The position numbers and the translations under genes were made by a program. The notes beneath the pieces were generated by a model. That model searched no databases, was not told where the DNA came from, and saw nothing but the letters and a program-made list of their open reading frames with translations. A stretch of DNA of 64,000 nt from assembly GCA_947034885.2 (NCBI GenBank), contig OZ019759.1, positions 15,068,501-15,132,500 of the forward strand, read 5' to 3'. This document shows positions 1 through 64,000 of the stretch, piece by piece (position 1 is the first letter of the stretch; each line of letters opens with the position of its first letter). This stretch comes from Thuidium tamariscinum. Lineage: Eukaryota > Streptophyta > Bryopsida > Hypnales > Thuidiaceae.

Positions 1-710
1 TCGCGAACGAATTTGCCTCTTCCATTGGACGCAATCCATGGAGAAGCACACAAAGGTTGATATTTGTAGAGACTTGTAGGATCAACACTACCTTCTATGC
101 AAGCAATATAAGGATGCTACTTCTCCGGAGCAATCTGAAATGCGATTTCTTGCCATCAAAGCATGGTGGTTATCATCAGGTACAGCCTCTGGAGATGGTC
201 TACATTGCTTGGAGTTGTGGTTAGCCTTTTGGCATTTTTGCTACGACCAATGGGACGAATACTACCAACTTGTAAGTCTCACATTTTCTTCTTATGCGTT
301 TGACTTTTTTCCTGACCTCAGGAAGACATTGATTGATTTTACTAATATAATATTATAACACGTACATTTAGTATTCAGCTTTTGTCCTCTTTGATTACCA
401 CCCCTCTTCAATTTTTTCCAAAAGTTTGCATGGACCTAAGCCCCTCAATGCCCGTCTCGGCCCCAAGAGGGGTTCTGAAGGGGGACCCTCTTTGCAATTT
501 GAATGCTCCATCCATTTCCATGACTACAAGATCTGATGCATTTGGAGCGTCCTGAAATGCCATCCTGTAATCTTTTTGAGATAGTTCACAACAAGTGGCT
601 TTAGTAGTCGGGGAAAAGAAGGAAAGATTTGTACATTGCCACTGTTGATGATTTTGTAAGAGCCTTCATGCAAATGGTAAGGTATTACCAACATTTGAAG
701 GGAAACCAAG
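1..710. other. No assignable gene
   Basis: AT-rich sequence with only short open frames. I recognise no conserved domain, repeat or RNA gene. The downstream pseudogene at 711-1588 may extend into this stretch, because genic-looking codon runs appear near 140-300, but no splice structure convinces me. Confidence 0.4.
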
Positions 711-1588
711 GTGGTATGGGACCTGGGAAGGAAGAGCTCATTTTACGAGTTGCACAACGGTCGGCGGCGCGAATTGGAAATTGAAAGGTACTCAGTGAAG
801 CCATTTACAATATCCTTGGTGTTGAAGAATTTTTCAATAGATAGCCTCATCTTTAAGGTGAAGAAGTATTCGAATCGCAAAAGAAGAAAGCAAATATGCC
901 TCTCTGTTGCGAGCAAGATTCTCATAGGCCGAATAAGGTCAATTTTTCCCATCCGCCCATTCAAACAAGATTTAAGAGAGCTGCACCAACTACCGAAATT
1001 TTGAATTTGATAGAAGAAGACACTCCTCTAACTACGGATGCAGACCTATGTGACAACGTTGTCAATGACGAGCATTTAGGAGAAACAAGCACTCGACAAT
1101 CAGTTCATGTGTCTGCCATTTAAGAGATGGTGTGCAATGAGATGCAATGGCACATTGCACGTTTGTCGAAAACATCAGCGAAGGCGTGCTTTGCACTTCA
1201 AGCCATTACAAAGAAGAAGTGCACAACACAAATTGTGCAGAACAATGTGGCCACGGCGGCACCAACTTACACAGGTATGATGGTGAATTACAGGAAGAAT
1301 CATAATGATTGGATGCAGTTTTTCTTCTGTAATGACGATATTGAACGCTGCGTGAAGGGAACGCATCGGAAGTGGATCCTATCTATACCCCCTGTTCCAC
1401 TACTTTGGCCAGTGAAATTAGGCACCAAATTGACCAAAGCGGAAATTTTATCACTAGAAAGAGCCGGATTTCAACTGCCGCAACGTCAAGTCATTTCGCC
1501 AAGAAGACTTTTTGGTGCACATCTTGGTATAGATGTTGTGCTTGCACACCCTGTTCCATTATTGCCCGATGACCATCCCTCATGTTGA
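711..1588 (+). pseudogene. Unrecognised protein-coding relic, frameshifted
   Basis: Two open stretches on the plus strand follow each other with a frame change near 890-896. The first (711-~890) is rich in K and R. The second (896-1588) is one frame broken by a TAA at 1121-1123. The encoded product contains lysine-rich and cysteine-bearing segments (for example KKKCTTQIV) and a C-terminal part rich in LP and P. I do not recognise the family. The frame change plus in-frame stop argue for a decayed gene or transposon ORF. An unrecognised intron could instead explain the frame change. Confidence 0.3.
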
Positions 1589-2319
1589 GTAGAAAAAGTT
1601 GTGCGCCGAAATCCTAAGGCTCCAACAGTGAAGCATCAAAACAATTGTGCTTCCGTACTCACACTCCAAGCTCATATTTAAGAAGTTACCATGGTTCTCC
1701 ATCTAGGATTTGGTTGCATAGTTTCTTTACTCTCTGGTGCACATCCCGCAAGTGAGAACTACATGCTTACTATTTCATCGTTCCCGGAATGCACATGTCC
1801 TAATTTCAAGGAAATGAAATTAAGTTCTTTGGGTAAGTGAGGAACTTGGGCAAACTGTAAACATCTCTATTTCGTGTTCACTGTAGCTTGCAAGGTTGAT
1901 CCTATAGTAGATGTTTTCATCTATGTTGCCAGTTTTCAATTTTAACAAAGTGAAAGAAGTCCTTCTTAGCGGGATACTACATCATTTGAGATGTGCTTAG
2001 ATTTCTCTTTTATAAGAGAATATCCATTTTGTAAGTGAATTTATATCAATAAAAATGGTGATGTAGTGAGACTAAAAGGGCCACTACTAGCATTTTATTT
2101 GTACAATGTAATCCCTTCTTTGGTTTTTTGTAAATTTCATCATGCATGTCCCTTCATTACTCTGAAACTTATCACTCATTGGGTGTAATAGACAAATGAA
2201 CTATAGTCATTTTTTTCACAAATACCCTATACCTCAACTATACACCCTATACACTAAATCCAAAACTATATATTTTTCCATCCACACATTTAATCAACCC
2301 TCCAGCCCATATGCACCAC
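1589..2319. other. AT-rich, nothing recognised
   Basis: No open frame above about 60 codons and no recognisable repeat. It could be the 3' untranslated or intergenic part of the relic before it. Confidence 0.4.
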
Positions 2320-2378
2320 GGTCATAGGATCCCTTGTATCCTCGGTCATAGGATCCCTTATATCCTTGGTCATAGGCT
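2320..2378 (+). repeat. 24-bp tandem repeat, about 2.4 copies
   Basis: The unit ggtcataggatcccttgtat plus four bases recurs at 2320, 2344 and (partial) 2368 with few substitutions. Seen directly in the sequence. No function is suggested. Confidence 0.85.
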
Positions 2379-2674
2379 GTAATGCCTAACCCTATTATCT
2401 TTTGGCGCTCGTACAATGTTCAAGCAGGACATAACTTATTCTACGCCCCTAAACCCTCAAATGTAAACATCACCAAAACCTTGAGCACCTCATTTTACTC
2501 TTTGCCTGTGAATTGCCGCATAAATGAAGAACATGAAAAAATTATAAAGTCATTCATAATTTTCAAAAATTGTATAAATATTCTGTATGTTCTGCCTCTA
2601 AAGTTTGTCATCTGCATATCATTTTTTTGTAATATACATGCATCAATATTTTTCATCAACTTTTTAAATGTACA

Positions 2675-2799
2675 TTCATCCACATTTTGTCATCCACTTT
2701 CATCCACATTTATCATCCACATTCATCTAATTTTATCATCCACATTCATCCACAAAAATTCATCTACTTTCATCTACATTTATCATCCACAGTCATCCA
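2675..2799 (+). repeat. Degenerate CATCCA-rich simple repeat
   Basis: Irregular reiteration of catccacatt, tatcatccac and catctacttt words over about 125 bp. It looks like a decayed microsatellite. The open frame crossing it (2382-2864) is low complexity, and I do not call it a gene. Confidence 0.7.
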
Positions 2800-3188
2800 A
2801 ATTTTTAATAAAATTCACCAAGTTATTTCCTATCATTAACCATATTTTTCTTCTATCTCCGTGACCATGTCCTTACACCTTTTATGAAAAAATTATAAAT
2901 GCAGAAGTTTCTTTAAAATTATAAAAAAATTGTCAACTTCCATTCATTTTTTTTCAATTTTCATCTAATTTTTCCATCTTCCTTCCAATATTTTTGCTCC
3001 CTGCTCACTAATCCTCGCTTCATACTCACCTCTCCCCACTCCACGCACGCACGGTAGCAACGTCGTGAACAACAATACAATCTGTGCTTCTGAAAGCTGA
3101 GCTTTCTAGGGCTTTTTGGCAACTTGGAACAGGTTTGTGACCTGTGAGAGGCTAGACACTCGGGCACAGCATCTCATTCATCGGATAC
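2800..3188. other. Possible 5' leader region
   Basis: AT-rich to about 2990, then a C-rich, CT-rich stretch (about 3000-3115) that resembles a plant promoter or 5' UTR ahead of the candidate first exon at 3189. No TATA box I would defend. Confidence 0.25.
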
Positions 3189-3873
3189 TATGTTTCCCTC
3201 ACGGGTGTCGTGGACCAAACGATCAATATTGGTCACATTTGCAAGTAAGCTTGGTGTTGCTTCAACGCTTACAATTAAGCAACGTCTATAAGTCTATGTA
3301 ATATGGCAATAGCATTTGGAGTGAAGGCAGTCATGACGAAACAACACTTGTAGATGTATCAATGCTACGTATAAGGGACTCATGGCATTGTAGACCTTAA
3401 GTCTTGCCATCAAATGACAATGTCATGTGTACAGTATAATGAAGTAATACGTGTGAACAAAACATATTTTCACAACTCTTTACCGCAACGATAGGTGTAT
3501 AATGCTTGAGCTCTGAGAAATCGATAAAGGCCATTGTGCAACCTTTTCAGTTATAGTTCATGAGTGCAACTAGTCTTCATGTCAAAACATGGTTCTATGG
3601 AAGTCTATGATATAGAATGAGTGTTGCCCAATCTAGTATTGAACATTTGAGAATTGGATCGGTACTGAATTGTTAGAAAATAAAAAAGTATTTTTCAATA
3701 CAATGAAAATATCCTTCAATCATTGGTTGGGAACTGAGGAGTCATTGGAACTCCATGCTCTACAATGCTTGAATAAGCTTTGCAAAGCCACTGATTGTGA
3801 TGATAACTAGACAAAAAACATAATCTAGGAGTATGGCTCTGAAGTCAAGTATTGGGAGTGTACTGTGACGGAG
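3189..3873 (+). pseudogene. Candidate exons of an unidentified spliced gene
   Basis: Three candidate exons. First, 3189-3244 begins with ATG (MFPSRVSWTK...) and ends at a GTAAGC donor. Second, about 3312-3400 is open (IWSEGSHDETTLVDVSMLRI). Third, about 3706-3873 reads WLGTEESLELHALQCLNKL, then meets a stop (tag), and resumes as EYGSEVKYWECTVTE before GTAAGAGT at 3874. An acceptor at 3828 would remove the stops. They lie just upstream of the U2AF65-like exons, but I cannot show that they belong to that gene. The stops in the longer reading suggest decay. Confidence 0.3.
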
Positions 3874-4651
3874 GTAAGAGTCCCCTTCATTTTTTCGATG
3901 ACGTTAGTGACTTGCATTATCTTGGGAACATGACCGCAGAAAGTATGACCACATGACGAAGTTATAAAAAAATTGTTCAAATTCGCTGCGTATATTAGGG
4001 AGTTTCTGTAAGACAGAGAAGATCCAGTGATAATAATCCTTTCATGGCCGGAATTTTTGGTCCAAGTCTAAGTACTCAGCATCTCAACTTGGCAGTAATC
4101 GACTAAACTCTTGGGTCCAATATTCATCAACTTCAACAATGAGTTTGTGGTATTGTCTTTATTAATCATTCCGTTAACATAGGATGGACTTGTTTTTCTA
4201 TTTCTATGAAGTTGGTGTCGTGCAAAGCTACACTCTTGATGTTCCAATATCATTGTCTACCTTCAATGTCCTTTTTATTATTTTGAGGAGATCATAAGCT
4301 AACACACTTGTGTCTCAATTTGTGCAATGAATTCATGAAATTCTATTAATTGATTTCTTTAGACTTCCGGAATCCTTATTATTCATTTTAACGTTCTTCA
4401 CAGTACGTTTAATGAAGTTGACATTAAAAAAAATCCAGAAGATAGTAGACAATCATTTTGGCACCGAAGGAGTACAAGTTTAAGTTCAGCATTAAATTAA
4501 GGGGCATAAATAATTCTAGAGATGGATAAGTGTTGAACTTAGTTTGGACCCTTACAAACACTTCTATTGGTTGTGGAGGTGGCGTTTTCTTATACTCGTT
4601 ATTCAATTTGGAATTCATGCTTATTAAACTAATCATTCTTGAATATTGTAG
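3874..4651. other. Probable intron or decayed spacer
   Basis: AT-rich, no convincing exon. It lies between the candidate exon ending at 3873 and the U2AF65-like exon starting at 4652. Confidence 0.3.
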
Positions 4652-5430
4652 AAGTGCTGCCGGAGGGGCTTACGGGCCTGAGCGCAACTTTATCTGAGGT
4701 TTCCCATACAACTTGATTGAAGATCAGATGAAAGAGTTACTTGAATCATTTGGGTTAATAAAATTTGGTCACAGGCATATGTTTTCCAACTCTTCATTTT
4801 TGTAGGATTGTGTGATCGAACAAGAATGTTATGATATTTAAGTTTTTTTGTGAATTGAAGACCTTTGACAGGTTGAAATGTTGTTAAGGACCGTTGTACA
4901 GGAAATTCTGAACACTACGGCTTCTGTGTTTATCAGGTATGCCGTATACAACTCATTTCCAAGACAGTTCATAGTTTCTTATACATCTCGTTTTTAGTCC
5001 AGTACCCGAAAATGAATCCCTTGTACACTACAACAAAGTTTGTTAAGTTTGTTGGAATTTGATTCCATGCATAAGGGCTGCCAAATTCAATGTCACTTAA
5101 ATTGAAGTACTTGGACATGTACATGGTTTACTTCTAACGTGAGGCCAACAACATTATCTGCAAGACCCCTCTACTACAACTGACATAGCCATAGAGGCAC
5201 ATGATGTTCAGAAAACAGGCGATAAGACTGTAAGTGGACGTGGGCTCAAGTTTGTTTGCTTCAAAAATTACCTTATCTTGCTCACTTTGTCAATCGGTAT
5301 GTCTACTTTCCTTTCGCGTGATGCTTCTGCTATGGATATTGCGTGTACAGCGCTGAAAAGGACGAAAATGGATGACCGGACCTTCAGTAATAGCCGAGCC
5401 ATGGCAAAGTTGGCTATAGTCCACTTACAG
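4652..5430 (+). pseudogene. U2AF65-like second RRM, decayed
   Basis: U2AF65 is the large subunit of the U2 snRNP auxiliary factor, which binds polypyrimidine tracts in nuclear pre-mRNA splicing. Exon 4652-4753 reads GAYGPERNFI, stop, GFPYNLIEDQMKELLESFG, matching the family GPxRIFVGGLPYYxTExQxxELLESFG stretch, with a TGA where V or G is expected. Exon 4872-4936 gives VKDRCTGNSEHYGFCVYQ before a GT donor, matching the family KDRxTGNSKGYxFCVYQ stretch, but frame is lost just upstream. Exon 5165-5229 (DPSTTTDIAIEAHDV...GDKT) and the block 5325-5430 (ASAMDIACTALKRTKMDDRTF) both resemble the next segment, VTDIACAALNGxKMGDKT, as if that exon were duplicated. I do not see RRM1 or the C-terminal UHM. 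Stops and a frame loss make this a pseudogene. Confidence 0.6.
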
Positions 5431-5837
5431 GTATTCGTGTTCAATTCTGTCTTTCGATATTTATTTGGGGAACAGATACTTACAATTCCACGTATTATAC
5501 TTTGTACACTTGTTTGTCTATTCAATGGAGAAGTTAGGGTATCCTTAATTTCATCTTTTTGATGACAATTGCTTACTTCACTCAATAAGCATCAAAGAAG
5601 AGTATTTCCTGTCTAACATGCCAAGTAGGCACAGTTCAGTTTAGTTCCAAAGCATTTAAAGTGAGTTGCATATGGAATTGTACTCTCGCATGAGATAGTC
5701 CAAAGCTTAAAGGGCTTGAAGAATGTTCAGTTCATTTACCTCTTTAATATAACGTTATGTGTTGTTGCTGTAGTGGGCAACCCATAATTGACCTAGTAAA
5801 AATTCTGGCGCATATACAAACAAAAATTACCATGCAG
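5431..5837. other. Intron-like spacer
   Basis: AT-rich spacer between a GTATTC donor (5431) and a CAG acceptor (5835-5837). Nothing else seen. Confidence 0.3.
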
Positions 5838-5948
5838 GTCACGTCAAAATGTTGAGCCTTTAGAAGATGATGTAGGCTGTTCTCTGGATTCACTTCCTCT
5901 TCCTTTGCGCGATGATGAAATTAGAATAAGTGTAGGCCATCTAGCAAG
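5838..5948 (+). pseudogene. Candidate exon, acidic
   Basis: An exon-like block between CAG and GTGAAC that is open in one frame: SRQNVEPLEDDVGC followed by a segment rich in L, P and D, ending ISVGHLA. It follows the U2AF65-like block, but I cannot align it with U2AF65. The LTR at 6193 lies in the intron-like DNA that follows. Confidence 0.3.
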
Positions 5949-6192
5949 GTGAACTTTATGTATATTTGTCGACAAACCCTTTCATGTACATGAACTCGCA
6001 TTACAATTTATTGGCAACACATACAGTTTTTGGGAACCAAATATAGGGATTCAGGTAGTGACTTCTTATCGAAATATAGGAATGTGATAGGTAGATGTAG
6101 AGATCTTGACACTGTCTTTTTTCTTATTTATGTGTGTCAAATGCGAAAGGTGTTTACGAATTTTGATCTGACACCAATCTTCTGCAGTCTAG

Positions 6193-8514
6193 TGTGAGCC
6201 CTCGAGATGGCACTTAAGACTTTGGGTCCATTTTTCGCGATTAAATAGCGAAAATTAGCTAAAATATACAAAAAAAAGGACATAAAAAGAGTGTTGAGGG
6301 AGTTTTGGTGTTAGTCTATGCCAAAATTGCAAAAAACCAACTTAGAAGGTGGAAAATTCCTAATTCTAAGAATTTGAATCATTCTAAGTCTCCAAAGTAA
6401 GTTTGTGTGAAGATTTAGTAGTTCCGAGAGAAATGAGGAATCGAGAGTTAGTCAGTCCTAGTGTCTGTCTATGCAAAATCAACCTTTTAAGGATGCACAT
6501 GACGTACTGACTAAGCTACAAGAGTCTACTACGAGCCTAGAAGATTTACTAAGGCTTAAATTCAATTTTGGGACAAATTGAATTTAAAAGTAAAACAATT
6601 ACAAATGACCTGGAGAATTGAAGTTTCACAAGTTGAAAGATGGAAGATTAGAGATTGAAGACTACAGAAAGGTGTTCCAAGGGTAGGAGCATGCTAGGAG
6701 CGAACAAGAATTAAACAATTGTCCAAGATTCCTGAGCATCGGGAATTAAATTGTCCAATTGGGCAAAGTAATTTCAAATTACTAAAATTAGAATAGTGCA
6801 AGGTCGCGTGGAAATTACACGAAGAATCTAGGAGTTCCCTAGATGTTACCCAATTTATTTCGGATTTTTCCGAAATTCCACGTTGACTCCATGGGAAGTC
6901 AACCGCACATAGAATTGTTTGTAAATTCCTAGAAATTACGTATGATGCGGTAAAATCTCACTAAAAATTAGGATAGGTTTTAGTGTGCTTAATAAGCGCC
7001 TAGTCAAATTTGAAGACATTCCGACATTTCCAACTACCAAAACCGACATCGACATCGAATTTCAATAGAATTTACAAGTTGGCGGCGGGTTGACCGGCGT
7101 ATCAAGAGCAAATGATGTCCAATTGTCGCTAATAAGGAGTCATTCCTTACTCTCACAGACATTCCTAACAACCTTGGCCTGATAGATTCATCAAAATGCG
7201 CAAATCCTAAAAGTTAGATTTTTGACTTTTAGTTGGAGTTATCGTAATTTCAATTTGGGCGCATAAACGGCCTAGGAGTGAGGGGTTAGGGTCCCCTTGC
7301 GCTAATTGGGGTCTTCTGAAGACAATGGCGTAGACGGTTTTCCGTTTCGAGTTGTTCCCTAAAAGATAGAGAGGGTCAGCTCTTAGTTTGACTTTTTAAT
7401 TGTTAATTGTGGTTAATTAAGAGTGATTTTGGAAATATCTCTTGGAAAATCAAAGATTGGATTTAGTCAAGATCTCTTTCTTGCATAAAAATCCATCTTT
7501 GGGCTAAAGAAAGACAATTTTCAAAATAACTTTTGGTTAATTTGCAAAATATCTACGTAAATTAGGGTTAATTCCAAAATATCTTGGGTTAAGATCTTGG
7601 ATTTGATTTGGCCAAGATTTCATTAGCCAAATGGGGATGTTTTTAGAAATTTCCATCATTAAACAAGTATTATTTTGGAATTACATTAGGGTAGTTTAGG
7701 ATAAGAAGTAACAAAGTGTTTTCACTAGCAATTACTAAGAGGGGCCCAGCCATGGGTATATAAGGGGCCCCCTCGAGGTTGTCAGTACCTTCATTTCTTG
7801 CACCGATATTTTGTTCTTCTGTTACTTGTGCCACCGACATGGTCGGGGCACCGCTTGGACCAAAGATTTTTGGCCAAGTCTTGTTTTGTGTTTAGTTCTT
7901 CAAGTTTTGAAGGCTTAGGGCCCCTTCAATTTTTATTCCTTTGTCACACATACTCAAGAGGCAAGGCCTCGACACTTTCTTTGCCACTAATTCATGGAAA
8001 TTTTGAGCATTGAGCGCTAAAGTTCGGTTTAAACACTATCATGTGTACCTCCTTTGGTTGCAAAATCCCAAAATACTAGGAAATTTTAAGAATTTAAAGT
8101 GAAAGTTCGGTTAAACACTGTCAAGTGTACCTCCTTTTGCGAATAAAATTCTTAAAATACCATTCAACACTCTCACGGCGAAGCTTTGAACTTATAATAC
8201 TCCAAAGTTATAATCCTAGGACACCTTGAATTGAGGGTTCAAAGGATCAATTACAAAGTGGGATTTCTCCCCCATTCCCCATTAAGAATTGCCGCATATT
8301 TTAGTCTTGGGGTTAAGGTATTAGAACAAAAAATCCAAAAACACACTTAATCCAAATCCGAATTAGTTTTGGGCCGGACCAGAGTCAGCGCGGCCGGGTG
8401 GACAGAGCCTTGGTGACTTGATCGGAGCTAGCATAGGCTGGACTTCAACCTCACATACACAAGTGAGATTTTTGAAACACAAAATTTGATTTTTAACAAA
8501 ATCACGAGTTGGCA
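6193..8514 (+). mobile_element. LTR of a Ty3/gypsy-type retrotransposon
   Basis: The segment begins TGTGAGCC and ends about GTTGGCA. It carries a TATA box inside GGGTATATAAGG near 7755 with transcript-start-like sequence about 35 bp later. The 3' half contains two imperfect copies of a 60-bp block (about 8020-8080 and 8101-8161; aaagttcggtttaaacact and variants). A primer-binding-site-like TTGGCGCCACAACC follows at 8516-8529, the arrangement expected for a 5' LTR. No gag or pol coding sequence and no second LTR lie in the window, so only the 5' LTR plus a short leader remains. Its ends are approximate and no target duplication was confirmed. Confidence 0.55.
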
Positions 8515-8515
8515 G

Positions 8516-8529
8516 TTGGCGCCACAACC
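8516..8529 (+). other. tRNA primer-binding site-like sequence
   Basis: TTGGCGCCACAACC directly follows the proposed LTR end. TGGCGCC starts are typical of plant Ty3/gypsy primer-binding sites (complement of a tRNA 3' end ending GGCGCCA). The exact tRNA is not determined. Confidence 0.5.
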
Positions 8530-9385
8530 ACCTTTCTTTGATTTTATTTAAAAATCTAAATCTTAGAGTTTCAACATCTCTCACCAAAACATCAACACTC
8601 AAATTCCATAGCCATCGTCTCTCTCATGAAACATTACAACAAAACCAATTGAAGAAGAAAACTAGACTTGTGGGAGGATTCAGGTTCGGGAATTGCAAAA
8701 CGTAAGGTATTAACATTATAAAATTAATATCCAAGGAATATTACTATTGAATAAGGTTCTTTATTCCATAGGAATTGACCTTTGGTATTAAATAACTATT
8801 TAAAAGGAATCCTACTATTGAGTTTTATTCTTATTCTTTAGGAATGTTCTACATTCTTTTATTAATTAGATTCTTAGAAGGTTTGGATTTTTGTGGTTTT
8901 GTTTTATTAGGCCTAATAAGCCAAAAGGGAAACAAACAAATTGACAACCAATTTCTTTAGAATCAACGCAAATTCAAAAATTAATTAGATTTGAAAAGAT
9001 TTGATGATAGTTTTTTGATTAAAATATTTTAATAGGACAAAAGGGAAAAAAAAATTGACAACTAATTTTTAAAGAATTAACAAGAATTCAAAATGAATTA
9101 GATTTGAAAAGATTTGATGATAATTTCTTAGCCAAAATAATTAATTTCATCTTGAAATTCGAATATCAACCAAAAAGAACAAAACTAACAATAAACTAAC
9201 CATTGAATTTTCATTGAATTGATTTACAAACCCATTAGATAGGCTAGATTAATTTGTGGTACTTTCCATTACCGGGAAATTAGGAATAAAAGGGAAATGT
9301 ACAATTAATTTAGAACTAAATTAGTTTTATTTATTTAGCCAGGATAAAATTTATTACCAACAACGTGAGAATTATCATAGATTAG
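8530..9385. other. Retroelement leader then AT-rich spacer
   Basis: 8530 to about 8700 resembles the untranslated leader after a primer-binding site. About 8700-9385 is very AT-rich with no open frame and ends at a TTAG acceptor before the exon at 9386. Confidence 0.35.
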
Positions 9386-12300
9386 ATGGGAAGCCGGGAT
9401 GATTTTGATGGCAAAGTCGTGGGAGAATACCTTCATATGATGATGTTTGACGACGGGACCATGGAGATTTACACAAAGGTAAATCGATCTCATTTGATTT
9501 TTATTCTCATTGTTTTAGTGCTAAGTTTTTTTTTACCAAATGCTTGGAACTAGGAGTAGGTACGATTTCAATTTATAATTCGATTAGAATAGAAAAGATT
9601 AGTTAGATCCCAAATAGAATTAGGAACATCTACCACGAAGGATTGAATTAATAACGAACCGGGTGGTAAAATTGATAATTATAAGACGTGACTAAAAGAG
9701 TTCATTGCTTGGAAGGCTCTCTTTGAACACCCAAATAGAGAGAAAACTCAATTAGACACAGGACCTGTGTGATAAACTTTTAGCTCAAGGGTGGAGTTAG
9801 AAGCGCTCACATCTAGCACGAGATTTTTTATACTAAGTCTCTCTGCACAATTGGAATTGTAGCACACGCCAAACGTTTTCCAATTCTATGTTGCTACTAC
9901 ATTGGTTGCAACTGAATTTTCGATGCTTGTTTAATGAGCCATGCTGTTGTAGGAGAAAAACCTTCAATGTTCTAAGAATGTAAATTTGCTTTCAGCATCC
10001 ATTGTGTTGGTTAATTGATTCGGGCTGACAACTTTTGTATTAGAATTTCTATGCAACAGAAGGCTACTATAATTGTGCAAAACTATATTGGGCATCAACT
10101 GCAAGGAAAATGTTGTAGTAGTACTACATGCAGTCTACAACTAATTAGCCAGTCCAGTTTTCTCGTGAACAGGAACTGATTCTGGTCAACGCTTTCCTTA
10201 TGTTCCCTACATATAGGTGGAGCAGCTCGGTTAGTGGAAGTAATCTGACGTCTGTTGTAGTTGAACTTATGTTTGTTTTGGTGCAAGAAATAGAGAAGCT
10301 AATGTTATTTAGAAGCTTTTTTGAGGGCTCAAAGCGCATTACTCATGCTCAACGTTGTCAAGCAGTCATGGTATGTTTATGTGGACTCTATTGAACACCA
10401 AATTCATATAGTATTTCATGTTGCTTTTAACATTTTAGATAAGCTCAGTAGGGCGGTTATTCCAAAACCGAAACATATACATTACTGGATGTGACTGTAG
10501 ATCACAGAGTCAGGTGGTTTTTCATTTGGATCCGGCGTAGGCAATTTGGTAGTTCTTTGAACAACTGAATAGTCATAGCTATAACCATGAAGTATCGGCT
10601 GTGTAGGGGAAAAATTCCAATGTCATTGGCCCCTTAGATAATCACGACTTTTTCAAACCATTTGCCTACCTAATCGGTGTGCCTTGTCTCAAGAACTCTT
10701 GAGAGTCAGTCCGTTTCACAAAAATGCTGGAAGTCTAGCAAAAAAGACCAATAGTGTCTGAAGTTCTCGAGTACCGGCTGCAATTTTAGAACTCTGGTGT
10801 GGATTTCAAGCACCAATACTATGACAGTGCCGAGCAGGGTCGGCGAAGACAGTGCACTTCTAGCGGCTAATTGTCTTCATTGCGTTGTGAACGGCTTTGA
10901 TAATTCGCTATGAACGGCTTTGATAATTTCTACAAAGAATGGGTTGCCAAAGTCCTGAGAAGGCATTTTTATAAGGGTGTGGACATATGTGTGCACATCA
11001 TTGTCTCACTCACTCCAATTAGCAGGTTAGTTTTCAACATTTCTAGCCTGTTTTGGTACAAAATAGATAGTCTTCTGTTACAATGTAGTCTGAGTGCATT
11101 GTATCTTCCTTGACATGGAAGTGCCGTTAGTCCCATTCCGGTTTCCATGTTTTTGTCTTTAGATGGACCAAGCAGTTCCAAATTCATTATGAAGAAACAT
11201 AAGACAGTGTAGGCAAAATGGAAATTTGTAGGCACTAAGAAAAATTGAATTGTAATTTCTATAACAATGAAGTGTAGGGTTTGTAAAGTCAAAGTTCCAA
11301 TGTCCTTACCCATCAAATAATCCTATATGAAGCCATGTACCAAAGTAGCTGGCGGGATATTTTTTGGAAGGTCATTAAAATAAGTCCCTATAACTGAGAC
11401 CATGAAAGGTAAGGTAGACACTTATCAAAGGTGTTGTCTGTAATTTTTCACAAAGCTGAATTGAATTATATTTGATATGTTTCATTTGAGATAGTGGCCG
11501 CTTTAGCGTTTAATAGTAGGCACAGAATTACAAGGAATCGCAGTGAAGCTATGCTTCAAGGTAGTAAACCTTTGTTTCTGTGAGTGACCTCATATGTCAA
11601 GCGGAACTTTTGAAACATGTCACTCATTTGAGAATTATAAGAACAAAGAATGATATGCTTGTTTCTTCTTTGAAGGAGATGCCTTCGGGCTATACTGACA
11701 TGCATTCTTTGTAACTGCTTTAATAGTGAGAAGAAATCCAATTGACCATGAAACTTTTTTGCAGCAAATGCTTGTATGTGTACAATTGTGGCTGCTGAGG
11801 TATTTCAAAGTTTTCCAAATCTCAACATTTGAATAGATTTATGTGATCCTCAAAACCATTGTGCAATATGTCTTGTTAGTCAATGATGTAGAAGTCATGT
11901 CTTAGACATGGGCAATTACAAAATAAACTGAGAGCGTTGTGTAGATTAGACTGAGCTCTCCTCTATCGAAGGCATGAAATTCCGACAACTTAGTAATACT
12001 GCAATTTAGTTTTCTGCTTTGGAACGACTGTCGATGTCAGTTTTTGTATGCCAGTTGGTGGGTTTGTTTTCACTGGTTTTCTCTTTAGCATAATATAGGA
12101 AAGGACTTTGGAACAAGTAAAACCGGTCAATGGTTGAAGTGAAAAAACCTGGCTCAGTATGTAGCAAATCAATTTTTTGAGATGCATGCATGGTGCGGTG
12201 TTGTTATGAATTATGATGCATGTTAGCCTTGCCCACCTCTTGAACGCTTAGAAAGTCATGAGTGCAGTATGTCGACCATGAGGCGAGAAACTCGGTACTT

Positions 12301-15300
12301 CTTTTACTCAAACTTTAGTAGTTACTAGATTTGTCAAGCTCACAATTTTGTAGTATTGAAAGTTTGTTTTTTAATTCTAAATAACCTTATGAGGACTTCG
12401 GTGTGCGATAATAGACTAGATAATGGAGAGAGTGAGAATGACTGACCTAATTCTCTTGTTGCAGTTGAGATGGAATCTGAAGATACCATGTTCAGTAAGT
12501 GCTAGTTTACCGTTGTAGTTCACGGTTTTTATATTCATGGAATACATGAAGTCACAAGCACTGTAAGATTTGGTACGTACTCTTGTTCATCGTTGTTCAA
12601 TATTCTGGACTGCTTCTTACTTTGACCTTGAAGGTCACCCTGAAAGGTAATTTCACCGTTGCAAGAAGTACACTTTGAATCTACAACTCCATAAATGGAG
12701 AGATGGAGGCCATTTTTATGGCAGCTGGTGTTTATACTAATCCTACCAAAGCCGAGCATTTGGTGGAGTCTACAAACAATGTGGGCCATTTGGAAAAGGT
12801 AGGATTTGTTTTACACTAGAGGCAGTAATAAGCGGGCAGTGATTTAGTTTTACAGTAAATAGAGAGTCGCTACAATAACCTGCAATTGTACATAGAGGCC
12901 TTACTATACGAAATTGCATTCATATCTTTGGGATGAACGTTTGAAGAGGAAAGAAATTGACACCGTCAATGTCTCTAGTTTATTGTTAGTGTCTGTGTTC
13001 AGTATTAGTGTAGCTTTCCTTCATTGTAGTGCGGTTTTGTTGTTCAAACTATGAAATGCAGTTGAAATTCGAATTGAAATAGTTCTATTGAATGTTGATT
13101 GTTCATTCCACCATGAATCCCAGCAACTTGAGCTTGACGATCTTAAGTTCTCGTTATTTTCAATACACTTGATGTGTTGTTGTAGTCCAGAACACTAGTA
13201 GACGACTTTTCTGTTTGCAAAGGCAATATTATGTTTGGTTGTTGCATCATGTTGAAGCTAACCCTTGAGATGTTTTGAAACATTTTGACTTGATTATCGA
13301 TCTCAACAGAGTTGTACAAGACATGTAGTACGAGTGTGGCATGTAGAAGCTGACCTTGCAATTCAAGTCAAGGCTTAAGGTAAACCAAACCTTGTCAAGC
13401 TTTCATTGAGATAATGAAGTGTCTTCACTAAACGAAACTGAATTTACAATCATTCGAAAGGTATTATCGATAACTTATCTTGACTTGTTATTCTCATGAA
13501 AAACTCTTCTTCTACTGTACAAAAGGTTACTTGAAGAGCATATTTTTCTCTTGTTAAGTCTTGTTGTGCGCACTACTAACAATGTAGGTCTCTCGTACAG
13601 GTGCAAAGTTTTAAAAAACTAAATAGAAAGAGATGCAGTTCGATGCAGAATTATTAATTGTGGTTATAAGTGATTGGTCGCTCTTCTTCTTTTGGTATTA
13701 AAGTTTTTTGTGAGAAGTATGTTTTTGTAGATTTTGAGTATTTTATTGAAGTAGAACCTTACAGAGGTTTGATCGCATCAAATCATAAAATTAGAATTCG
13801 TTCTGCATATTACAAATTCGAATATGTGGAAAAGGTGGATGCCGGGTGAAGTGCAGTGTGTGCATGAGACATAAGCCCCATGAAGTAGGTTTTAATGGAG
13901 AGCAATTTCTAGCATCTTGAATAATTGTAGTAGCTGGGTGTTTGTATCGTTGAATTGGACATCTAGTTCCTCTATCCTTTGATCAAGAACTTCAAGGTCA
14001 CTGTTATATGAAAAATTAAATTCAAGTCAATGTAGGTCCAAGTTTCTGGTCGCGCCCATTGTTGGAATGTATGTAGCCCTCCGTCTGACACAGAGGGGAC
14101 GACAGAAGTTCCTTGAGGTATGCAAGAACAGGTTTTCATTGCTTTCATCTCAAGCAAGCCGAATGCAACCAAGTATATTAGAGTATAGGTCATGATTAGC
14201 ATTGGCACATGAATGTCCGTGGAGAAGCAAATATGGTTAAGCCTGCTGTTTTTGGAGGGTCTAATGAGAGGGATGGATCCTTCATCCATACTGATATCTC
14301 ATTGTTGGTCCCCGAAGACTCTGTATGGTTGTCACTATCGAAAATGTGTCGTATCATACAGGCGTCATAGCCTTGAACTCATAATGAGTACTCTTGATGG
14401 ATGTGTAGATGAGATATAGAGAGAAGGCATGTCCTGAATCGATAACTGATAAGCATACCGTATTCTTGGAAGTTCTCTAGATGTGTTTGATAGTTCATAT
14501 TTCTAATCTTAGGCTAAATTCAATTGAGTGAAAGGAAGTTGTAGCGTTTCAGTGTGTACAGTTATAAGTGATAAGACGCTTTTGACCGCAGGGAGGAACT
14601 GCCGAGTCGTTCAATATGGCATCCATTATGAGCAAAATGCAGTGCTTCAGGGGAGAAGTGAACATCCCGAAGTGTGCCATTTCCATGGTCCAAGTTTGTT
14701 TCAAACATCAGGTTTGTGAATGGATGTATAGTTCAGGTTGAAATGGTCATTCACATTAATTGTATGCTTCATATCGCTTACTCGTTAGTTAAAAAACCAT
14801 ACTTAAGTTGACGGTTTCCTAAGATTGCGTGCACTGCTATATTTATTTTGACTTATTTGTAATAGTAGTCCTTGTCTAAAAATAAGAGTCCTGTACTTTT
14901 TTTTGGGCATGATAAACTATAAAGGATATGTCATTTGAATGTTAGTAAATGTTATAGCATTTACAATTTCAGTGTATTCCAAAGATAAGACAATTAATGA
15001 AATGAAAAATTACTGTAATTGAAAAGCCGTGGATGCCTTTAGCAGCATTTTGTGACATCGAGTTTGGATCTTTATACGGTGATTAATGAAAGTAGCGTGT
15101 TTCATCTTTAGAATTGGCTCACAAAGGTATGCAGCTGGAAGAGTTGCAGAGTTCAATCGAGTGTGTGCAAGCAACCTCATGAGAACCACGCTGGCAGCAG
15201 TCATCACCATCACAAGGTTTGAGCTCATTTTGCGGTAGTTCTATGTGTTGTTTTTGCCCGAACATCAGATATATACAATGTGTACCGTAGAGAGAGGGAT

Positions 15301-16703
15301 TTAGCAGTCCGTTTGATATGAATTTGAAGCATTGGGCATCAAAGTAGGTGAAATGAGAAAGCACGACGATAGGTGGGTTTTCGATAGGGATGATAATTTT
15401 CGTATGACAGGATGACAAGTGCTGCCATACATCTGCGCCAAGCACCCTAAATTCATGCGAAGCTCATGTAGTTGGACAAAAAAACGAAAGTTTGTCCTAG
15501 TATTTTAGGGAGAAGGATGTCAAAGGTATGTATGATGTTTTGTCTCCCAACAAGGTGCTTCGGAATTAGGCTGTCTTTTTTTGTCTACCTCCCTTGTCTT
15601 CCTAATGAGTACGATCCATCACTGCAATAATAGACCCATTAATGTATTTGTCGAAGAAGCTTTTTTTGTTCATAGCTACTTTGTTGGTGCAGTTCTAATG
15701 GTAGAGCATGAAAATCGTTAGTAATGCTTTGCAAAAAGGTGTTGCTCATAGTTGAGCACCATGATAATTCTTATCGTCGTAGTGATCATTCTCTTTAAAA
15801 AAAGGTATTTTATTAAGGCACAAAAGGCAGCGCATGCAGCTGAAAATCAGGATTTGCTTGTAGCCAAAAAGGTAACGAGAAAGTGAAAAATCAGTTCGGG
15901 AGTCCACCTTACTTCCTAAAGTGGCTTGTTCGTTTATAGTGAGAAGGTAGTGTGCACGTGCACCTCAAAGCGGACATCACAGGATGATCGTAGGTGCCAC
16001 TATTGTGGTTGCTGTTGGAGGTGGGCCATGCACTGTTCTGGTTACCAACCATCAACGGATGGTGATAACTCGATTGTTGTTGAGCTATAATTGCAATTTC
16101 ATTTTGATGAAGCCCTTTTAGGGGGGGATAATGGAGTGTCTCATTCACTTCATGTAATGTCACATTCTATGAAGATCATGAGTGAAACAATGTTCTGTGG
16201 ACAAAACAAAAGTCTCTTTAATGTTTTCTAATTTACAGAATTAGAGTCTTATAAAAGATATCGTACTGTAAAAGAATAAGTTGTCCACTGTTACAGGTAT
16301 TTTCACTGAGGGAGGGGTAGAAAGACTGAACAGGTGCAAGTTCGTGCCCATTGTGAAGCATTCTTGGTGCTAGCAATGACATGCATACTTTTCAAATGAA
16401 CACAATAGAATTTCAGAACTTCCCAAATGGAAGTTTATATAGTCACATCTAACATGACAGTATGGGTCATGATGTTGTTATATTTGTGCACCTTTTTAAA
16501 AAATTTTGTGCCTTCATCTTTCATAGTTGAAAACAACTATGAGGACAATTAATAGGCAGATCATAATGTTGTTAGTCTTCAACAGTGGATGGTCAAAGAA
16601 GAGCATTCAGAACTGTCTTGTATGCAAAGAATTTCGGCTTCCGAGAATGTATGATCACCAAAATCAATGCGCTGATGGAAGGGAGATGAATGACGAAGAC
16701 GAT
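9386..16703 (+). CDS. Unidentified spliced host gene, candidate exons
   Basis: A run of short plus-strand blocks is open between AG and GT: 9386-9478 ([19 protein letters not shown]..., 31 codons), 10235-10370 ([18 protein letters not shown]...), 12703-12798 ([20 protein letters not shown]...), 14200-14361 ([20 protein letters not shown]...; donor-like CAG|GC), 14592-14711 (exactly 40 codons, [16 protein letters not shown]...), 15112-15216 ([20 protein letters not shown]...), 15818-15871 (18 codons, [18 protein letters not shown]) and a block ending at 16703 before GTAAGT. Several keep phase 0 at both borders, which is unlikely by chance for all of them. I do not recognise the product, and they may belong to more than one gene or be partly decayed. 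Element hAT-A begins at 16782, 79 bp after the last donor, so it would sit in an intron. Confidence 0.35.
10371..12702. other. Intron-like DNA
   Basis: AT-rich, with many short open frames on both strands but no domain, repeat or RNA gene that I can support. It separates two candidate exons of the unidentified gene. Confidence 0.3.
12799..14199. other. Intron-like DNA
   Basis: AT-rich, nothing recognised. It lies between the candidate exons ending at 12798 and starting at 14200. Confidence 0.3.
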
Positions 16704-16781
16704 GTAAGTGCTATTTCCCACACGCAATGATATAGCATATGTTTTATAAATTTCGTTTGCAAGATCGCGATCCACCTGTCT

Positions 16782-17165
16782 CAGGGTTGTCCGGACTCTA
16801 CGTCTTTTGTAAAATTACGCCCAAAATCTAGACGTTCGGACGTCTAGACGCAGCGGGCGCAGCGGACATTGGGTAAAAACGGCGGACGGCCTAATTACCA
16901 TGGCGGACAGCGGTTTTACCGACAAGTTTATTAGCGGACGGGAAAGCGGGACGGACGGGGGGGGGGGGTGTTAATTTGCGCGGACGGCGGGCGGACAGTG
17001 TGTATTTTGGCGGACAGCGAGAGGATGAGGCATGTGTAGACGGACGGCACGACGAATGGGAGGACCGATTGGCGGACGAGATGGCGAACGAGATGGCGGA
17101 CAAGCGGTTCGTTGGCGGATGGGACGGCGGAATGGGCAGACGACGGACGGCTTTAGACGGACCCC
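16782..17165 (+). repeat. GGACG-rich subterminal cluster, hAT-A end
   Basis: Begins at the hAT-type terminus, then a non-repetitive 60-bp block (ctcta...ttttgtaaaattacgccc), then dense GGCGGACGG, GCGGACAG and GACGGACGG words, almost all on the plus strand. The first ~490 bp (16782 to about 17270) align with 20214 to about 20698. Subterminal repeats of this kind are known transposase-binding sites in hAT elements. Binding here is inferred. Confidence 0.7.
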
Positions 17166-17244
17166 TTTTTATTTTTCAGCCCTCAACCTCAGGTCTTAGG
17201 GGGGCTCATAGTGTCCTTTAACATTCACATATTTATTGGGATTC

Positions 17245-18430
17245 AGGTTCGTGTACCTACAACATCCTAAGCGAATATTTAAACATTTCAATGTTCCTTT
17301 AGGTTCCCATTCATGAACCTACAACCCCTTAACCACACATTTAAACATTTCAATATTGAAATTGAATTAGGATTTGTGAACCTACAACCCCTTAGGGCTT
17401 AGGCAAATATTTTAACATTTTAACCCCTAAAGGACCAACATGTGTTTTTTGGCCGTATAGAAATTTTGGGCAGGTACGTGTGATTAGAAATTTGAATATT
17501 TTGGGCTGAAATTTTAATAGAAGGTGGAGGCGAGGAATATCTTCATGTGTACCAAATTTCATGACATTTGGAGATATGACTTAAAATTTATGGCCTAATA
17601 TGTTGCTTTTTTTGGTAAGTGGGCAGTTTGAGCAGATCAGAAAAAATCACTTTTTTTAAAAACGAAAATTTTAAACTGGTTTTCTACATTTATATATAAG
17701 TGGAAAGCTTTGAATCATTCCATTTCAATCAAAGAGTCAAAAGTTATGAGTTTTTTTTCTTTGCGAGCAGTAATGGTCTAATGGATTCTCCACTATCAAA
17801 GAAACTTCGAAGTTGTTTATTTCACTCAATTTTCAATATTTTTGTAAAAAAATAAAACCCTAGGATGTAGATTGATTATTACAACATTACAACCATTGGG
17901 ATTGTCATTTTTTAATTCTATAATTAAATTCTTAACAATTTAGTATTATGAATCATTCTCTACTTCTTTTTACTTACTATTTTTTTCCTATATGTTGTAC
18001 AATTCCAAATGACATGAAATTTTTTGAGCATATCTCCATCTTGTTTAGGAAACTGAATTCAAAGAGGCACTACCATTTTCAACATTTTTTTCTTGAGAAG
18101 TGAGCTTGTGAAGTGTAGCTGCCCGATTTTTTGCAGGATTGAAAAAATGGTTTAGGTGAATTTGAATGCTTATATCTTTTGATCCACATGGTGGAATTTT
18201 CTGAAATTTTTACCACATATTTTGTAGACATTATACTACAAGATCCTATGGTTACATGTGTCAAAAAATGTTTTTATCAAGAAAATTGGTAGTTGTACTA
18301 GAAATGGCAGTTTTCGAGCGTTTTTGGTGAATACATAGTCATGGAACTTTAGGGGTTAATCTTTTCTTCGATTCCCATTCGTGAAACTACAATCCCTTAG
18401 GCGCACATTTAAACATTCATATTGCATTTG
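17245..18430 (+). repeat. ~60-bp tandem repeat split by a MITE
   Basis: Units with the core gaacctacaaccccttag followed by a catttaaacatttcaat segment occur at about 17245, 17303 and 17360. One further unit lies at about 18370-18430, on the other side of the MITE at 17424-18355. The MITE therefore landed inside an existing array. Confidence 0.6.
17424..18355. mobile_element. TTAA-flanked MITE, copy 1 (932 bp)
   Basis: Bounded by TTAA at 17420-17423 and 18356-18359, with terminal inverted repeats CCCCTAAAGGACCA and (reversed) CCCCTAAAGTTCCA. No coding capacity. Copies of nearly the same length lie at 38119-39039 and 53525-54457, and altered copies are found in and beside hAT-B. TTAA targets with CCC-starting ends are typical of piggyBac-like elements. 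No transposase of that type is present here. Confidence 0.7.
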
Positions 18431-18577
18431 ATATCCAATACTCCGATTTTGCAAAGATGTTGTACCATTCATGAAAGACAAAAACAAACCTTGTTTATTA
18501 AAGTCTTCCTCAACAACAAATGATAATCACCTAGTCTTGGTATATATGAGCATCTAAAGCCCTAAACTTACATCCCT

Positions 18578-20213
18578 TCAATTAGAAGGACAATAATCAT
18601 CATCTCCTTTCACCTCTGTCCCACTACTCTCGCATCCTCGTCTGTATCCTACGTCTTCATCGTTCGATGTATTCTCCATACCATCTGATGAAGATCCTAC
18701 ACCTTCTACTTGCTTACTTCTCTTTGCTTTCCTTCACTTGATTGGCTTCTTGTATTCCTCTTTTACTGTCAATATGGCTTTGCTAATTTCTTCCCTAGAA
18801 CTTAGACGTGCGACCAGTTTCATTTTCCACTTCGCAACAGGTAGGCATGCATGAAGGGGGGTTCTACCTGCATTCAATTTCTTCACTGGTGAAACCGTGA
18901 AAGGCTGCATAGGTCTTTTTTTATTACCTTCATTGCCTACTTTGACCTCTAATTTCACTACTTGGGGACATCCATGAATGATTATGTTTGTGGCCCTCGA
19001 AGATTGCAGTGGAGAGGCTGCTGATTTCAGATTGCATCATGGTGGTGCGGTGTGCAAAACTAGTTTACGTTTCATTTGTGTCAATGTCACATCTCCATCA
19101 TCATCGGTGGATGATAATACAGTGGCAGTAAATTCAATGCAAGGCTGCTTTGCCTTGCCAACATTAACAAGCCGATGTCCAAGCCCTAAGCTCCTTGAAC
19201 TGTCCGGAATTTGGCTACTAGTTCCAAATATGGCACCCTGTGCACCGCTTTGAGGTGGTTTTGGGGAATCTTGCATGAGCTCTTCTCTACGTTTGAGTGT
19301 ATTGCCAAAGCTTGGACCCTCGGCCTCTTCTACACGTTTAGTACCATTTTCCTTTACTGCAATTGGATTGTCGGTACCCGTTATGGATTCACCATTGTTC
19401 TTGCTTTTGAGCGCCTTTCTGGAATGCACATTTGTATTGATCGGTACCTCTTCATTGTTCGTACAATACCATTCTCCATCATTTTCTTCATCATTATCCT
19501 TTTCTTGAACCCCTCTTGTGGATGGAGATTGACAAATACGAATGCCTTCATCCTTGCCACCATCCCCACCATTGGGAAGTATTGTCCCATCCGCCTCCGC
19601 TATCTTTACAAAAGCGTCCTCTTTCTGCGATGGAATAGATTCGCTATTCAAAAACCCGGATCTATCCACGAATCTTGCTATATGAGGTTCATCCTCACCA
19701 TACTCATCATTCTCCTCATCGGATTGAAAGTCATAGATGCTTGTATTATTGCCTCTCCACCCACCATTTGTTTGATTAGGACTATGGTATGTTTCGTCAT
19801 GCAAATTGTCCATGTCGTTGTCCTCGTCATCTTCATCCAGTTGGTCAAGTGGATGAGGTCCATCATCAATGTCTTCCGCATTGCTTCCCACATCGGAGGG
19901 CTCATAGTCCACATTGTCTCTGTACCATTTCTTCTCATCCTTGTTCTTCGATGCGCCCACAACTTTTGAATTGGTGTACACATACACTAAGTTCGCTGCC
20001 CGGGTTGTTGCCAATTTGTTCCGAGATTTGTTGTGAACATAAGAGTAGCTACTCTAATTTTGTTCACATACAGATGATGACACCGGTTGGGCCAAAATCC
20101 TCTTGGCAATGGGAGCAATTAGCTTCCCACATGCACCTTCAAAATCCCACTAAGCATGGGCCGACAACATTTGTTCTTGTGGCTCCAACATGTTGTCGAA
20201 TGGAGGTTCCCTA
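18578..20213 (-). pseudogene. hAT-A transposase, 3' part
   Basis: C-terminal half of a hAT transposase gene cut at 20213 by hAT-B. Near 20040-20200 the minus strand encodes the hAT dimerisation region (LSAHA, stop, WDFEG..., IAPIAKRILAQPVSSS, VHNKSRNKL, LVYVYTN). Two tag codons stand where the hAT-C copy has W. A very acidic tail follows (about 19900-19700), then a basic tail (KKRPMQPFTVSPVKK, GRTPLHACLP) with a TGA at 18734. The alignable frame ends at 18578-18580. The hAT-C copy at 57280-58839 has the same layout, so the long tail is a family trait. The plus-strand 252-codon frame over it is a shadow. Confidence 0.8.
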
Positions 20214-20590
20214 CAGGGTTGTGCGGACTCTATGTCTTTTGTAAAATTACGCCCAAAATCTGGACGTCCGGACGCAACGGGCGCAGCGGACATTGGGTAA
20301 AAATGGCGGACGGCCTAATTACTGTGGCGAACGGCGGTTTTACTGGCGGACAGGTTGTCGGACGGCAAGTTTACTAGCGGATGGGGAAGCGGGACGGACG
20401 GGGGGCGGATGGATTTGCGCGGACGACGAGCGGACGGCAAGTATTTTGGCGGACGGCGGGAAGACAATGAGTTTTTTCATAGGCGTAGTGCGGACAGGGC
20501 ATGCGTAGACGAACAGCACGGCGAACGGGCGGTCCATTGGCGGACGAGACGACAGAATGGGCGGACGACGGACGACAAACGACGAGCACC
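20214..20590 (+). repeat. GGACG-rich subterminal cluster, hAT-B left
   Basis: Near-copy of the hAT-A end cluster: the same terminus, the same ttttgtaaaattacgccc block, then GGCGGACGG-type words. It abuts the broken transposase exactly at the target duplication. Confidence 0.75.
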
Positions 20591-20699
20591 TTTATATTTT
20601 TTAGGCCTCAACCTCGGGTCTTAGGAGGCTCATAGTGTCCTTGAACCTTCACATATTTTTGTGATTCAGGTTTGTGTACCTACAACATCCTAAGCGAAT

Positions 20700-22098
20700 T
20701 TGAGAGATACGTTCAATTGTGACTAATGCCCTTTGAAGCATTAGTCACATTAGTCACAATTTAGTATATTTGCCACAATTTTTGCATGGGTAACCAAAAT
20801 TTTCTAAATTTTTTTATACATGCTTGGCATGATGAGGGACACCTACTTGCAAATTCTCAAAAGCAAAGGAAACTTTTAGAATTTTATTCAATTTTTTGAT
20901 GGTTTTGACTTACAACCCAAAAGAAATAAAATTTGAAGTCACTTGTCCAATTTCGAATGTCAATATGCTTCAATAGGATGCATTGAAAGTATTTGGAGAT
21001 TTTCAAAAAGAATTGAAATAGAAAAGGCTAGAAATTTGGGAGATATGTTCAATTGTGACTAATGTGACTAATGCTCTTTGGGGCATTAGTCACATTAGTC
21101 ACAATTTACTATATTTGCCACAACTTTTGCATGGGCAACTAAAATTGTTAAAATATTTTTATACATGCTTGGCATGATGTGGGACACATACTTGCAAACT
21201 TTCAAAAACAAAGGACACTTTTAGAATTTTGTGCAATTTTTTGATGATTTTGACTTACAACCCAAAAAGAAATAAAATTTGAAGTTACTTATCCAACTTC
21301 GAATGTCAATATACTTCATTAGGATGCATTGGAAGTATTTGGAGATTTTCAAGAAAAATTGAAATTGAGAAGGATAGGAATTTGGGAGATATGTTCAATT
21401 GTGACTAATGTGACTAATGCTCTTTGGGGCATTAGCCATATTAGTCACAATTTACTATATTTGCCACAACTTTTGCATGGGTAATTGAAATTTTTTAAAT
21501 TCTTTTATACATGCTTGGCATGATAAGGGACACCTACTTGCAAATTTCCAAAAGCAAAGGACACTTTTAGAATTTTGTGCAATTTTTTGATGGTTTTGAC
21601 TTACAACCCAAAAAGAAATAAAATTTGAAGTCACTTGTCCAATTTCGAATGTCAATATGCTTCAATAGGATGCATTGAAAGTATTTGGAGATTTTCAAAA
21701 AGAATTGAAATAGAAAAGGCTAGAAATTTGGGAGATATGTTCAATTGTGACTAATGTCACTAATGTGACTAATGCTCTTTGGGGCATTAGTCACATTAGT
21801 CACAATTTACTATATTTGCCACAACTTTTGCATGGGCAATATAAATTTTCTAAATTCTTTTATACATGCTTGGCATCATGTAGGACACATATTTGCAAAT
21901 TTTCAAAAGCAAAGGACACTTTTAGAATTTTGTGCAATTTTTTGATGATTTTGACTTACAACCCAAAAAGAAATAAAATTTGAAGTTACTTGTCTAACTT
22001 CGAATGTCAATATGCTTCATAAAGATGCATTGGAAGTATTTGGTGATTTTCAAGAAAAATTGAAATTGAGAAGGATAGGAATTTGGGAGATATGTTCA
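20700..22098 (+). repeat. ~345-bp satellite, four direct units
   Basis: Units start at about 20715, 21051, 21397 and 21743 (periods 336, 346, 346) and end at 22098. Each unit contains a 50-bp palindrome, TTGTGACTAATGTGACTAAT then GC, a CTTTGGGG-type loop, and the reverse complement. It can form a hairpin of about 22 bp. The array ends where the next GGACG cluster begins. The same unit, inverted, forms the array at 25846-28262. Confidence 0.85.
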
Positions 22099-23008
22099 AT
22101 TGTCGGACATGTGGCGTCCGCCTCAGGTCGTCCGACAACAGGCCGTCCGCCTCGGAAATCGTCGACCGGACCTGTCGTCCGACAGCCCCGTTGTGCATCT
22201 GCCCTTCCGATGTCCCCGTCCGCCCTACCACCACCCAGCGTCCGCCCTGCCGACCGCCCAGCGTCTGCCCTTCGGCCCTACCCATCCGCCCTGACGACCG
22301 AGTGGGGGTCCAACAAAGGCGTCCGCCCTACTGACCGACTAACCTTCGCCGAAGACCACTCAGATTTCAAGTCCAAACTCAACATTGGATTCCATAAGTG
22401 AAAACTTGACATTGGATTCTACAAGTCCAAACTCAATATTGGGTTCCCCAGAAGTCATATTTAAAGCTTGAACCCTTAAAGGACCATCAATATACTTTCA
22501 CCAAAAGCGCTCCAAAAGACCAAAACTGTCATTTCTAGTACAAGTACCAAAATTTTCGGAAAAAAACTTTTTTTGACATATTTGACCATAGGATATTGTA
22601 TTATATAGTATCAAAAGCATGTAGTAAAAATTTCAAACATTTCCACCCAGTGGATTGCAAGATATAAGCATTCAAATTAACTAAAATCATTTTTTTGACC
22701 TTGTGAAAAGCAAGGCAGGTGCACTTCACAAGCTCACATTTCTATGAAAAAATGACCTAAATGGTGGTGCTTCTTTGGATTTTTTTTCCTAGACAAGTTG
22801 GGCACATGCTTGAAAATTTTCAAATCATTTGGAATAGTACATTATATAGGAAAAAAAGAGTAAGTACGTAGTAGTAGAGAATGATTAAACATACTAAATT
22901 ATTTACAGTTAAAATATGGAATTGAAAATTTCCAATCCCAAATTCTCAATAGTCGAAAATTTGAAATGTTGTAATAATGTATCAACATCCTACGATTTTA
23001 TTTTTGTC
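22085..23008 (+). repeat. Left arm of hAT-B central inverted repeat
   Basis: This stretch is the reverse complement of about 24921-25858. It includes a CGTCC-rich cluster (22105-22375), the words attggattccataagtg and caatattgggttcccc, and most of a TTAA-type MITE. Similarity stops at about 23008 (cctacgattttatttttgtc versus ...tttttctagg). With the satellites the inverted symmetry spans more than 2.3 kb per side. Confidence 0.8.
22105..22375 (-). repeat. CGTCC-rich cluster inside hAT-B, left arm
   Basis: Dense CGTCCG, CCGTCCGCC and GTCCGCCC words (the opposite strand to the clusters at the ends). No TATAAG box and no gene follow, so it does not look like a promoter here. The proline- and arginine-rich open frames across it come from composition. 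Confidence 0.7.
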
Positions 23009-23426
23009 CAAAAATATTGGAAATTGGGTAAGATAAAGGATTTCGAAGTTTATTTTAGAGTAGGAAATCCCAAACTCTCCAAAAACAAAAAATCCACATA
23101 ACTTTTGACTCAGTCATCAAAATGGAATGATTCAAAACTTCACGCGTATAGAAAATTCTAGAAAATCAATTTGTGGAATTCTTGTTTATGAAATAAGTGA
23201 TTTTCTCTAATTTGCATGAAATGCCCAGTTACGAAAAAAAAGTAACATATTACGCTATAACTTCTGACTTGTATTTTCAAATGTCATGAAAATTTGGTGC
23301 ATATGAAAGATCTTCCTCGCCCCCACATTCTATTCAAATTTCAGCCTCAAATCTAAAAATCCCCGCTCGTAGGTACCTGCCCAAAATTTCTATACATCCC
23401 AAAGAAACAGTGCGGGCTTTTAGGGG
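22483..23426. mobile_element. TTAA-type MITE, altered copy in hAT-B
   Basis: Starts CCCTTAAAGGACCAT after TTGAA and ends GCTTTTAGGGG before TAAA, so the TTAA flanks are degraded. The interior aligns with the minus strand of the MITE at 17424-18355 (accataggatcttgta, gcattcaaatt, cacttcacaagctca words). Confidence 0.55.
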
Positions 23427-24911
23427 TAAAAATGGGAAGCGTTGGAAAAAGCATCCAATGTTCAGTGTATGTGTGAAATTGAGTTTCATTCCGCACATTT
23501 AAAGAAAATAAGTCCTAAACCCTATACCCTATCCGAATAGCATCGACGTCCACTTCTGTAGAGTGTAGACAAGCCCAAACCCTAAACCCTAAATCCTAAA
23601 CCCAAGCTTCTTCATCATTTTTGCATTATGGGTGTCATATTAAATAATAAATAGTGAAAGTAAATTGATGAATGATCCAAGGATTCAACACATTATTAAT
23701 TAAAAATATATATGCACCCTACTTTAATAGAGAAAACATATATTCTTTACATATTTCTAAATGCAAACTAGTAAGGGATAACATTATTTGAAGTACACTC
23801 CTTCATATTCACATTCACAGATTCACTTACATTCAAATGAAAGATTCTATAATTTTTCACATTTTCAAATCTTTTTTCAATTATAATTGCATCATTTTCA
23901 AATTTGACTCATCCTCTTATGCAATCTTGAATGTCATCATCTTCCAACTGTAGAATTGTAGAAAGTATGGTGATACATTTTTCTAATTTGTTTAGAAATT
24001 GAAATATTAGGCCCTTACAAGTTACAACTTAAGAGTTGAGAATGTCTTGCAATAAAATATGGTTATAAATCTCTCCCTATATTGTTAACCCCTAAAGGAC
24101 CAAGGCCATTTTTTTGTTACAAACCACTTAGAACTGCCATTTTTGTTGCGTTCACTATAAGAAAATCAAAAAAATACTTTTTTTTGGATCTAACCGTAGG
24201 ATCTTGTACTTTATTTATCTAGGATAATGTGGTAAAAATATCAGATGACTTTGACCGCTATTCGTGGAATTTTTTGGAACTATGGAGTATGGACCTTGAA
24301 TTAAAATTTTTGAAGGAATTTGAAGAACTTAGAACTGAGTTGAAAGTCTAAGACAAAAATTTCAAGAAAAATAGGCTTGATTTTCATTATTCAAAAAATA
24401 GTTAAGTACAAGTGAGTCCAAGATTGAAAGAAAAACTAAATCATTAATAGCTCTAACATAGAATTGAAACACAATAATCTCAATGGTGAGATTGTTCTAG
24501 CTTTTTTCAACCCCCCGTCCCTTAATTTCAATATTTTGAGTTCATTGGATCATAACTGTTGCTCTTGGGCATCAATTGTGAAAAAAATTACATTCCATGG
24601 AAGATAATCAACTTTTTTATCTTTTGAAGAAGTTTGTAAAAACGAGGATCAAATTTGAATTTCAGCCCACAAGTACTAGCACAAATCACATGTTTCCCCT
24701 AAAGGGCCAAAAGTGAATGATCCTTTAGGATTTCAAATTTCAATTGGAATTCCATTAAATTTGAATATTCTTTTCTCATGGGAGGTGTGTTACTATGTTT
24801 GGAACAATTTGAATCAGCTGAATTTCAACAATTGATATTGACAATTTCCAATATTTAAGACTAGTATCATTATAATTTCCTAGAATTACAAATTCTTTCA
24901 AAAGAGATTAA
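23170..24911 (+). repeat. Central spacer R of hAT-B, copy 1 (uninterrupted)
   Basis: About 1.74 kb between the two inverted arms. A second copy lies at 34795-36160 plus 60445 to about 60845, where hAT-C splits it. Contents: the 3' end of a MITE, telomere-like CCCTAAA words (23505-23605), AT-rich spacer, and a further MITE beginning at TTAA 24085-24088 whose end is deleted (about 24737). The uninterrupted sequence accccccgtccctt at 24510-24523 is the empty site for hAT-C. No coding capacity. Confidence 0.8.
23505..23605 (+). repeat. Interstitial telomere-like words
   Basis: Clustered ccctaaaccctaaatcc and variants, similar to Arabidopsis-type plant telomere repeats. It is present in both copies of spacer R (also 35155-35265), so it moved with the repeat. 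It is not a true chromosome end. Confidence 0.6.
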
Positions 24912-24920
24912 TTTATGATT

Positions 24921-25858
24921 CCTAGAAAAATAAAATCGTAGGATGTAGATACATTATTACAACATTTCAAATTTTCGACCATTGAGAATTTGGGATTGGA
25001 AATTTTCAATTCCATATTTCAACTGTAAATAATTTAGTATGTTTAATCATTCTCTACTACTACGTACTTACTCTTTTTTTCCTATATAATGTACTATTCC
25101 AAATGATTTGAAAATTTTCAAGCATGTGCCCAACTTGTCTAGGAAAAAAAATCCAAAGAAGCACCACCATTTAGGTCATTTTTTCATAGAAATGTGAGCT
25201 TGTGAAGTGCACCTGCCTTGCTTTTCACAAGGTCAAAAAAATGATTTTAGTTAATTTGAATGCTTATATCTTGCAATCCATTGGGTGGAAATGTTTGAAA
25301 TTTTTACTACATGCTTTTGATACTATATAATACAATATCCTATGGTCAAATATGCCAAAAAAAGTTTTTTTCTGAAAATTTTGGTACTTGTACTAGAAAT
25401 GATAGTTTTGGTCTTTTGGAGTGCTTTTGGTGAAAGTATATTGACGGTCCTTTAAGGGTTCAAGCTTTAAATATGACTTCTGGGGAACCCAATATTGAGT
25501 TTGGACTTGTGGAATCCAATGTCAAGTTTTCACTTGTGGAATCCAATGTTGAAATTGGACTTGAAATCTGAGCGGTTTTCGGCGGAGGTTAGTCGATCGG
25601 TAGGGCGGACGCCTTTGTTGGACCCCCACTCGGTCGTCAGGGCGGACGGGTAGGGCCGAAGGGAGGACGCTGGGTGGTCGGGAAGGCGGACGGCGAAGTC
25701 AGTAGGGTGGTTGGCAGGGCGGACGGGGACATCAGAAGGGCGGATGCACAGTAGGGCTGTTGGACGACAAGTCCGGTCGACGATTTCCGAGGCGGACAAG
25801 CCGGTTGTCGGACGACCTGAGGCGGACGCCACAGGTCCAACAATTGAACATATCTCCC
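24921..25858 (-). repeat. Right arm of hAT-B central inverted repeat
   Basis: Reverse complement of the left arm (22085-23008). It includes a MITE portion, the ttgggttccccagaagtc region and a GGACG-rich cluster at 25565-25840 that mirrors the left CGTCC cluster. Confidence 0.8.
25565..25840 (+). repeat. GGACG-rich cluster inside hAT-B, right arm
   Basis: Mirror of the 22105-22375 cluster (GGGCGGACGG, GAGGCGGACG words). It has no TATAAG box and no gene on either side. Confidence 0.7.
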
Positions 25859-28262
25859 AAATTTCTAGCCTTCTCAATTTCAATTTTTTCTGAAAATCTC
25901 CAAATACTTCCAATGCATCCTAATGAAGCATATTGACAATCGAAGTTGGACACATGACCTCGAATTATTTATTTATTTTTGGGTTGTAAGCCAAATGCAT
26001 CAAAAAATTGCACAAAATTCTAAAAGTGTCCTTTGCTTTTGGAAATTTGCAAGTAGGTGTCCCACATCATGCCAAGCATGTATAAAAAAATTTAGAAAAT
26101 TTTGGTTGCCCATGCAAAAATTGTGGCGAATATACTAAATTGTGACTAATGTGACTAATGCCCCAAAGGGCATTAGTCACATTAGTCACAATTGAACATA
26201 TCTCCCAAATTTCTAGCCTTTTCTATTTCAATTCTTTTTGAAAATCTCCAAATACTTCCAATGCATCTTTATGAAGCATATTGACATTCGAAGTTAGACA
26301 AGTGACTTCAAATTTTATTTCTTTTTGGGTTGTAAGTCAAAATCATCAAAAAATTGCACAAAATTCTAAAAGTGTCCTTTGCTTTTGAAAATTTGCAAAT
26401 ATGTGTCCTACATGATGCCAAGCATGTATAAAAGAATTTAGAAAATTTCAATTACCCATGCAAAAGTTGTGGCAAATATACTAAATTGTGACTAATGTGA
26501 CAAATGCCCTTTAGGGCAATAGTGACATTAGTCACAATTGAACATATCTCCCAAATTTCTAGCCTTTTCTATTTCAATTCTTTTTGAAAATCTCCAAATA
26601 CTTTCAATGCATCCTATTGAAGCATATTGACATTCGAAGTTGGACAAGTGACCTCAAATTTTATTTCTTTTTGGGTTATAAGTCAAAATCATCAAAAAAT
26701 TGCACAAAATTCTAAAAGTGTCCTTTGCTTTTGGAAATTTGCAAGTCGGTGTCCCACATCATTCCAAGCATGGATAAAAATATTTAGAAAATTTTAGTTT
26801 CCCATGCAAAATTTGTGGCTAATATAGTAAATTGAGACTAATGTGACTAACGCCCTAAAGAGCATTAGTCACATTAGTCACAATTGAACATATCTCCCAA
26901 ACTTCTAGCCTTTTCTATTTCAATTCTTTTTGAAAATCTCCAAATACTTCCAATGCATCCTAATGAAGCATATTGACATTCGAAGTTAGACAAGTGACCT
27001 CAAATTTATTTCTTTTTGGGTTATAAGTCAAAATCATCAAAAAATTGCACAAAATTCTAAAAGTGTCCTTTGCTTTTGGAAATTTGCAAGTAGGTGTCCC
27101 ACATCATGCCAAGCATGTATAAAAATATTTTAAAAATTTCAATTACCCATGCAAAAGTTGTGGCTAATATAGTAAATTGAAACTAATGTGACTAATGCCC
27201 CAAAGAGCATTAGTCACATTAGTCACAATTGAACATATCTCCCAAATTTCTAGCCTTCTCAATTTCAATTTTTTCTGAAAATCTCCAAATACTTCCAATG
27301 CATCCTAATGAAGCATATTGACAATCGAAGTTGGACACATGACCTCGAATTATTTATTTATTTTTGGGTTGTAAGCCAAATGCATCAAAAAATTGCACAA
27401 AATTCTAAAAGTGTCCTTTGTTTTTGGAAATTTGCAAGTAGGTGTCCCACATCATTCCAAGCATGAATAAAAATATTTAGAAAATTTTAGTTTCCCATGA
27501 AAAATTTGTGGCTAATATAGTAAATTGAGACTAATGTGACTAACGCCCCAAAGAGCATTAGTCACATTAGTCACAATTGAACATATCTCCCAAATTCCTA
27601 TCTTTTTCAATTTCAATTTTTTCTGAAAATCTCCAAATACTTCCAATGCATCCTAATGAAACATATTGACATTCGAAGTTGGACAAGTGACCTCAAATTT
27701 TATTTCTTTTTGGGTTGTAAGTCAAAATCATCAAAAAATTACACAAAATTCTAAAAGTGTCCCTTGCTTTTGAAAATTTGCAAGTAGGTGTCCTACATGA
27801 TGCCAAGCATGTATAAAAGAATTTAGAAAATTTATATTGCCCATGCAAAAGTTGTGGCTAATATAGTAAATTGTGACTAATGTGACTAACGCCCCAAAGA
27901 GCATTAGTCACATTAGTCACAATTGAACATATCTCCCAAATTCCTATCCTTTTCTATTTCAATTTTTTTTTAAAATCCCCCAATACTTCCAATGCATCCT
28001 AATGAAGCATATTGACAATCGAAGTTGGACACATGACCTCGAATTATTTATTTATTTTTGGGTTGTAAGCCAAATGCATCAAAAAATTGCACAAAACTCT
28101 AAAAGTGTCTTTTGCTTTTGGAAATTTGCAAGTAGGTGTCCCACATCATGCCAAGCATGTATAAAAAAATTTAGAAAATTTCAATTGCCCATGCAAAAGT
28201 TGTGGCAAATATACTAAATTGTGACTAATGTGAGTATTGCACCAAAGGGCATTAGTCACAAA
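25846..28262 (-). repeat. ~345-bp satellite, seven inverted units
   Basis: Same unit as 20700-22098 but on the opposite strand. Its palindromes start at 26138, 26484, 26830, 27175, 27523, 27869 and 28217 (periods 346, 346, 345, 348, 346, 348). The regular period but variable unit sequence suggests unequal exchange among related units. Confidence 0.85.
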
Positions 28263-28894
28263 TGACAAAATTCCTTGTGTGGGGCCCTGAAAAATTCATG
28301 GCAATTTTAATTAAAATCATGACATAGACAAATCGTGATTCAAAAATGTTATTAACCCCAAAAGGACCCCCCAAATGCACTTCAAAATACTAAATACTTG
28401 TCCCCAAAGGAATGTCAAAAATCAAAATCTTCATCATTAATTTTTTTTTTAAGAAAATCAACTTGTTGATCTTTTTGTAAACTTGTTCAAGTAATCAAGT
28501 ACATTGTTCTAAAATTTTATTGTGAATTTCCCCACCAATTGCAAGTTCAATGTGCCTAAAATCGCCCACTTTCTCAATTGTACACTACTTGTATATATTG
28601 CTTTTTGTAGCCTTCAGCAATGTACAATGGGTGTACATTGTAGGTGGTGGGTGTTTTCAAAGCCCTATGCCATTTCAACTTCAAAAATTCATAACTAATT
28701 CCACGAAGCTTCAAAAAATATGAAACAACTTGGGTTACATGTCAATTCCACTTGTCTTTCAAAGGCAATTTACTGGAAAATATTTTAAGACGTTTCCCCT
28801 CCCCAAAATTCAGTTTCAGCTCTTAAATGATCAATTTATTGACTAGTTACCTTATACGGTGAAAAGTTTTAAATTTTTTTTCACACATTCTCAT
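28263..28894 (+). other. hAT-B right subterminal block
   Basis: Non-repetitive AT-rich block just inside the right terminal cluster. Its part at 28670-28850 (cataactaattcc, atgtcaattccacttgtctt words) aligns with 45145-45310 and, more weakly, with 60010-60170, the block inside the right end of hAT-C. This links the right ends of hAT-B and hAT-C. No coding sequence. Confidence 0.55.
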
Positions 28895-29414
28895 CAGGGT
28901 CGATGCGGACGGCGAGTCCCAGTCGCGGCGGACGCCATCACGGACGCGTGGCAGACGCTGTTGGTCTGAGCGGACGGCGAGATGCAGTCGCGGCAGACGG
29001 GATCGCGGTCGTGGCAGACACTGCCAGTCGGAGCGGACGCTGAGACGTGGTTGGACGGGCACAACGGATGGGACCTCCAACGCCGGCGGTTGGGGCGGAT
29101 GGGCAGTCGGACGGGACCTCTGACACTAGCGGTCGGGGCGGACGGGACCTCCGACGCCAGTGGTTGGGGCGGATAGGCTGTCGGACGAGACCTAACGGAC
29201 CTCCGACACCAGTGGTCGGGGCGGACGGGCGGTCGGACGGGACCTCCGACGCTGGCGGTCGGGGCGGACAGCCAACGAACAGCAAGGCCGTCCGCCTCAA
29301 TTTTTACCGGGCGCAGTAAATAGAGAAAAATGAAATGTCACAAGACGTCCGCGAGGTGCCGGAAGTTGGACGTTTGGACACAGACGCGGACGTCCAGACA
29401 TCCGCATAGTCTTG
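28895..29414 (+). repeat. GGACG-rich subterminal cluster, hAT-B right
   Basis: Starts CAGGGTCGATGCGGACGG and contains many GGGGCGGACGG and GTCGGACGGG words in a loose ~60-bp higher-order repeat (gggacctccgacgccagtgg and variants). It ends ACGTCCAGACATCCGCATAG then TCTTG at the target duplication. The R- and G-rich open frames here are compositional. Confidence 0.7.
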
Positions 29415-31115
29415 GTTCCTTATGGCGGAAAGCAACAAATTCCTTCACCACCTTCGCGTACTGTTCGCGGTCACATATCTTCATTATTACCTTCTTGCAT
29501 CTCTCTGTTGCATTTTGATCGTCGGCTAGTTCTTTGTCGTGGAGAAGATACAGGTTCAAAAGAGCGCCTACATAATGGAGGTCTGTCTCCCCCATCTGTC
29601 GTCGTTTTACGAAGGACTCCTCCAGTGGTATTGCTCGGTCAAGGTCCAAACAAAAAGGTGCTCCTCGTAGACCAAACACATGTTTTTCTAAATTCCGCAT
29701 AATATGCAATACCTTCCCCATGCACGGCGTCTTTGCATCCAAATCACGTAGACCGAATACAACTGGGCAGTCACTTCCTGCACATTGGTCAACCGGTCCC
29801 AGAAATGCTCATCCACAACTGTATTGTACACGTTCCTTGACTGCGATCGTGATTTGCTTTTGTCTCTAACATCCAAGGTGTTCACGTACGCCATCCATTG
29901 TAGATCCACCACACTCTGCTTCAACGCATCCTTCACTTCCAACAAGCGGTCAATTATAATGAAATAAGAAGCAAACCTTGTTTTCAACAGCTTCAATAAA
30001 CTGAACCTTGTCTCGTACTTCCGAAATATGGCAAGTGGCATGTGCCTCTTCTTGAAGAATTTGACAATGACCTCGACAACCTTCACGTAATCTTTGATCC
30101 ATGGCTGCTTTGCCCAATCCTTAAGCAACAAGTTCAAGGCATGCACCACACATCCTTGAAAATATATGTGTGGATATTTATGGGACACCAATTTCCATGC
30201 TACGGGGTTTGTATTGGTATTATCCGCAGTCACTTGCACTACATTCTTGGAGCCCACTTGCTCTATAAATTCTTCCAAGATAGAAGCCACATACGGTGTT
30301 GTCTTTTTCTCTCTATTCGTATCCACCGATCCAAGGAATTGTTCACCTGTTGAAGATATGGGCATTGCATTTATTAATGGACGGTTCGTCACCGAGCTCC
30401 ATCCATCAAATGACAGTGTTGCTCCGAACTTCCTCACACTATCTTCAGTCCTCAGAAGCAACTTCGTTTGAATATCTGACTTTGCTTGCTGAAGCAATTT
30501 ATGTCGCAGATCATTGTACGATGGAGGAGTGTAGGACTTTTTAAACTCAGTTGTCAACTTCACCGCTTCCCGAAAGGCTGGATTCCGAGCTATTGAAAAT
30601 GGTATATTTGCCGAATAAAAAAAATGGGCCCACGTTGCATGTAATTTGCGTCTGTTGGCTTCATCAAAGCCATCTACTAGCCTACTCTGCATTGCAGGCC
30701 TACTACTTGATGCCCTCGAAGTATGCCGATCACTAGCTGATTCCGTATTTGGAGTTATTTGCGAACCCACAGCGACCACTTCTTTCGGTGCGGTGCATGA
30801 ATCTTCTTGCATAGAACACGGCGTGCCCCTATCATTTAAAAGATTGCTTGTGGACATTGGCATGTCGTTGCCATCCGTTCCGTCCGCAATAGGTCTTTTT
30901 GGAAACAGCCCTTTGCAATTAACAAATAAGGATTTTGTTCTAGATGTCAACTACGAGCACAAGCCGATTCCCCTACCACGGTGTCTCGTAGGGCCTTCAT
31001 ATCCCAAGTGGCTCAACATACGGCTAGTTTTTCGGGCAAACACACACTTGCAAGCCTTGCATTGTATTTTGTTCGTTTTTGGGATCATGTACCAAGTGGT
31101 GAAATCCTTGCTCAT
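29415..31115 (-). pseudogene. hAT-A transposase, 5' part
   Basis: Continuation of the gene at 18578-20213. Start chosen at ATG 31115 (MSKDFTTWY) because the same start is kept in the hAT-C copy. A BED-type zinc finger follows (CKACKCVF...HLGYEG), then a TAG at 30951-30953. The catalytic core has FDGWSSVTN (first Asp), VTADNTNTN (second Asp) and the hAT motif QGCVVHALNLLLKDW. A frame change near 29740 precedes the DAKTPCMGKVLHIM block. The gene ends at 29415 in FVAFRHKEP, where hAT-B enters. With the stop, the frame change and a 9.2-kb insertion, it cannot encode a transposase. Confidence 0.85.
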
Positions 31116-31339
31116 ATTGAATTTTTTTCCCTTCAATTGTAATTGGTAACGTTTGCACTGTATTGTAAAATTCCACAATCAAATAAGCACTAAGTGCAAA
31201 AAGCCTTCAAAATGAAAGCCCCCCCTTCCACCAAACTGTGCATTACCAAGCAAGGGACACAAATAAATTTGCAGCGCCTAGCCCTTGGAAATCTTAGTGT
31301 TCAGTTCATCAGGAGTGCTTACAAATGACTTCTCTCAGT

Positions 31340-31545
31340 CTACTTATAGTAAACTGAGCGCAGTTGACCGTTGGGGACGAATACCTGTTGCAACAGTCGC
31401 CGAATCAAAGCGGACATCCAATTCGGTCGGGGCAGATGGCCAAATTGGTCAGGGCGGACGGCCAGTTCGGTCGGGGTGGACGTCTACTTCAGTTGGGGCG
31501 GACGGCGACTTTGATCGAGGAGGACGCCGATTTTGGTACAAGCGG
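31340..31545 (-). promoter_or_regulatory. GGACG cluster and TATAAG of hAT-A transposase
   Basis: On the minus strand, a CGTCC-rich cluster (31365-31545) is followed by CTATAAGTAG (TATAAG-type box at 31343-31348) and about 230 bp later by the transposase start. The hAT-C transposase has the same arrangement and alignable leader sequence (ctaagatttccaagggctag and gtcccttgcttggtaatgca), so the promoter is conserved between the two elements. Confidence 0.6.
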
Positions 31546-32554
31546 AATGACCATGCATTTAATTAGATAAAACATATACAGTAAGGTCTACTTCATTTAC
31601 GAATTCTTGCTTTCACATGGAAAAAAAATCCCCTGCTGCTGCCATCTTTGACGCCCTCCCTAGGGCTCAAAAATTGTTATTTTTACATTTAATTTTCTGC
31701 ACAAGATCGTCTCTATGTTAATAACACATGCGTCAAATTTCAAGGCCAAAAGATTTGCCTACAAAAAGATATTTGAAATCTACATACATGTGTGGTTGTG
31801 ACAAAAATTTCAATGCTACCAACTTTGACACCCTCCCAAAGAGGCAAAGATTGAGAAATTAAAATTTGGCCATGAAATTCTTGGCATGAGATCATCTCTA
31901 TGTTGATAACATGTATGCCAAATTTCAAGTTCTAAGGATTTGCTCATAGAAAGCAACTTCAAATCTACCAACGAAAGTAGTTCTTAGAAATTATTTCACA
32001 ACTATACATGTTTACTGAAAATAATATTTTATTGAAAACACCTCTAGTGTTTACCCATAAATGTCCAAGGCCTATTTTGAGCTTCGACGAATTTGTTCAA
32101 ATTGAACAAAAAGCAAACATTTTTATAAGTTGTATATTTCTTTTTCTGCATTGTAACTGTGCCAATTGAAACTAGGCATATTAGAGATCATATACAAAAA
32201 CAAAACAAATCAAAATCAATTAAGAATTCAAAGATTACAATATTCAATCATAATTTCTTACATCCAATACCATGCCTCTAATAGCATACATTCCACATCA
32301 AAAAGTATTGTACATAGTGAATACGTACATTGACTAATTGATACATACATAAATAGATAGATAAATGAATAGATAGATAAATAATTTCATATATATGTTC
32401 ATATTAAAAACTGATAATAAGTCAAAGCATATTCCGTGTACATTTACTTAGTATTGCTCTATCCTTCTAAAATCCACATCACCATCTAACCATCCATAGT
32501 CCATACAATACGATGGTTCAATCAAAAACTCATATAAGACGTATAGGTCCATAT
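31546..32554. other. AT-rich spacer
   Basis: Lies between the RING gene's 3' end and the transposase promoter. It holds two similar blocks (about 31620-31720 and 31800-31930; gacgccctcccta, acatgcgtcaaatttcaag and variants) and a short GATA/AAAT simple repeat (32345-32395). No gene. Confidence 0.5.
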
Positions 32555-34789
32555 TTACTTTGTTTTTCTACTACTACCCTCTCCCGAACCACGAGACGAT
32601 TCATCTTTAGTGCGTTGAGCTGCACTTCTTAGACTTTCTCGGCGAGCTTGGGCCTCAAGGCTTTCTTGGCCAGCTAGCCATGTGGATTTGTTAGTCCGCT
32701 CAACTACTTTGAATGCTTCTGCTATGTCCACTGTATAATCATCATCATCTTCCAACTTCCGTTTCTTCTCTCTTTTGGGAGTCAAATCCACGGACCTCAA
32801 CTTCAAGGCTGACAAAGTAGACTGCAATCGAAGTAAGACCTCGTCTACCACTTTGTTGGCCACTTCAAATGAGAATTCATTCAATGATTTTTTGGTTGTA
32901 CATCCTTCGAATAGAAGTGTCCTCCACTGCTTTATGATTTCCCCAACCCGCCACTCAAACGCCTCCACCACCTCCACCATTGGTTCGCTTGTGTTCCATT
33001 CCGCATCTATGTCCACGGAAGCACGATATTCGACAGCTTCTTCCAACTTTGACAACAACAACGCCCGACCTATCAAACCGTGGTCGTATGCTGCATATTG
33101 TTCCTTGAACTCTTCTAAATCCTCCACGACAACCCATTCTCCACCTTCCGTTTTCTCCACGTGCTTCTTTGGAAACCGGAAGAACTTATTACGTTGCACG
33201 CTCCAATGCCCCCCCATATTGCGACAAAACAATTCACGACCCTCATCATCGTCAATTGAACGGGCACATATTTCCACCTCGTTCGTTTGGGTCATCCAAT
33301 TGAAAGCATCCACTCGACCATCAACTTCATCGTACAATGCATGCTTCCGTTTTGTTGGGTTCCATTGTAGAGGTTTTCTCCAATGCTTATAATTCACAAA
33401 TTCGTATGGCCCTTGGTCCAATGGAAGGGTCTACTTGTTGTATTCCTGGCTGGGGGGCATAACATCCAAGAGTCCAAACAATTCATAAAACCTAGGACTC
33501 AAAGGAGAACGACATTGGGTACAAACCGAGCTAAACATTGATGCTTGAATGATGCACCGCACGTGGAAAGTGTGGCCACAGTGGCCTAGGGTTATGGCTC
33601 CTTCAAGTCCAAAAGCGTATTGGCAAACTGTACAAATACCATCCAATATTTTATGACTTGCATCAGAATTATATATAACACGCTTCTCCTTCTTGTTGAT
33701 GTGTGCTGAAAGCGTTTGGTAATGGACCCATCCTTCCTCTACTTCCAAGGCCCAATTGATATTTCCACCCCCTACTTTCTTTGTGTGGTTCAACCGCTCC
33801 ATCATAGCATCTGTGTTTTCCCAACATGTGATTGAAGTACTCTCAATTGGATGGCGATCCACCTCGCTCTCGAACTTCTTCAAATGTTTCTCGACGGCAT
33901 TGCATTCATCGTTAGACTTCAATGCAATCGTACGAAGCTTGTTCATTTCTCGAGCTGCTAATAAGGGTGGGTCTTGAAGTTTTTGTACCCATCCCAACCA
34001 ACGAGACTTCGATCCGCTCCTAGGCAAATATTCATCCATGGCCTGTACTCATATCATTTGATCCAACTTGGACTGAAGAAGGGCTTTTTCGGCATTGCAC
34101 TGGTCCAATTCTTTTTGCAAGTCAAGCCAGCTTTTACGACCAATCGGCAAAGTTTGTTGGACTGGCTGGACATGAGCTTTGCCCTTGTCCATTGGAAGAG
34201 AGAGTTGATCGCTACCTTGAGTCCCTTGACTTTGTTGACTACATTTCAAATATGATTCCATCCTTTGATTCCTTTCCTTGCGTTTGTCTTTTTCTCGTTC
34301 AATGTTGAGCTCAGTCATCTACCGTATAATTTCTCTTCCACTGTCTTTTAGCTTCTGCCTCAATTCAACGTGACTTTCTTCACAATGAAGCGCGGACGTG
34401 AGAATTGGTAACATTTGATCGGTGAAGTGCAGGAAAGTCGTCGCACCGCTCAATAGTGTAGGAGCTAGGGACGCTAATTCATCGGCAAACGCACCAACCC
34501 TTGGAGCCAATTCATCTATCCATGTGGCAGTTTTTGTCAATGCCAAAGCGGCATTTGGCAAGTCAGCGGGTCGATATACTTTTCTCGGTGGAGTACTGCT
34601 TTCCAGCTCGTTCTGCTTAGTCCGTTGCTCAAATGGAAACAAACGTTCTTCAACTGTCTTCCACTTGATACTAAGGTCAAGCAAGCCTTCCAGATGCGGA
34701 ATATGTGGCATTGCAACAAGATTCTTGAAGCTAGTCAAGTCTAAACTTGACAAATGTGGATACTTTTTCATAAACTCATCTGTATCCAC
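32555..34789 (-). pseudogene. hAT-A RING-H2 / coiled-coil gene, truncated
   Basis: Three consecutive blocks in one frame, separated by TAG (34319-34321), TGA (34040-34042) and TAG (33431-33433). Block 1 (from 34789) is a helical domain beginning YPHLSSLDL. Block 2 is charged and coiled-coil-like. Block 3 begins MDEYLPRSG and has an intact RING-H2 core (CTVC...CGHTFHVRC...CTQC; residues about 136-176), then a conserved C-terminal domain (LFCRNMGGHW, FFRFP, LIGRALLLSKLEEA) and a basic/acidic KREKKRKLEDDDD tail, a likely nuclear signal. RING-H2 proteins are usually E3 ubiquitin ligases, so this function is inferred. The N-terminal domain found in the hAT-C copy is missing because the gene abuts spacer R at 34795. 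Confidence 0.75.
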
Positions 34790-34794
34790 TAGAA

Positions 34795-36160
34795 AATGAA
34801 TTTGTAAAATTCTTGTTTATGAAATAAGTGATTTTCTCTGATTTGCATGAAATGCCTTGTTACGAAAAAAAGTAACATATTAGGCTATAACTTCTGACTT
34901 GTATTTTCAAATGTCATGAAAATTTGGTGCATATGAAAGATCTTCCTCGCCCCCACATTGGCACATTCTATTCAAATTTCAGCCTCAAATCTGAAAATCC
35001 CTGCTCGTAAGTAGTAGGTACCTACCCAAATTTCTATACATCCCAAAAAAACAGTGCGAGCTTTTAGGGGTAAAAATGGGAAGCGTTGGAAAAAGCATCC
35101 AATGTTCAATGAATGTGTGAAATTGAGTTTCATTCTGCACATTTAAAGAAAGTAAGTCCTCAACCCTATACCCTATTTGAATAGCATCGACGTCCACTTT
35201 TGTAGAGTGTAGACAAGCCCAAATCCTAAACCTTAAATCCTAAACCCTAAACCCTAGCTTCTTCATCATTTTTGCATTATGGGTGTTATATAAAATAATA
35301 AATAGTGAAAATAAATTGATGAATGACTCAAGGATTCAACACATTATTAATTTAAAAAATGTATGCACCCTACTTTAATAGAGAAAACATATACTCTTTA
35401 CATATTTCTAAATGCAAACCAGTAAGGGATAAAATCATTTGAAGTACACTCCTTCATATTCACATTCACTTACATTCAAATGAAGGATTCTATAATTTTT
35501 CACATTTTCAAATCTTTTTTCAAGTATAATTGCATCATTTTCAAATTTGACTCATCCTCTAATGCAATCATGAATGTGACCATCTTCCAATTGTAGAATT
35601 GTAGAAAGTATGGTGATACATTTTTCTAATTTGTTTAGAAATTGTTATATTAGGCCCTTACAAGTTACAATTTGAGAGTTGAGAATGTCTTGCAATAAAA
35701 CATGGTTATAAATCCCTCCCTTTATTGTTAACCCTTAAAGGACCAAGGCCATTTTTTTGTTACAGACCACTTAGAACTGCCATTTCTGCTGCGTTTACTA
35801 TAAGAAAACCAAGAAAATACTTTTCTTTGGATCTAACTCTGGAATCCTGTACTTTACTTATCTAGGATAATGTCGCAAAAATATCAGATGACTTTGACCG
35901 CTATTCGTGGAATTTTTTGGAACTATGGAGTATGGACCTTGAATTAAAATTTTTGAAGGAATTTGAAGAACTTGGAACTGAGTTGAAAGTCTAAGACAAA
36001 AATTTCAAGAAAAATAGGCTTGATTTTCATTATTCAAAAAATTCTTAAGTACAAGTAAGTCCAAGATTGAAAGAAAAACTAAATCATTAATAGCTCTAAC
36101 ATGGGATTGAAACACAATAATCTCAATGGTGAGATTGTTCTAGTTTTTTTCAACCCCCCG
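34795..36160 (+). repeat. Spacer R, copy 2, left part
   Basis: Aligns end to end with 23170-24517 of hAT-B. It ends at accccccg, the left target copy of hAT-C, and continues at 60445. It includes a MITE end, telomere-like words (35155-35265) and the start of another MITE (ttaacccttaaagg near 35735). Confidence 0.8.
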
Positions 36161-36600
36161 CAGGGATGACGGGACGTCCGGACGTCCACGGGACGTAGAC
36201 GCTAACCCTCGGATGTCCATTGACATTTGAAATTTTGTTTCCGTACGTCCAGCGGATGGACGTCCAGACACTTCCGCGGACGGCATTTCGGACGGACAGA
36301 GTGCGGACGGGCACGCCGCCGGCTTGCGAACGCGCGGACGGGTTGCAGACGGACTGCAAACGCATTGCAGATGGGCGGATGGTGCGCAGAGCGTCCGCAT
36401 TCCGCCGGCACACCGTCCGCAATCCGTCCGCACCGCCGAATTCGACTAGCGATCAATTCTGGCCGCACGATCCTTCTGTTCGCGCTCAATGCCGTCCGAT
36501 TTTGATGGAGATGTGTCTGGCACTCGCCCGCCATCCGCGAGTATAAGTAGCATCGCGGACGGCTCAATGAGACACAATCATTTCCCTTCTGAAGTGAGTA
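36161..36600 (+). promoter_or_regulatory. hAT-C left end and promoter of first gene
   Basis: The terminus is followed by the palindromic GGACGTCCGGACGTCC (36172-36187), then mixed GGACG and CGTCC words to about 36440. TATAAG is at 36542-36547, followed at once by gcggacggctca and tttcccttctgaagtg. The segment 36535-36630 aligns with 61335-61445. Here one stretch serves both as subterminal repeat and as the upstream region of the gene that starts at 36761. Confidence 0.6.
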
Positions 36601-36760
36601 ATCCAGTGCCTCGAGCTCTGTGAGCCCCTTTCAACTTGGTGAGATGGTTGTGATTAAAACTTGAATACTTTAATAGTATTGAGTTTTAATTATTATTTGC
36701 TTTTGCGGGCCCCGAAATTCCCATCACCCTAATTTTGGACTTTGGGGTAATTTTATTACC

Positions 36761-37837
36761 ATGCCTTGCAACGATAAACCAAAATCCAGTACCAAGGGCA
36801 AATCCCAAGACATGAATTGGAAGGATTGGACAACCCCTTTGTGTGTAGCAGAACCTGGATGGGAGGAGGAGCTGAAGAAATCTTGGGACTGCACAACATG
36901 CAAGAAGTACGTCAAAATGACGCACCTCTCAAAAATGTGGTCAAGAGAACGTGCTGAAAAGCAAGTTCGTCGTTGGGAGGGACAAATTTCGACGTGCCTA
37001 AGCAAGCACTTTGTCCACCGGTATGAAGAAGTCACACGGTCAGCTGAAATACGTGACTCCAAACCAAATGTGATGAACTACTCCAACATGGCCATGTTTT
37101 GGGCGGAGATTATGCTCTACAAAGATGTGGATTGGCGTACAATTTACGGGAAAAATGTCCACCAACTGCATCGTACTGATGCTGTTATTTATACGAGTTG
37201 GACTGGTATAAGTGATTGTATGTCAGAGTGGTCTAACCGAGGCCAACTTGGAAATGCGCCGGTTGTATTGCTAGATGCAGAGGATGATTGGTCGGAGGAG
37301 GAGGAGGAGGAGAAGGACGCTTCAACGCTTGTGTCATTTGGAGAGATACCTGGGCGTAGACAAGAACGCGAAGACATCCAATACCAGCAAGAAATGCGAG
37401 ATGCAATGCAACGAAGTCTCGAGGATCGTGGTCGACCATATGGGCATCATGGATCGTATCAACATGACCATGGTGTTTATGGGACACAAAATCGCCAAAC
37501 TGATCCACACTACAGTAATGACCCTCGAGGTGGCTATGGCAACTACCAAGGTAGCCAAGGAACCACACATGATTATGGTTCCAACCAAGGTAGTTCTCAA
37601 TACTATCCTGGATTCTCTGGAAGTAGTTCTTATAATGATACACGGCACAGGGGATCTCATCGTGATGATTCAATTCCTCCTCCAACTTTTGGAGGACCTT
37701 ACTATAGAAATTATGGGCATGGAGGTGCATCAAGCGGATCTGGAGACATGTGGGGTGGTGGACCATTTCTCGGGACTTTTGGATCTGGTTCAACTGGCCC
37801 AACTCGCAAAGATGATACCGATTCGGAATCTGAGTGA
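36761..37837 (+). CDS. Intact 358-aa protein, shared N-domain, UIM-like motif
   Basis: One uninterrupted frame, about 215 bp after a TATAAG box. Residues ~42-130 (CTTCKKYVKMTHLSKMW...VHRYEEV...YSNMAMFWAEIMLYKDVDW) match the N-terminal domain of the RING gene at 49308. I do not know this domain. An acidic run follows (~177-186), then EMRDAMQRSLED (~211-222), which fits the ubiquitin-interacting motif pattern (hydrophobic-xx-A-hydrophobic-xx-S-xx-acidic). The rest (~225-345) is low complexity, rich in G, Y, S, N, H and Q, prion-like, with an acidic end. No catalytic site is seen. A role in ubiquitin binding or condensate formation is inference. It is the only cargo gene without stops, which suggests recent activity or selection. 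Confidence 0.7.
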   Translation: MPCNDKPKSSTKGKSQDMNWKDWTTPLCVAEPGWEEELKKSWDCTTCKKYVKMTHLSKMWSRERAEKQVRRWEGQISTCLSKHFVHRYEEVTRSAEIRDSKPNVMNYSNMAMFWAEIMLYKDVDWRTIYGKNVHQLHRTDAVIYTSWTGISDCMSEWSNRGQLGNAPVVLLDAEDDWSEEEEEEKDASTLVSFGEIPGRRQEREDIQYQQEMRDAMQRSLEDRGRPYGHHGSYQHDHGVYGTQNRQTDPHYSNDPRGGYGNYQGSQGTTHDYGSNQGSSQYYPGFSGSSSYNDTRHRGSHRDDSIPPPTFGGPYYRNYGHGGASSGSGDMWGGGPFLGTFGSGSTGPTRKDDTDSESE

Positions 37838-38114
37838 GGGAAAAAAATTTGGAAGATTGTAGCGAAACAATGGTTGCTTTAAAATAGAAATATAGTAATA
37901 TGCAATTGATTGACTATATATTCTTGCCATAGGATACGAATTGGCATAAGGACGATATAAGGATGTTCGCCATTTTTTTAATACAAATTTTGAGCACGCC
38001 TATTTGTGAATTCCGATCCAATTATGTCCCATTTTCTTTGTGAAGCTTCTATGGTGCCTCCTTATTTACAAAGCTATGAGTTTGTGTGTTCATTATGTTT
38101 TCCCCAAAAAAAAA
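37838..38114 (+). other. 3' flank of the 358-aa gene
   Basis: AT-rich. No clear polyadenylation signal that I would defend. It ends at the MITE. Confidence 0.35.
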
Positions 38115-38118
38115 TTAA

Positions 38119-39039
38119 CCCCTAAGTTACCGAGGCATTTTCTGGCTCTGAAACCACTGAAAACTGCCATTTCTGCTGCAATCACTCAAGAAACCTAAAA
38201 AAACTTTTTTTTCTTAGAATCTAACCATAGGATCTTGTACTTCACTTCTCTAACAACATGTGGTAAAAATTTCATGAAGTTTGACCGTATGGATTGGAAG
38301 ATATGAGCATTCAAAGTTAGAAAACAAAGTTTTTTTCAACTGCGGCCTGCAATTTCAGGTGACTTTGATGGCCATTTCTGGATTTTTTTTGCACTACACA
38401 CCATGAGGTCAAAATTTTTTATCTTGAACATTTGAGTTGAGAGTTGGGGATAAAAATTTTACAATGCCAAAACTTGATTTCCACATAAAAAAAAATTGTT
38501 AAGTAGAAGTAGGTCCAAAGTTGAACAAAATACTGAATTGTTAATAGCCCTTATATTGAATTAAAAAATCATAATCCCAACGGTGGGATTGTTCTTGAAA
38601 ACAAACTTAACCTTTTCAAAAAAAAAATTGGAAAAAATTGAAAATTGCATTCAAAAATGAATTCTATAAGTTGTTTTTTGAAGAAGATGCGTAGATTGCC
38701 CAAAAAACAAGACTGTCCATAACTTTTTCATTATTAGTCCAAATAGGATGAATCAAAGCTTCAAATGTAGACAAAAACCTAATCTTCCAGCAAAAAAATT
38801 GAAAAAACAAAATTTCATTTCTTTGTGTGTTTTTTTTCCTGCCCGCCGAATTGCTTTTTTGACTTCGGATGGCAAAATTTCTGCTCCAAGGCACCAATTG
38901 GAAAAAAAAATATTTTTAAAAAGATTATGTCATTTCCTATCTTCAAAAAAAGTTTCAAAAAAGGAGGTCAAAATTTGAAGTCACACGAGCCTACCCTAAA
39001 TTTCTAGTGTCCCCCGAGGAGACTTTGGAACTTTAGGGG
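38119..39039. mobile_element. TTAA-flanked MITE, copy 2 (921 bp)
   Basis: TTAA at 38115-38118 and 39040-39043. Ends CCCCTAAGTTACCGAGG and, reversed, CCCCTAAAGTTCCAAAG. Same internal words as the other copies (accataggatcttgtac, gtttgaccgtatgg). It inserted into hAT-C. Confidence 0.7.
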
Positions 39040-39043
39040 TTAA

Positions 39044-40324
39044 TATGTGGGTATTGCAATTTAATAATAATACTTTGGAAATCTCACCATTACTCAAAGG
39101 ATTTTCGGCATGCACTAATGAATTTCTAAATGCTGAGGTTTAGATAGGGCCTTCTAGGATTTGGAAATTGGAATACCCTCAACCGTTTATTAAGCAAAAC
39201 CAACTTGAAAGACCAAAATTTCCATTCTTGAATGTAGTACCCCGTTTTAGGGGTAAAAAGGGCGCATACAACCGTAGAATTATGTATTCAATTAGTTCAA
39301 AAACATATGCAGAACATTTCAAGAGAATCCTTTAATTTCCAAAATTATTTTTCATCAAAAATCACTACAAATTTCCATTTTCAATGCCAATCACATAATA
39401 TAAGAAAAAATTGGCATATACAATTGTAAGATTTTATACTACGATGGCATAAAAAATTTTAGAAAAAATTTGAAAATCTTTGACCTTCTTAATCACAATC
39501 AAGATATAAGTGTTGAAAGTAAAGAAAATCAGTTCCGTGTGTTTTTAAGTTAATTAGATAATAAGGCTTTCAATCCTCTTAATTCAAACATTTTGTACTA
39601 AAATTGTTAATTAAAATTTTTTTATATCAAAGAATTGAATTGAAGATATGCAGGAAAAAAAATGCAATTTCCTGTTGTTATTTTCATTCATCACAAAAAG
39701 TTTAGTGAAAGTACATACTACATAAGTGAATGGAATGAATAACTAAATTGTTGATAGGTCTTGCATCAAATTGAAACACATTAATTCCAATGGTGAAACT
39801 GTTTTGAAAAAAAAGAACTAAACCTTATGCAATTTTCTTTTCAATTGTTAAAATGGATGTAATGCATCCTCTTCTCAAAAGTTTATTGTGATTGCTTGCA
39901 AAACAAGAAGATTCATAGCCGTCACATCGTCTTATCCAATGAAAATAAATTAAGTTTCTCTACATAGAAAAAAATGCTATTTTTAAAAAAAAAATTTAAT
40001 TTTAAAAATCATTCATGTTTTTGTTTTTGTTGCCTACATATTCATGTTCTGGGCCTTAGGGGGAATAAATTTTTCTCTCAATCTACAATTGAAATAAAAT
40101 TATATTACCAAAAAGCCAATCAATTTTTCCTTACAGAAAAAAGGCTCAAAATTTGTTGCCACAAACTCTATTGAAGTGTACTTCTTCAATACTTCAACAG
40201 CCCAAACCTTCAGAAGTCCTTGAATATATAGGACTCTTCAGACTTCAGGGATTAGTACTTTAGTAGATCTTCAAATTGTTTTTTTTTAGCAAATAATGAA
40301 GAAGTTCAAAAGGCCGATGCATTT
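39044..40324. other. AT-rich, decayed MITE-like sequence
   Basis: No gene. Parts (39243-39260, ~39400-39560, 39740-39840) resemble MITE ends and interiors (ttttaggggtaaaa, ccaatggtgaaactgtt), so this is probably one or more old copies. Confidence 0.4.
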
Positions 40325-41410
40325 TTAACCCCTACAACCCCAAGGGGTTAGGACAAAACACAAATGTGTTATAAAATATAAGCATTACGATTGTTTTGAA
40401 GTTAGTATCAAACAAGATAATGTAAAGCACAAAAAGTAGAAACTATCCATCCAGTCAAAGTAAAAAAAAAAAGTTCAGATTATTTTTAAATGAATTTTGA
40501 ATATAAATTATCAATAACTCACCAAAAATACAATTTCTATTTTTAGCATTTGAAATTCTTTTTGATTGGTCAAAATTCTGTTTTTTATTGACTTATAAAA
40601 AAATGCAAAATATTCAACCTCTAGAAGCCCAAGGTATTAAGACAAAATACGAATGTGTCATGAAATATAAGATTTACAACATTTTCGAAGTTAGCATCAA
40701 AGAAGATAATGTAAAGCACAAAAAGTAGAAAGTATCCATATGATCAAAATTTAAAAATATTTATACATTCTCTTCAAATGATTTTTGAAGATATAACTTC
40801 AAAAATTCACCAAAAATACAATTTCCATTCTTAGGATTTGAAATGCAATTTGGTTGGTCGAAATTATGTTTTTTATTGATTTATAAAAAAATGCAAAATA
40901 TTCAACCTCTAAAAGGAGTGAAAGCCCAAGGTATTAACACAAAATACAAATGTGTTATGCAATATAAGATTTACAACATTTTCCAATTTAGCATCAAATA
41001 AGATAATGTAAAGCACAAAGAGTAGAAAGTATCCATATGATCAAAATTAAAAAATATTTATACATTTTCTTCAAATGAATTTTCAAGATATAACTTCAAA
41101 AATTCACCAAAAATACAATTTCTATTTTTAGGATTTGAAATTCTATTTCATTGGTCGAAATTCTGTTTTTTATTGATTTATAAAAAAATGCAAAAAATTC
41201 AACCTCTAAAAGCCCAAGGTATTAAGACAAAATACAAATGTGTTATGAAATATAAGATTTACAACATTTTCGAAGTTTGCATCAAAGAAGATAATGTAAA
41301 GCACAAAAAGTAGAAAGTATCTATATGGTCAAAATTAAAAAATATTTATACATTCTCTTCAAATGATTTTCACCAAAAAAAATATTTCTATTCTTAGGAT
41401 TTGAAATTTT
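40325..41410 (+). repeat. ~290-bp tandem repeat, about 3.7 copies
   Basis: The word caaatgtgtt (or cgaatgtgtc) recurs at 40361, 40650, 40947 and 41235 (periods 289, 297, 288) with matching flanks (ataatgtaaagcacaaaaag, tagaaagtatccatatgatc). No palindrome and no open frame. Confidence 0.8.
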
Positions 41411-41938
41411 TTTTGTTTGGTCAAAATTGTGGTTCTTATTGCTCTGTTAAAAAATAAAAAGTATTTATCAATGAGAGCCTCAGTACTTCTCCCAAATAGT
41501 AAGTTCCTCAACACTAAGCAATTTTAGACACTTTGTACTATTTCTCCTTTTTTTTGCTATACCTTTTGTTTGACCGTATTGATCTTAGTTTTGAATATCA
41601 ATGTTGAAATAAAACCTAATTTTTTCAAAACAGGAAAAAAAAAATACAAAAAAGATTTTTTTGGGGTTTAGGATTTTTCCCGACGTCAAGAAGAACTTTC
41701 GGAAAATGGTCGTTTGAGCACTTAGGGGTTCATGTAGAAGATTGTTCCAAAGTTTTAAAACATGTCCTCTTCAATCAATTGAATAAATAAATAAATATAA
41801 TTTTTTTCAATGTATTTCACAATTTCGAAGGAATTTCAAAGAAGAAACCTCATGAACATTATGAACATTCAATCTATAATCAATTTAAGAAGGATTTCCC
41901 AATTACTAATCTTAAATTTTATTTTAAAAATCTAATTG
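41411..41938. other. AT-rich spacer
   Basis: No gene. Ends with TTG, the left target copy of the CACTA foldback. Confidence 0.4.
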
Positions 41939-42167
41939 CACTAGAAGAAAACCATGTTGAAATTGCTGAAAACACGTCATGTGGTTTGTGTTGAGTCCTT
42001 GTTTATGAACGCAGTCAAAATGCAGTGAAAACACAAAAAAACACAAAAAAAGCATTTTTCTGCGTTTTTTTGTGTTTTCACTGCATTTTGACTGCGTTCA
42101 TAAACAAGGACTCAACACAAACCACATGACGTGTTTTCAGCAATTTCAACATGGTTTTCTTCTAGTG
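41939..42167. mobile_element. CACTA-type foldback MITE, perfect 104-bp arms
   Basis: Arms 41939-42042 and 42064-42167 are exact reverse complements across 104 bp, with a 21-base loop. Ends CACTAG and CTAGTG. Three-base flanks TTG on both sides (41936-41938, 42168-42170) are the target duplication expected for the CACTA superfamily. Absence of any arm mismatch indicates a very recent insertion or copying by one strand. If transcribed it would make a long hairpin RNA and possibly small RNAs. Confidence 0.85.
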
Positions 42168-42394
42168 TTGATACAGCAATAGAGTTATCGATATGGCTGT
42201 AATCGTGGGTCATACTTAAAAATTTTAAACTAGAAGTGACATATGTAACCGTAGGATCTTCTAGTGCACTAATTGGGGAAGATGTACAAAAAATTCCAGA
42301 AAAATTAGTAAGTCCCATAACGTTCATCTTATAAATCAAAATGGAATTATTCAAAACTTTCCAAGTACATCAAAATCTAAAGAACCAATACTTC

Positions 42395-42606
42395 AAGACT
42401 TCAAGGGTCAACTCATCATAGAGGTTCCAAAAGACCAAATCTCATACAAATACTTCAAGGGTCAACTCATCATGAGAGGTTCCAAAAGATCAAATCTCAT
42501 ACAAATACTTCAAGGGTCAACTCATCATGAGAGGTTCCAAAAGACCAAATCTCATACAAATACTTCAAGGGTCAACTCATCATGAGAGGTTCCAAAAGAC
42601 CAAAAC
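42395..42606 (+). repeat. 55-bp tandem repeat, about 4 copies
   Basis: Unit with cttcaagggtcaactcatca and gaggttccaaaagaccaaat. Copies begin at 42399, 42453, 42508 and 42563. Near-identical, so recently expanded. It lies just downstream of the kinase-like gene's 3' end. Confidence 0.88.
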
Positions 42607-42766
42607 ATGCAAAAACAAATGTGAGATAAAAGTGAATTACACATATATTTGGGAAAATTTGTGATGCACACATATTTTTATGATATAGTTGAGGTACATA
42701 GGGATATATTTGCTTGCCGGTACATCTATTCAATACTTCTATACTTTTACATAAAACACTAAAATA

Positions 42767-44253
42767 CTAATATGAATGGCGGAAGTGTTCATCTGGGATA
42801 GGCCAATTGTAACCTAGGCTAGTAAATCGCTGAACGACTTTAGCCAAACTCATTGCCCTATCTACATCTATAGAACACAGAAGCTCCAAATAATTGTGAA
42901 ACACAAGTGCCAATTCATGGTGGCTCCACTTTGTATGTCCTTTGTTATCACGATGGAGCGCCGTGTATTCCTTGGACATGCATTGCCTGTTGATCTGTTG
43001 AGCTAGTTTACCAACCGCAAACTCCTCTGATTTACGTGATAAATGTGGAATCGTTTCCACATCTGCATCTTTTTTATGCACATACACAATAGACGGATCC
43101 ACCCACCATCTTCTTTGCAAAGCTTCTTTCTTCTCACTTTCAGATGTGAAAGTATACAAGGATTTGGGTGGATCACTATGTATGGTAGTCATGCCCCAAT
43201 CGCAAACTCCAATATATACACGTGACTCATCATCCGGAAAGTGAAACATGATGTTGTCCGGGGAGAGATCGTTGTGTAGATGCCCAGCTTGATGCACCGC
43301 ATGCAAAATGTGCACCAATGCCCATGCGAGCTCCGTACGTTTCTTTCTCCATCGACCTAGAAAGAATGCTTGATTCACCTCTTTGGATGATGGCTTGGAA
43401 TAAGCCAATCGAATGTGAATGTCATCTGGATAGTCCCTATCTATATTCAACGTTTGCCTCAACGTTCCGCCATTCCACCAATACGCGTACCCTTCATTAC
43501 TTGTTGCATGGACAGCTACGAATCGTATAACTCCGTCATGTGGAATCCGCATTGCCATTGACTCGTTCTGGTGTTCAACTTTGCGAGTTAAGGCCTCATG
43601 CGTTGTTGATGCGATATCTTCGCTGCAAACTCCCAAGATGCAGGTATCTCAGCACATCCTTCAATTCGCACCCTTTGGATTGTTGCATAGCCCCCCTTCA
43701 AGATTGTATTGTCTTGTGGAATCACCCTTGCGGTAATGGGCAATGCCACGAGATGCCACCGCCCACATTGCAATTCTACAGCTCCTTCATCCGTGTTCCA
43801 CCAACCCAATGATCCTTGTCCCTTCCGTTTCCTTGCATTCTTTGTAAACGGAGCGCATCGTTTTACAAACAAATCCGCCTTCAAAATGACTTCTTCAAAT
43901 GTGGGATCATTCACACAATGTTCCCTCCCGTACTTTGCCAATACCACTTTGCCATTCCACAATGAATCTTGCACCCTATTCTTCAAAAAGTGTTGAAAGC
44001 CCCTTTTCTCCGTTTCATGAATCCATCCTGGAACGAAGAGAGCATCTGTCATTTTCTTCGTCATATCCGATTTGAACTTCTCAATGCACTCCTCTTCGTA
44101 TCGGATGTACTTGCTGTCAAGGGATGTAGTGCTCTCCTCCTCATAAAACTGCACTATGATACCAATGAGGAATGCTTTGCAATCATCCGAGGGCATCTCC
44201 CCAATGTCTGGCACTACGGGTCTTGCCTTTGCTACCTTCTTTCCTTTCGGCAT
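42767..44253 (-). pseudogene. Protein-kinase-like gene, frameshifted
   Basis: Starts MPKGKKVAK at 44253. The N-terminal ~170 residues are unrecognised. A glycine-rich loop (GGYATIQRV) and the lysine strand (EFAAKIS) follow. Near 43588-43640 the frame changes by one base. The second frame then carries the C-lobe: HLHNDLSPDNIMFH (catalytic loop with Asp and Asn kept), CDWGM (in place of DFG) and helices to 42767. No APE-like motif is obvious. Apart from the frame change it would be a ~490-aa kinase-fold protein. Substrates are unknown. It lies head-out from the RING gene across 4.6 kb and is transcribed toward the left end. A small unannotated intron or a local error could explain the frame change. 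Confidence 0.7.
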
Positions 44254-44439
44254 CGTGATGAAATCAATGGTAAGAGTTTAAAAACTCTTGATTTCAAGCA
44301 CAATGCACAAGAGACATACAAAAAAGGGCAACAAGTTGGCCCTAAATCCCACTCCTAACTTCCCTTAGAAAGGAGCCAATGGAGGATTAACCACTAAGCT
44401 CTCCGCTCTCTCTTGTGAAATACAAGGGGGAAGATAGGA

Positions 44440-44655
44440 ATGCGGTTGCGGACGGGCCATCCGCCCTTCTTATACCTGGCGGACGGACCGACCCGTCCGC
44501 CACCTCGGCCCTGGTCGTTCGATCGGGTCCGTCCACCTCGAACTGGCCGTCCGATCTATCCGCCTCGCCGACCCGTCCACCTCGCCTCGTCGGGACCGTC
44601 CGATCGCCCTGGCCGTCCGATCGGGGCCGTCCCCCTCGCCTCGTCGGGGCCAGGG
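44440..44655 (-). promoter_or_regulatory. GGACG cluster and TATAAG of kinase-like gene
   Basis: On the minus strand, a GGACGG-rich cluster (words such as cgaggtggacggg and gatcggacggcc) precedes GTATAAGAAGGGCGG (TATAAG at 44469-44474), about 215 bp upstream of the start codon. The spacing matches the other cargo genes. Confidence 0.6.
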
Positions 44656-47600
44656 ATTTTTTTAGGCGATAAACAGCCTAATAGCACCGACGAGGATTAA
44701 CCCCGCACCAAGCCTTTAGAAAAATTTAGAGGTCAAAACAATAAAAAAGTCAAATGTACATTTTTGATGTGATTCAAGTAGCCAGTACCACACCCATTAC
44801 TATTAGAGTTTGCCACATTGTCGCCACCTCTCTACAAGGTAATTCAACAACTTCTCCCTAATAGTCGCATGAAATGCACCATAATTGGAGATGTAGGTGA
44901 AAAAAATAGGTACATGTATGTCAAATTTTTTTCTCTGCAGCCCGTGCTATAATCAAAAGTTTACAATATTGCACCACTATTGAAGCAATTGTTGTCCCAT
45001 TTGCTGTGGTCGGAGGTTTTAAAAATATTTAGGCTCTAAAATTGCCTACTTCGTCTTCAATTTGTACATATTGCTTTCCTTAGCCTTCAACAATATACTA
45101 ACAATGTACATTTTGATAGGTACACAAATATAGAGCCTTATGGCATTTCAACTTGAAAATTTCATAACTAATTCTACAAAGCTTTAAAAAATACAAAACC
45201 AATTGGGGTACATGTCAATTCCACTTGTCTTTTAAGGGAATATATTTGAAAACTACTTTAAGAAGTTTTACCTACCTATAATTTAGTTTTAATCCTTCAA
45301 TGGTCAATTGTGCTCTACCTACCAAAATTGCATTTTACATTGTATTGCACCATTTCAAGAAGCAAAATAGCCAAAGATGGTTTTCAGGATTTTGTTTTGG
45401 TGCCATACAACTCCCAATCATTTCTAACTTGGAGCCAATTTTTTCTTGAAAGATAAGTGCAATTAGCATGTAAACCAAGTTATTTGAAACTTTGTGGAAC
45501 TTTGTCAAATTAGTTATGAATTTTTGGAGTTGAAATGGCATAGGGACCTAAAATCGCCCACTTCCTAAAATGTACATTGTTTGCACATTGCTAAAGGCTA
45601 CAAAAAAGCAACATGTTTTAATAACTTACATTTGAAGAAGTGGGTGGTCTTGGATCTTGAGCACTTTTAGGACCTCCTCTCATTTAGTGATTGCACACCA
45701 TGATTGTATACCATATTGAGGCTTTAGAATTGTGAATAAAACATTTGTTATGATAAAAACAAAAGTACTTTTCAAATGCCTAGTATCTTAGTTTCTTATA
45801 TAGAATATTTTATTTTTAGAATTTGAAAAAAATTGTAGTGTAATAGTATTTACTACTTTAAAAAAAATGAACCTTTAAATTGTATGACTATGCGTAGAAT
45901 ATGTTTGAAAAAAAATATCAATACACAAATCCATTATAAACACTTATGTTTTTATATGTAAAATAAAACAATGTCGTCTCATTAGTCCTTTATTATGTTT
46001 ATTTTGAATATGTCAATTCAAATATTATTATGTCTACAAATTTCAATCTGTAACCCCTAAACAACGGCAACAAAATATAAACAACTTATAAAAATTTGAA
46101 CATAAATTAGTGCGAACTTCATGGATGGAGTGACTGACTCAAACTTATTCTACTTTCTTTTGATGTGGATGGGATTCTAATTCATGTAAACTTGAACATA
46201 AAATAGTGCAACGATGCTAGTATGTGAGCATGAACATGCGAGCATGTGAGCTCCTAATATGTATATAAATAGATATACTTCCACCTAAGAAGGTGTTTAT
46301 AGTAAAAATACCTATAATATAGGGCCCTAAAATATAAATACACTCTTATTATAAAAGGTTTCTATAGTATAAACAACTATATTATAGGTGCATCATCTTT
46401 GAGGCTTAGAAGCTCACACTTCTATGCTCACATACTAGCAACCGTAAAAATAGTGTAAACCTCATGAATGCTTAAATGCATGATTTCAAATTTATTAGGC
46501 AAAGTATTAGGATTCCCAAAAATAGTTGTTGATTTCATTGCATTCTCACAATACTTGTTGGTTTCTTTGGAATTATTAAAATTAATTCCTTTTCAATGTA
46601 GACTGTGTAGATTTTTTATAAGAACATTTGACTTAAAGAAGCCAATCATAGAGAATAGAGTATTTCTCTAAATATGAAAATAAGAAATGTGTTAATTCTC
46701 ATGGCAATTATAAGTACTTCTGGTGCTTTAATTTGTAAAGAAGATTAAAAACATTATAAATAAAAAATAAAAAAGGCCTACTTGTAATACTTCTATAGAT
46801 ATATCATTCGCAATAAGAACCACTAATTAAAGTAATTCTCTCTATGTTTTATTGTTGAAGGACCAAACTATGTTTCTTTAGGAAGAAAGCAAAATTGGGC
46901 ACCTTACGATGGATGGAGGTTGTTGTTTTTTTCTTTGAAATTTTCACACAAAATGCGTTCAAGGAATAGCTAAAATGCCCAACAATTTCCACAGTAACTT
47001 CTAACTGCATTCTTCAAAAGTTATTGTATGATATGTAGTTTTCATTACTCAACAAGTAGCCTAGGTAGCTTAAAAAACGTCTTCAAAAAGAACTTTAAAA
47101 AAAATAAAAATTTGAAGATAATTTTTTAGATTTATATTTACATGGAAAAATTTGAATCATTTCATTTTGATTAATGAGATGAATGTTATGGGAGTTCTAG
47201 TTTGTCAGTAGTTTGTAGGAAGTCATATAATATCTGTTGCGTAAATTTTTTATTACAAGGCGAAAATTAAACTTTTTTTTTTAAAACATTTTCTCAAACT
47301 ACTGCACTAAAAGATCCTATGGTTACATTATTCTAAAAATGTTCTTTAAAAATTTGGTAGTCATCTTGAAAATGACCATTTCAAAATTCCTACATTATTT
47401 TCTAGTAATCCCTTATTTAAACATTTATAATCTTCTCAAAAATTGAAGATTGGAAAAAAATCATCATCCCATATTATTTGGAAAAATATTTTGGAATTGA
47501 TCAATGGACAAATCAAAGTTGTAGAATTTGAATTTTAGATTTCATTTGCATATTACATATACCAACATTGTCACCATTTTCTTTTTCTATAAATAAAAAC

Positions 47601-48889
47601 ATATATATAATTACCTTTTCATACATTAATGCTACATTGGATACTTGATCCATTAATACCAATTTTTGAGAGCAAAAATCTACATTTCAAAATCCAATGT
47701 TTGAGCAAAGGACTTTCAATTTTTGAACAAATGAATAGTGTAAAATAGATAAGACCTAGACATCACGGTAGATGGGGTCTTTGGCTCTTGGTGGATGGAG
47801 TCAGGTAAGACAAGGGCTTGGACGGTGAAGGAAATCCGGTTAAATAGGTGAGCGGATGGGTGCCTCAATAATTAAGGTTTTGACAAACAGACAGACATGA
47901 TTGCGTCAAATAAGATTGGAGTGTATAGGGTTGGTATACATGGGGTTGGGGTACAAATACTTTAGGAGGTTTGTTTGGATATAACTAATGTGTTTTATAT
48001 CCCTTGGGGGCAGTAGTGACAGTAGTCATAGTGAAATAAATTTGCTAGAACTTTGCATGGGCAAGTAAAATTTCCTAAAAATTTCATATATGCTCTATAT
48101 TATGTATTTATATTAGACTCCTAGGGTACAATTGTACCAAGAGTGGCTAAACATGTGTACTGTAGAGCTAGTGAAGTCAAACATGAATGACTGTGAATTA
48201 CCTTCTCTCCAACAATGCCTTTTGTCAAACATAAGTTAGAGGACATTGTGGACTAAGTAGTAAAAGTATTGAGTGTTGTAAATCCTATAGTTCCACCCAA
48301 TCTTTGAAATTTTATTTATTTTGCTTATTGCTCATTTTTAGAGTTAGCTTGGTAAAAAACAACAAAAAAGAGTATTCATAGAATACTTGAAAGGATTCCC
48401 TATAACGATGAAAAATTAGTTAGAATTGCCCAAGAATTGCCCAATATGTACATGTAAAGTTCACATCATTCTATTTTGATTAGTGACATGGCAATATAAA
48501 AGTAGTGCATTCGAAAGCAAATTCATATATGTGTCGTTGTATCTCTCTTCTAAATTATTGGATATTCACTTTCATCATTTATATAATGATGATATTTGGC
48601 ATACAAATTTCTTTTTCAATAGAATGTCATGAAATATGAAAATTGCCACTAAACAATGAATCCTCAACCCTCAACCCTACAAACCCTAAACCCTAGACCT
48701 TGAGAAAGTCTCAGAAATATTAAAAAACTGCACATACTATCATTGCTTGCTTTAAATTCCTTGAATAATTTTACAAGAACTAAATTTAAATAACTCCAAC
48801 ATTGGATCCCTGTATCCTGAATTCCTCATTGCACGCTGTTTGCTTTGCTGGCCGACTTAGAATCCGAGGACACACGCATAGGAGAATCC
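44656..48889. other. Long gene-less stretch of hAT-C
   Basis: AT-rich. About 45000-45600 aligns loosely with the block inside the right end of hAT-B (28380-28860), so it may be an old internal end. About 47060-47410 resembles MITE interiors. 48001-48090 (gacagtagtcatagtg, gcatgggcaagtaaaattt) is a single worn unit of the 345-bp satellite. 48655-48705 is telomere-like (aaccctaaaccctag). No coding region is supported. Confidence 0.5.
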
Positions 48890-49170
48890 CAGACTTCAAC
48901 GCGCAGACAGAGCCATTGGACAGGCGGACGGGCGGTCGGCATCTGCGACGCGCGGACGAGCGGACGAGAGGTGCGGACGCGTGGTTTAGGGTTGAGCGCA
49001 CAGACGAGAGGTTCGGTAGGCGGTTTTAGGGTCGGGTGTGGACGGCGACGGACTGTCCGCCCTCGCGGACGGTTGGGGCCGCTTCGGGTCGTTCGGGCGG
49101 ACGGTCGGTGCCGACCCAAGTTAGGTTCGGGGTCGAACGGGTATAAGGGCGGACGGCGGACAAATTTCTT
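48890..49170 (+). promoter_or_regulatory. GGACG cluster and TATAAG of RING-H2 gene
   Basis: Plus-strand GGACGG words (gcggacgagcggacgag, ggcggacgggcggtcgg) run to GTATAAGGGCGGACGGCGGAC (TATAAG 49142-49147). The gene's likely ATG is 166 bp downstream. Confidence 0.6.
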
Positions 49171-49307
49171 TCACTCTTCTCTCCATTATTGGGTTCAACC
49201 TTGTCGGATGTTCTACTGTTGCTTCATTGTGCCAGTTGCTCCTACGAGGTGGAGAGTTGGGTGATCAAATTGATTATTTATTTCACGACACTCGTGGACT
49301 CGAAGTC

Positions 49308-52300
49308 ATGGCAAGTGAGGGTGATGAACGTGGTGGGGGAATAAATCCCGCGGGTGGTGACAATCGAAGGCATAAGCCAAAGGGAGCCAGTCACAAATTA
49401 CATTATGAGATTTTGGATGACCCAAACATCAAAGCGGAAAACGGATGGGAGGATGAGGCAACACCGTATTGGTCTTCCAAAATGTGCAAAAAATACGTGA
49501 AAATGTACCACATTGACAAGTTGTGGCCTAGGGAGGCCCATGAACTCCATACACGTGGGTTTTTTTGCAAACCCACCAACTGCAACAACGTGCATATTGT
49601 GCATCGCGCTTTGGAGGTTTGGCGGGCCCTCTTTGGAAAGAAAGTAATGAGTAAAGGGTACATAAACTACAGCTTGGCTTCCATGGTGTATGCAGAATTG
49701 ATATTGGAACGCAAGGTGGATTGGAGCACGTATCCGACGACAGCATCAACTCCATTTGTACAAGAAATGAATGGAAAAGACATTCCCGATTTGTACAATC
49801 CTCAAGGAGGGCCAAGTGAGGTACCGAAGCCCAAAAGAGTATTAAAAAATACTAGAAAAATTGAAACAAAAGTCTCAGAGGTACCAAGTGATGGACCACG
49901 CTTACAGCCTACACACACTTTGAGGACAATGGAAGATACTGAAGGTGAAGGTGTGGAAGGAGAAGTGTTTGCAACTCCTCCTACGGATTTAATATGCACA
50001 TCAAATGTTACGACGGTGGTTGAATAGGGCATTATTGAAGATATACAAAGTGGGAAGAAAGAGGGTGGGCCCCCATTGGCTCGATGTGAAGGTAGTGAAG
50101 GTACAGAAGAGGTAGCCGAGGGAGAAATTGCAGAGGCCAGTGCTATAATTCATGATCTTATTGATAGTAATGCTCTCGACATCTACGCGGATGTACATTC
50201 AAAACCATCATATTTGAGCAAACCGAGCGTTTCCAGCCCCGTACAGAGCGCGAGAATTGAAGCGGCTATCGCCAAAAAAAATGGAGAGGCATCTCATGGA
50301 AAAGGAAAAGAAGTAGTCATCGATGTTGAAGTCATCCCCAACCAATATCCGCATTTGTCCACCTTGAACACGTCACAATTGGAGGCTCTTTCGAACATGC
50401 CGAATGCCGCAGAGCTGGAACGGCTGTTGGAGGCTTCAGTTATGTTTGGGTCTTACCTTCTTGACCTAAACCGATTGGAAGACACAAGTGAGGCCAACAC
50501 AAGCAATGCAACCCAAGGTGAAGTCAATCGTCGCGGTTGGGCAAGTGTTGCTGAAATCCAAGTGACATTGGCAAATCTAGGTCGATTTGTAGCTGAAGTA
50601 TCTCCGCAACTTATAGAGGTGGCACAGGAGTTTGCAAAATTGTCACCTGAATTGTTGACAAGTACATTGACGTTTCATAAGTTCACCGAGTCCTTGTTTC
50701 CATTTTTGGACAAGCGCTTCGAGGACAAGCGCCAATTGGTGGCCTTCTTGGAAGAAAATACAAAGTTGGTGGCCTTGCAAAAAGAATTGAAGGGAACCTC
50801 AGACGAAATGGTAGAGCAATTGAGGACTTCTAAGAATACGGCACAATTTCAGGTTGCAACAGTGAAATGGCAAAGTGAGCGTATTGAAGCTTTGGAGTTA
50901 GAAGTTGGGACATTGAAGGACGTAATCAAAAAAGCTGAGTTTCCCAAAGCTAAGCAAAAAGATGGAGCTAAGCATTTCAGTGGCAATGAGAAAAACAAGA
51001 TACAGGAAGTGACACCTGTAGTGGCCATTGAAAATCGCGCATCTTCATTTCAAGATGCTTCCATTCAAACAGAATGCCATGAAGTTGATGAATTGAAGCA
51101 GAAAGTGGAGAAGCTCACCGAAGAGAACGCGTCTTTGCAGAGTGAATTGCAACGACTGGAGCATGTTGTTTGATTGGATGACTACCTTCCAAAGAGTAGC
51201 AAAGACAATCGATGGTTGGCATGGATTCAAAAACTAGAAGACAAACCAACCGTAGTTTCGCGAGCAATGAAAGGGCTTCTCAAATTGGCAGGAAAATCGG
51301 ATGAGCAACAACAAATTATAGAATCTTCATTGATGAGTTTGAGGAAGAGGTTTGAAACACATCCAAAGGGGACTACAGAAATCACGTGTTGGGGAGACAT
51401 GGACGCGATGTTCGAGCGGTTGAACCACACAAAGAAAGAAGAATCGCCCCACATCAATTGGGCCTTGGAGGTAGAAGAAGGTTGGATTCCGTACAACACT
51501 CTTTCGGCACACATCAAGCACAATGAGAAGACAGTGGTGCATGCTTCTCACACTTCTCGAGGGATCTTAGAAGGTAAATGCAGCATTTGTCAAGGTCCAT
51601 TTGGTCCCGAGGGAGCCCTAACTATGGGCCAATGTCGTCACACTTTCCATGTGACGTGCATAATCAAAGCCTCACTCGTTCGCTCGGTTTGTCCGGAGTG
51701 TCGTTCTCCTTTGAGTTCCAGGTTTTACGAAATGGTTGGGACCTTGGAATGTATGCCCCCTAGTCACGAATACAATCGATGGACCCTTCCACTTGATCAA
51801 GCCCTGGTTCACTTCCAAAATTATATACATTGGGAAAAACCTCTCACGTGGGATTCATTGGAAGAGAAGCATGGGTTGTACGACGACTCAATGGTGCCGC
51901 TGGATCCCTTTGTGTGGATGACCAAAGATCAAGAGGTGGAATTGCGAGCAAGGGGTATTGATGACGACGAAGCTCGCAAATTGTTTTGTCGAGGCATGGG
52001 TGGGCATTGGAGCATAGACCATCACAAGTTCTTTCGATTTCCAGAGAAGGAAGTGATCAAAGGACCAGATGGCAATTGGGTGGATGTGGAGCATACAAAA
52101 GAGTTGCAAGAGCGATACGGGGCGTACAATCACACATTGATAGGGAGGGCCCTCTTCTTGTCAAAGTTGGAAGAAGCTGCCAAGGTTCGAGCTCTTGTAG
52201 AGTTAGATGGGGATTCCAACTCCTCACAGTCAATTGTGGAAGTGGCAGGGGCTTTCGATAGGAGGATGAACGAGGCCGTAATGTCTTTTCGAAAATTTTT

Positions 52301-52619
52301 AGTGGGAGGAGATTGCCTCGGCCCGCACTGGTTTTCCACTGGAGATGTCAATGTAACACTGAACTTGATGGTAGCTTCAGTAGATGATGCCTTGGAAGCA
52401 TTAAAGGCACATGAAGTGGATCTGCCTCAGAAGCAAAAGAATAAGCGGAGGGTGGAAGATGAGGATGACTTCTCTCCAGAAACAAAAAGACAATTCAGTG
52501 CCGCTGACATGGCAGTGGCTTCGAGACGGTCCATTGGCGAAGGAAGCCCCAATCCTCACACTCGCCGTACAAGTGCAAGACTTAGGGATAGAGAGGGTCC
52601 ATCTCATGTTACACCGTAG
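49308..52619 (+). pseudogene. hAT-C RING-H2 / coiled-coil gene
   Basis: One frame throughout with two stops: TAG 50025-50027 and TGA 51171-51173. ATG 49308 (MASEGDE) is chosen over 49227 for its context (gtcATGGca) and conserved domain distance. Part 1, residues ~47-131: the domain shared with the 358-aa protein (CKKYVKMYHIDKLW...AELILERKVDW), then an acidic linker. Part 2 (50076-51170): a helical domain and a heptad-rich region. Part 3: RING-H2 at 51579-51701 (CSIC...CRHTFHVTC...CPEC), a conserved C-terminal domain (LFCRGMGGHW, FFRFP, LIGRALFLSKLEEA) and a basic NKRRVEDEDD segment. E3 ligase function is inferred from the RING. All eight zinc ligands are kept. The second stop also exists at the same place in the hAT-A copy, so parts 2 and 3 may be separate ORFs. 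Confidence 0.75.
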
Positions 52620-53520
52620 GGTAGTCATGAAAAGATTTAGTAGAAGTGGATCTTTTATTAGCTGTTAGATATTATATTACGGAGGTTTTGTTTTCACTTT
52701 GAATCTTTTGGAGATTCATTGCAAATCATTCATAGTAGCTATAGTATGGTTTGTATTTTGTTTTAGCAATACAAAAATAATAAAATATGTGTGAAATACA
52801 GAGTTGCAAATGTGTATACATTTCAAGACTTTTATTTTAGTTGAAGTCTGACATGCACCATCATATGATCAATTGATCATATACGAAGATGTTTTTGTTT
52901 GATGATGCAAAAGGCTAATTTTAATTCTAGAAGAGAACGGGATATGTGAATCAAGGTAGGAGCCATGCAGGAAAAAAAAAATTATTGTGTTCACTGCAAA
53001 ACTTTATAAATTCATTTTTATCATTCCATATTTCTTTCCAAATGTTTCTTTTCAAATATCGAGCAGCTCATTATGAATGAATTTTTTTTAGGGTTTTTCT
53101 TTGAGATTTTTACAAAAGATGTGTCCAAGGAATACCTTCACAGCCAACAATGTTCATAGCTTTTGACTACATGGTAACATGGTTAGAAAGTTAATGCATG
53201 ATATGTGATTTTCTTTGATCTTTGAACAGCTCGGCCGCCCGGGCAGCTCAGAAAACTTCTTTAAGAAACATGTTTTTAAGAAATTGGAAATTGAAATTGT
53301 TTCATTAGATTGATGTGTAAATAGAAAGCTTTGATCCATTTCATTCTATTGAATGAGCCAAAACTTTCTTGAGTTTGGAGTAGTTTGATTAGAATTTGAA
53401 TTTCGAGTAGTTTGCGGGAAGTAGTAGAATTTCTACTCTATAGGAAAGTTAAAAATTTTGTATGAAATTCAATTTCTAATATTTTAGGAAAAAAATGAAA
53501 CATTGGGTGAAGAGTGTTCT
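52620..53520 (+). other. 3' flank of RING gene, AT-rich
   Basis: No gene. Short MITE-like words occur near 53100-53480 (gtgtccaaggaatacc, aaagctttgatcc). Ends at the TTAA of the next MITE. Confidence 0.45.
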
Positions 53521-53524
53521 TTAA

Positions 53525-54457
53525 CCCCTAGAGGACCACGGCCGTTTTTCAACCCAGAAGGCCAAAACCACTCGAAACTGCCATTTCTGCTTCATTCATC
53601 AATGAAAAACAAGAAAACTAAATTTTTAGAATCAGAACATCGGATCTTGTACTTTACTTAAGTAAGATCATGTGGTGGAAATTTCATGAAGTTTGACCGT
53701 ATAGATAGGAAGATATGAGCATTCAAAGTTGGAAAACAAAGTTTTCTTAAACTCTAGTTTGCAACTTCAAATGACTTTGTCCTCCATTTTTGTAATTTTT
53801 TTGCACTACAGACCTTGAATTTAAACTTTTTTCTATTGAGAAATTGAGGTAAGAGCTTAGGAAAAAAAATTCAGAAAAAAAAGTTTTTTTTTTCATTCTT
53901 TAAAAAATTGTCAAGTAGATGTAGGTCCAAGATTGAAAGAAAAAGTAAATTGCAAATATCTCATAGATTGAACTGAAACACAATAATCCCAATTGTGAAA
54001 TTGTTTTAGCAAACAAAACCAACCTTGTCCAACATTTTTTTTTTAAAATTGTGGAAATTGCATTCACAAATGAATCCTATAAGTTATTTTTTCAAGAAAA
54101 TGCTTAGATTGCCCGAAAAACAAGATTGTTCATGACTTTCACATCACTAATCCAAATGGAATGAATCAAAGCTTCACTTGTAGACAAAAATAAAATCAAT
54201 AAGAAAAAAAAAATTAATTTTTTAATTTTGAAGTTTTTGTAGATTTTTTTTTCTGCCCGACGACATGAAAATGATATTAAAGATGGCATAACTTTTGCTC
54301 CAGTCACCAATTGAAAAAGAATCATATTCCCATAGAGCTAATCAAGTTTTCTATCTGAGTTATGTGAAAATTTCAAGCAAATTCATTCAAAATTGAAGTG
54401 ACAAGTACCTGCCCAAATTCTTGAAGTCCCTGAAGTGGACTCTTGGTCCTTTAGGGG
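53525..54457. mobile_element. TTAA-flanked MITE, copy 3 (933 bp)
   Basis: TTAA at 53521-53524 and 54458-54461. Ends CCCCTAGAGGACCACGG and, reversed, CCCCTAAAGGACCAAGA. The length is within 12 bp of copies 1 and 2. Inserted between the RING and transposase genes of hAT-C. Confidence 0.75.
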
Positions 54458-54461
54458 TTAA

Positions 54462-55034
54462 AGTACTGAAACTGGCATTTTTCACTTGCAAAAATGAATT
54501 GTTCACATTTCATTATTTTGAAGCATTTTATACTTCTTTCTACTTATTATTTTTTTCCTCTTATTTGTACAATTCCAAATGATTTGAAGTTCTTGAATCA
54601 CATAACTAACTTGCATTGTAGAATAAATACAAAGAGTAACCAACATTTTCAACATTTTTTCATACAAATATGACCTCGTGAAGTGGAGTTGCTCGAATTT
54701 TTTAGGGATAAAGAAAGGATATTTGACTATTTGTCCATTGAAATGGTAGAAATTACTAATCTGGATCAGGGCTTTTTTTTTCATATTTGAAGAAGTGCCG
54801 TAGTGGCGATAGAAAATGTTATAGTGGTGCTTCAAATTGCAATATTCATCCACTTTGGGATGTATAGTATGGTTTTCATCCAAAATTAGGCGATTTCATC
54901 CAATATTTTTAAAATTTTCAAAGTTGTCTGGCGATGTCATCCAAATTTTTGGGAATTTTTTGTAGTGTTTTTTAGCCAGATCATTTTTCTTGGTGCAATG
55001 TGGCACCCTAAAGCCACAAAAAAAAGCCTTGTTG
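54462..55034. other. Spacer with MITE-interior remnant
   Basis: 54530-54700 resembles the interior of the TTAA MITEs (cttattatttttttcctct, acaattccaaatgattt). The rest (54780-55030) has repeated tttcatccaa words. No gene. Confidence 0.4.
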
Positions 55035-55300
55035 TGGATGCGTCCGCCTCGTCGAGGTCGTCCGATCTCGGCCGTCCGCCACTCGCCGTTGTTCGCGCGA
55101 TTCTTCCGCCACAGAAGGCCGCCCGATCGGGGTCCATCCGCGACCTCTCGCTGTCCACCAACCCGTTCGCGTCGGGTTGTCCATCTGATCGGAGTACCCT
55201 GTCGGGCCGTCCGCAGTTGCGTCCGCACTGTCAATTGGGATTGTCTCCCGTCCGTTGCAATGGTCACAAAGAGCAACCTTAGAACTCAGGAGTATAAGTC
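55035..55300 (+). promoter_or_regulatory. CGTCC cluster and TATAAG of hAT-C transposase
   Basis: CGTCCGCC-type words at 55035-55265, then GAGTATAAGTCTC (TATAAG 55293-55298), then a leader that aligns with the hAT-A copy in reverse (31220-31345). Relative to the gene, both transposase promoters carry CGTCC on the coding strand, while the RING and kinase promoters carry GGACG. Confidence 0.6.
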
Positions 55301-55555
55301 TCCAGAAATTGTCATTTGCAAGCACTCCTGTAAAGCTGAACGCTAAGATTTCCAAGGGCTAGGCGTTGCAATTTCGGTTGTGTCCCTTGCTTGGTAATGC
55401 ATAGTTCAGTGGTCAGGGGGGCTTTGGTTTCCAAGGCTTCATTCAAACTTTATCGGTTACTTTATTAACTATTTTTATTCGTGCGGAGATCTTCACCCTT
55501 TTCGTGGTTACACTTGGAATTTGAAGTTCAAAACAAGCACTTAAAATTCATCACT

Positions 55556-58500
55556 ATGAGCAAGGATTGGTCTTCTTGGTATGGCGCCCCTTCAGCTAGG
55601 AAAGTACAATGCAAAGCCTGCAACCTAGTGTTTGCAAAAAAAACATGCCGTATGTTTAGCCATCTTGGTTATGAAGGTGCATCGGGGTCTCGTGATTGAG
55701 GAATCAATCTATGTCCACGACTCACATCCCAAATTCAGAAGCTATTTCGTCAGTGCAAGGGGGTAATCCCACGAAGAGGTGAAAACGAGAAGTTGGGTGG
55801 AAACGAGAATTTGGGTGGAAACGGGATAGTGGAGGCCACGGTTGTAAATGATGCAGCAAATGAGAGACCCTTGACACCGTCAATACGTCTTACACCAGAA
55901 GATTCTTGTATAGTACCAAAAGAGATTGTCCGCGTGTCTTCTGGAGCACTTGCAAGTACTCAAGCATTTGATGAAGGAGACACAGGGGTAGGATCAACTA
56001 GTAGGCCTTTGGTGCAGAGGCGGATAGGAGATGGCTTTGAAGAAGCGAATAGACGGAAATTGCATGCAGTGTGGGCTAATTTTTTTTATGCTGCGAACAT
56101 ACCATTTTCGGTGGCACGGAATGCAGCATTTAAAGAAGCGGTGAAGAAAACGGCTGAGTTTCACAAACCCTATACCCCACCGTCATACCATGAATTATGA
56201 CATAAGTTGCTTGATCAAGTGAAGGCAGACATTAAAGTGAATATCAAGAAGCAAATAGAAGACAGCATTAGGAAGTTTGGAGCAACATTGTTTATTGATG
56301 GGTGGACTTCGGCGGCAAATCACCCATTGGTAAATGCAATGCTCGTGTCTTCTACGGACGAGCAATTCCTAGGATCGATCGATACAACAGGAAAAGAGAA
56401 GAATGCCGCCTATTTGGCCTCCATATTGGAAAAATTCATAAAAGAAGTGGGTCCTTCCACTGTAGTACAAATAAGCGCAGATAATGCGTCTATGAATGAA
56501 GCCGCATACAACTTGGTATCTCAGAAGTACCCTCATATATTTTTCCAGGGTTGTGTGGTCCATGCCTTGAATTTATTACTGAAAGATTGGGGAAATGAAC
56601 GGTGGATTGAGGAGGTCGTGGGCAATGACCGTAACGTAGTGAAATTCTTCAAAAAGAGGCACATGCCTCTTGCAATATTTCGAAGGTACTCGCCGGAGTG
56701 CATGTTGTTGATGGCGGTGGAAACTCGGTTTGCTTCCAATTACAACATGGTGGACCGTATGTTGAAGGTCAAGGGGAAGTTACAACAAACGGTGACGGAC
56801 CCAGAGTGGGAAGAATACGTGAAAAAATTAGGGCGGAATACCAATGCTCGCAATGTGTGCCGAAGGGTGAAGGACATCATTTTGAACGAGCATTTTTGAC
56901 GGCGTTGTCAAAATTTCAAGGATTTATCGGCTCCAGCGGTACATGGTCTACGCGATTTGGATGCAAAAAGGCCATGTATGGGGAAGGTGCTACATATCAT
57001 GAAGAAAATACAGAAGCACGTTTTGTCGTTGGACGAAGCACCTTTTAGTTTGTCCTTGGATTTAGCCATCCAACTACAAGAAGCCTTTCACGAATGGCGA
57101 GCGATGGTAGAGACAGATCTACATTATGCAGGGGCTTTGTTGAATCCCTATCTTCTTCACGACAAAGAGCTTGCTAATGATCAAGATGCAATGGATGCAT
57201 GCAAGCGTGTTTTAATGAAAATATGTGCCACAGAAGAGTATGCCGCTGTTGTGAAGGAATTTGTAGCCTTTCGACATAGGGAACCCCCTTTCCACAATAT
57301 GTTGAACCCCGACGAACAACAATTGTCGGCGCATGCTTGGTGGAATTTTGAGGGCGTGTGCGGGAAGTTCATTGCTCCAATTGCCAAGCGTATTTTGGCC
57401 CAACCGGTATCTTCCTCTTCATATGAACGAAATTGGAGTAGCTATTCATTTGTTCACAACAAATCTCGAAACAAGTTGACGCCACAGAGAGCACAAGATT
57501 TGGTGTATGTGTACACCAATACTAAAGTCCTTTCCGCATCTCAAGAAAATGATGAGAAGAAGTGGTACGAAGAGCAATTCGAGTATGTAGATATGGAAGA
57601 GTCCATGTCAAAGGATGAGGGTGGTGAAGATCATGGCCATGGAGAAGAGAGAGATCCCCTATTTGATGATGAATATGATGCGGAATACAATGTGTCTAAT
57701 TTGGTTGATGAACCATCCCAAGACCCTCATCATAATGATGAAGACTTTGAAGACAATCCGTTAGATATCTACAATTTTCAAGCAGACGAGGACAATTACG
57801 ACTGTGATGAGGGTGTCCCATCGAAAGCTAAATTTATGGATGGAACTAGAGTATTGAGTAGTGAGAATGTTTGAGCACATAGTCGGGACACTAATGTGAC
57901 AATGGAAGAGAGAAATGGGGCAATGATGAACATCGATGGGACTTCGACCCTAGATGAATTGATTCCAATTTCTAAATGTCCATCGCCAGTAGGGATCAAA
58001 GCAGAAGAACTTGGCAAACAGAACGACTTGGGAGACAGTGGAGTGAAGGTGGACAAAAATGTGGGTGATACAAGTGTTGCATTTGTTGAAGTATTGGCGT
58101 GTAAGAAAAGCTGTCTTGCGAGTACCGAGAAAGGTAAAGCACGGGGAGTAGCAACACATATAGATGTAGGTATGATGGAGTCTGGGAGCCCCATGTCATT
58201 TGAGAATGGCAAAGGCAAGAAGCCCTCGTACAAGATCCAACCCTACCCCCACGTAGCGGTCCTCCACGCATACTGTTCAAAACCGGCAATGCAAATTTAG
58301 GTGGTCTCGGTAGTTTACGCTACGGAAATAAGGATCCACTAGAAGATCAAATGTTGGAGTCCATATTTGGTCTACGTTCGCTGAAGTCATCGGATCGATC
58401 ACTTTCTTTGGGCGCAAATGAGATCATCATTCCAAGCGGATCAAAAGCAAGACAACCAATAATGAAAGAGTCCAAGAAAGCTAGAAATAAAAGAATACTG

Positions 58501-58839
58501 GAGGCCTTTGCAAAATCACCATCGAAGCGGCAAAGTCTAGGTCGAACCCCCCTTGATGTATGTGAACCTTTTTCACAAAGCAAAGTGAAACCGGTTAAGG
58601 GTCTTGAAAAAGGGATTGGGAAGTCTACACTAGGAGTTAGAGACATGGTGAAAGAGCAAAAGAAGGGTAGACGCAAGAGATCGCTTGCATCAAAGCAAAT
58701 ATCCGGAAGAAAAGAGCAAGCTCTATAGTCTTCGTCCAATAGTATGGAAAGCACAAGTAATGAAGAAGACTTGGAATGGGATTCAAGAGGTCATAGTAGT
58801 GGAGTTGAGGTGAGAGGAGACGTTGATTACAAGCCTTAG
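55556..58839 (+). pseudogene. hAT-C transposase (DUF659-type)
   Basis: Start ATG 55556 (MSKDWSSWY). BED-type zinc finger (CKACNLVF...HLGYEG). Core: IDGWTSAAN, ISADNASMN, QGCVVHALNLLLKDW, then DLDAKRPCMGKVLHIMKK. Dimerisation region: LSAHAWWNFEG, ILAQPVSSSSYERNWSS, RNKLTPQRAQDLVYVYTN. Then ~190 acidic residues and a basic tail with SPSKRQSLGRTPLDVC, shared with hAT-A. Stops are TGA at 55697, 56198, 56897 and 57872 and TAG at 58726. Where the hAT-A copy aligns, they replace R or W. A one-base shift lies near 58246-58251 in a C run. The last shared frame ends at 58837-58839. It cuts and pastes DNA in the family. This copy cannot act as it stands. Confidence 0.85.
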
Positions 58840-60244
58840 AGATTAAAGGAATGTAGACTTAGGTGTTTAGATATTCATGGTACATGGAGCTTGTAATGGA
58901 AATGGTTTGTTTGAACCTTTGAAAGTAATACAAGTTTTCATGCGCATGTTGAAAACGTCACTATGATTTATTGATCTTTGATTTCTTGGTTTCATGGTAT
59001 TCAAAAATAATGAACAAAAATTAAATTGTGACAATGTTTGATTCGTCTGTTGGATAAAACATGATAAGGTAGGTGGCCCAAATTGCAACAGTCTATTTAG
59101 AAGCATCCCTATAAAAAGCTCTGAAATCGACCTTTAGTGGTTTTGAAATGGACCCTAGACATTGTCAAAGCCTTATAAGGTTTGTTAGGTGTTGGTTTAT
59201 ACAACACATATGGTGTAATAACAGACAGGGTGGGTCAATTTCAAAATAAGAGTGGACACAAGAGAAGTGTCCATTTCATTTCTGCACGAAAAACATTTTC
59301 AGTTGAACATCTTCTTACTAAAATGCCTCTCAGTCACTTATAACTTCTTGGATTGATATGAAATTTTAGCTACACAAACTAGACTAGTAGGCGCACCTTT
59401 TCCAACAATTTTTTTTGGAAATGGACCTTATATGAAGAAGTTATAAGCTGCAGAAGTTCACTGTGATCCAAGAATGTCGGGACTTTGAAATTTGAATTGC
59501 TCCCAAACATTCAAAACAATTCGGATTGACATGAAAATTTTATCACAATAATTAGGCTTCAAGGAGAACATAACCCAACACATTTTATTGAAAACTAACA
59601 TTTGATGAAAAAGATACAGGCCCCCAAAGTTGCAGCCATCTCAATGTAGTTTGGTGAATTCAAATTGAACTTGTGAACTTTGATTGACTTCCAAGAAATC
59701 AGTATAACTTAGATTGTTCTAAAAAATTTATCACACAAACTAGAAGAGAGTGTGCAAATTTTCCAACAAGTTTTGTTGAATTTGGAAATCGGATACAAAA
59801 GTTATAGCACTTTCAATTGGACTTAAAATTATGTGAAGACAATGTTGGTTTTAGGGCTTAAGTTTAGTAAAGGTCACATTTAGGAACCTAAAGTATTACT
59901 TTTTGAGCGCTTCATTGCTTGTTTTTGGTCAAGCCCTGGTTTTTTACAGACTGCGCATGTGTGGGTTTTGCAAGACCTAGAATCACAAATAGATACCTAT
60001 GGTAGAATTCTTTGAAAATTCATAAGTAATTCATAAATGCTTGGAAAAATATGAAACCATTTGGTTTAGATTTCACATCAATGGTTCTTTAAATGAAAAA
60101 TAAAGGGAAATATTTTTGGGCATCTTCAACCCATCAAAAAAACCGAACAGCCCTTAAAGGGTCGCTTTTCAAGCCATCTACCTTACATGTTATTTGAAAA
60201 CCCTAAATCCAAAAATGCAATCTGAAGCTGGAAGCCTTTATCCG
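58840..60244 (+). other. Right flank inside hAT-C
   Basis: Gene-less. About 59330-59870 holds three loose copies of an attgacatgaaaatttt / cacaaactagaagagagtg block. 60010-60170 aligns weakly with the block inside hAT-B's right end (28690-28850). Confidence 0.45.
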
Positions 60245-60436
60245 CTCAATCGCTCATGCGGTCGACCGCCTGCTCATCCGTCCTCCCGTCCGCAGTCCCA
60301 ATTGCCCGTCCGTAGTTCCGTCCGCCGGTTGTCGAGGACAGCGTCCACTATGTCCACTAAGTTTGGACGTCCAGACGTCCGGACGTCCGGATTTTGGATG
60401 TAATTTTGCCCTGGACATACCGATTCGTCAACCCTG
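60245..60436 (-). repeat. CGTCC-rich subterminal cluster, hAT-C right end
   Basis: Read from the terminus inwards on the minus strand: CAGGGTTGACG, then the tgtccagggcaaaattacat block, then GGACGTCCGGACGTC and GGACGG-type words. The block equals the ttttgtaaaattacgccc block inside the ends of hAT-A and hAT-B, so these three termini are homologous. Confidence 0.75.
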
Positions 60437-60444
60437 ACCCCTCG

Positions 60445-60845
60445 TCCCTTATTTTCAATATTTTGAATTCAGTGGATCATAAATGTTGTTCTTGGGCATC
60501 AATTGTGAAAAAAATTACATTCCATGGAAGTTAATCAACTTTTTTATCTTCTGAAGAAGTTTGTAAAAACGAGGATCAAATTTGAAATTTCAGCCCGCAA
60601 GTACTACCACAAATCACATGTTTCCCCAGAAGGGCCAAAAGTGAATGATCCTTTAGGATTTCAACTTTCAATTGGAATTTCATTAAATTTGAATATTCCT
60701 TTGTCATGGAAGGTGTATTACTATGTTTGGAACAATTTGAATCAGCTGAATTTCAACAATTGATATTGACAATTTCCAATATTTAAGACTAGTATCATTA
60801 TAATTTCGTAGAATTACAAATTCTTTCAAAAGAAATTATTTTTTG
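60445..60845 (+). repeat. Spacer R, copy 2, right part
   Basis: Continues the alignment with 24518-24911 of hAT-B (tcccttattttcaatatttt, gttcttgggcatcaattgtg and so on). Joined with 34795-36160 it rebuilds the empty site. Confidence 0.8.
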
Positions 60846-61125
60846 TCTAAATTGAAAACATACTACGGTAATATAAATTATTCCTCTCTATCAGGTCCTA
60901 AGGTGAATTTTGGATACATATAATTTGAACATTGAAACCTAAAGTCATAATTATTCCATGAAGTGTTCAAATTCCCCAAAATGCATGCAAATTGCAAAGA
61001 GAATCTAGCATTTATTTTTTATTTTCGAGAAGATTCAACATAAACTTGGCTGGTTTTAGAACCTAAACTTGTGTAGACTACTTACTCAATGAATTTCAAG
61101 AATTCAAATGTCGATATAGGTCTTT
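60846..61125. other. AT-rich spacer
   Basis: No match to spacer R beyond 60845 and no gene. Ends at a CAGGG terminus. Confidence 0.4.
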
Positions 61126-61530
61126 CAGGGTTTCAGGCCCCCCGCCTGTCCGTCTGTCCGCCCGTCGCTGCGTCCGCCCCCGATGGGCGCCGTCCGCGTC
61201 GTCCGCCCTCGGTGTGTCCGCCCACCATCGCTGTCCTTGCGATCCAGCGGATGCCGATTCTTGTCCGTTGGATTCGGCCGTCCGCCTCGCTGCCATCGGA
61301 TGAGCATCTGGCTGTCCGTCACGGTCCGGCTGTCGGAGAGCATAAGAAGCGGGGCGGACGGCTCATTTGGCCACAACCGTTTCCCTTCTGGAGTGGATGA
61401 TCCAGTGCCCGATTTTAATCTGTGGCTCTGCGCGCCCCTTCCGACGTTGTGTGCAAACGGTTGTGCTTCATTAATCATTACTAAAATGCTTAACGAACTT
61501 TAGTTGAAGTAATTATCAGGCTCTGAAGGA
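61126..61530 (+). mobile_element. hAT-D: left-end fragment with promoter
   Basis: Begins CAGGGTTTCAGGCC, followed by CGTCCGCC-type words to about 61320. A CATAAGAAG box at 61341-61350 is followed by gcggacggctcattt and tttcccttctggagtg. About 61335-61445 aligns with 36535-36630, the promoter of the 358-aa gene in hAT-C, and weak similarity continues to about 61525. No such gene follows. Either only the end survives or the element continues past the window. Confidence 0.5.
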
Positions 61531-63195
61531 CTACAACTTCACGTAAACTGCAGGGTGAAAGTCGACTATACTAGGTACACTTTTGGCAAAATTTGACAAT
61601 ACCTAAATTACACTTGGTGTATACTTTGTACTAAATGTACATTTATCGTTGAATATTAGCTGTCGATTAAGGTTGCTGCGCACCATTCATTTGAAATTTG
61701 GTTGAGATCCAGATGGACCAATGACGGCGAAGATGACCGCCAGTACATAGTCTCCCAGTCGTTAAAACCGATTGTAGCCGGTCATCTTCGTCTCTCTCCT
61801 TTTTTTCCGTTCACCACCCATTCACTTTCCTTGGCGTGCAAGTGTGAGGGTTAGTTTGCGCTTGATTTTAGTTTTCTTTTGGTTGTTCTGCGTTGTAACT
61901 GTCGCACCATACTTTCAGCTTAGGGTTTAGAAGGCTTTGTTGATGTTAGAGAACATTGTGTTTGTAGGTTATTACTTTGGTTCTGAAAACAGCGACTTTC
62001 TGTTGTGAGATAACTCTGCCTCGTTTTTTTCAATCTTACTTGGAAGGATGTAGAGTGTTTTTGATTTGCGCGGTTCACAATTCTCTCAACTAGCTTAGAA
62101 AGCGTGCCCTAAAGTCGGCAAATGGTTTCATTTTAGCGTACAGAAGAAGGTACGCAACGAAACTCGTGTCTTCGCATGCGGTACCACTTTCTTTGTGTAT
62201 TACATGTTTTCTTATTGCATTGGTCATTGTTCATTAGATACATTGCGAAGTTCTAAATTTCTTGCTTTGTTGGTATCGCAAATTTGCAAAGGAGATATGA
62301 ACAAAGGTTGACGGCGTTGTCAAGAAACCCTGATTTCTCTAGTATAATCTGCTTCTACGCTTGGTTAGTTTGCAAACTCCTCATGATTTCCTGCATAACT
62401 AAAAATGATAATGCTTATTGAGTTTAGCGTATGGTTTAGGGTCTTCCAACGCACGCCCTGTCTTTTCAATTTCGTTAGGGTTTAGGGTTTATTCCGAAGA
62501 TCTATTTGTTTTACCACTCGGTGGGGTGTTACGGTACCTTAAGTGAGCAGGAAGTTTAAGAAATCACTTATTAGGATTTGGGTTTAGGTTTTAGGGAGAC
62601 TCAAAGGCAGAGGTGAAGGCAAGACAGGGTGTGCGTTACCCAAAGCTTAGAAGCATCAGCCCAAGTTCCACAAGTAGTTGAATACTTGAGATTTTTTTCT
62701 TCAAATTCTTTCAAAACCCAACCCCTGGGGATGGGTATGTTGTTTAAAGAGGTAATCCCAATTGCAAAGATTGATCTGTTACAATAGCGCAGCAAGCTAC
62801 ATTGTTGGAATCCGTCCTTCGCTCTCCAGTAGCTCCAATGTGTGTGGTTTTTTCTGGCGAAATTTTAGGATTTATAATAATTCTATTGTTTACTGTATTT
62901 CTTTGGGAGAATCTCTATCACGTCTCAATGGCTAGAGAGCTGGTTGCTACAAAAGTTGTGTCCAGATCAAATACTCACTTAATTGTTTACCATGTCATTT
63001 GGACGGTTTAGGGTTCAATGGGGCACTACTTAAATAGGAGTACAGTCCCAAAGCATGGGACGTTATTCTACGTTAGAATTCTGTTGTTTTGATTTTTCAA
63101 GAAACTTTCTTATACTGTAGGCCCCCCTTTAGGTTGGTGATTAAGTTAAGGATTTCTCATATTGTTGTTATTCCCTTGATTTTGTATAGGGTACA
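61531..63195 (+). other. Promoter / 5' leader-like region
   Basis: Less AT-rich than the flanks, with agggttagg-type plant leader words. It ends at a TTTGTATAG acceptor (63181-63189) six bases before the ATG at 63196, so an untranslated first exon and intron are likely. Between 61725 and 61795, cgaagatgaccg and cggtcatcttcg form a small inverted repeat. Confidence 0.35.
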
Positions 63196-64000
63196 ATGAA
63201 GAAGAAGGTGACTGAGTCTGGAGGAAGATCAAAATCAGGACTGTCCTCTGCAACCATGGGTGAAAATAGCAAAGGGGATGGTCCAGTACTCACTGTTTCT
63301 GAGCTTGAAGGGCTCCTACATGGGCTTAAGCAACCTCCTGCCATTATGCAGTGGCAGGATTTCAAAGGAGCCTACCAACTTGAAGATGATGGGATGAATC
63401 CCCACAGACTGAGGAAGGGGAAAGACGTCCCAGAAGAGATGATGATTGAATTATTTGGTAAGGGTCAAGGGGCTGGAGGGAGATCAGGATACGCTTGGGC
63501 GGATTGCAAAGACACTGAAGTGAGGTCGAGGATCCAGTACTTGCACCCTCTTGTGTATCAAACAGCTAATTTGGAGATTCCACGGGTTGTGAGTTGCCAA
63601 TTCGCTCGGGGTATTGTGTTTGAGCACAAAAAGAAGGAAAAAGTGAATTGGTGCAAATTTGGGGAGGAGACCAATTTGCACCAACGTATAAGATATGCTC
63701 AAGACATAGCAAAATTGGAATTTGCAATTCAAGAAGGGCTTCAGGTTACAAAAACGAGTTGGAGGAAAGTCAAGGTCCTTGTGCCCATTGTGAAGATGGA
63801 GGTGAAGGTCGAAATTGGAGAAGGCTCCTCTCGTGGTCAATCTGACGTTGGAACAGTTTGTTTTTCATATTATATTCTTAAATTGAAATTACTTGATTTT
63901 CAAATTGTTCAGCATTTCCTATTCATAAACATTCACTTGGATCTAAATTTGATGGATATCAATCTTTGAGTGTGCAGTGTCTCACTTGTTTTAGCTCCAG
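63196..64000 (+). CDS. Unrecognised protein, first coding exon(s), partial
   Basis: ATG 63196 (MKKKVTESGG) after a splice acceptor. Exon 63196-63855 gives 220 codons and ends at GT in phase 0. A 122-bp intron then ends in TGTGCAG (63977), and the next exon runs off the window (CLTCFSS...). The exon is hydrophilic. A Ser/Gly/Lys-rich start is followed by LTVSELEGLLHGLKQPP, then a likely folded part with MQWQDFKGAYQ, LHPLVYQTANLEIPRVV and EHKKKEKVNWCKFGEE. No known motif is seen. It has no resemblance to the cargo genes. If it is a host gene, it may mark the right boundary of the transposon cluster. Confidence 0.5.

Follow-up and report, generated by a model that had tools for sequence, protein, structure and literature searches.

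Two transposons of the hAT superfamily, C and A, are very probably diverged members of an old, hereditary multi-gene lineage in which a gene for a RING-H2 protein accompanies the transposase gene. They lie in a window of 64,000 nucleotides of Thuidium tamariscinum DNA (the whole stretch that was analysed). The structure of the elements is well supported, and the mechanism discussed below is what we infer from it. The original prediction had placed a RING gene, a transposase gene and a terminus in this order on the plus strand of C and on the minus strand of A. Open reading frames and Pfam domains confirmed the order in C; read on the minus strand, A likewise has the RING gene first, followed by the transposase gene and the 3' end, with its transposase gene split by a further element, B. 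The two termini named at the outset, 60436 for C and 16782 for A, proved exact. The left end of C, the nesting of the elements, ORF1, a kinase-like gene and the GCGGACG motif are additions to that prediction (Table 1).

Table 1. Coordinates of the elements, genes and motif clusters in the window
Feature	Position	Strand	Basis or remark
Element C (hAT unit, both ends)	36161..60436	+	inverted ends, target duplication, unoccupied paralogue
Left target duplication of C, ACCCCCCG	36153..36160	.	end inspection
Right target duplication of C, ACCCCTCG	60437..60444	.	1 mismatch to left copy
X flank, left part of sequence split by C	34789..36160	.	92% to 23158-24517
Y flank, right part of sequence split by C	60437..60845	.	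94% to 24510-24917
ORF1 of C	36761..37837	+	N-terminal module of RING protein, without RING; Gly/Tyr-rich tail
Kinase-like gene of C	42767..44253	-	overlapping frames 44277-43588 and 43648-42767; ATG at 44253
RING-H2 protein gene of C	49308..52619	+	about 1,103 codons, 2 in-frame stops
hAT transposase gene of C	55556..58839	+	DUF659 and dimerisation domain; 4 in-frame stops, frame change
RING-H2 protein gene of A	32555..34816	-	in pieces; in-frame stops; lacks about 330 residues at the N-terminus
Transposase gene of A, 5' part (DUF659)	29415..31115	-	internal frame change
Transposase gene of A, 3' part, past B insertion	18578..20213	-	homology
3' terminus of A	16782..16836	-	CAGGGTTGTCCGG..., read inward on + strand
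Element B (hAT, 9,201 bp, inside A's transposase gene)	20214..29414	.	ends, duplication
GCGGACG cluster (4), A 3' end	16882..17072	+	
GCGGACG cluster (6), B left end	20306..20561	+	
GCGGACG cluster (9, mixed), B right end	28905..29386	.	
GCGGACG pair, upstream of A transposase gene	31454..31498	+	
GCGGACG cluster (7, mixed), C 5' end, upstream of ORF1	36276..36555	.	
GCGGACG cluster (3, mixed), upstream of kinase-like gene	44448..44494	.	weakest, shuffle also reached 3
GCGGACG cluster (7, one orientation), upstream of C RING gene	48924..49149	+	
GCGGACG cluster (4, one orientation), upstream of C transposase gene	55041..55220	-	
GCGGACG pair, C 3' end	60287..60319	-	

Element C is a 24-kb hAT unit with four genes

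Element C measures 24,276 bp between its left and right ends, which are inverted and of hAT type (CAGGGATGACG and CAGGGTTGACG), and it is bordered by an 8-bp target duplication whose copies match at 7 of 8 positions. C was inserted in a sequence (X-Y) adjoining the RING gene of A; B, in the same window, contains a paralogue without the insertion, its unoccupied site being around 24510-24517, and over 1,783 aligned columns this paralogue and the joined flanks are 92.9% identical. A search inside C for a second, nested hAT with ends of the form CAGGGNTGNC found none. The ends, the target duplication and the unoccupied paralogue thus place the RING and transposase genes in one mobile unit.

Apart from the RING-H2 gene and the DUF659/hAT transposase gene, C contains ORF1 and a kinase-like gene, both seen in this one element only. 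ORF1 resembles the N-terminus of the RING protein (37.6% amino acid identity, E=1.2e-19), and its zf-C3HC match (E=0.017) is under the Pfam cut-off. The Pkinase match of the kinase-like gene (E=2.3e-5) is also under the cut-off, and its matches to kinases in the PDB are weak (best E=0.0012).

The three elements are nested

B lies within the transposase gene of A, and C within the sequence beside the RING gene of A. The target duplication of B, GTTCCCTA (20206-20213) and GTTCCTTA (29415-29422), is alike at 7 of 8 positions, with one mismatch; no transposase gene was found in this element. Both ends and a duplication are shown for C and B, and one end for A, whose 5' end and second duplication copy were not found in the window by a search for end and duplication patterns. 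During that search, a CAGGGTTTCAGG sequence at 61126 and a motif cluster at 61171-61354 were seen. The plant terminal inverted repeat (TIR) pattern [T/C]AGNGNNG, taken from the available part of a survey of plant hAT elements (PMC6027215), fits four of the five ends read: both ends of C, the 3' end of A and B's left end. The one that deviates is B's right end (CAAGACTATG).

Both elements carry broken genes for a hAT transposase and a RING-H2 protein

The transposase frame of C starts with an ATG at 55556 and matches DUF659 (E=1.3e-31) and Dimer_Tnp_hAT (E=5.2e-9) in Pfam. Three of its in-frame stops precede 57871 and the fourth is a TGA at 57872; homology to a full-length relative continues without a frame change as far as 58222 and, after a shift of frame, to 58836. 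The transposase of A matches DUF659 with E=5.1e-34. The D...D...E residues, which we take to be the catalytic DDE positions, are kept in C, in A and in two of the transposases from the three outside pairs described below, the third being a fragment with the E region only. Hermes was matched weakly in a profile comparison with the PDB (E=0.024), and no match to a Mutator model was obtained among the 9 + 20 window and relative proteins scanned. In C, the dimerisation and DUF659 domains, the DDE residues, the 8-bp duplication and the plant-pattern TIRs were all found.

The RING frame of C runs from an ATG at 49308 to 52619, interrupted by TAG at 50025 and TGA at 51171. Its finger was recognised by Pfam as zf-RING_11 (3.5e-8) and zf-RING_2 (8.8e-8), and that of A as zf-RING_2 (3e-7); the alignment of the A protein begins at about residue 336 of C. 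C, A and the outside proteins P0070 and P0064 retain all eight zinc ligands (C C C H H C C C). The finger matched known ligases, RING finger protein 24 (E=4.3e-7) among them, and its profile and fold matches in the PDB were to RING-H2 E3 ligases. Judged from its sequence, the RING protein is likely an E3 ubiquitin ligase. Outside the finger, no Pfam family reached the cut-off in P0010 and P0006; a long coiled coil is predicted (model residues 402-541), together with two conserved modules, N- and C-terminal. A very limited fold comparison gave no match for the N-terminal module. Both window copies are broken by in-frame stops and frame changes, and in A by B, so nothing shows present activity.

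As the original prediction had claimed, the genes of A and C are homologous pairwise and well diverged. The RING proteins share 49.0% of amino acids over 471 residues (29.2% over 154 residues further upstream), and three pieces of the transposase share 53.1%, 69.5% and 53.9%. At the nucleotide level, the two longest gene stretches that match are 69% identical. The dN/dS ratio is well below 1 for both genes (RING 0.357, 471 codons; transposase 0.232, 759 codons). Synonymous change is alike in the two genes (pS 0.591 and 0.635, overlapping intervals), which is weak evidence because these values are near saturation.

Relatives outside the window

Three outside pairs of RING and transposase sequences come from contigs of exactly equal size (P0064/P0031, 8,444; P0070/P0027, 17,649; P0080/P0056, 45,926), their linkage being read from the equal sizes alone. 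When the RING sizes were jittered in 20,000 sets, three matches arose in 9 sets and three matches above 8 kb in none. This test took 56 of 58 RING sizes (without P0081 and P0082, equal to P0010 and P0014) and 37 of 38 transposase sizes (without P0055, 4,494, matched by no listed RING contig), from a listing that shows the longest contig of each cluster only. The 45,926 pair is close to A in both genes (RING 89.6% identity over 202 residues, transposase 88.8% over 511), and one outside pair belongs to a separate deep clade.

Across five loci, the patristic distances of RING and transposase are correlated (r=0.96, a value reached in 3 of 120 permutations of the labels). The two trees conflict on deeper branches: with the data of each gene set against the best tree of the other, AU gave p of about 0.002 (from 1,000 replicates, flagged by the program as too few) and KH 0.025 and 0.044, and the SH test gave 0.40 and 0.43, the other tree not being disfavoured. 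There are 12 RING contigs of at least 8 kb, and for nine of them no transposase match appeared among the at most 8,000 candidates scored; the sole RING match that named an organism was a hypothetical protein of Ceratodon purpureus. Searches for related loci found none in the viral contig collection for RING and transposase, and none in the genome contig collection for RING. Rfam gave nothing at gathering scores, and NCBIfam nothing but matches far under the cut-offs. Among the matches listed from the open-access literature, judged by title and start of abstract, there was no hAT with an inherited RING gene.

GCGGACG is concentrated at element ends and upstream of genes

The motif GCGGACG occurs 61 times in the window, against a mean of 1.0 and a maximum of 3 in 30 Markov sequences. 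Of these copies, 28 belong to element ends and 16 lie upstream of genes; a further 10 are internal to B, 2 fall in coding sequence of A and 5 in the stretch 61171-61354, and there are none in 1-16781 and 61400-64000. All 23 copies of C fall within zones that make up 12.4% of the element (600 bp upstream of each gene and 600 bp at the 3' end, picked after the clusters had been seen), a result equalled by 214 of 20,000 circular shifts. For 11 of the 12 zones tested, the observed count lay above that of all 500 shuffles; upstream of the RING gene, for instance, 7 copies were observed against a shuffle mean of 0.19 and a maximum of 3.

Interpretation

These data support the original proposal that the RING cargo is hereditary in the hAT lineage, through the ends of C, the dN/dS ratios and the three outside pairs, and support the view that the RING protein is an accessory factor passed down with the element and not captured by chance. 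Our best explanation as a whole, an old multi-gene hAT lineage with the RING protein as accessory factor and GCGGACG as regulatory motif, has a probability of roughly 0.65. The transposase, with its DUF659 catalytic part and C-terminal dimerisation domain, would cut and paste the element and so generate the 8-bp duplications. The RING-H2 protein would act as an E3 ubiquitin ligase, pairing through the long coiled coil and reaching its targets through its N- and C-terminal modules. Either it or the transposase may read the GCGGACG arrays at element ends and gene promoters, which could switch on the element genes jointly and oppose host silencing in the manner of VANC. That the RING protein serves the transposon in some accessory role is probable; that this role is specifically against silencing, a suggestion made by analogy, is tentative and somewhat doubtful. 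The fullest version, in which a hAT lineage independently built a VANDAL-like counter-silencing system, with the RING ligase removing silencing proteins locally at the arrays of a single regulon, seems unlikely.

DNA transposons are able to capture genes, and the RING gene might be host cargo taken up independently, or once and recently, with no part in transposition. The Ceratodon purpureus protein could then be a host gene, and the long RING contigs lacking a transposase match would agree with this, but two elements whose RING proteins are 49% identical keep one gene order, the RING dN/dS is 0.357 and there are three outside pairs, of which one falls in a separate deep clade, all of which makes capture very improbable. 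It is hardly credible that A and C stem from one local duplication and inversion, which would reduce the synteny to the worth of one copy. They do lie within 45 kb on opposite strands, but they share only the 69% nucleotide identity given above, C is bounded by ends and a target duplication of its own, and the nearest relative found for A is an outside contig at about 89%. A recent segmental inverted duplication, the objection foreseen in the original prediction, is rejected on these same lines and on the pairwise divergence.

Two further alternatives concern function. The RING protein might assist the transposase as a structural or catalytic component needed for insertion or for joining the ends, and have no anti-silencing role; MURB or TnpA would be the functional comparison. 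The predicted coiled coil, the two conserved modules and the arrays close to element ends would suit such a partner, but a RING-H2 finger with all eight ligands and matches to E3 ligases suggests ubiquitin transfer, and arrays are found upstream of internal genes too, so that we regard this reading as rather unlikely. That the arrays are plain GC-rich promoter and end sequence, read by no element protein, we consider improbable: the zones are GC-rich (0.42-0.68), a shuffle matched the three copies of the kinase-gene zone and 4 of 12 clusters are mixed in orientation, but 11 of 12 zones exceed every shuffle and 8 of 12 clusters keep one orientation.

If true, a 24-kb multi-gene hAT lineage with an inherited ubiquitin ligase, as we propose, widens what a hAT element can be and offers a testable case of a transposon exploiting the host ubiquitin system. 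The motif shared by ends and promoters opens its regulation to binding assays, and the finding bears on the origin of such RING proteins in plant genomes.

Comparison with known systems

Elements of the hAT superfamily are usually described as short, one-gene transposons, and VANDALs are Mutator-like. C has in common with hAT elements (Ac/Ds, Tam3, Hermes) the 8-bp duplication, plant-pattern ends, DDE residues, DUF659 and dimerisation domain, but differs from them in its 24 kb and four genes. In the available part of the plant hAT survey, the longest consensus is 7,144 bp (Gulliver), and no hAT homologue was detected in the moss Physcomitrella (PMC6027215). The RING-H2 finger is common to the element protein and the E3 ligases RNF24, RNF38, RNF165 and Arkadia, whereas the element protein has about 1,100 residues with N- and C-terminal modules.

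Like C, the fungal ToxhAT, or ToxTA, is a large element with cargo. According to the part of the source available, the transposase of this 14-kb element was initially reported as hAT-like; its target duplication is the 2-bp TA, and its authors now assign the element a place near Tc1/mariner (PMC12506042). In C, by contrast, the duplication is 8 bp long and the element brings a hAT transposase of its own. Arabidopsis VANDAL elements carry several genes, VANB and VANC being named, and dense short motifs of the same orientation in intron, intergenic, upstream and terminal non-coding sequence, as described in the available part of that report (PMC5735166). The likeness to C lies in a multi-gene element with a dense short motif, here GCGGACG, in terminal and upstream non-coding regions. 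The transposase superfamily and the motif are different, and it is for the VANDAL system that motif binding and methylation loss have been shown. Since the transposase matches hAT and not Mutator models, C may at most work like a VANDAL and is no member of that group.

Element boundaries and gene content

Three hAT elements (A, B and C) were found in the window, and on the features tested the element with the RING-H2 (RING) gene is a hAT. The joined flanks of C matched an uninterrupted stretch in B (23158-24917) at 92.9% over 1,783 columns, so the insertion site is known both occupied and, in a paralogue, unoccupied. The break made by the insertion of B coincided with a break in the A-to-C homology of the DUF659/hAT transposase (20213 and 29414). 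The 5' end of A was looked for within the window and was not found. The original prediction had placed the ends of A and C at 16782 and 60436, both of which proved exact; the order it proposed (RING, transposase, 3' end) was kept in A, all on the minus strand, and likewise in C on the plus strand.

Coordinates of the elements and their genes
Feature	Position	Strand	Remarks
Element A	3' end 16782	-
RING gene of A	34816-32555	-	about first 330 residues missing
Transposase gene of A	31115-18578	-	split by B
Element B	20214-29414		9,201 bp; inside transposase gene of A; duplication GTTCCCTA/GTTCCTTA
Element C	36161-60436	+	24,276 bp; ends CAGGGATGACG and, inverted, CAGGGTTGACG
Target duplication of C			flanks ACCCCCCG / ACCCCTCG; 8 bp, one mismatch
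ORF1 of C	36761-37837	+
Kinase-like gene of C	about 44253-42767	-
RING gene of C	49308-52619	+
Transposase gene of C	55556-58839	+

All RING and transposase copies in A and C were broken: in C, two in-frame stops in RING and four in the transposase, followed by a frame change; in A, stops in RING and several stops plus a frame change in the transposase. ORF1 and the RING protein of C had an N-terminal module in common (37.6%, E=1.2e-19), which in ORF1 gave a faint zf-C3HC (NuBaID) match under Pfam's cut-off (E=0.017). The kinase-like gene, with the sequences HNDLSPDN and DWG and a frame break, is possibly a further inherited gene of the element; the window held no second copy of it. C also contained a 229-bp near-perfect palindrome (96.9%, 41939-42167) near a 55-bp tandem repeat (42398-42604).

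B is a foldback-like hAT. Its inverted arms (22239-23005 and 24926-25692, 97% identical) are surrounded by inverted arrays of a 346-bp satellite (20718-22103, 4.0 copies; 25840-28260, 7.0 copies). Four transitions separate its right end (29405-29414; CAAGACTATG, read inward) from its left end (CAGGGTTGTG). A non-coding module recurred at 34789-36160, 23158-24517, 38115-39043 and 53521-54461 with about 70-77% identity; the A and B copies were 92% alike, and those of C followed ORF1 and RING. To the right of C, 61126-61409 comprised a CAGGGTTTCAGG sequence, a GCGGACG cluster and a 79% match to the C 5' region (36539-36610); a further element may begin here. An open frame on the plus strand (63190-63969), possibly an exon, had no Pfam match at E<=0.1.

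Co-inheritance of the RING and transposase genes

Protein identity between A and C was 49.0% for RING over 471 residues, 29.2% over another 154 residues upstream of these, and 53.1%, 69.5% and 53.9% for the pieces of the transposase. The pS values of RING (0.591; 0.53-0.65) and transposase (0.635; 0.58-0.69) are near saturation, so that their equality weighs little; the low dN/dS (0.357 and 0.232, respectively) weighs more.

Protein searches, each scoring at most about 8,000 candidates, returned at least 38 transposase relatives and, in two RING searches, at least 25 and at least 54, together at least 58. Among the matches listed, the sole organism-named ones were the moss Ceratodon purpureus for RING and the grass Festuca glaucescens (30%) for the transposase. 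Three RING and three transposase matches lay on contigs of identical exact size and source: 8,444 bp (JGI), 17,649 bp and 45,926 bp (both ENA). When each RING contig size was jittered by a random factor of e^-0.3 to e^0.3, with 56 of the 58 RING and 37 of the 38 transposase sizes entered, three matches arose in 9 of 20,000 sets and three above 8 kb in 0 of 20,000. The proteins on the 8,444-bp contig have 1,102 and 1,048 residues (~6.45 kb together if unspliced), and the two genes must therefore be close neighbours if equal size means one contig. Against the pair of A, the 45,926-bp pair showed 89.6% identity over 202 residues for RING and 88.8% over 511 for the transposase. A transposase match was lacking, among at most about 8,000 candidates scored, for 9 of 12 RING contigs of at least 8 kb, which is neither support nor strong counter-evidence.

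Trees of A, C and these three loci, one per gene, joined A with the 45,926-bp locus at 100% bootstrap for both genes. Deeper branches disagreed: RING joined C with the 17,649-bp locus (95%), and the transposase joined the latter with A and the 45,926-bp locus (75%). Each gene disfavoured the other's tree by AU (p about 0.002 in either direction, from a number of replicates flagged as insufficient) and KH (0.025 and 0.044), and not by SH. Larger trees, with 28 of 58 RING and 30 of 38 transposase matches plus A and C, again joined A with the 45,926-bp locus (1.0, both genes) and set the 8,444-bp locus apart from the other four (0.947 RING, 0.969 transposase); C and the 17,649-bp locus fell in a wider RING clade without A (0.994), their transposase grouping being weak (0.393). 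RING and transposase distances over the five loci correlated at r=0.96, a value reached by 3 of 120 permutations. We read these sequence comparisons as long co-inheritance of the two genes, with possible occasional exchange between elements. The proposal that RING is hereditary hAT cargo is supported by low dN/dS in both genes, the three size-matched outside pairs and the five-locus distance correlation.

A motif clustered at ends and genes

The window contained 61 copies of GCGGACG, whereas 30 Markov sequences averaged 1.0 and never exceeded 3; zero copies lay in 1-16781 and 61400-64000. Copies lay near the ends of A, B and C (28), upstream of genes (16), inside B (10), in A coding sequence (2) and at 61171-61354 (5). 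All 23 copies in C lay either in the 600-bp upstream stretches of its four genes or in the terminal 600 bp at its 3' end. These zones, picked after the clusters were seen and with the ORF1 upstream zone also being the 5' end, cover 12.4% of C, and 214 of 20,000 circular shifts did equally well. Of 12 zones tested over all elements, 11 held more copies than any of 500 shuffles produced; in the kinase-gene zone at least one shuffle reached the observed number. Eight of the 12 clusters had a single orientation.

Comparison with known systems

The structural claim, RING and transposase together in a multi-gene hAT, is well supported, and the proposed mechanism is a reasoned guess. In a plant hAT survey, the longest consensus was 7,144 bp and none was detected in Physcomitrella (PMC6027215); C is far larger and gene-richer than the hATs reported there. 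Fungal ToxhAT, formerly the obvious cargo-bearing comparison, carries a TA duplication, on the strength of which its authors have since taken it out of hAT (PMC12506042). Literature searches, judged from titles and abstract starts, showed no published hAT with hereditary RING cargo. The GCGGACG pattern resembles that of the VANC21 motif of VANDAL21, an Arabidopsis transposon, in which the motif is dense and same-oriented in intron, intergenic and terminal regions (PMC5735166). In VANDAL elements such a motif guides an anti-silencing protein; the transposase or the RING protein could be the putative reader of GCGGACG.
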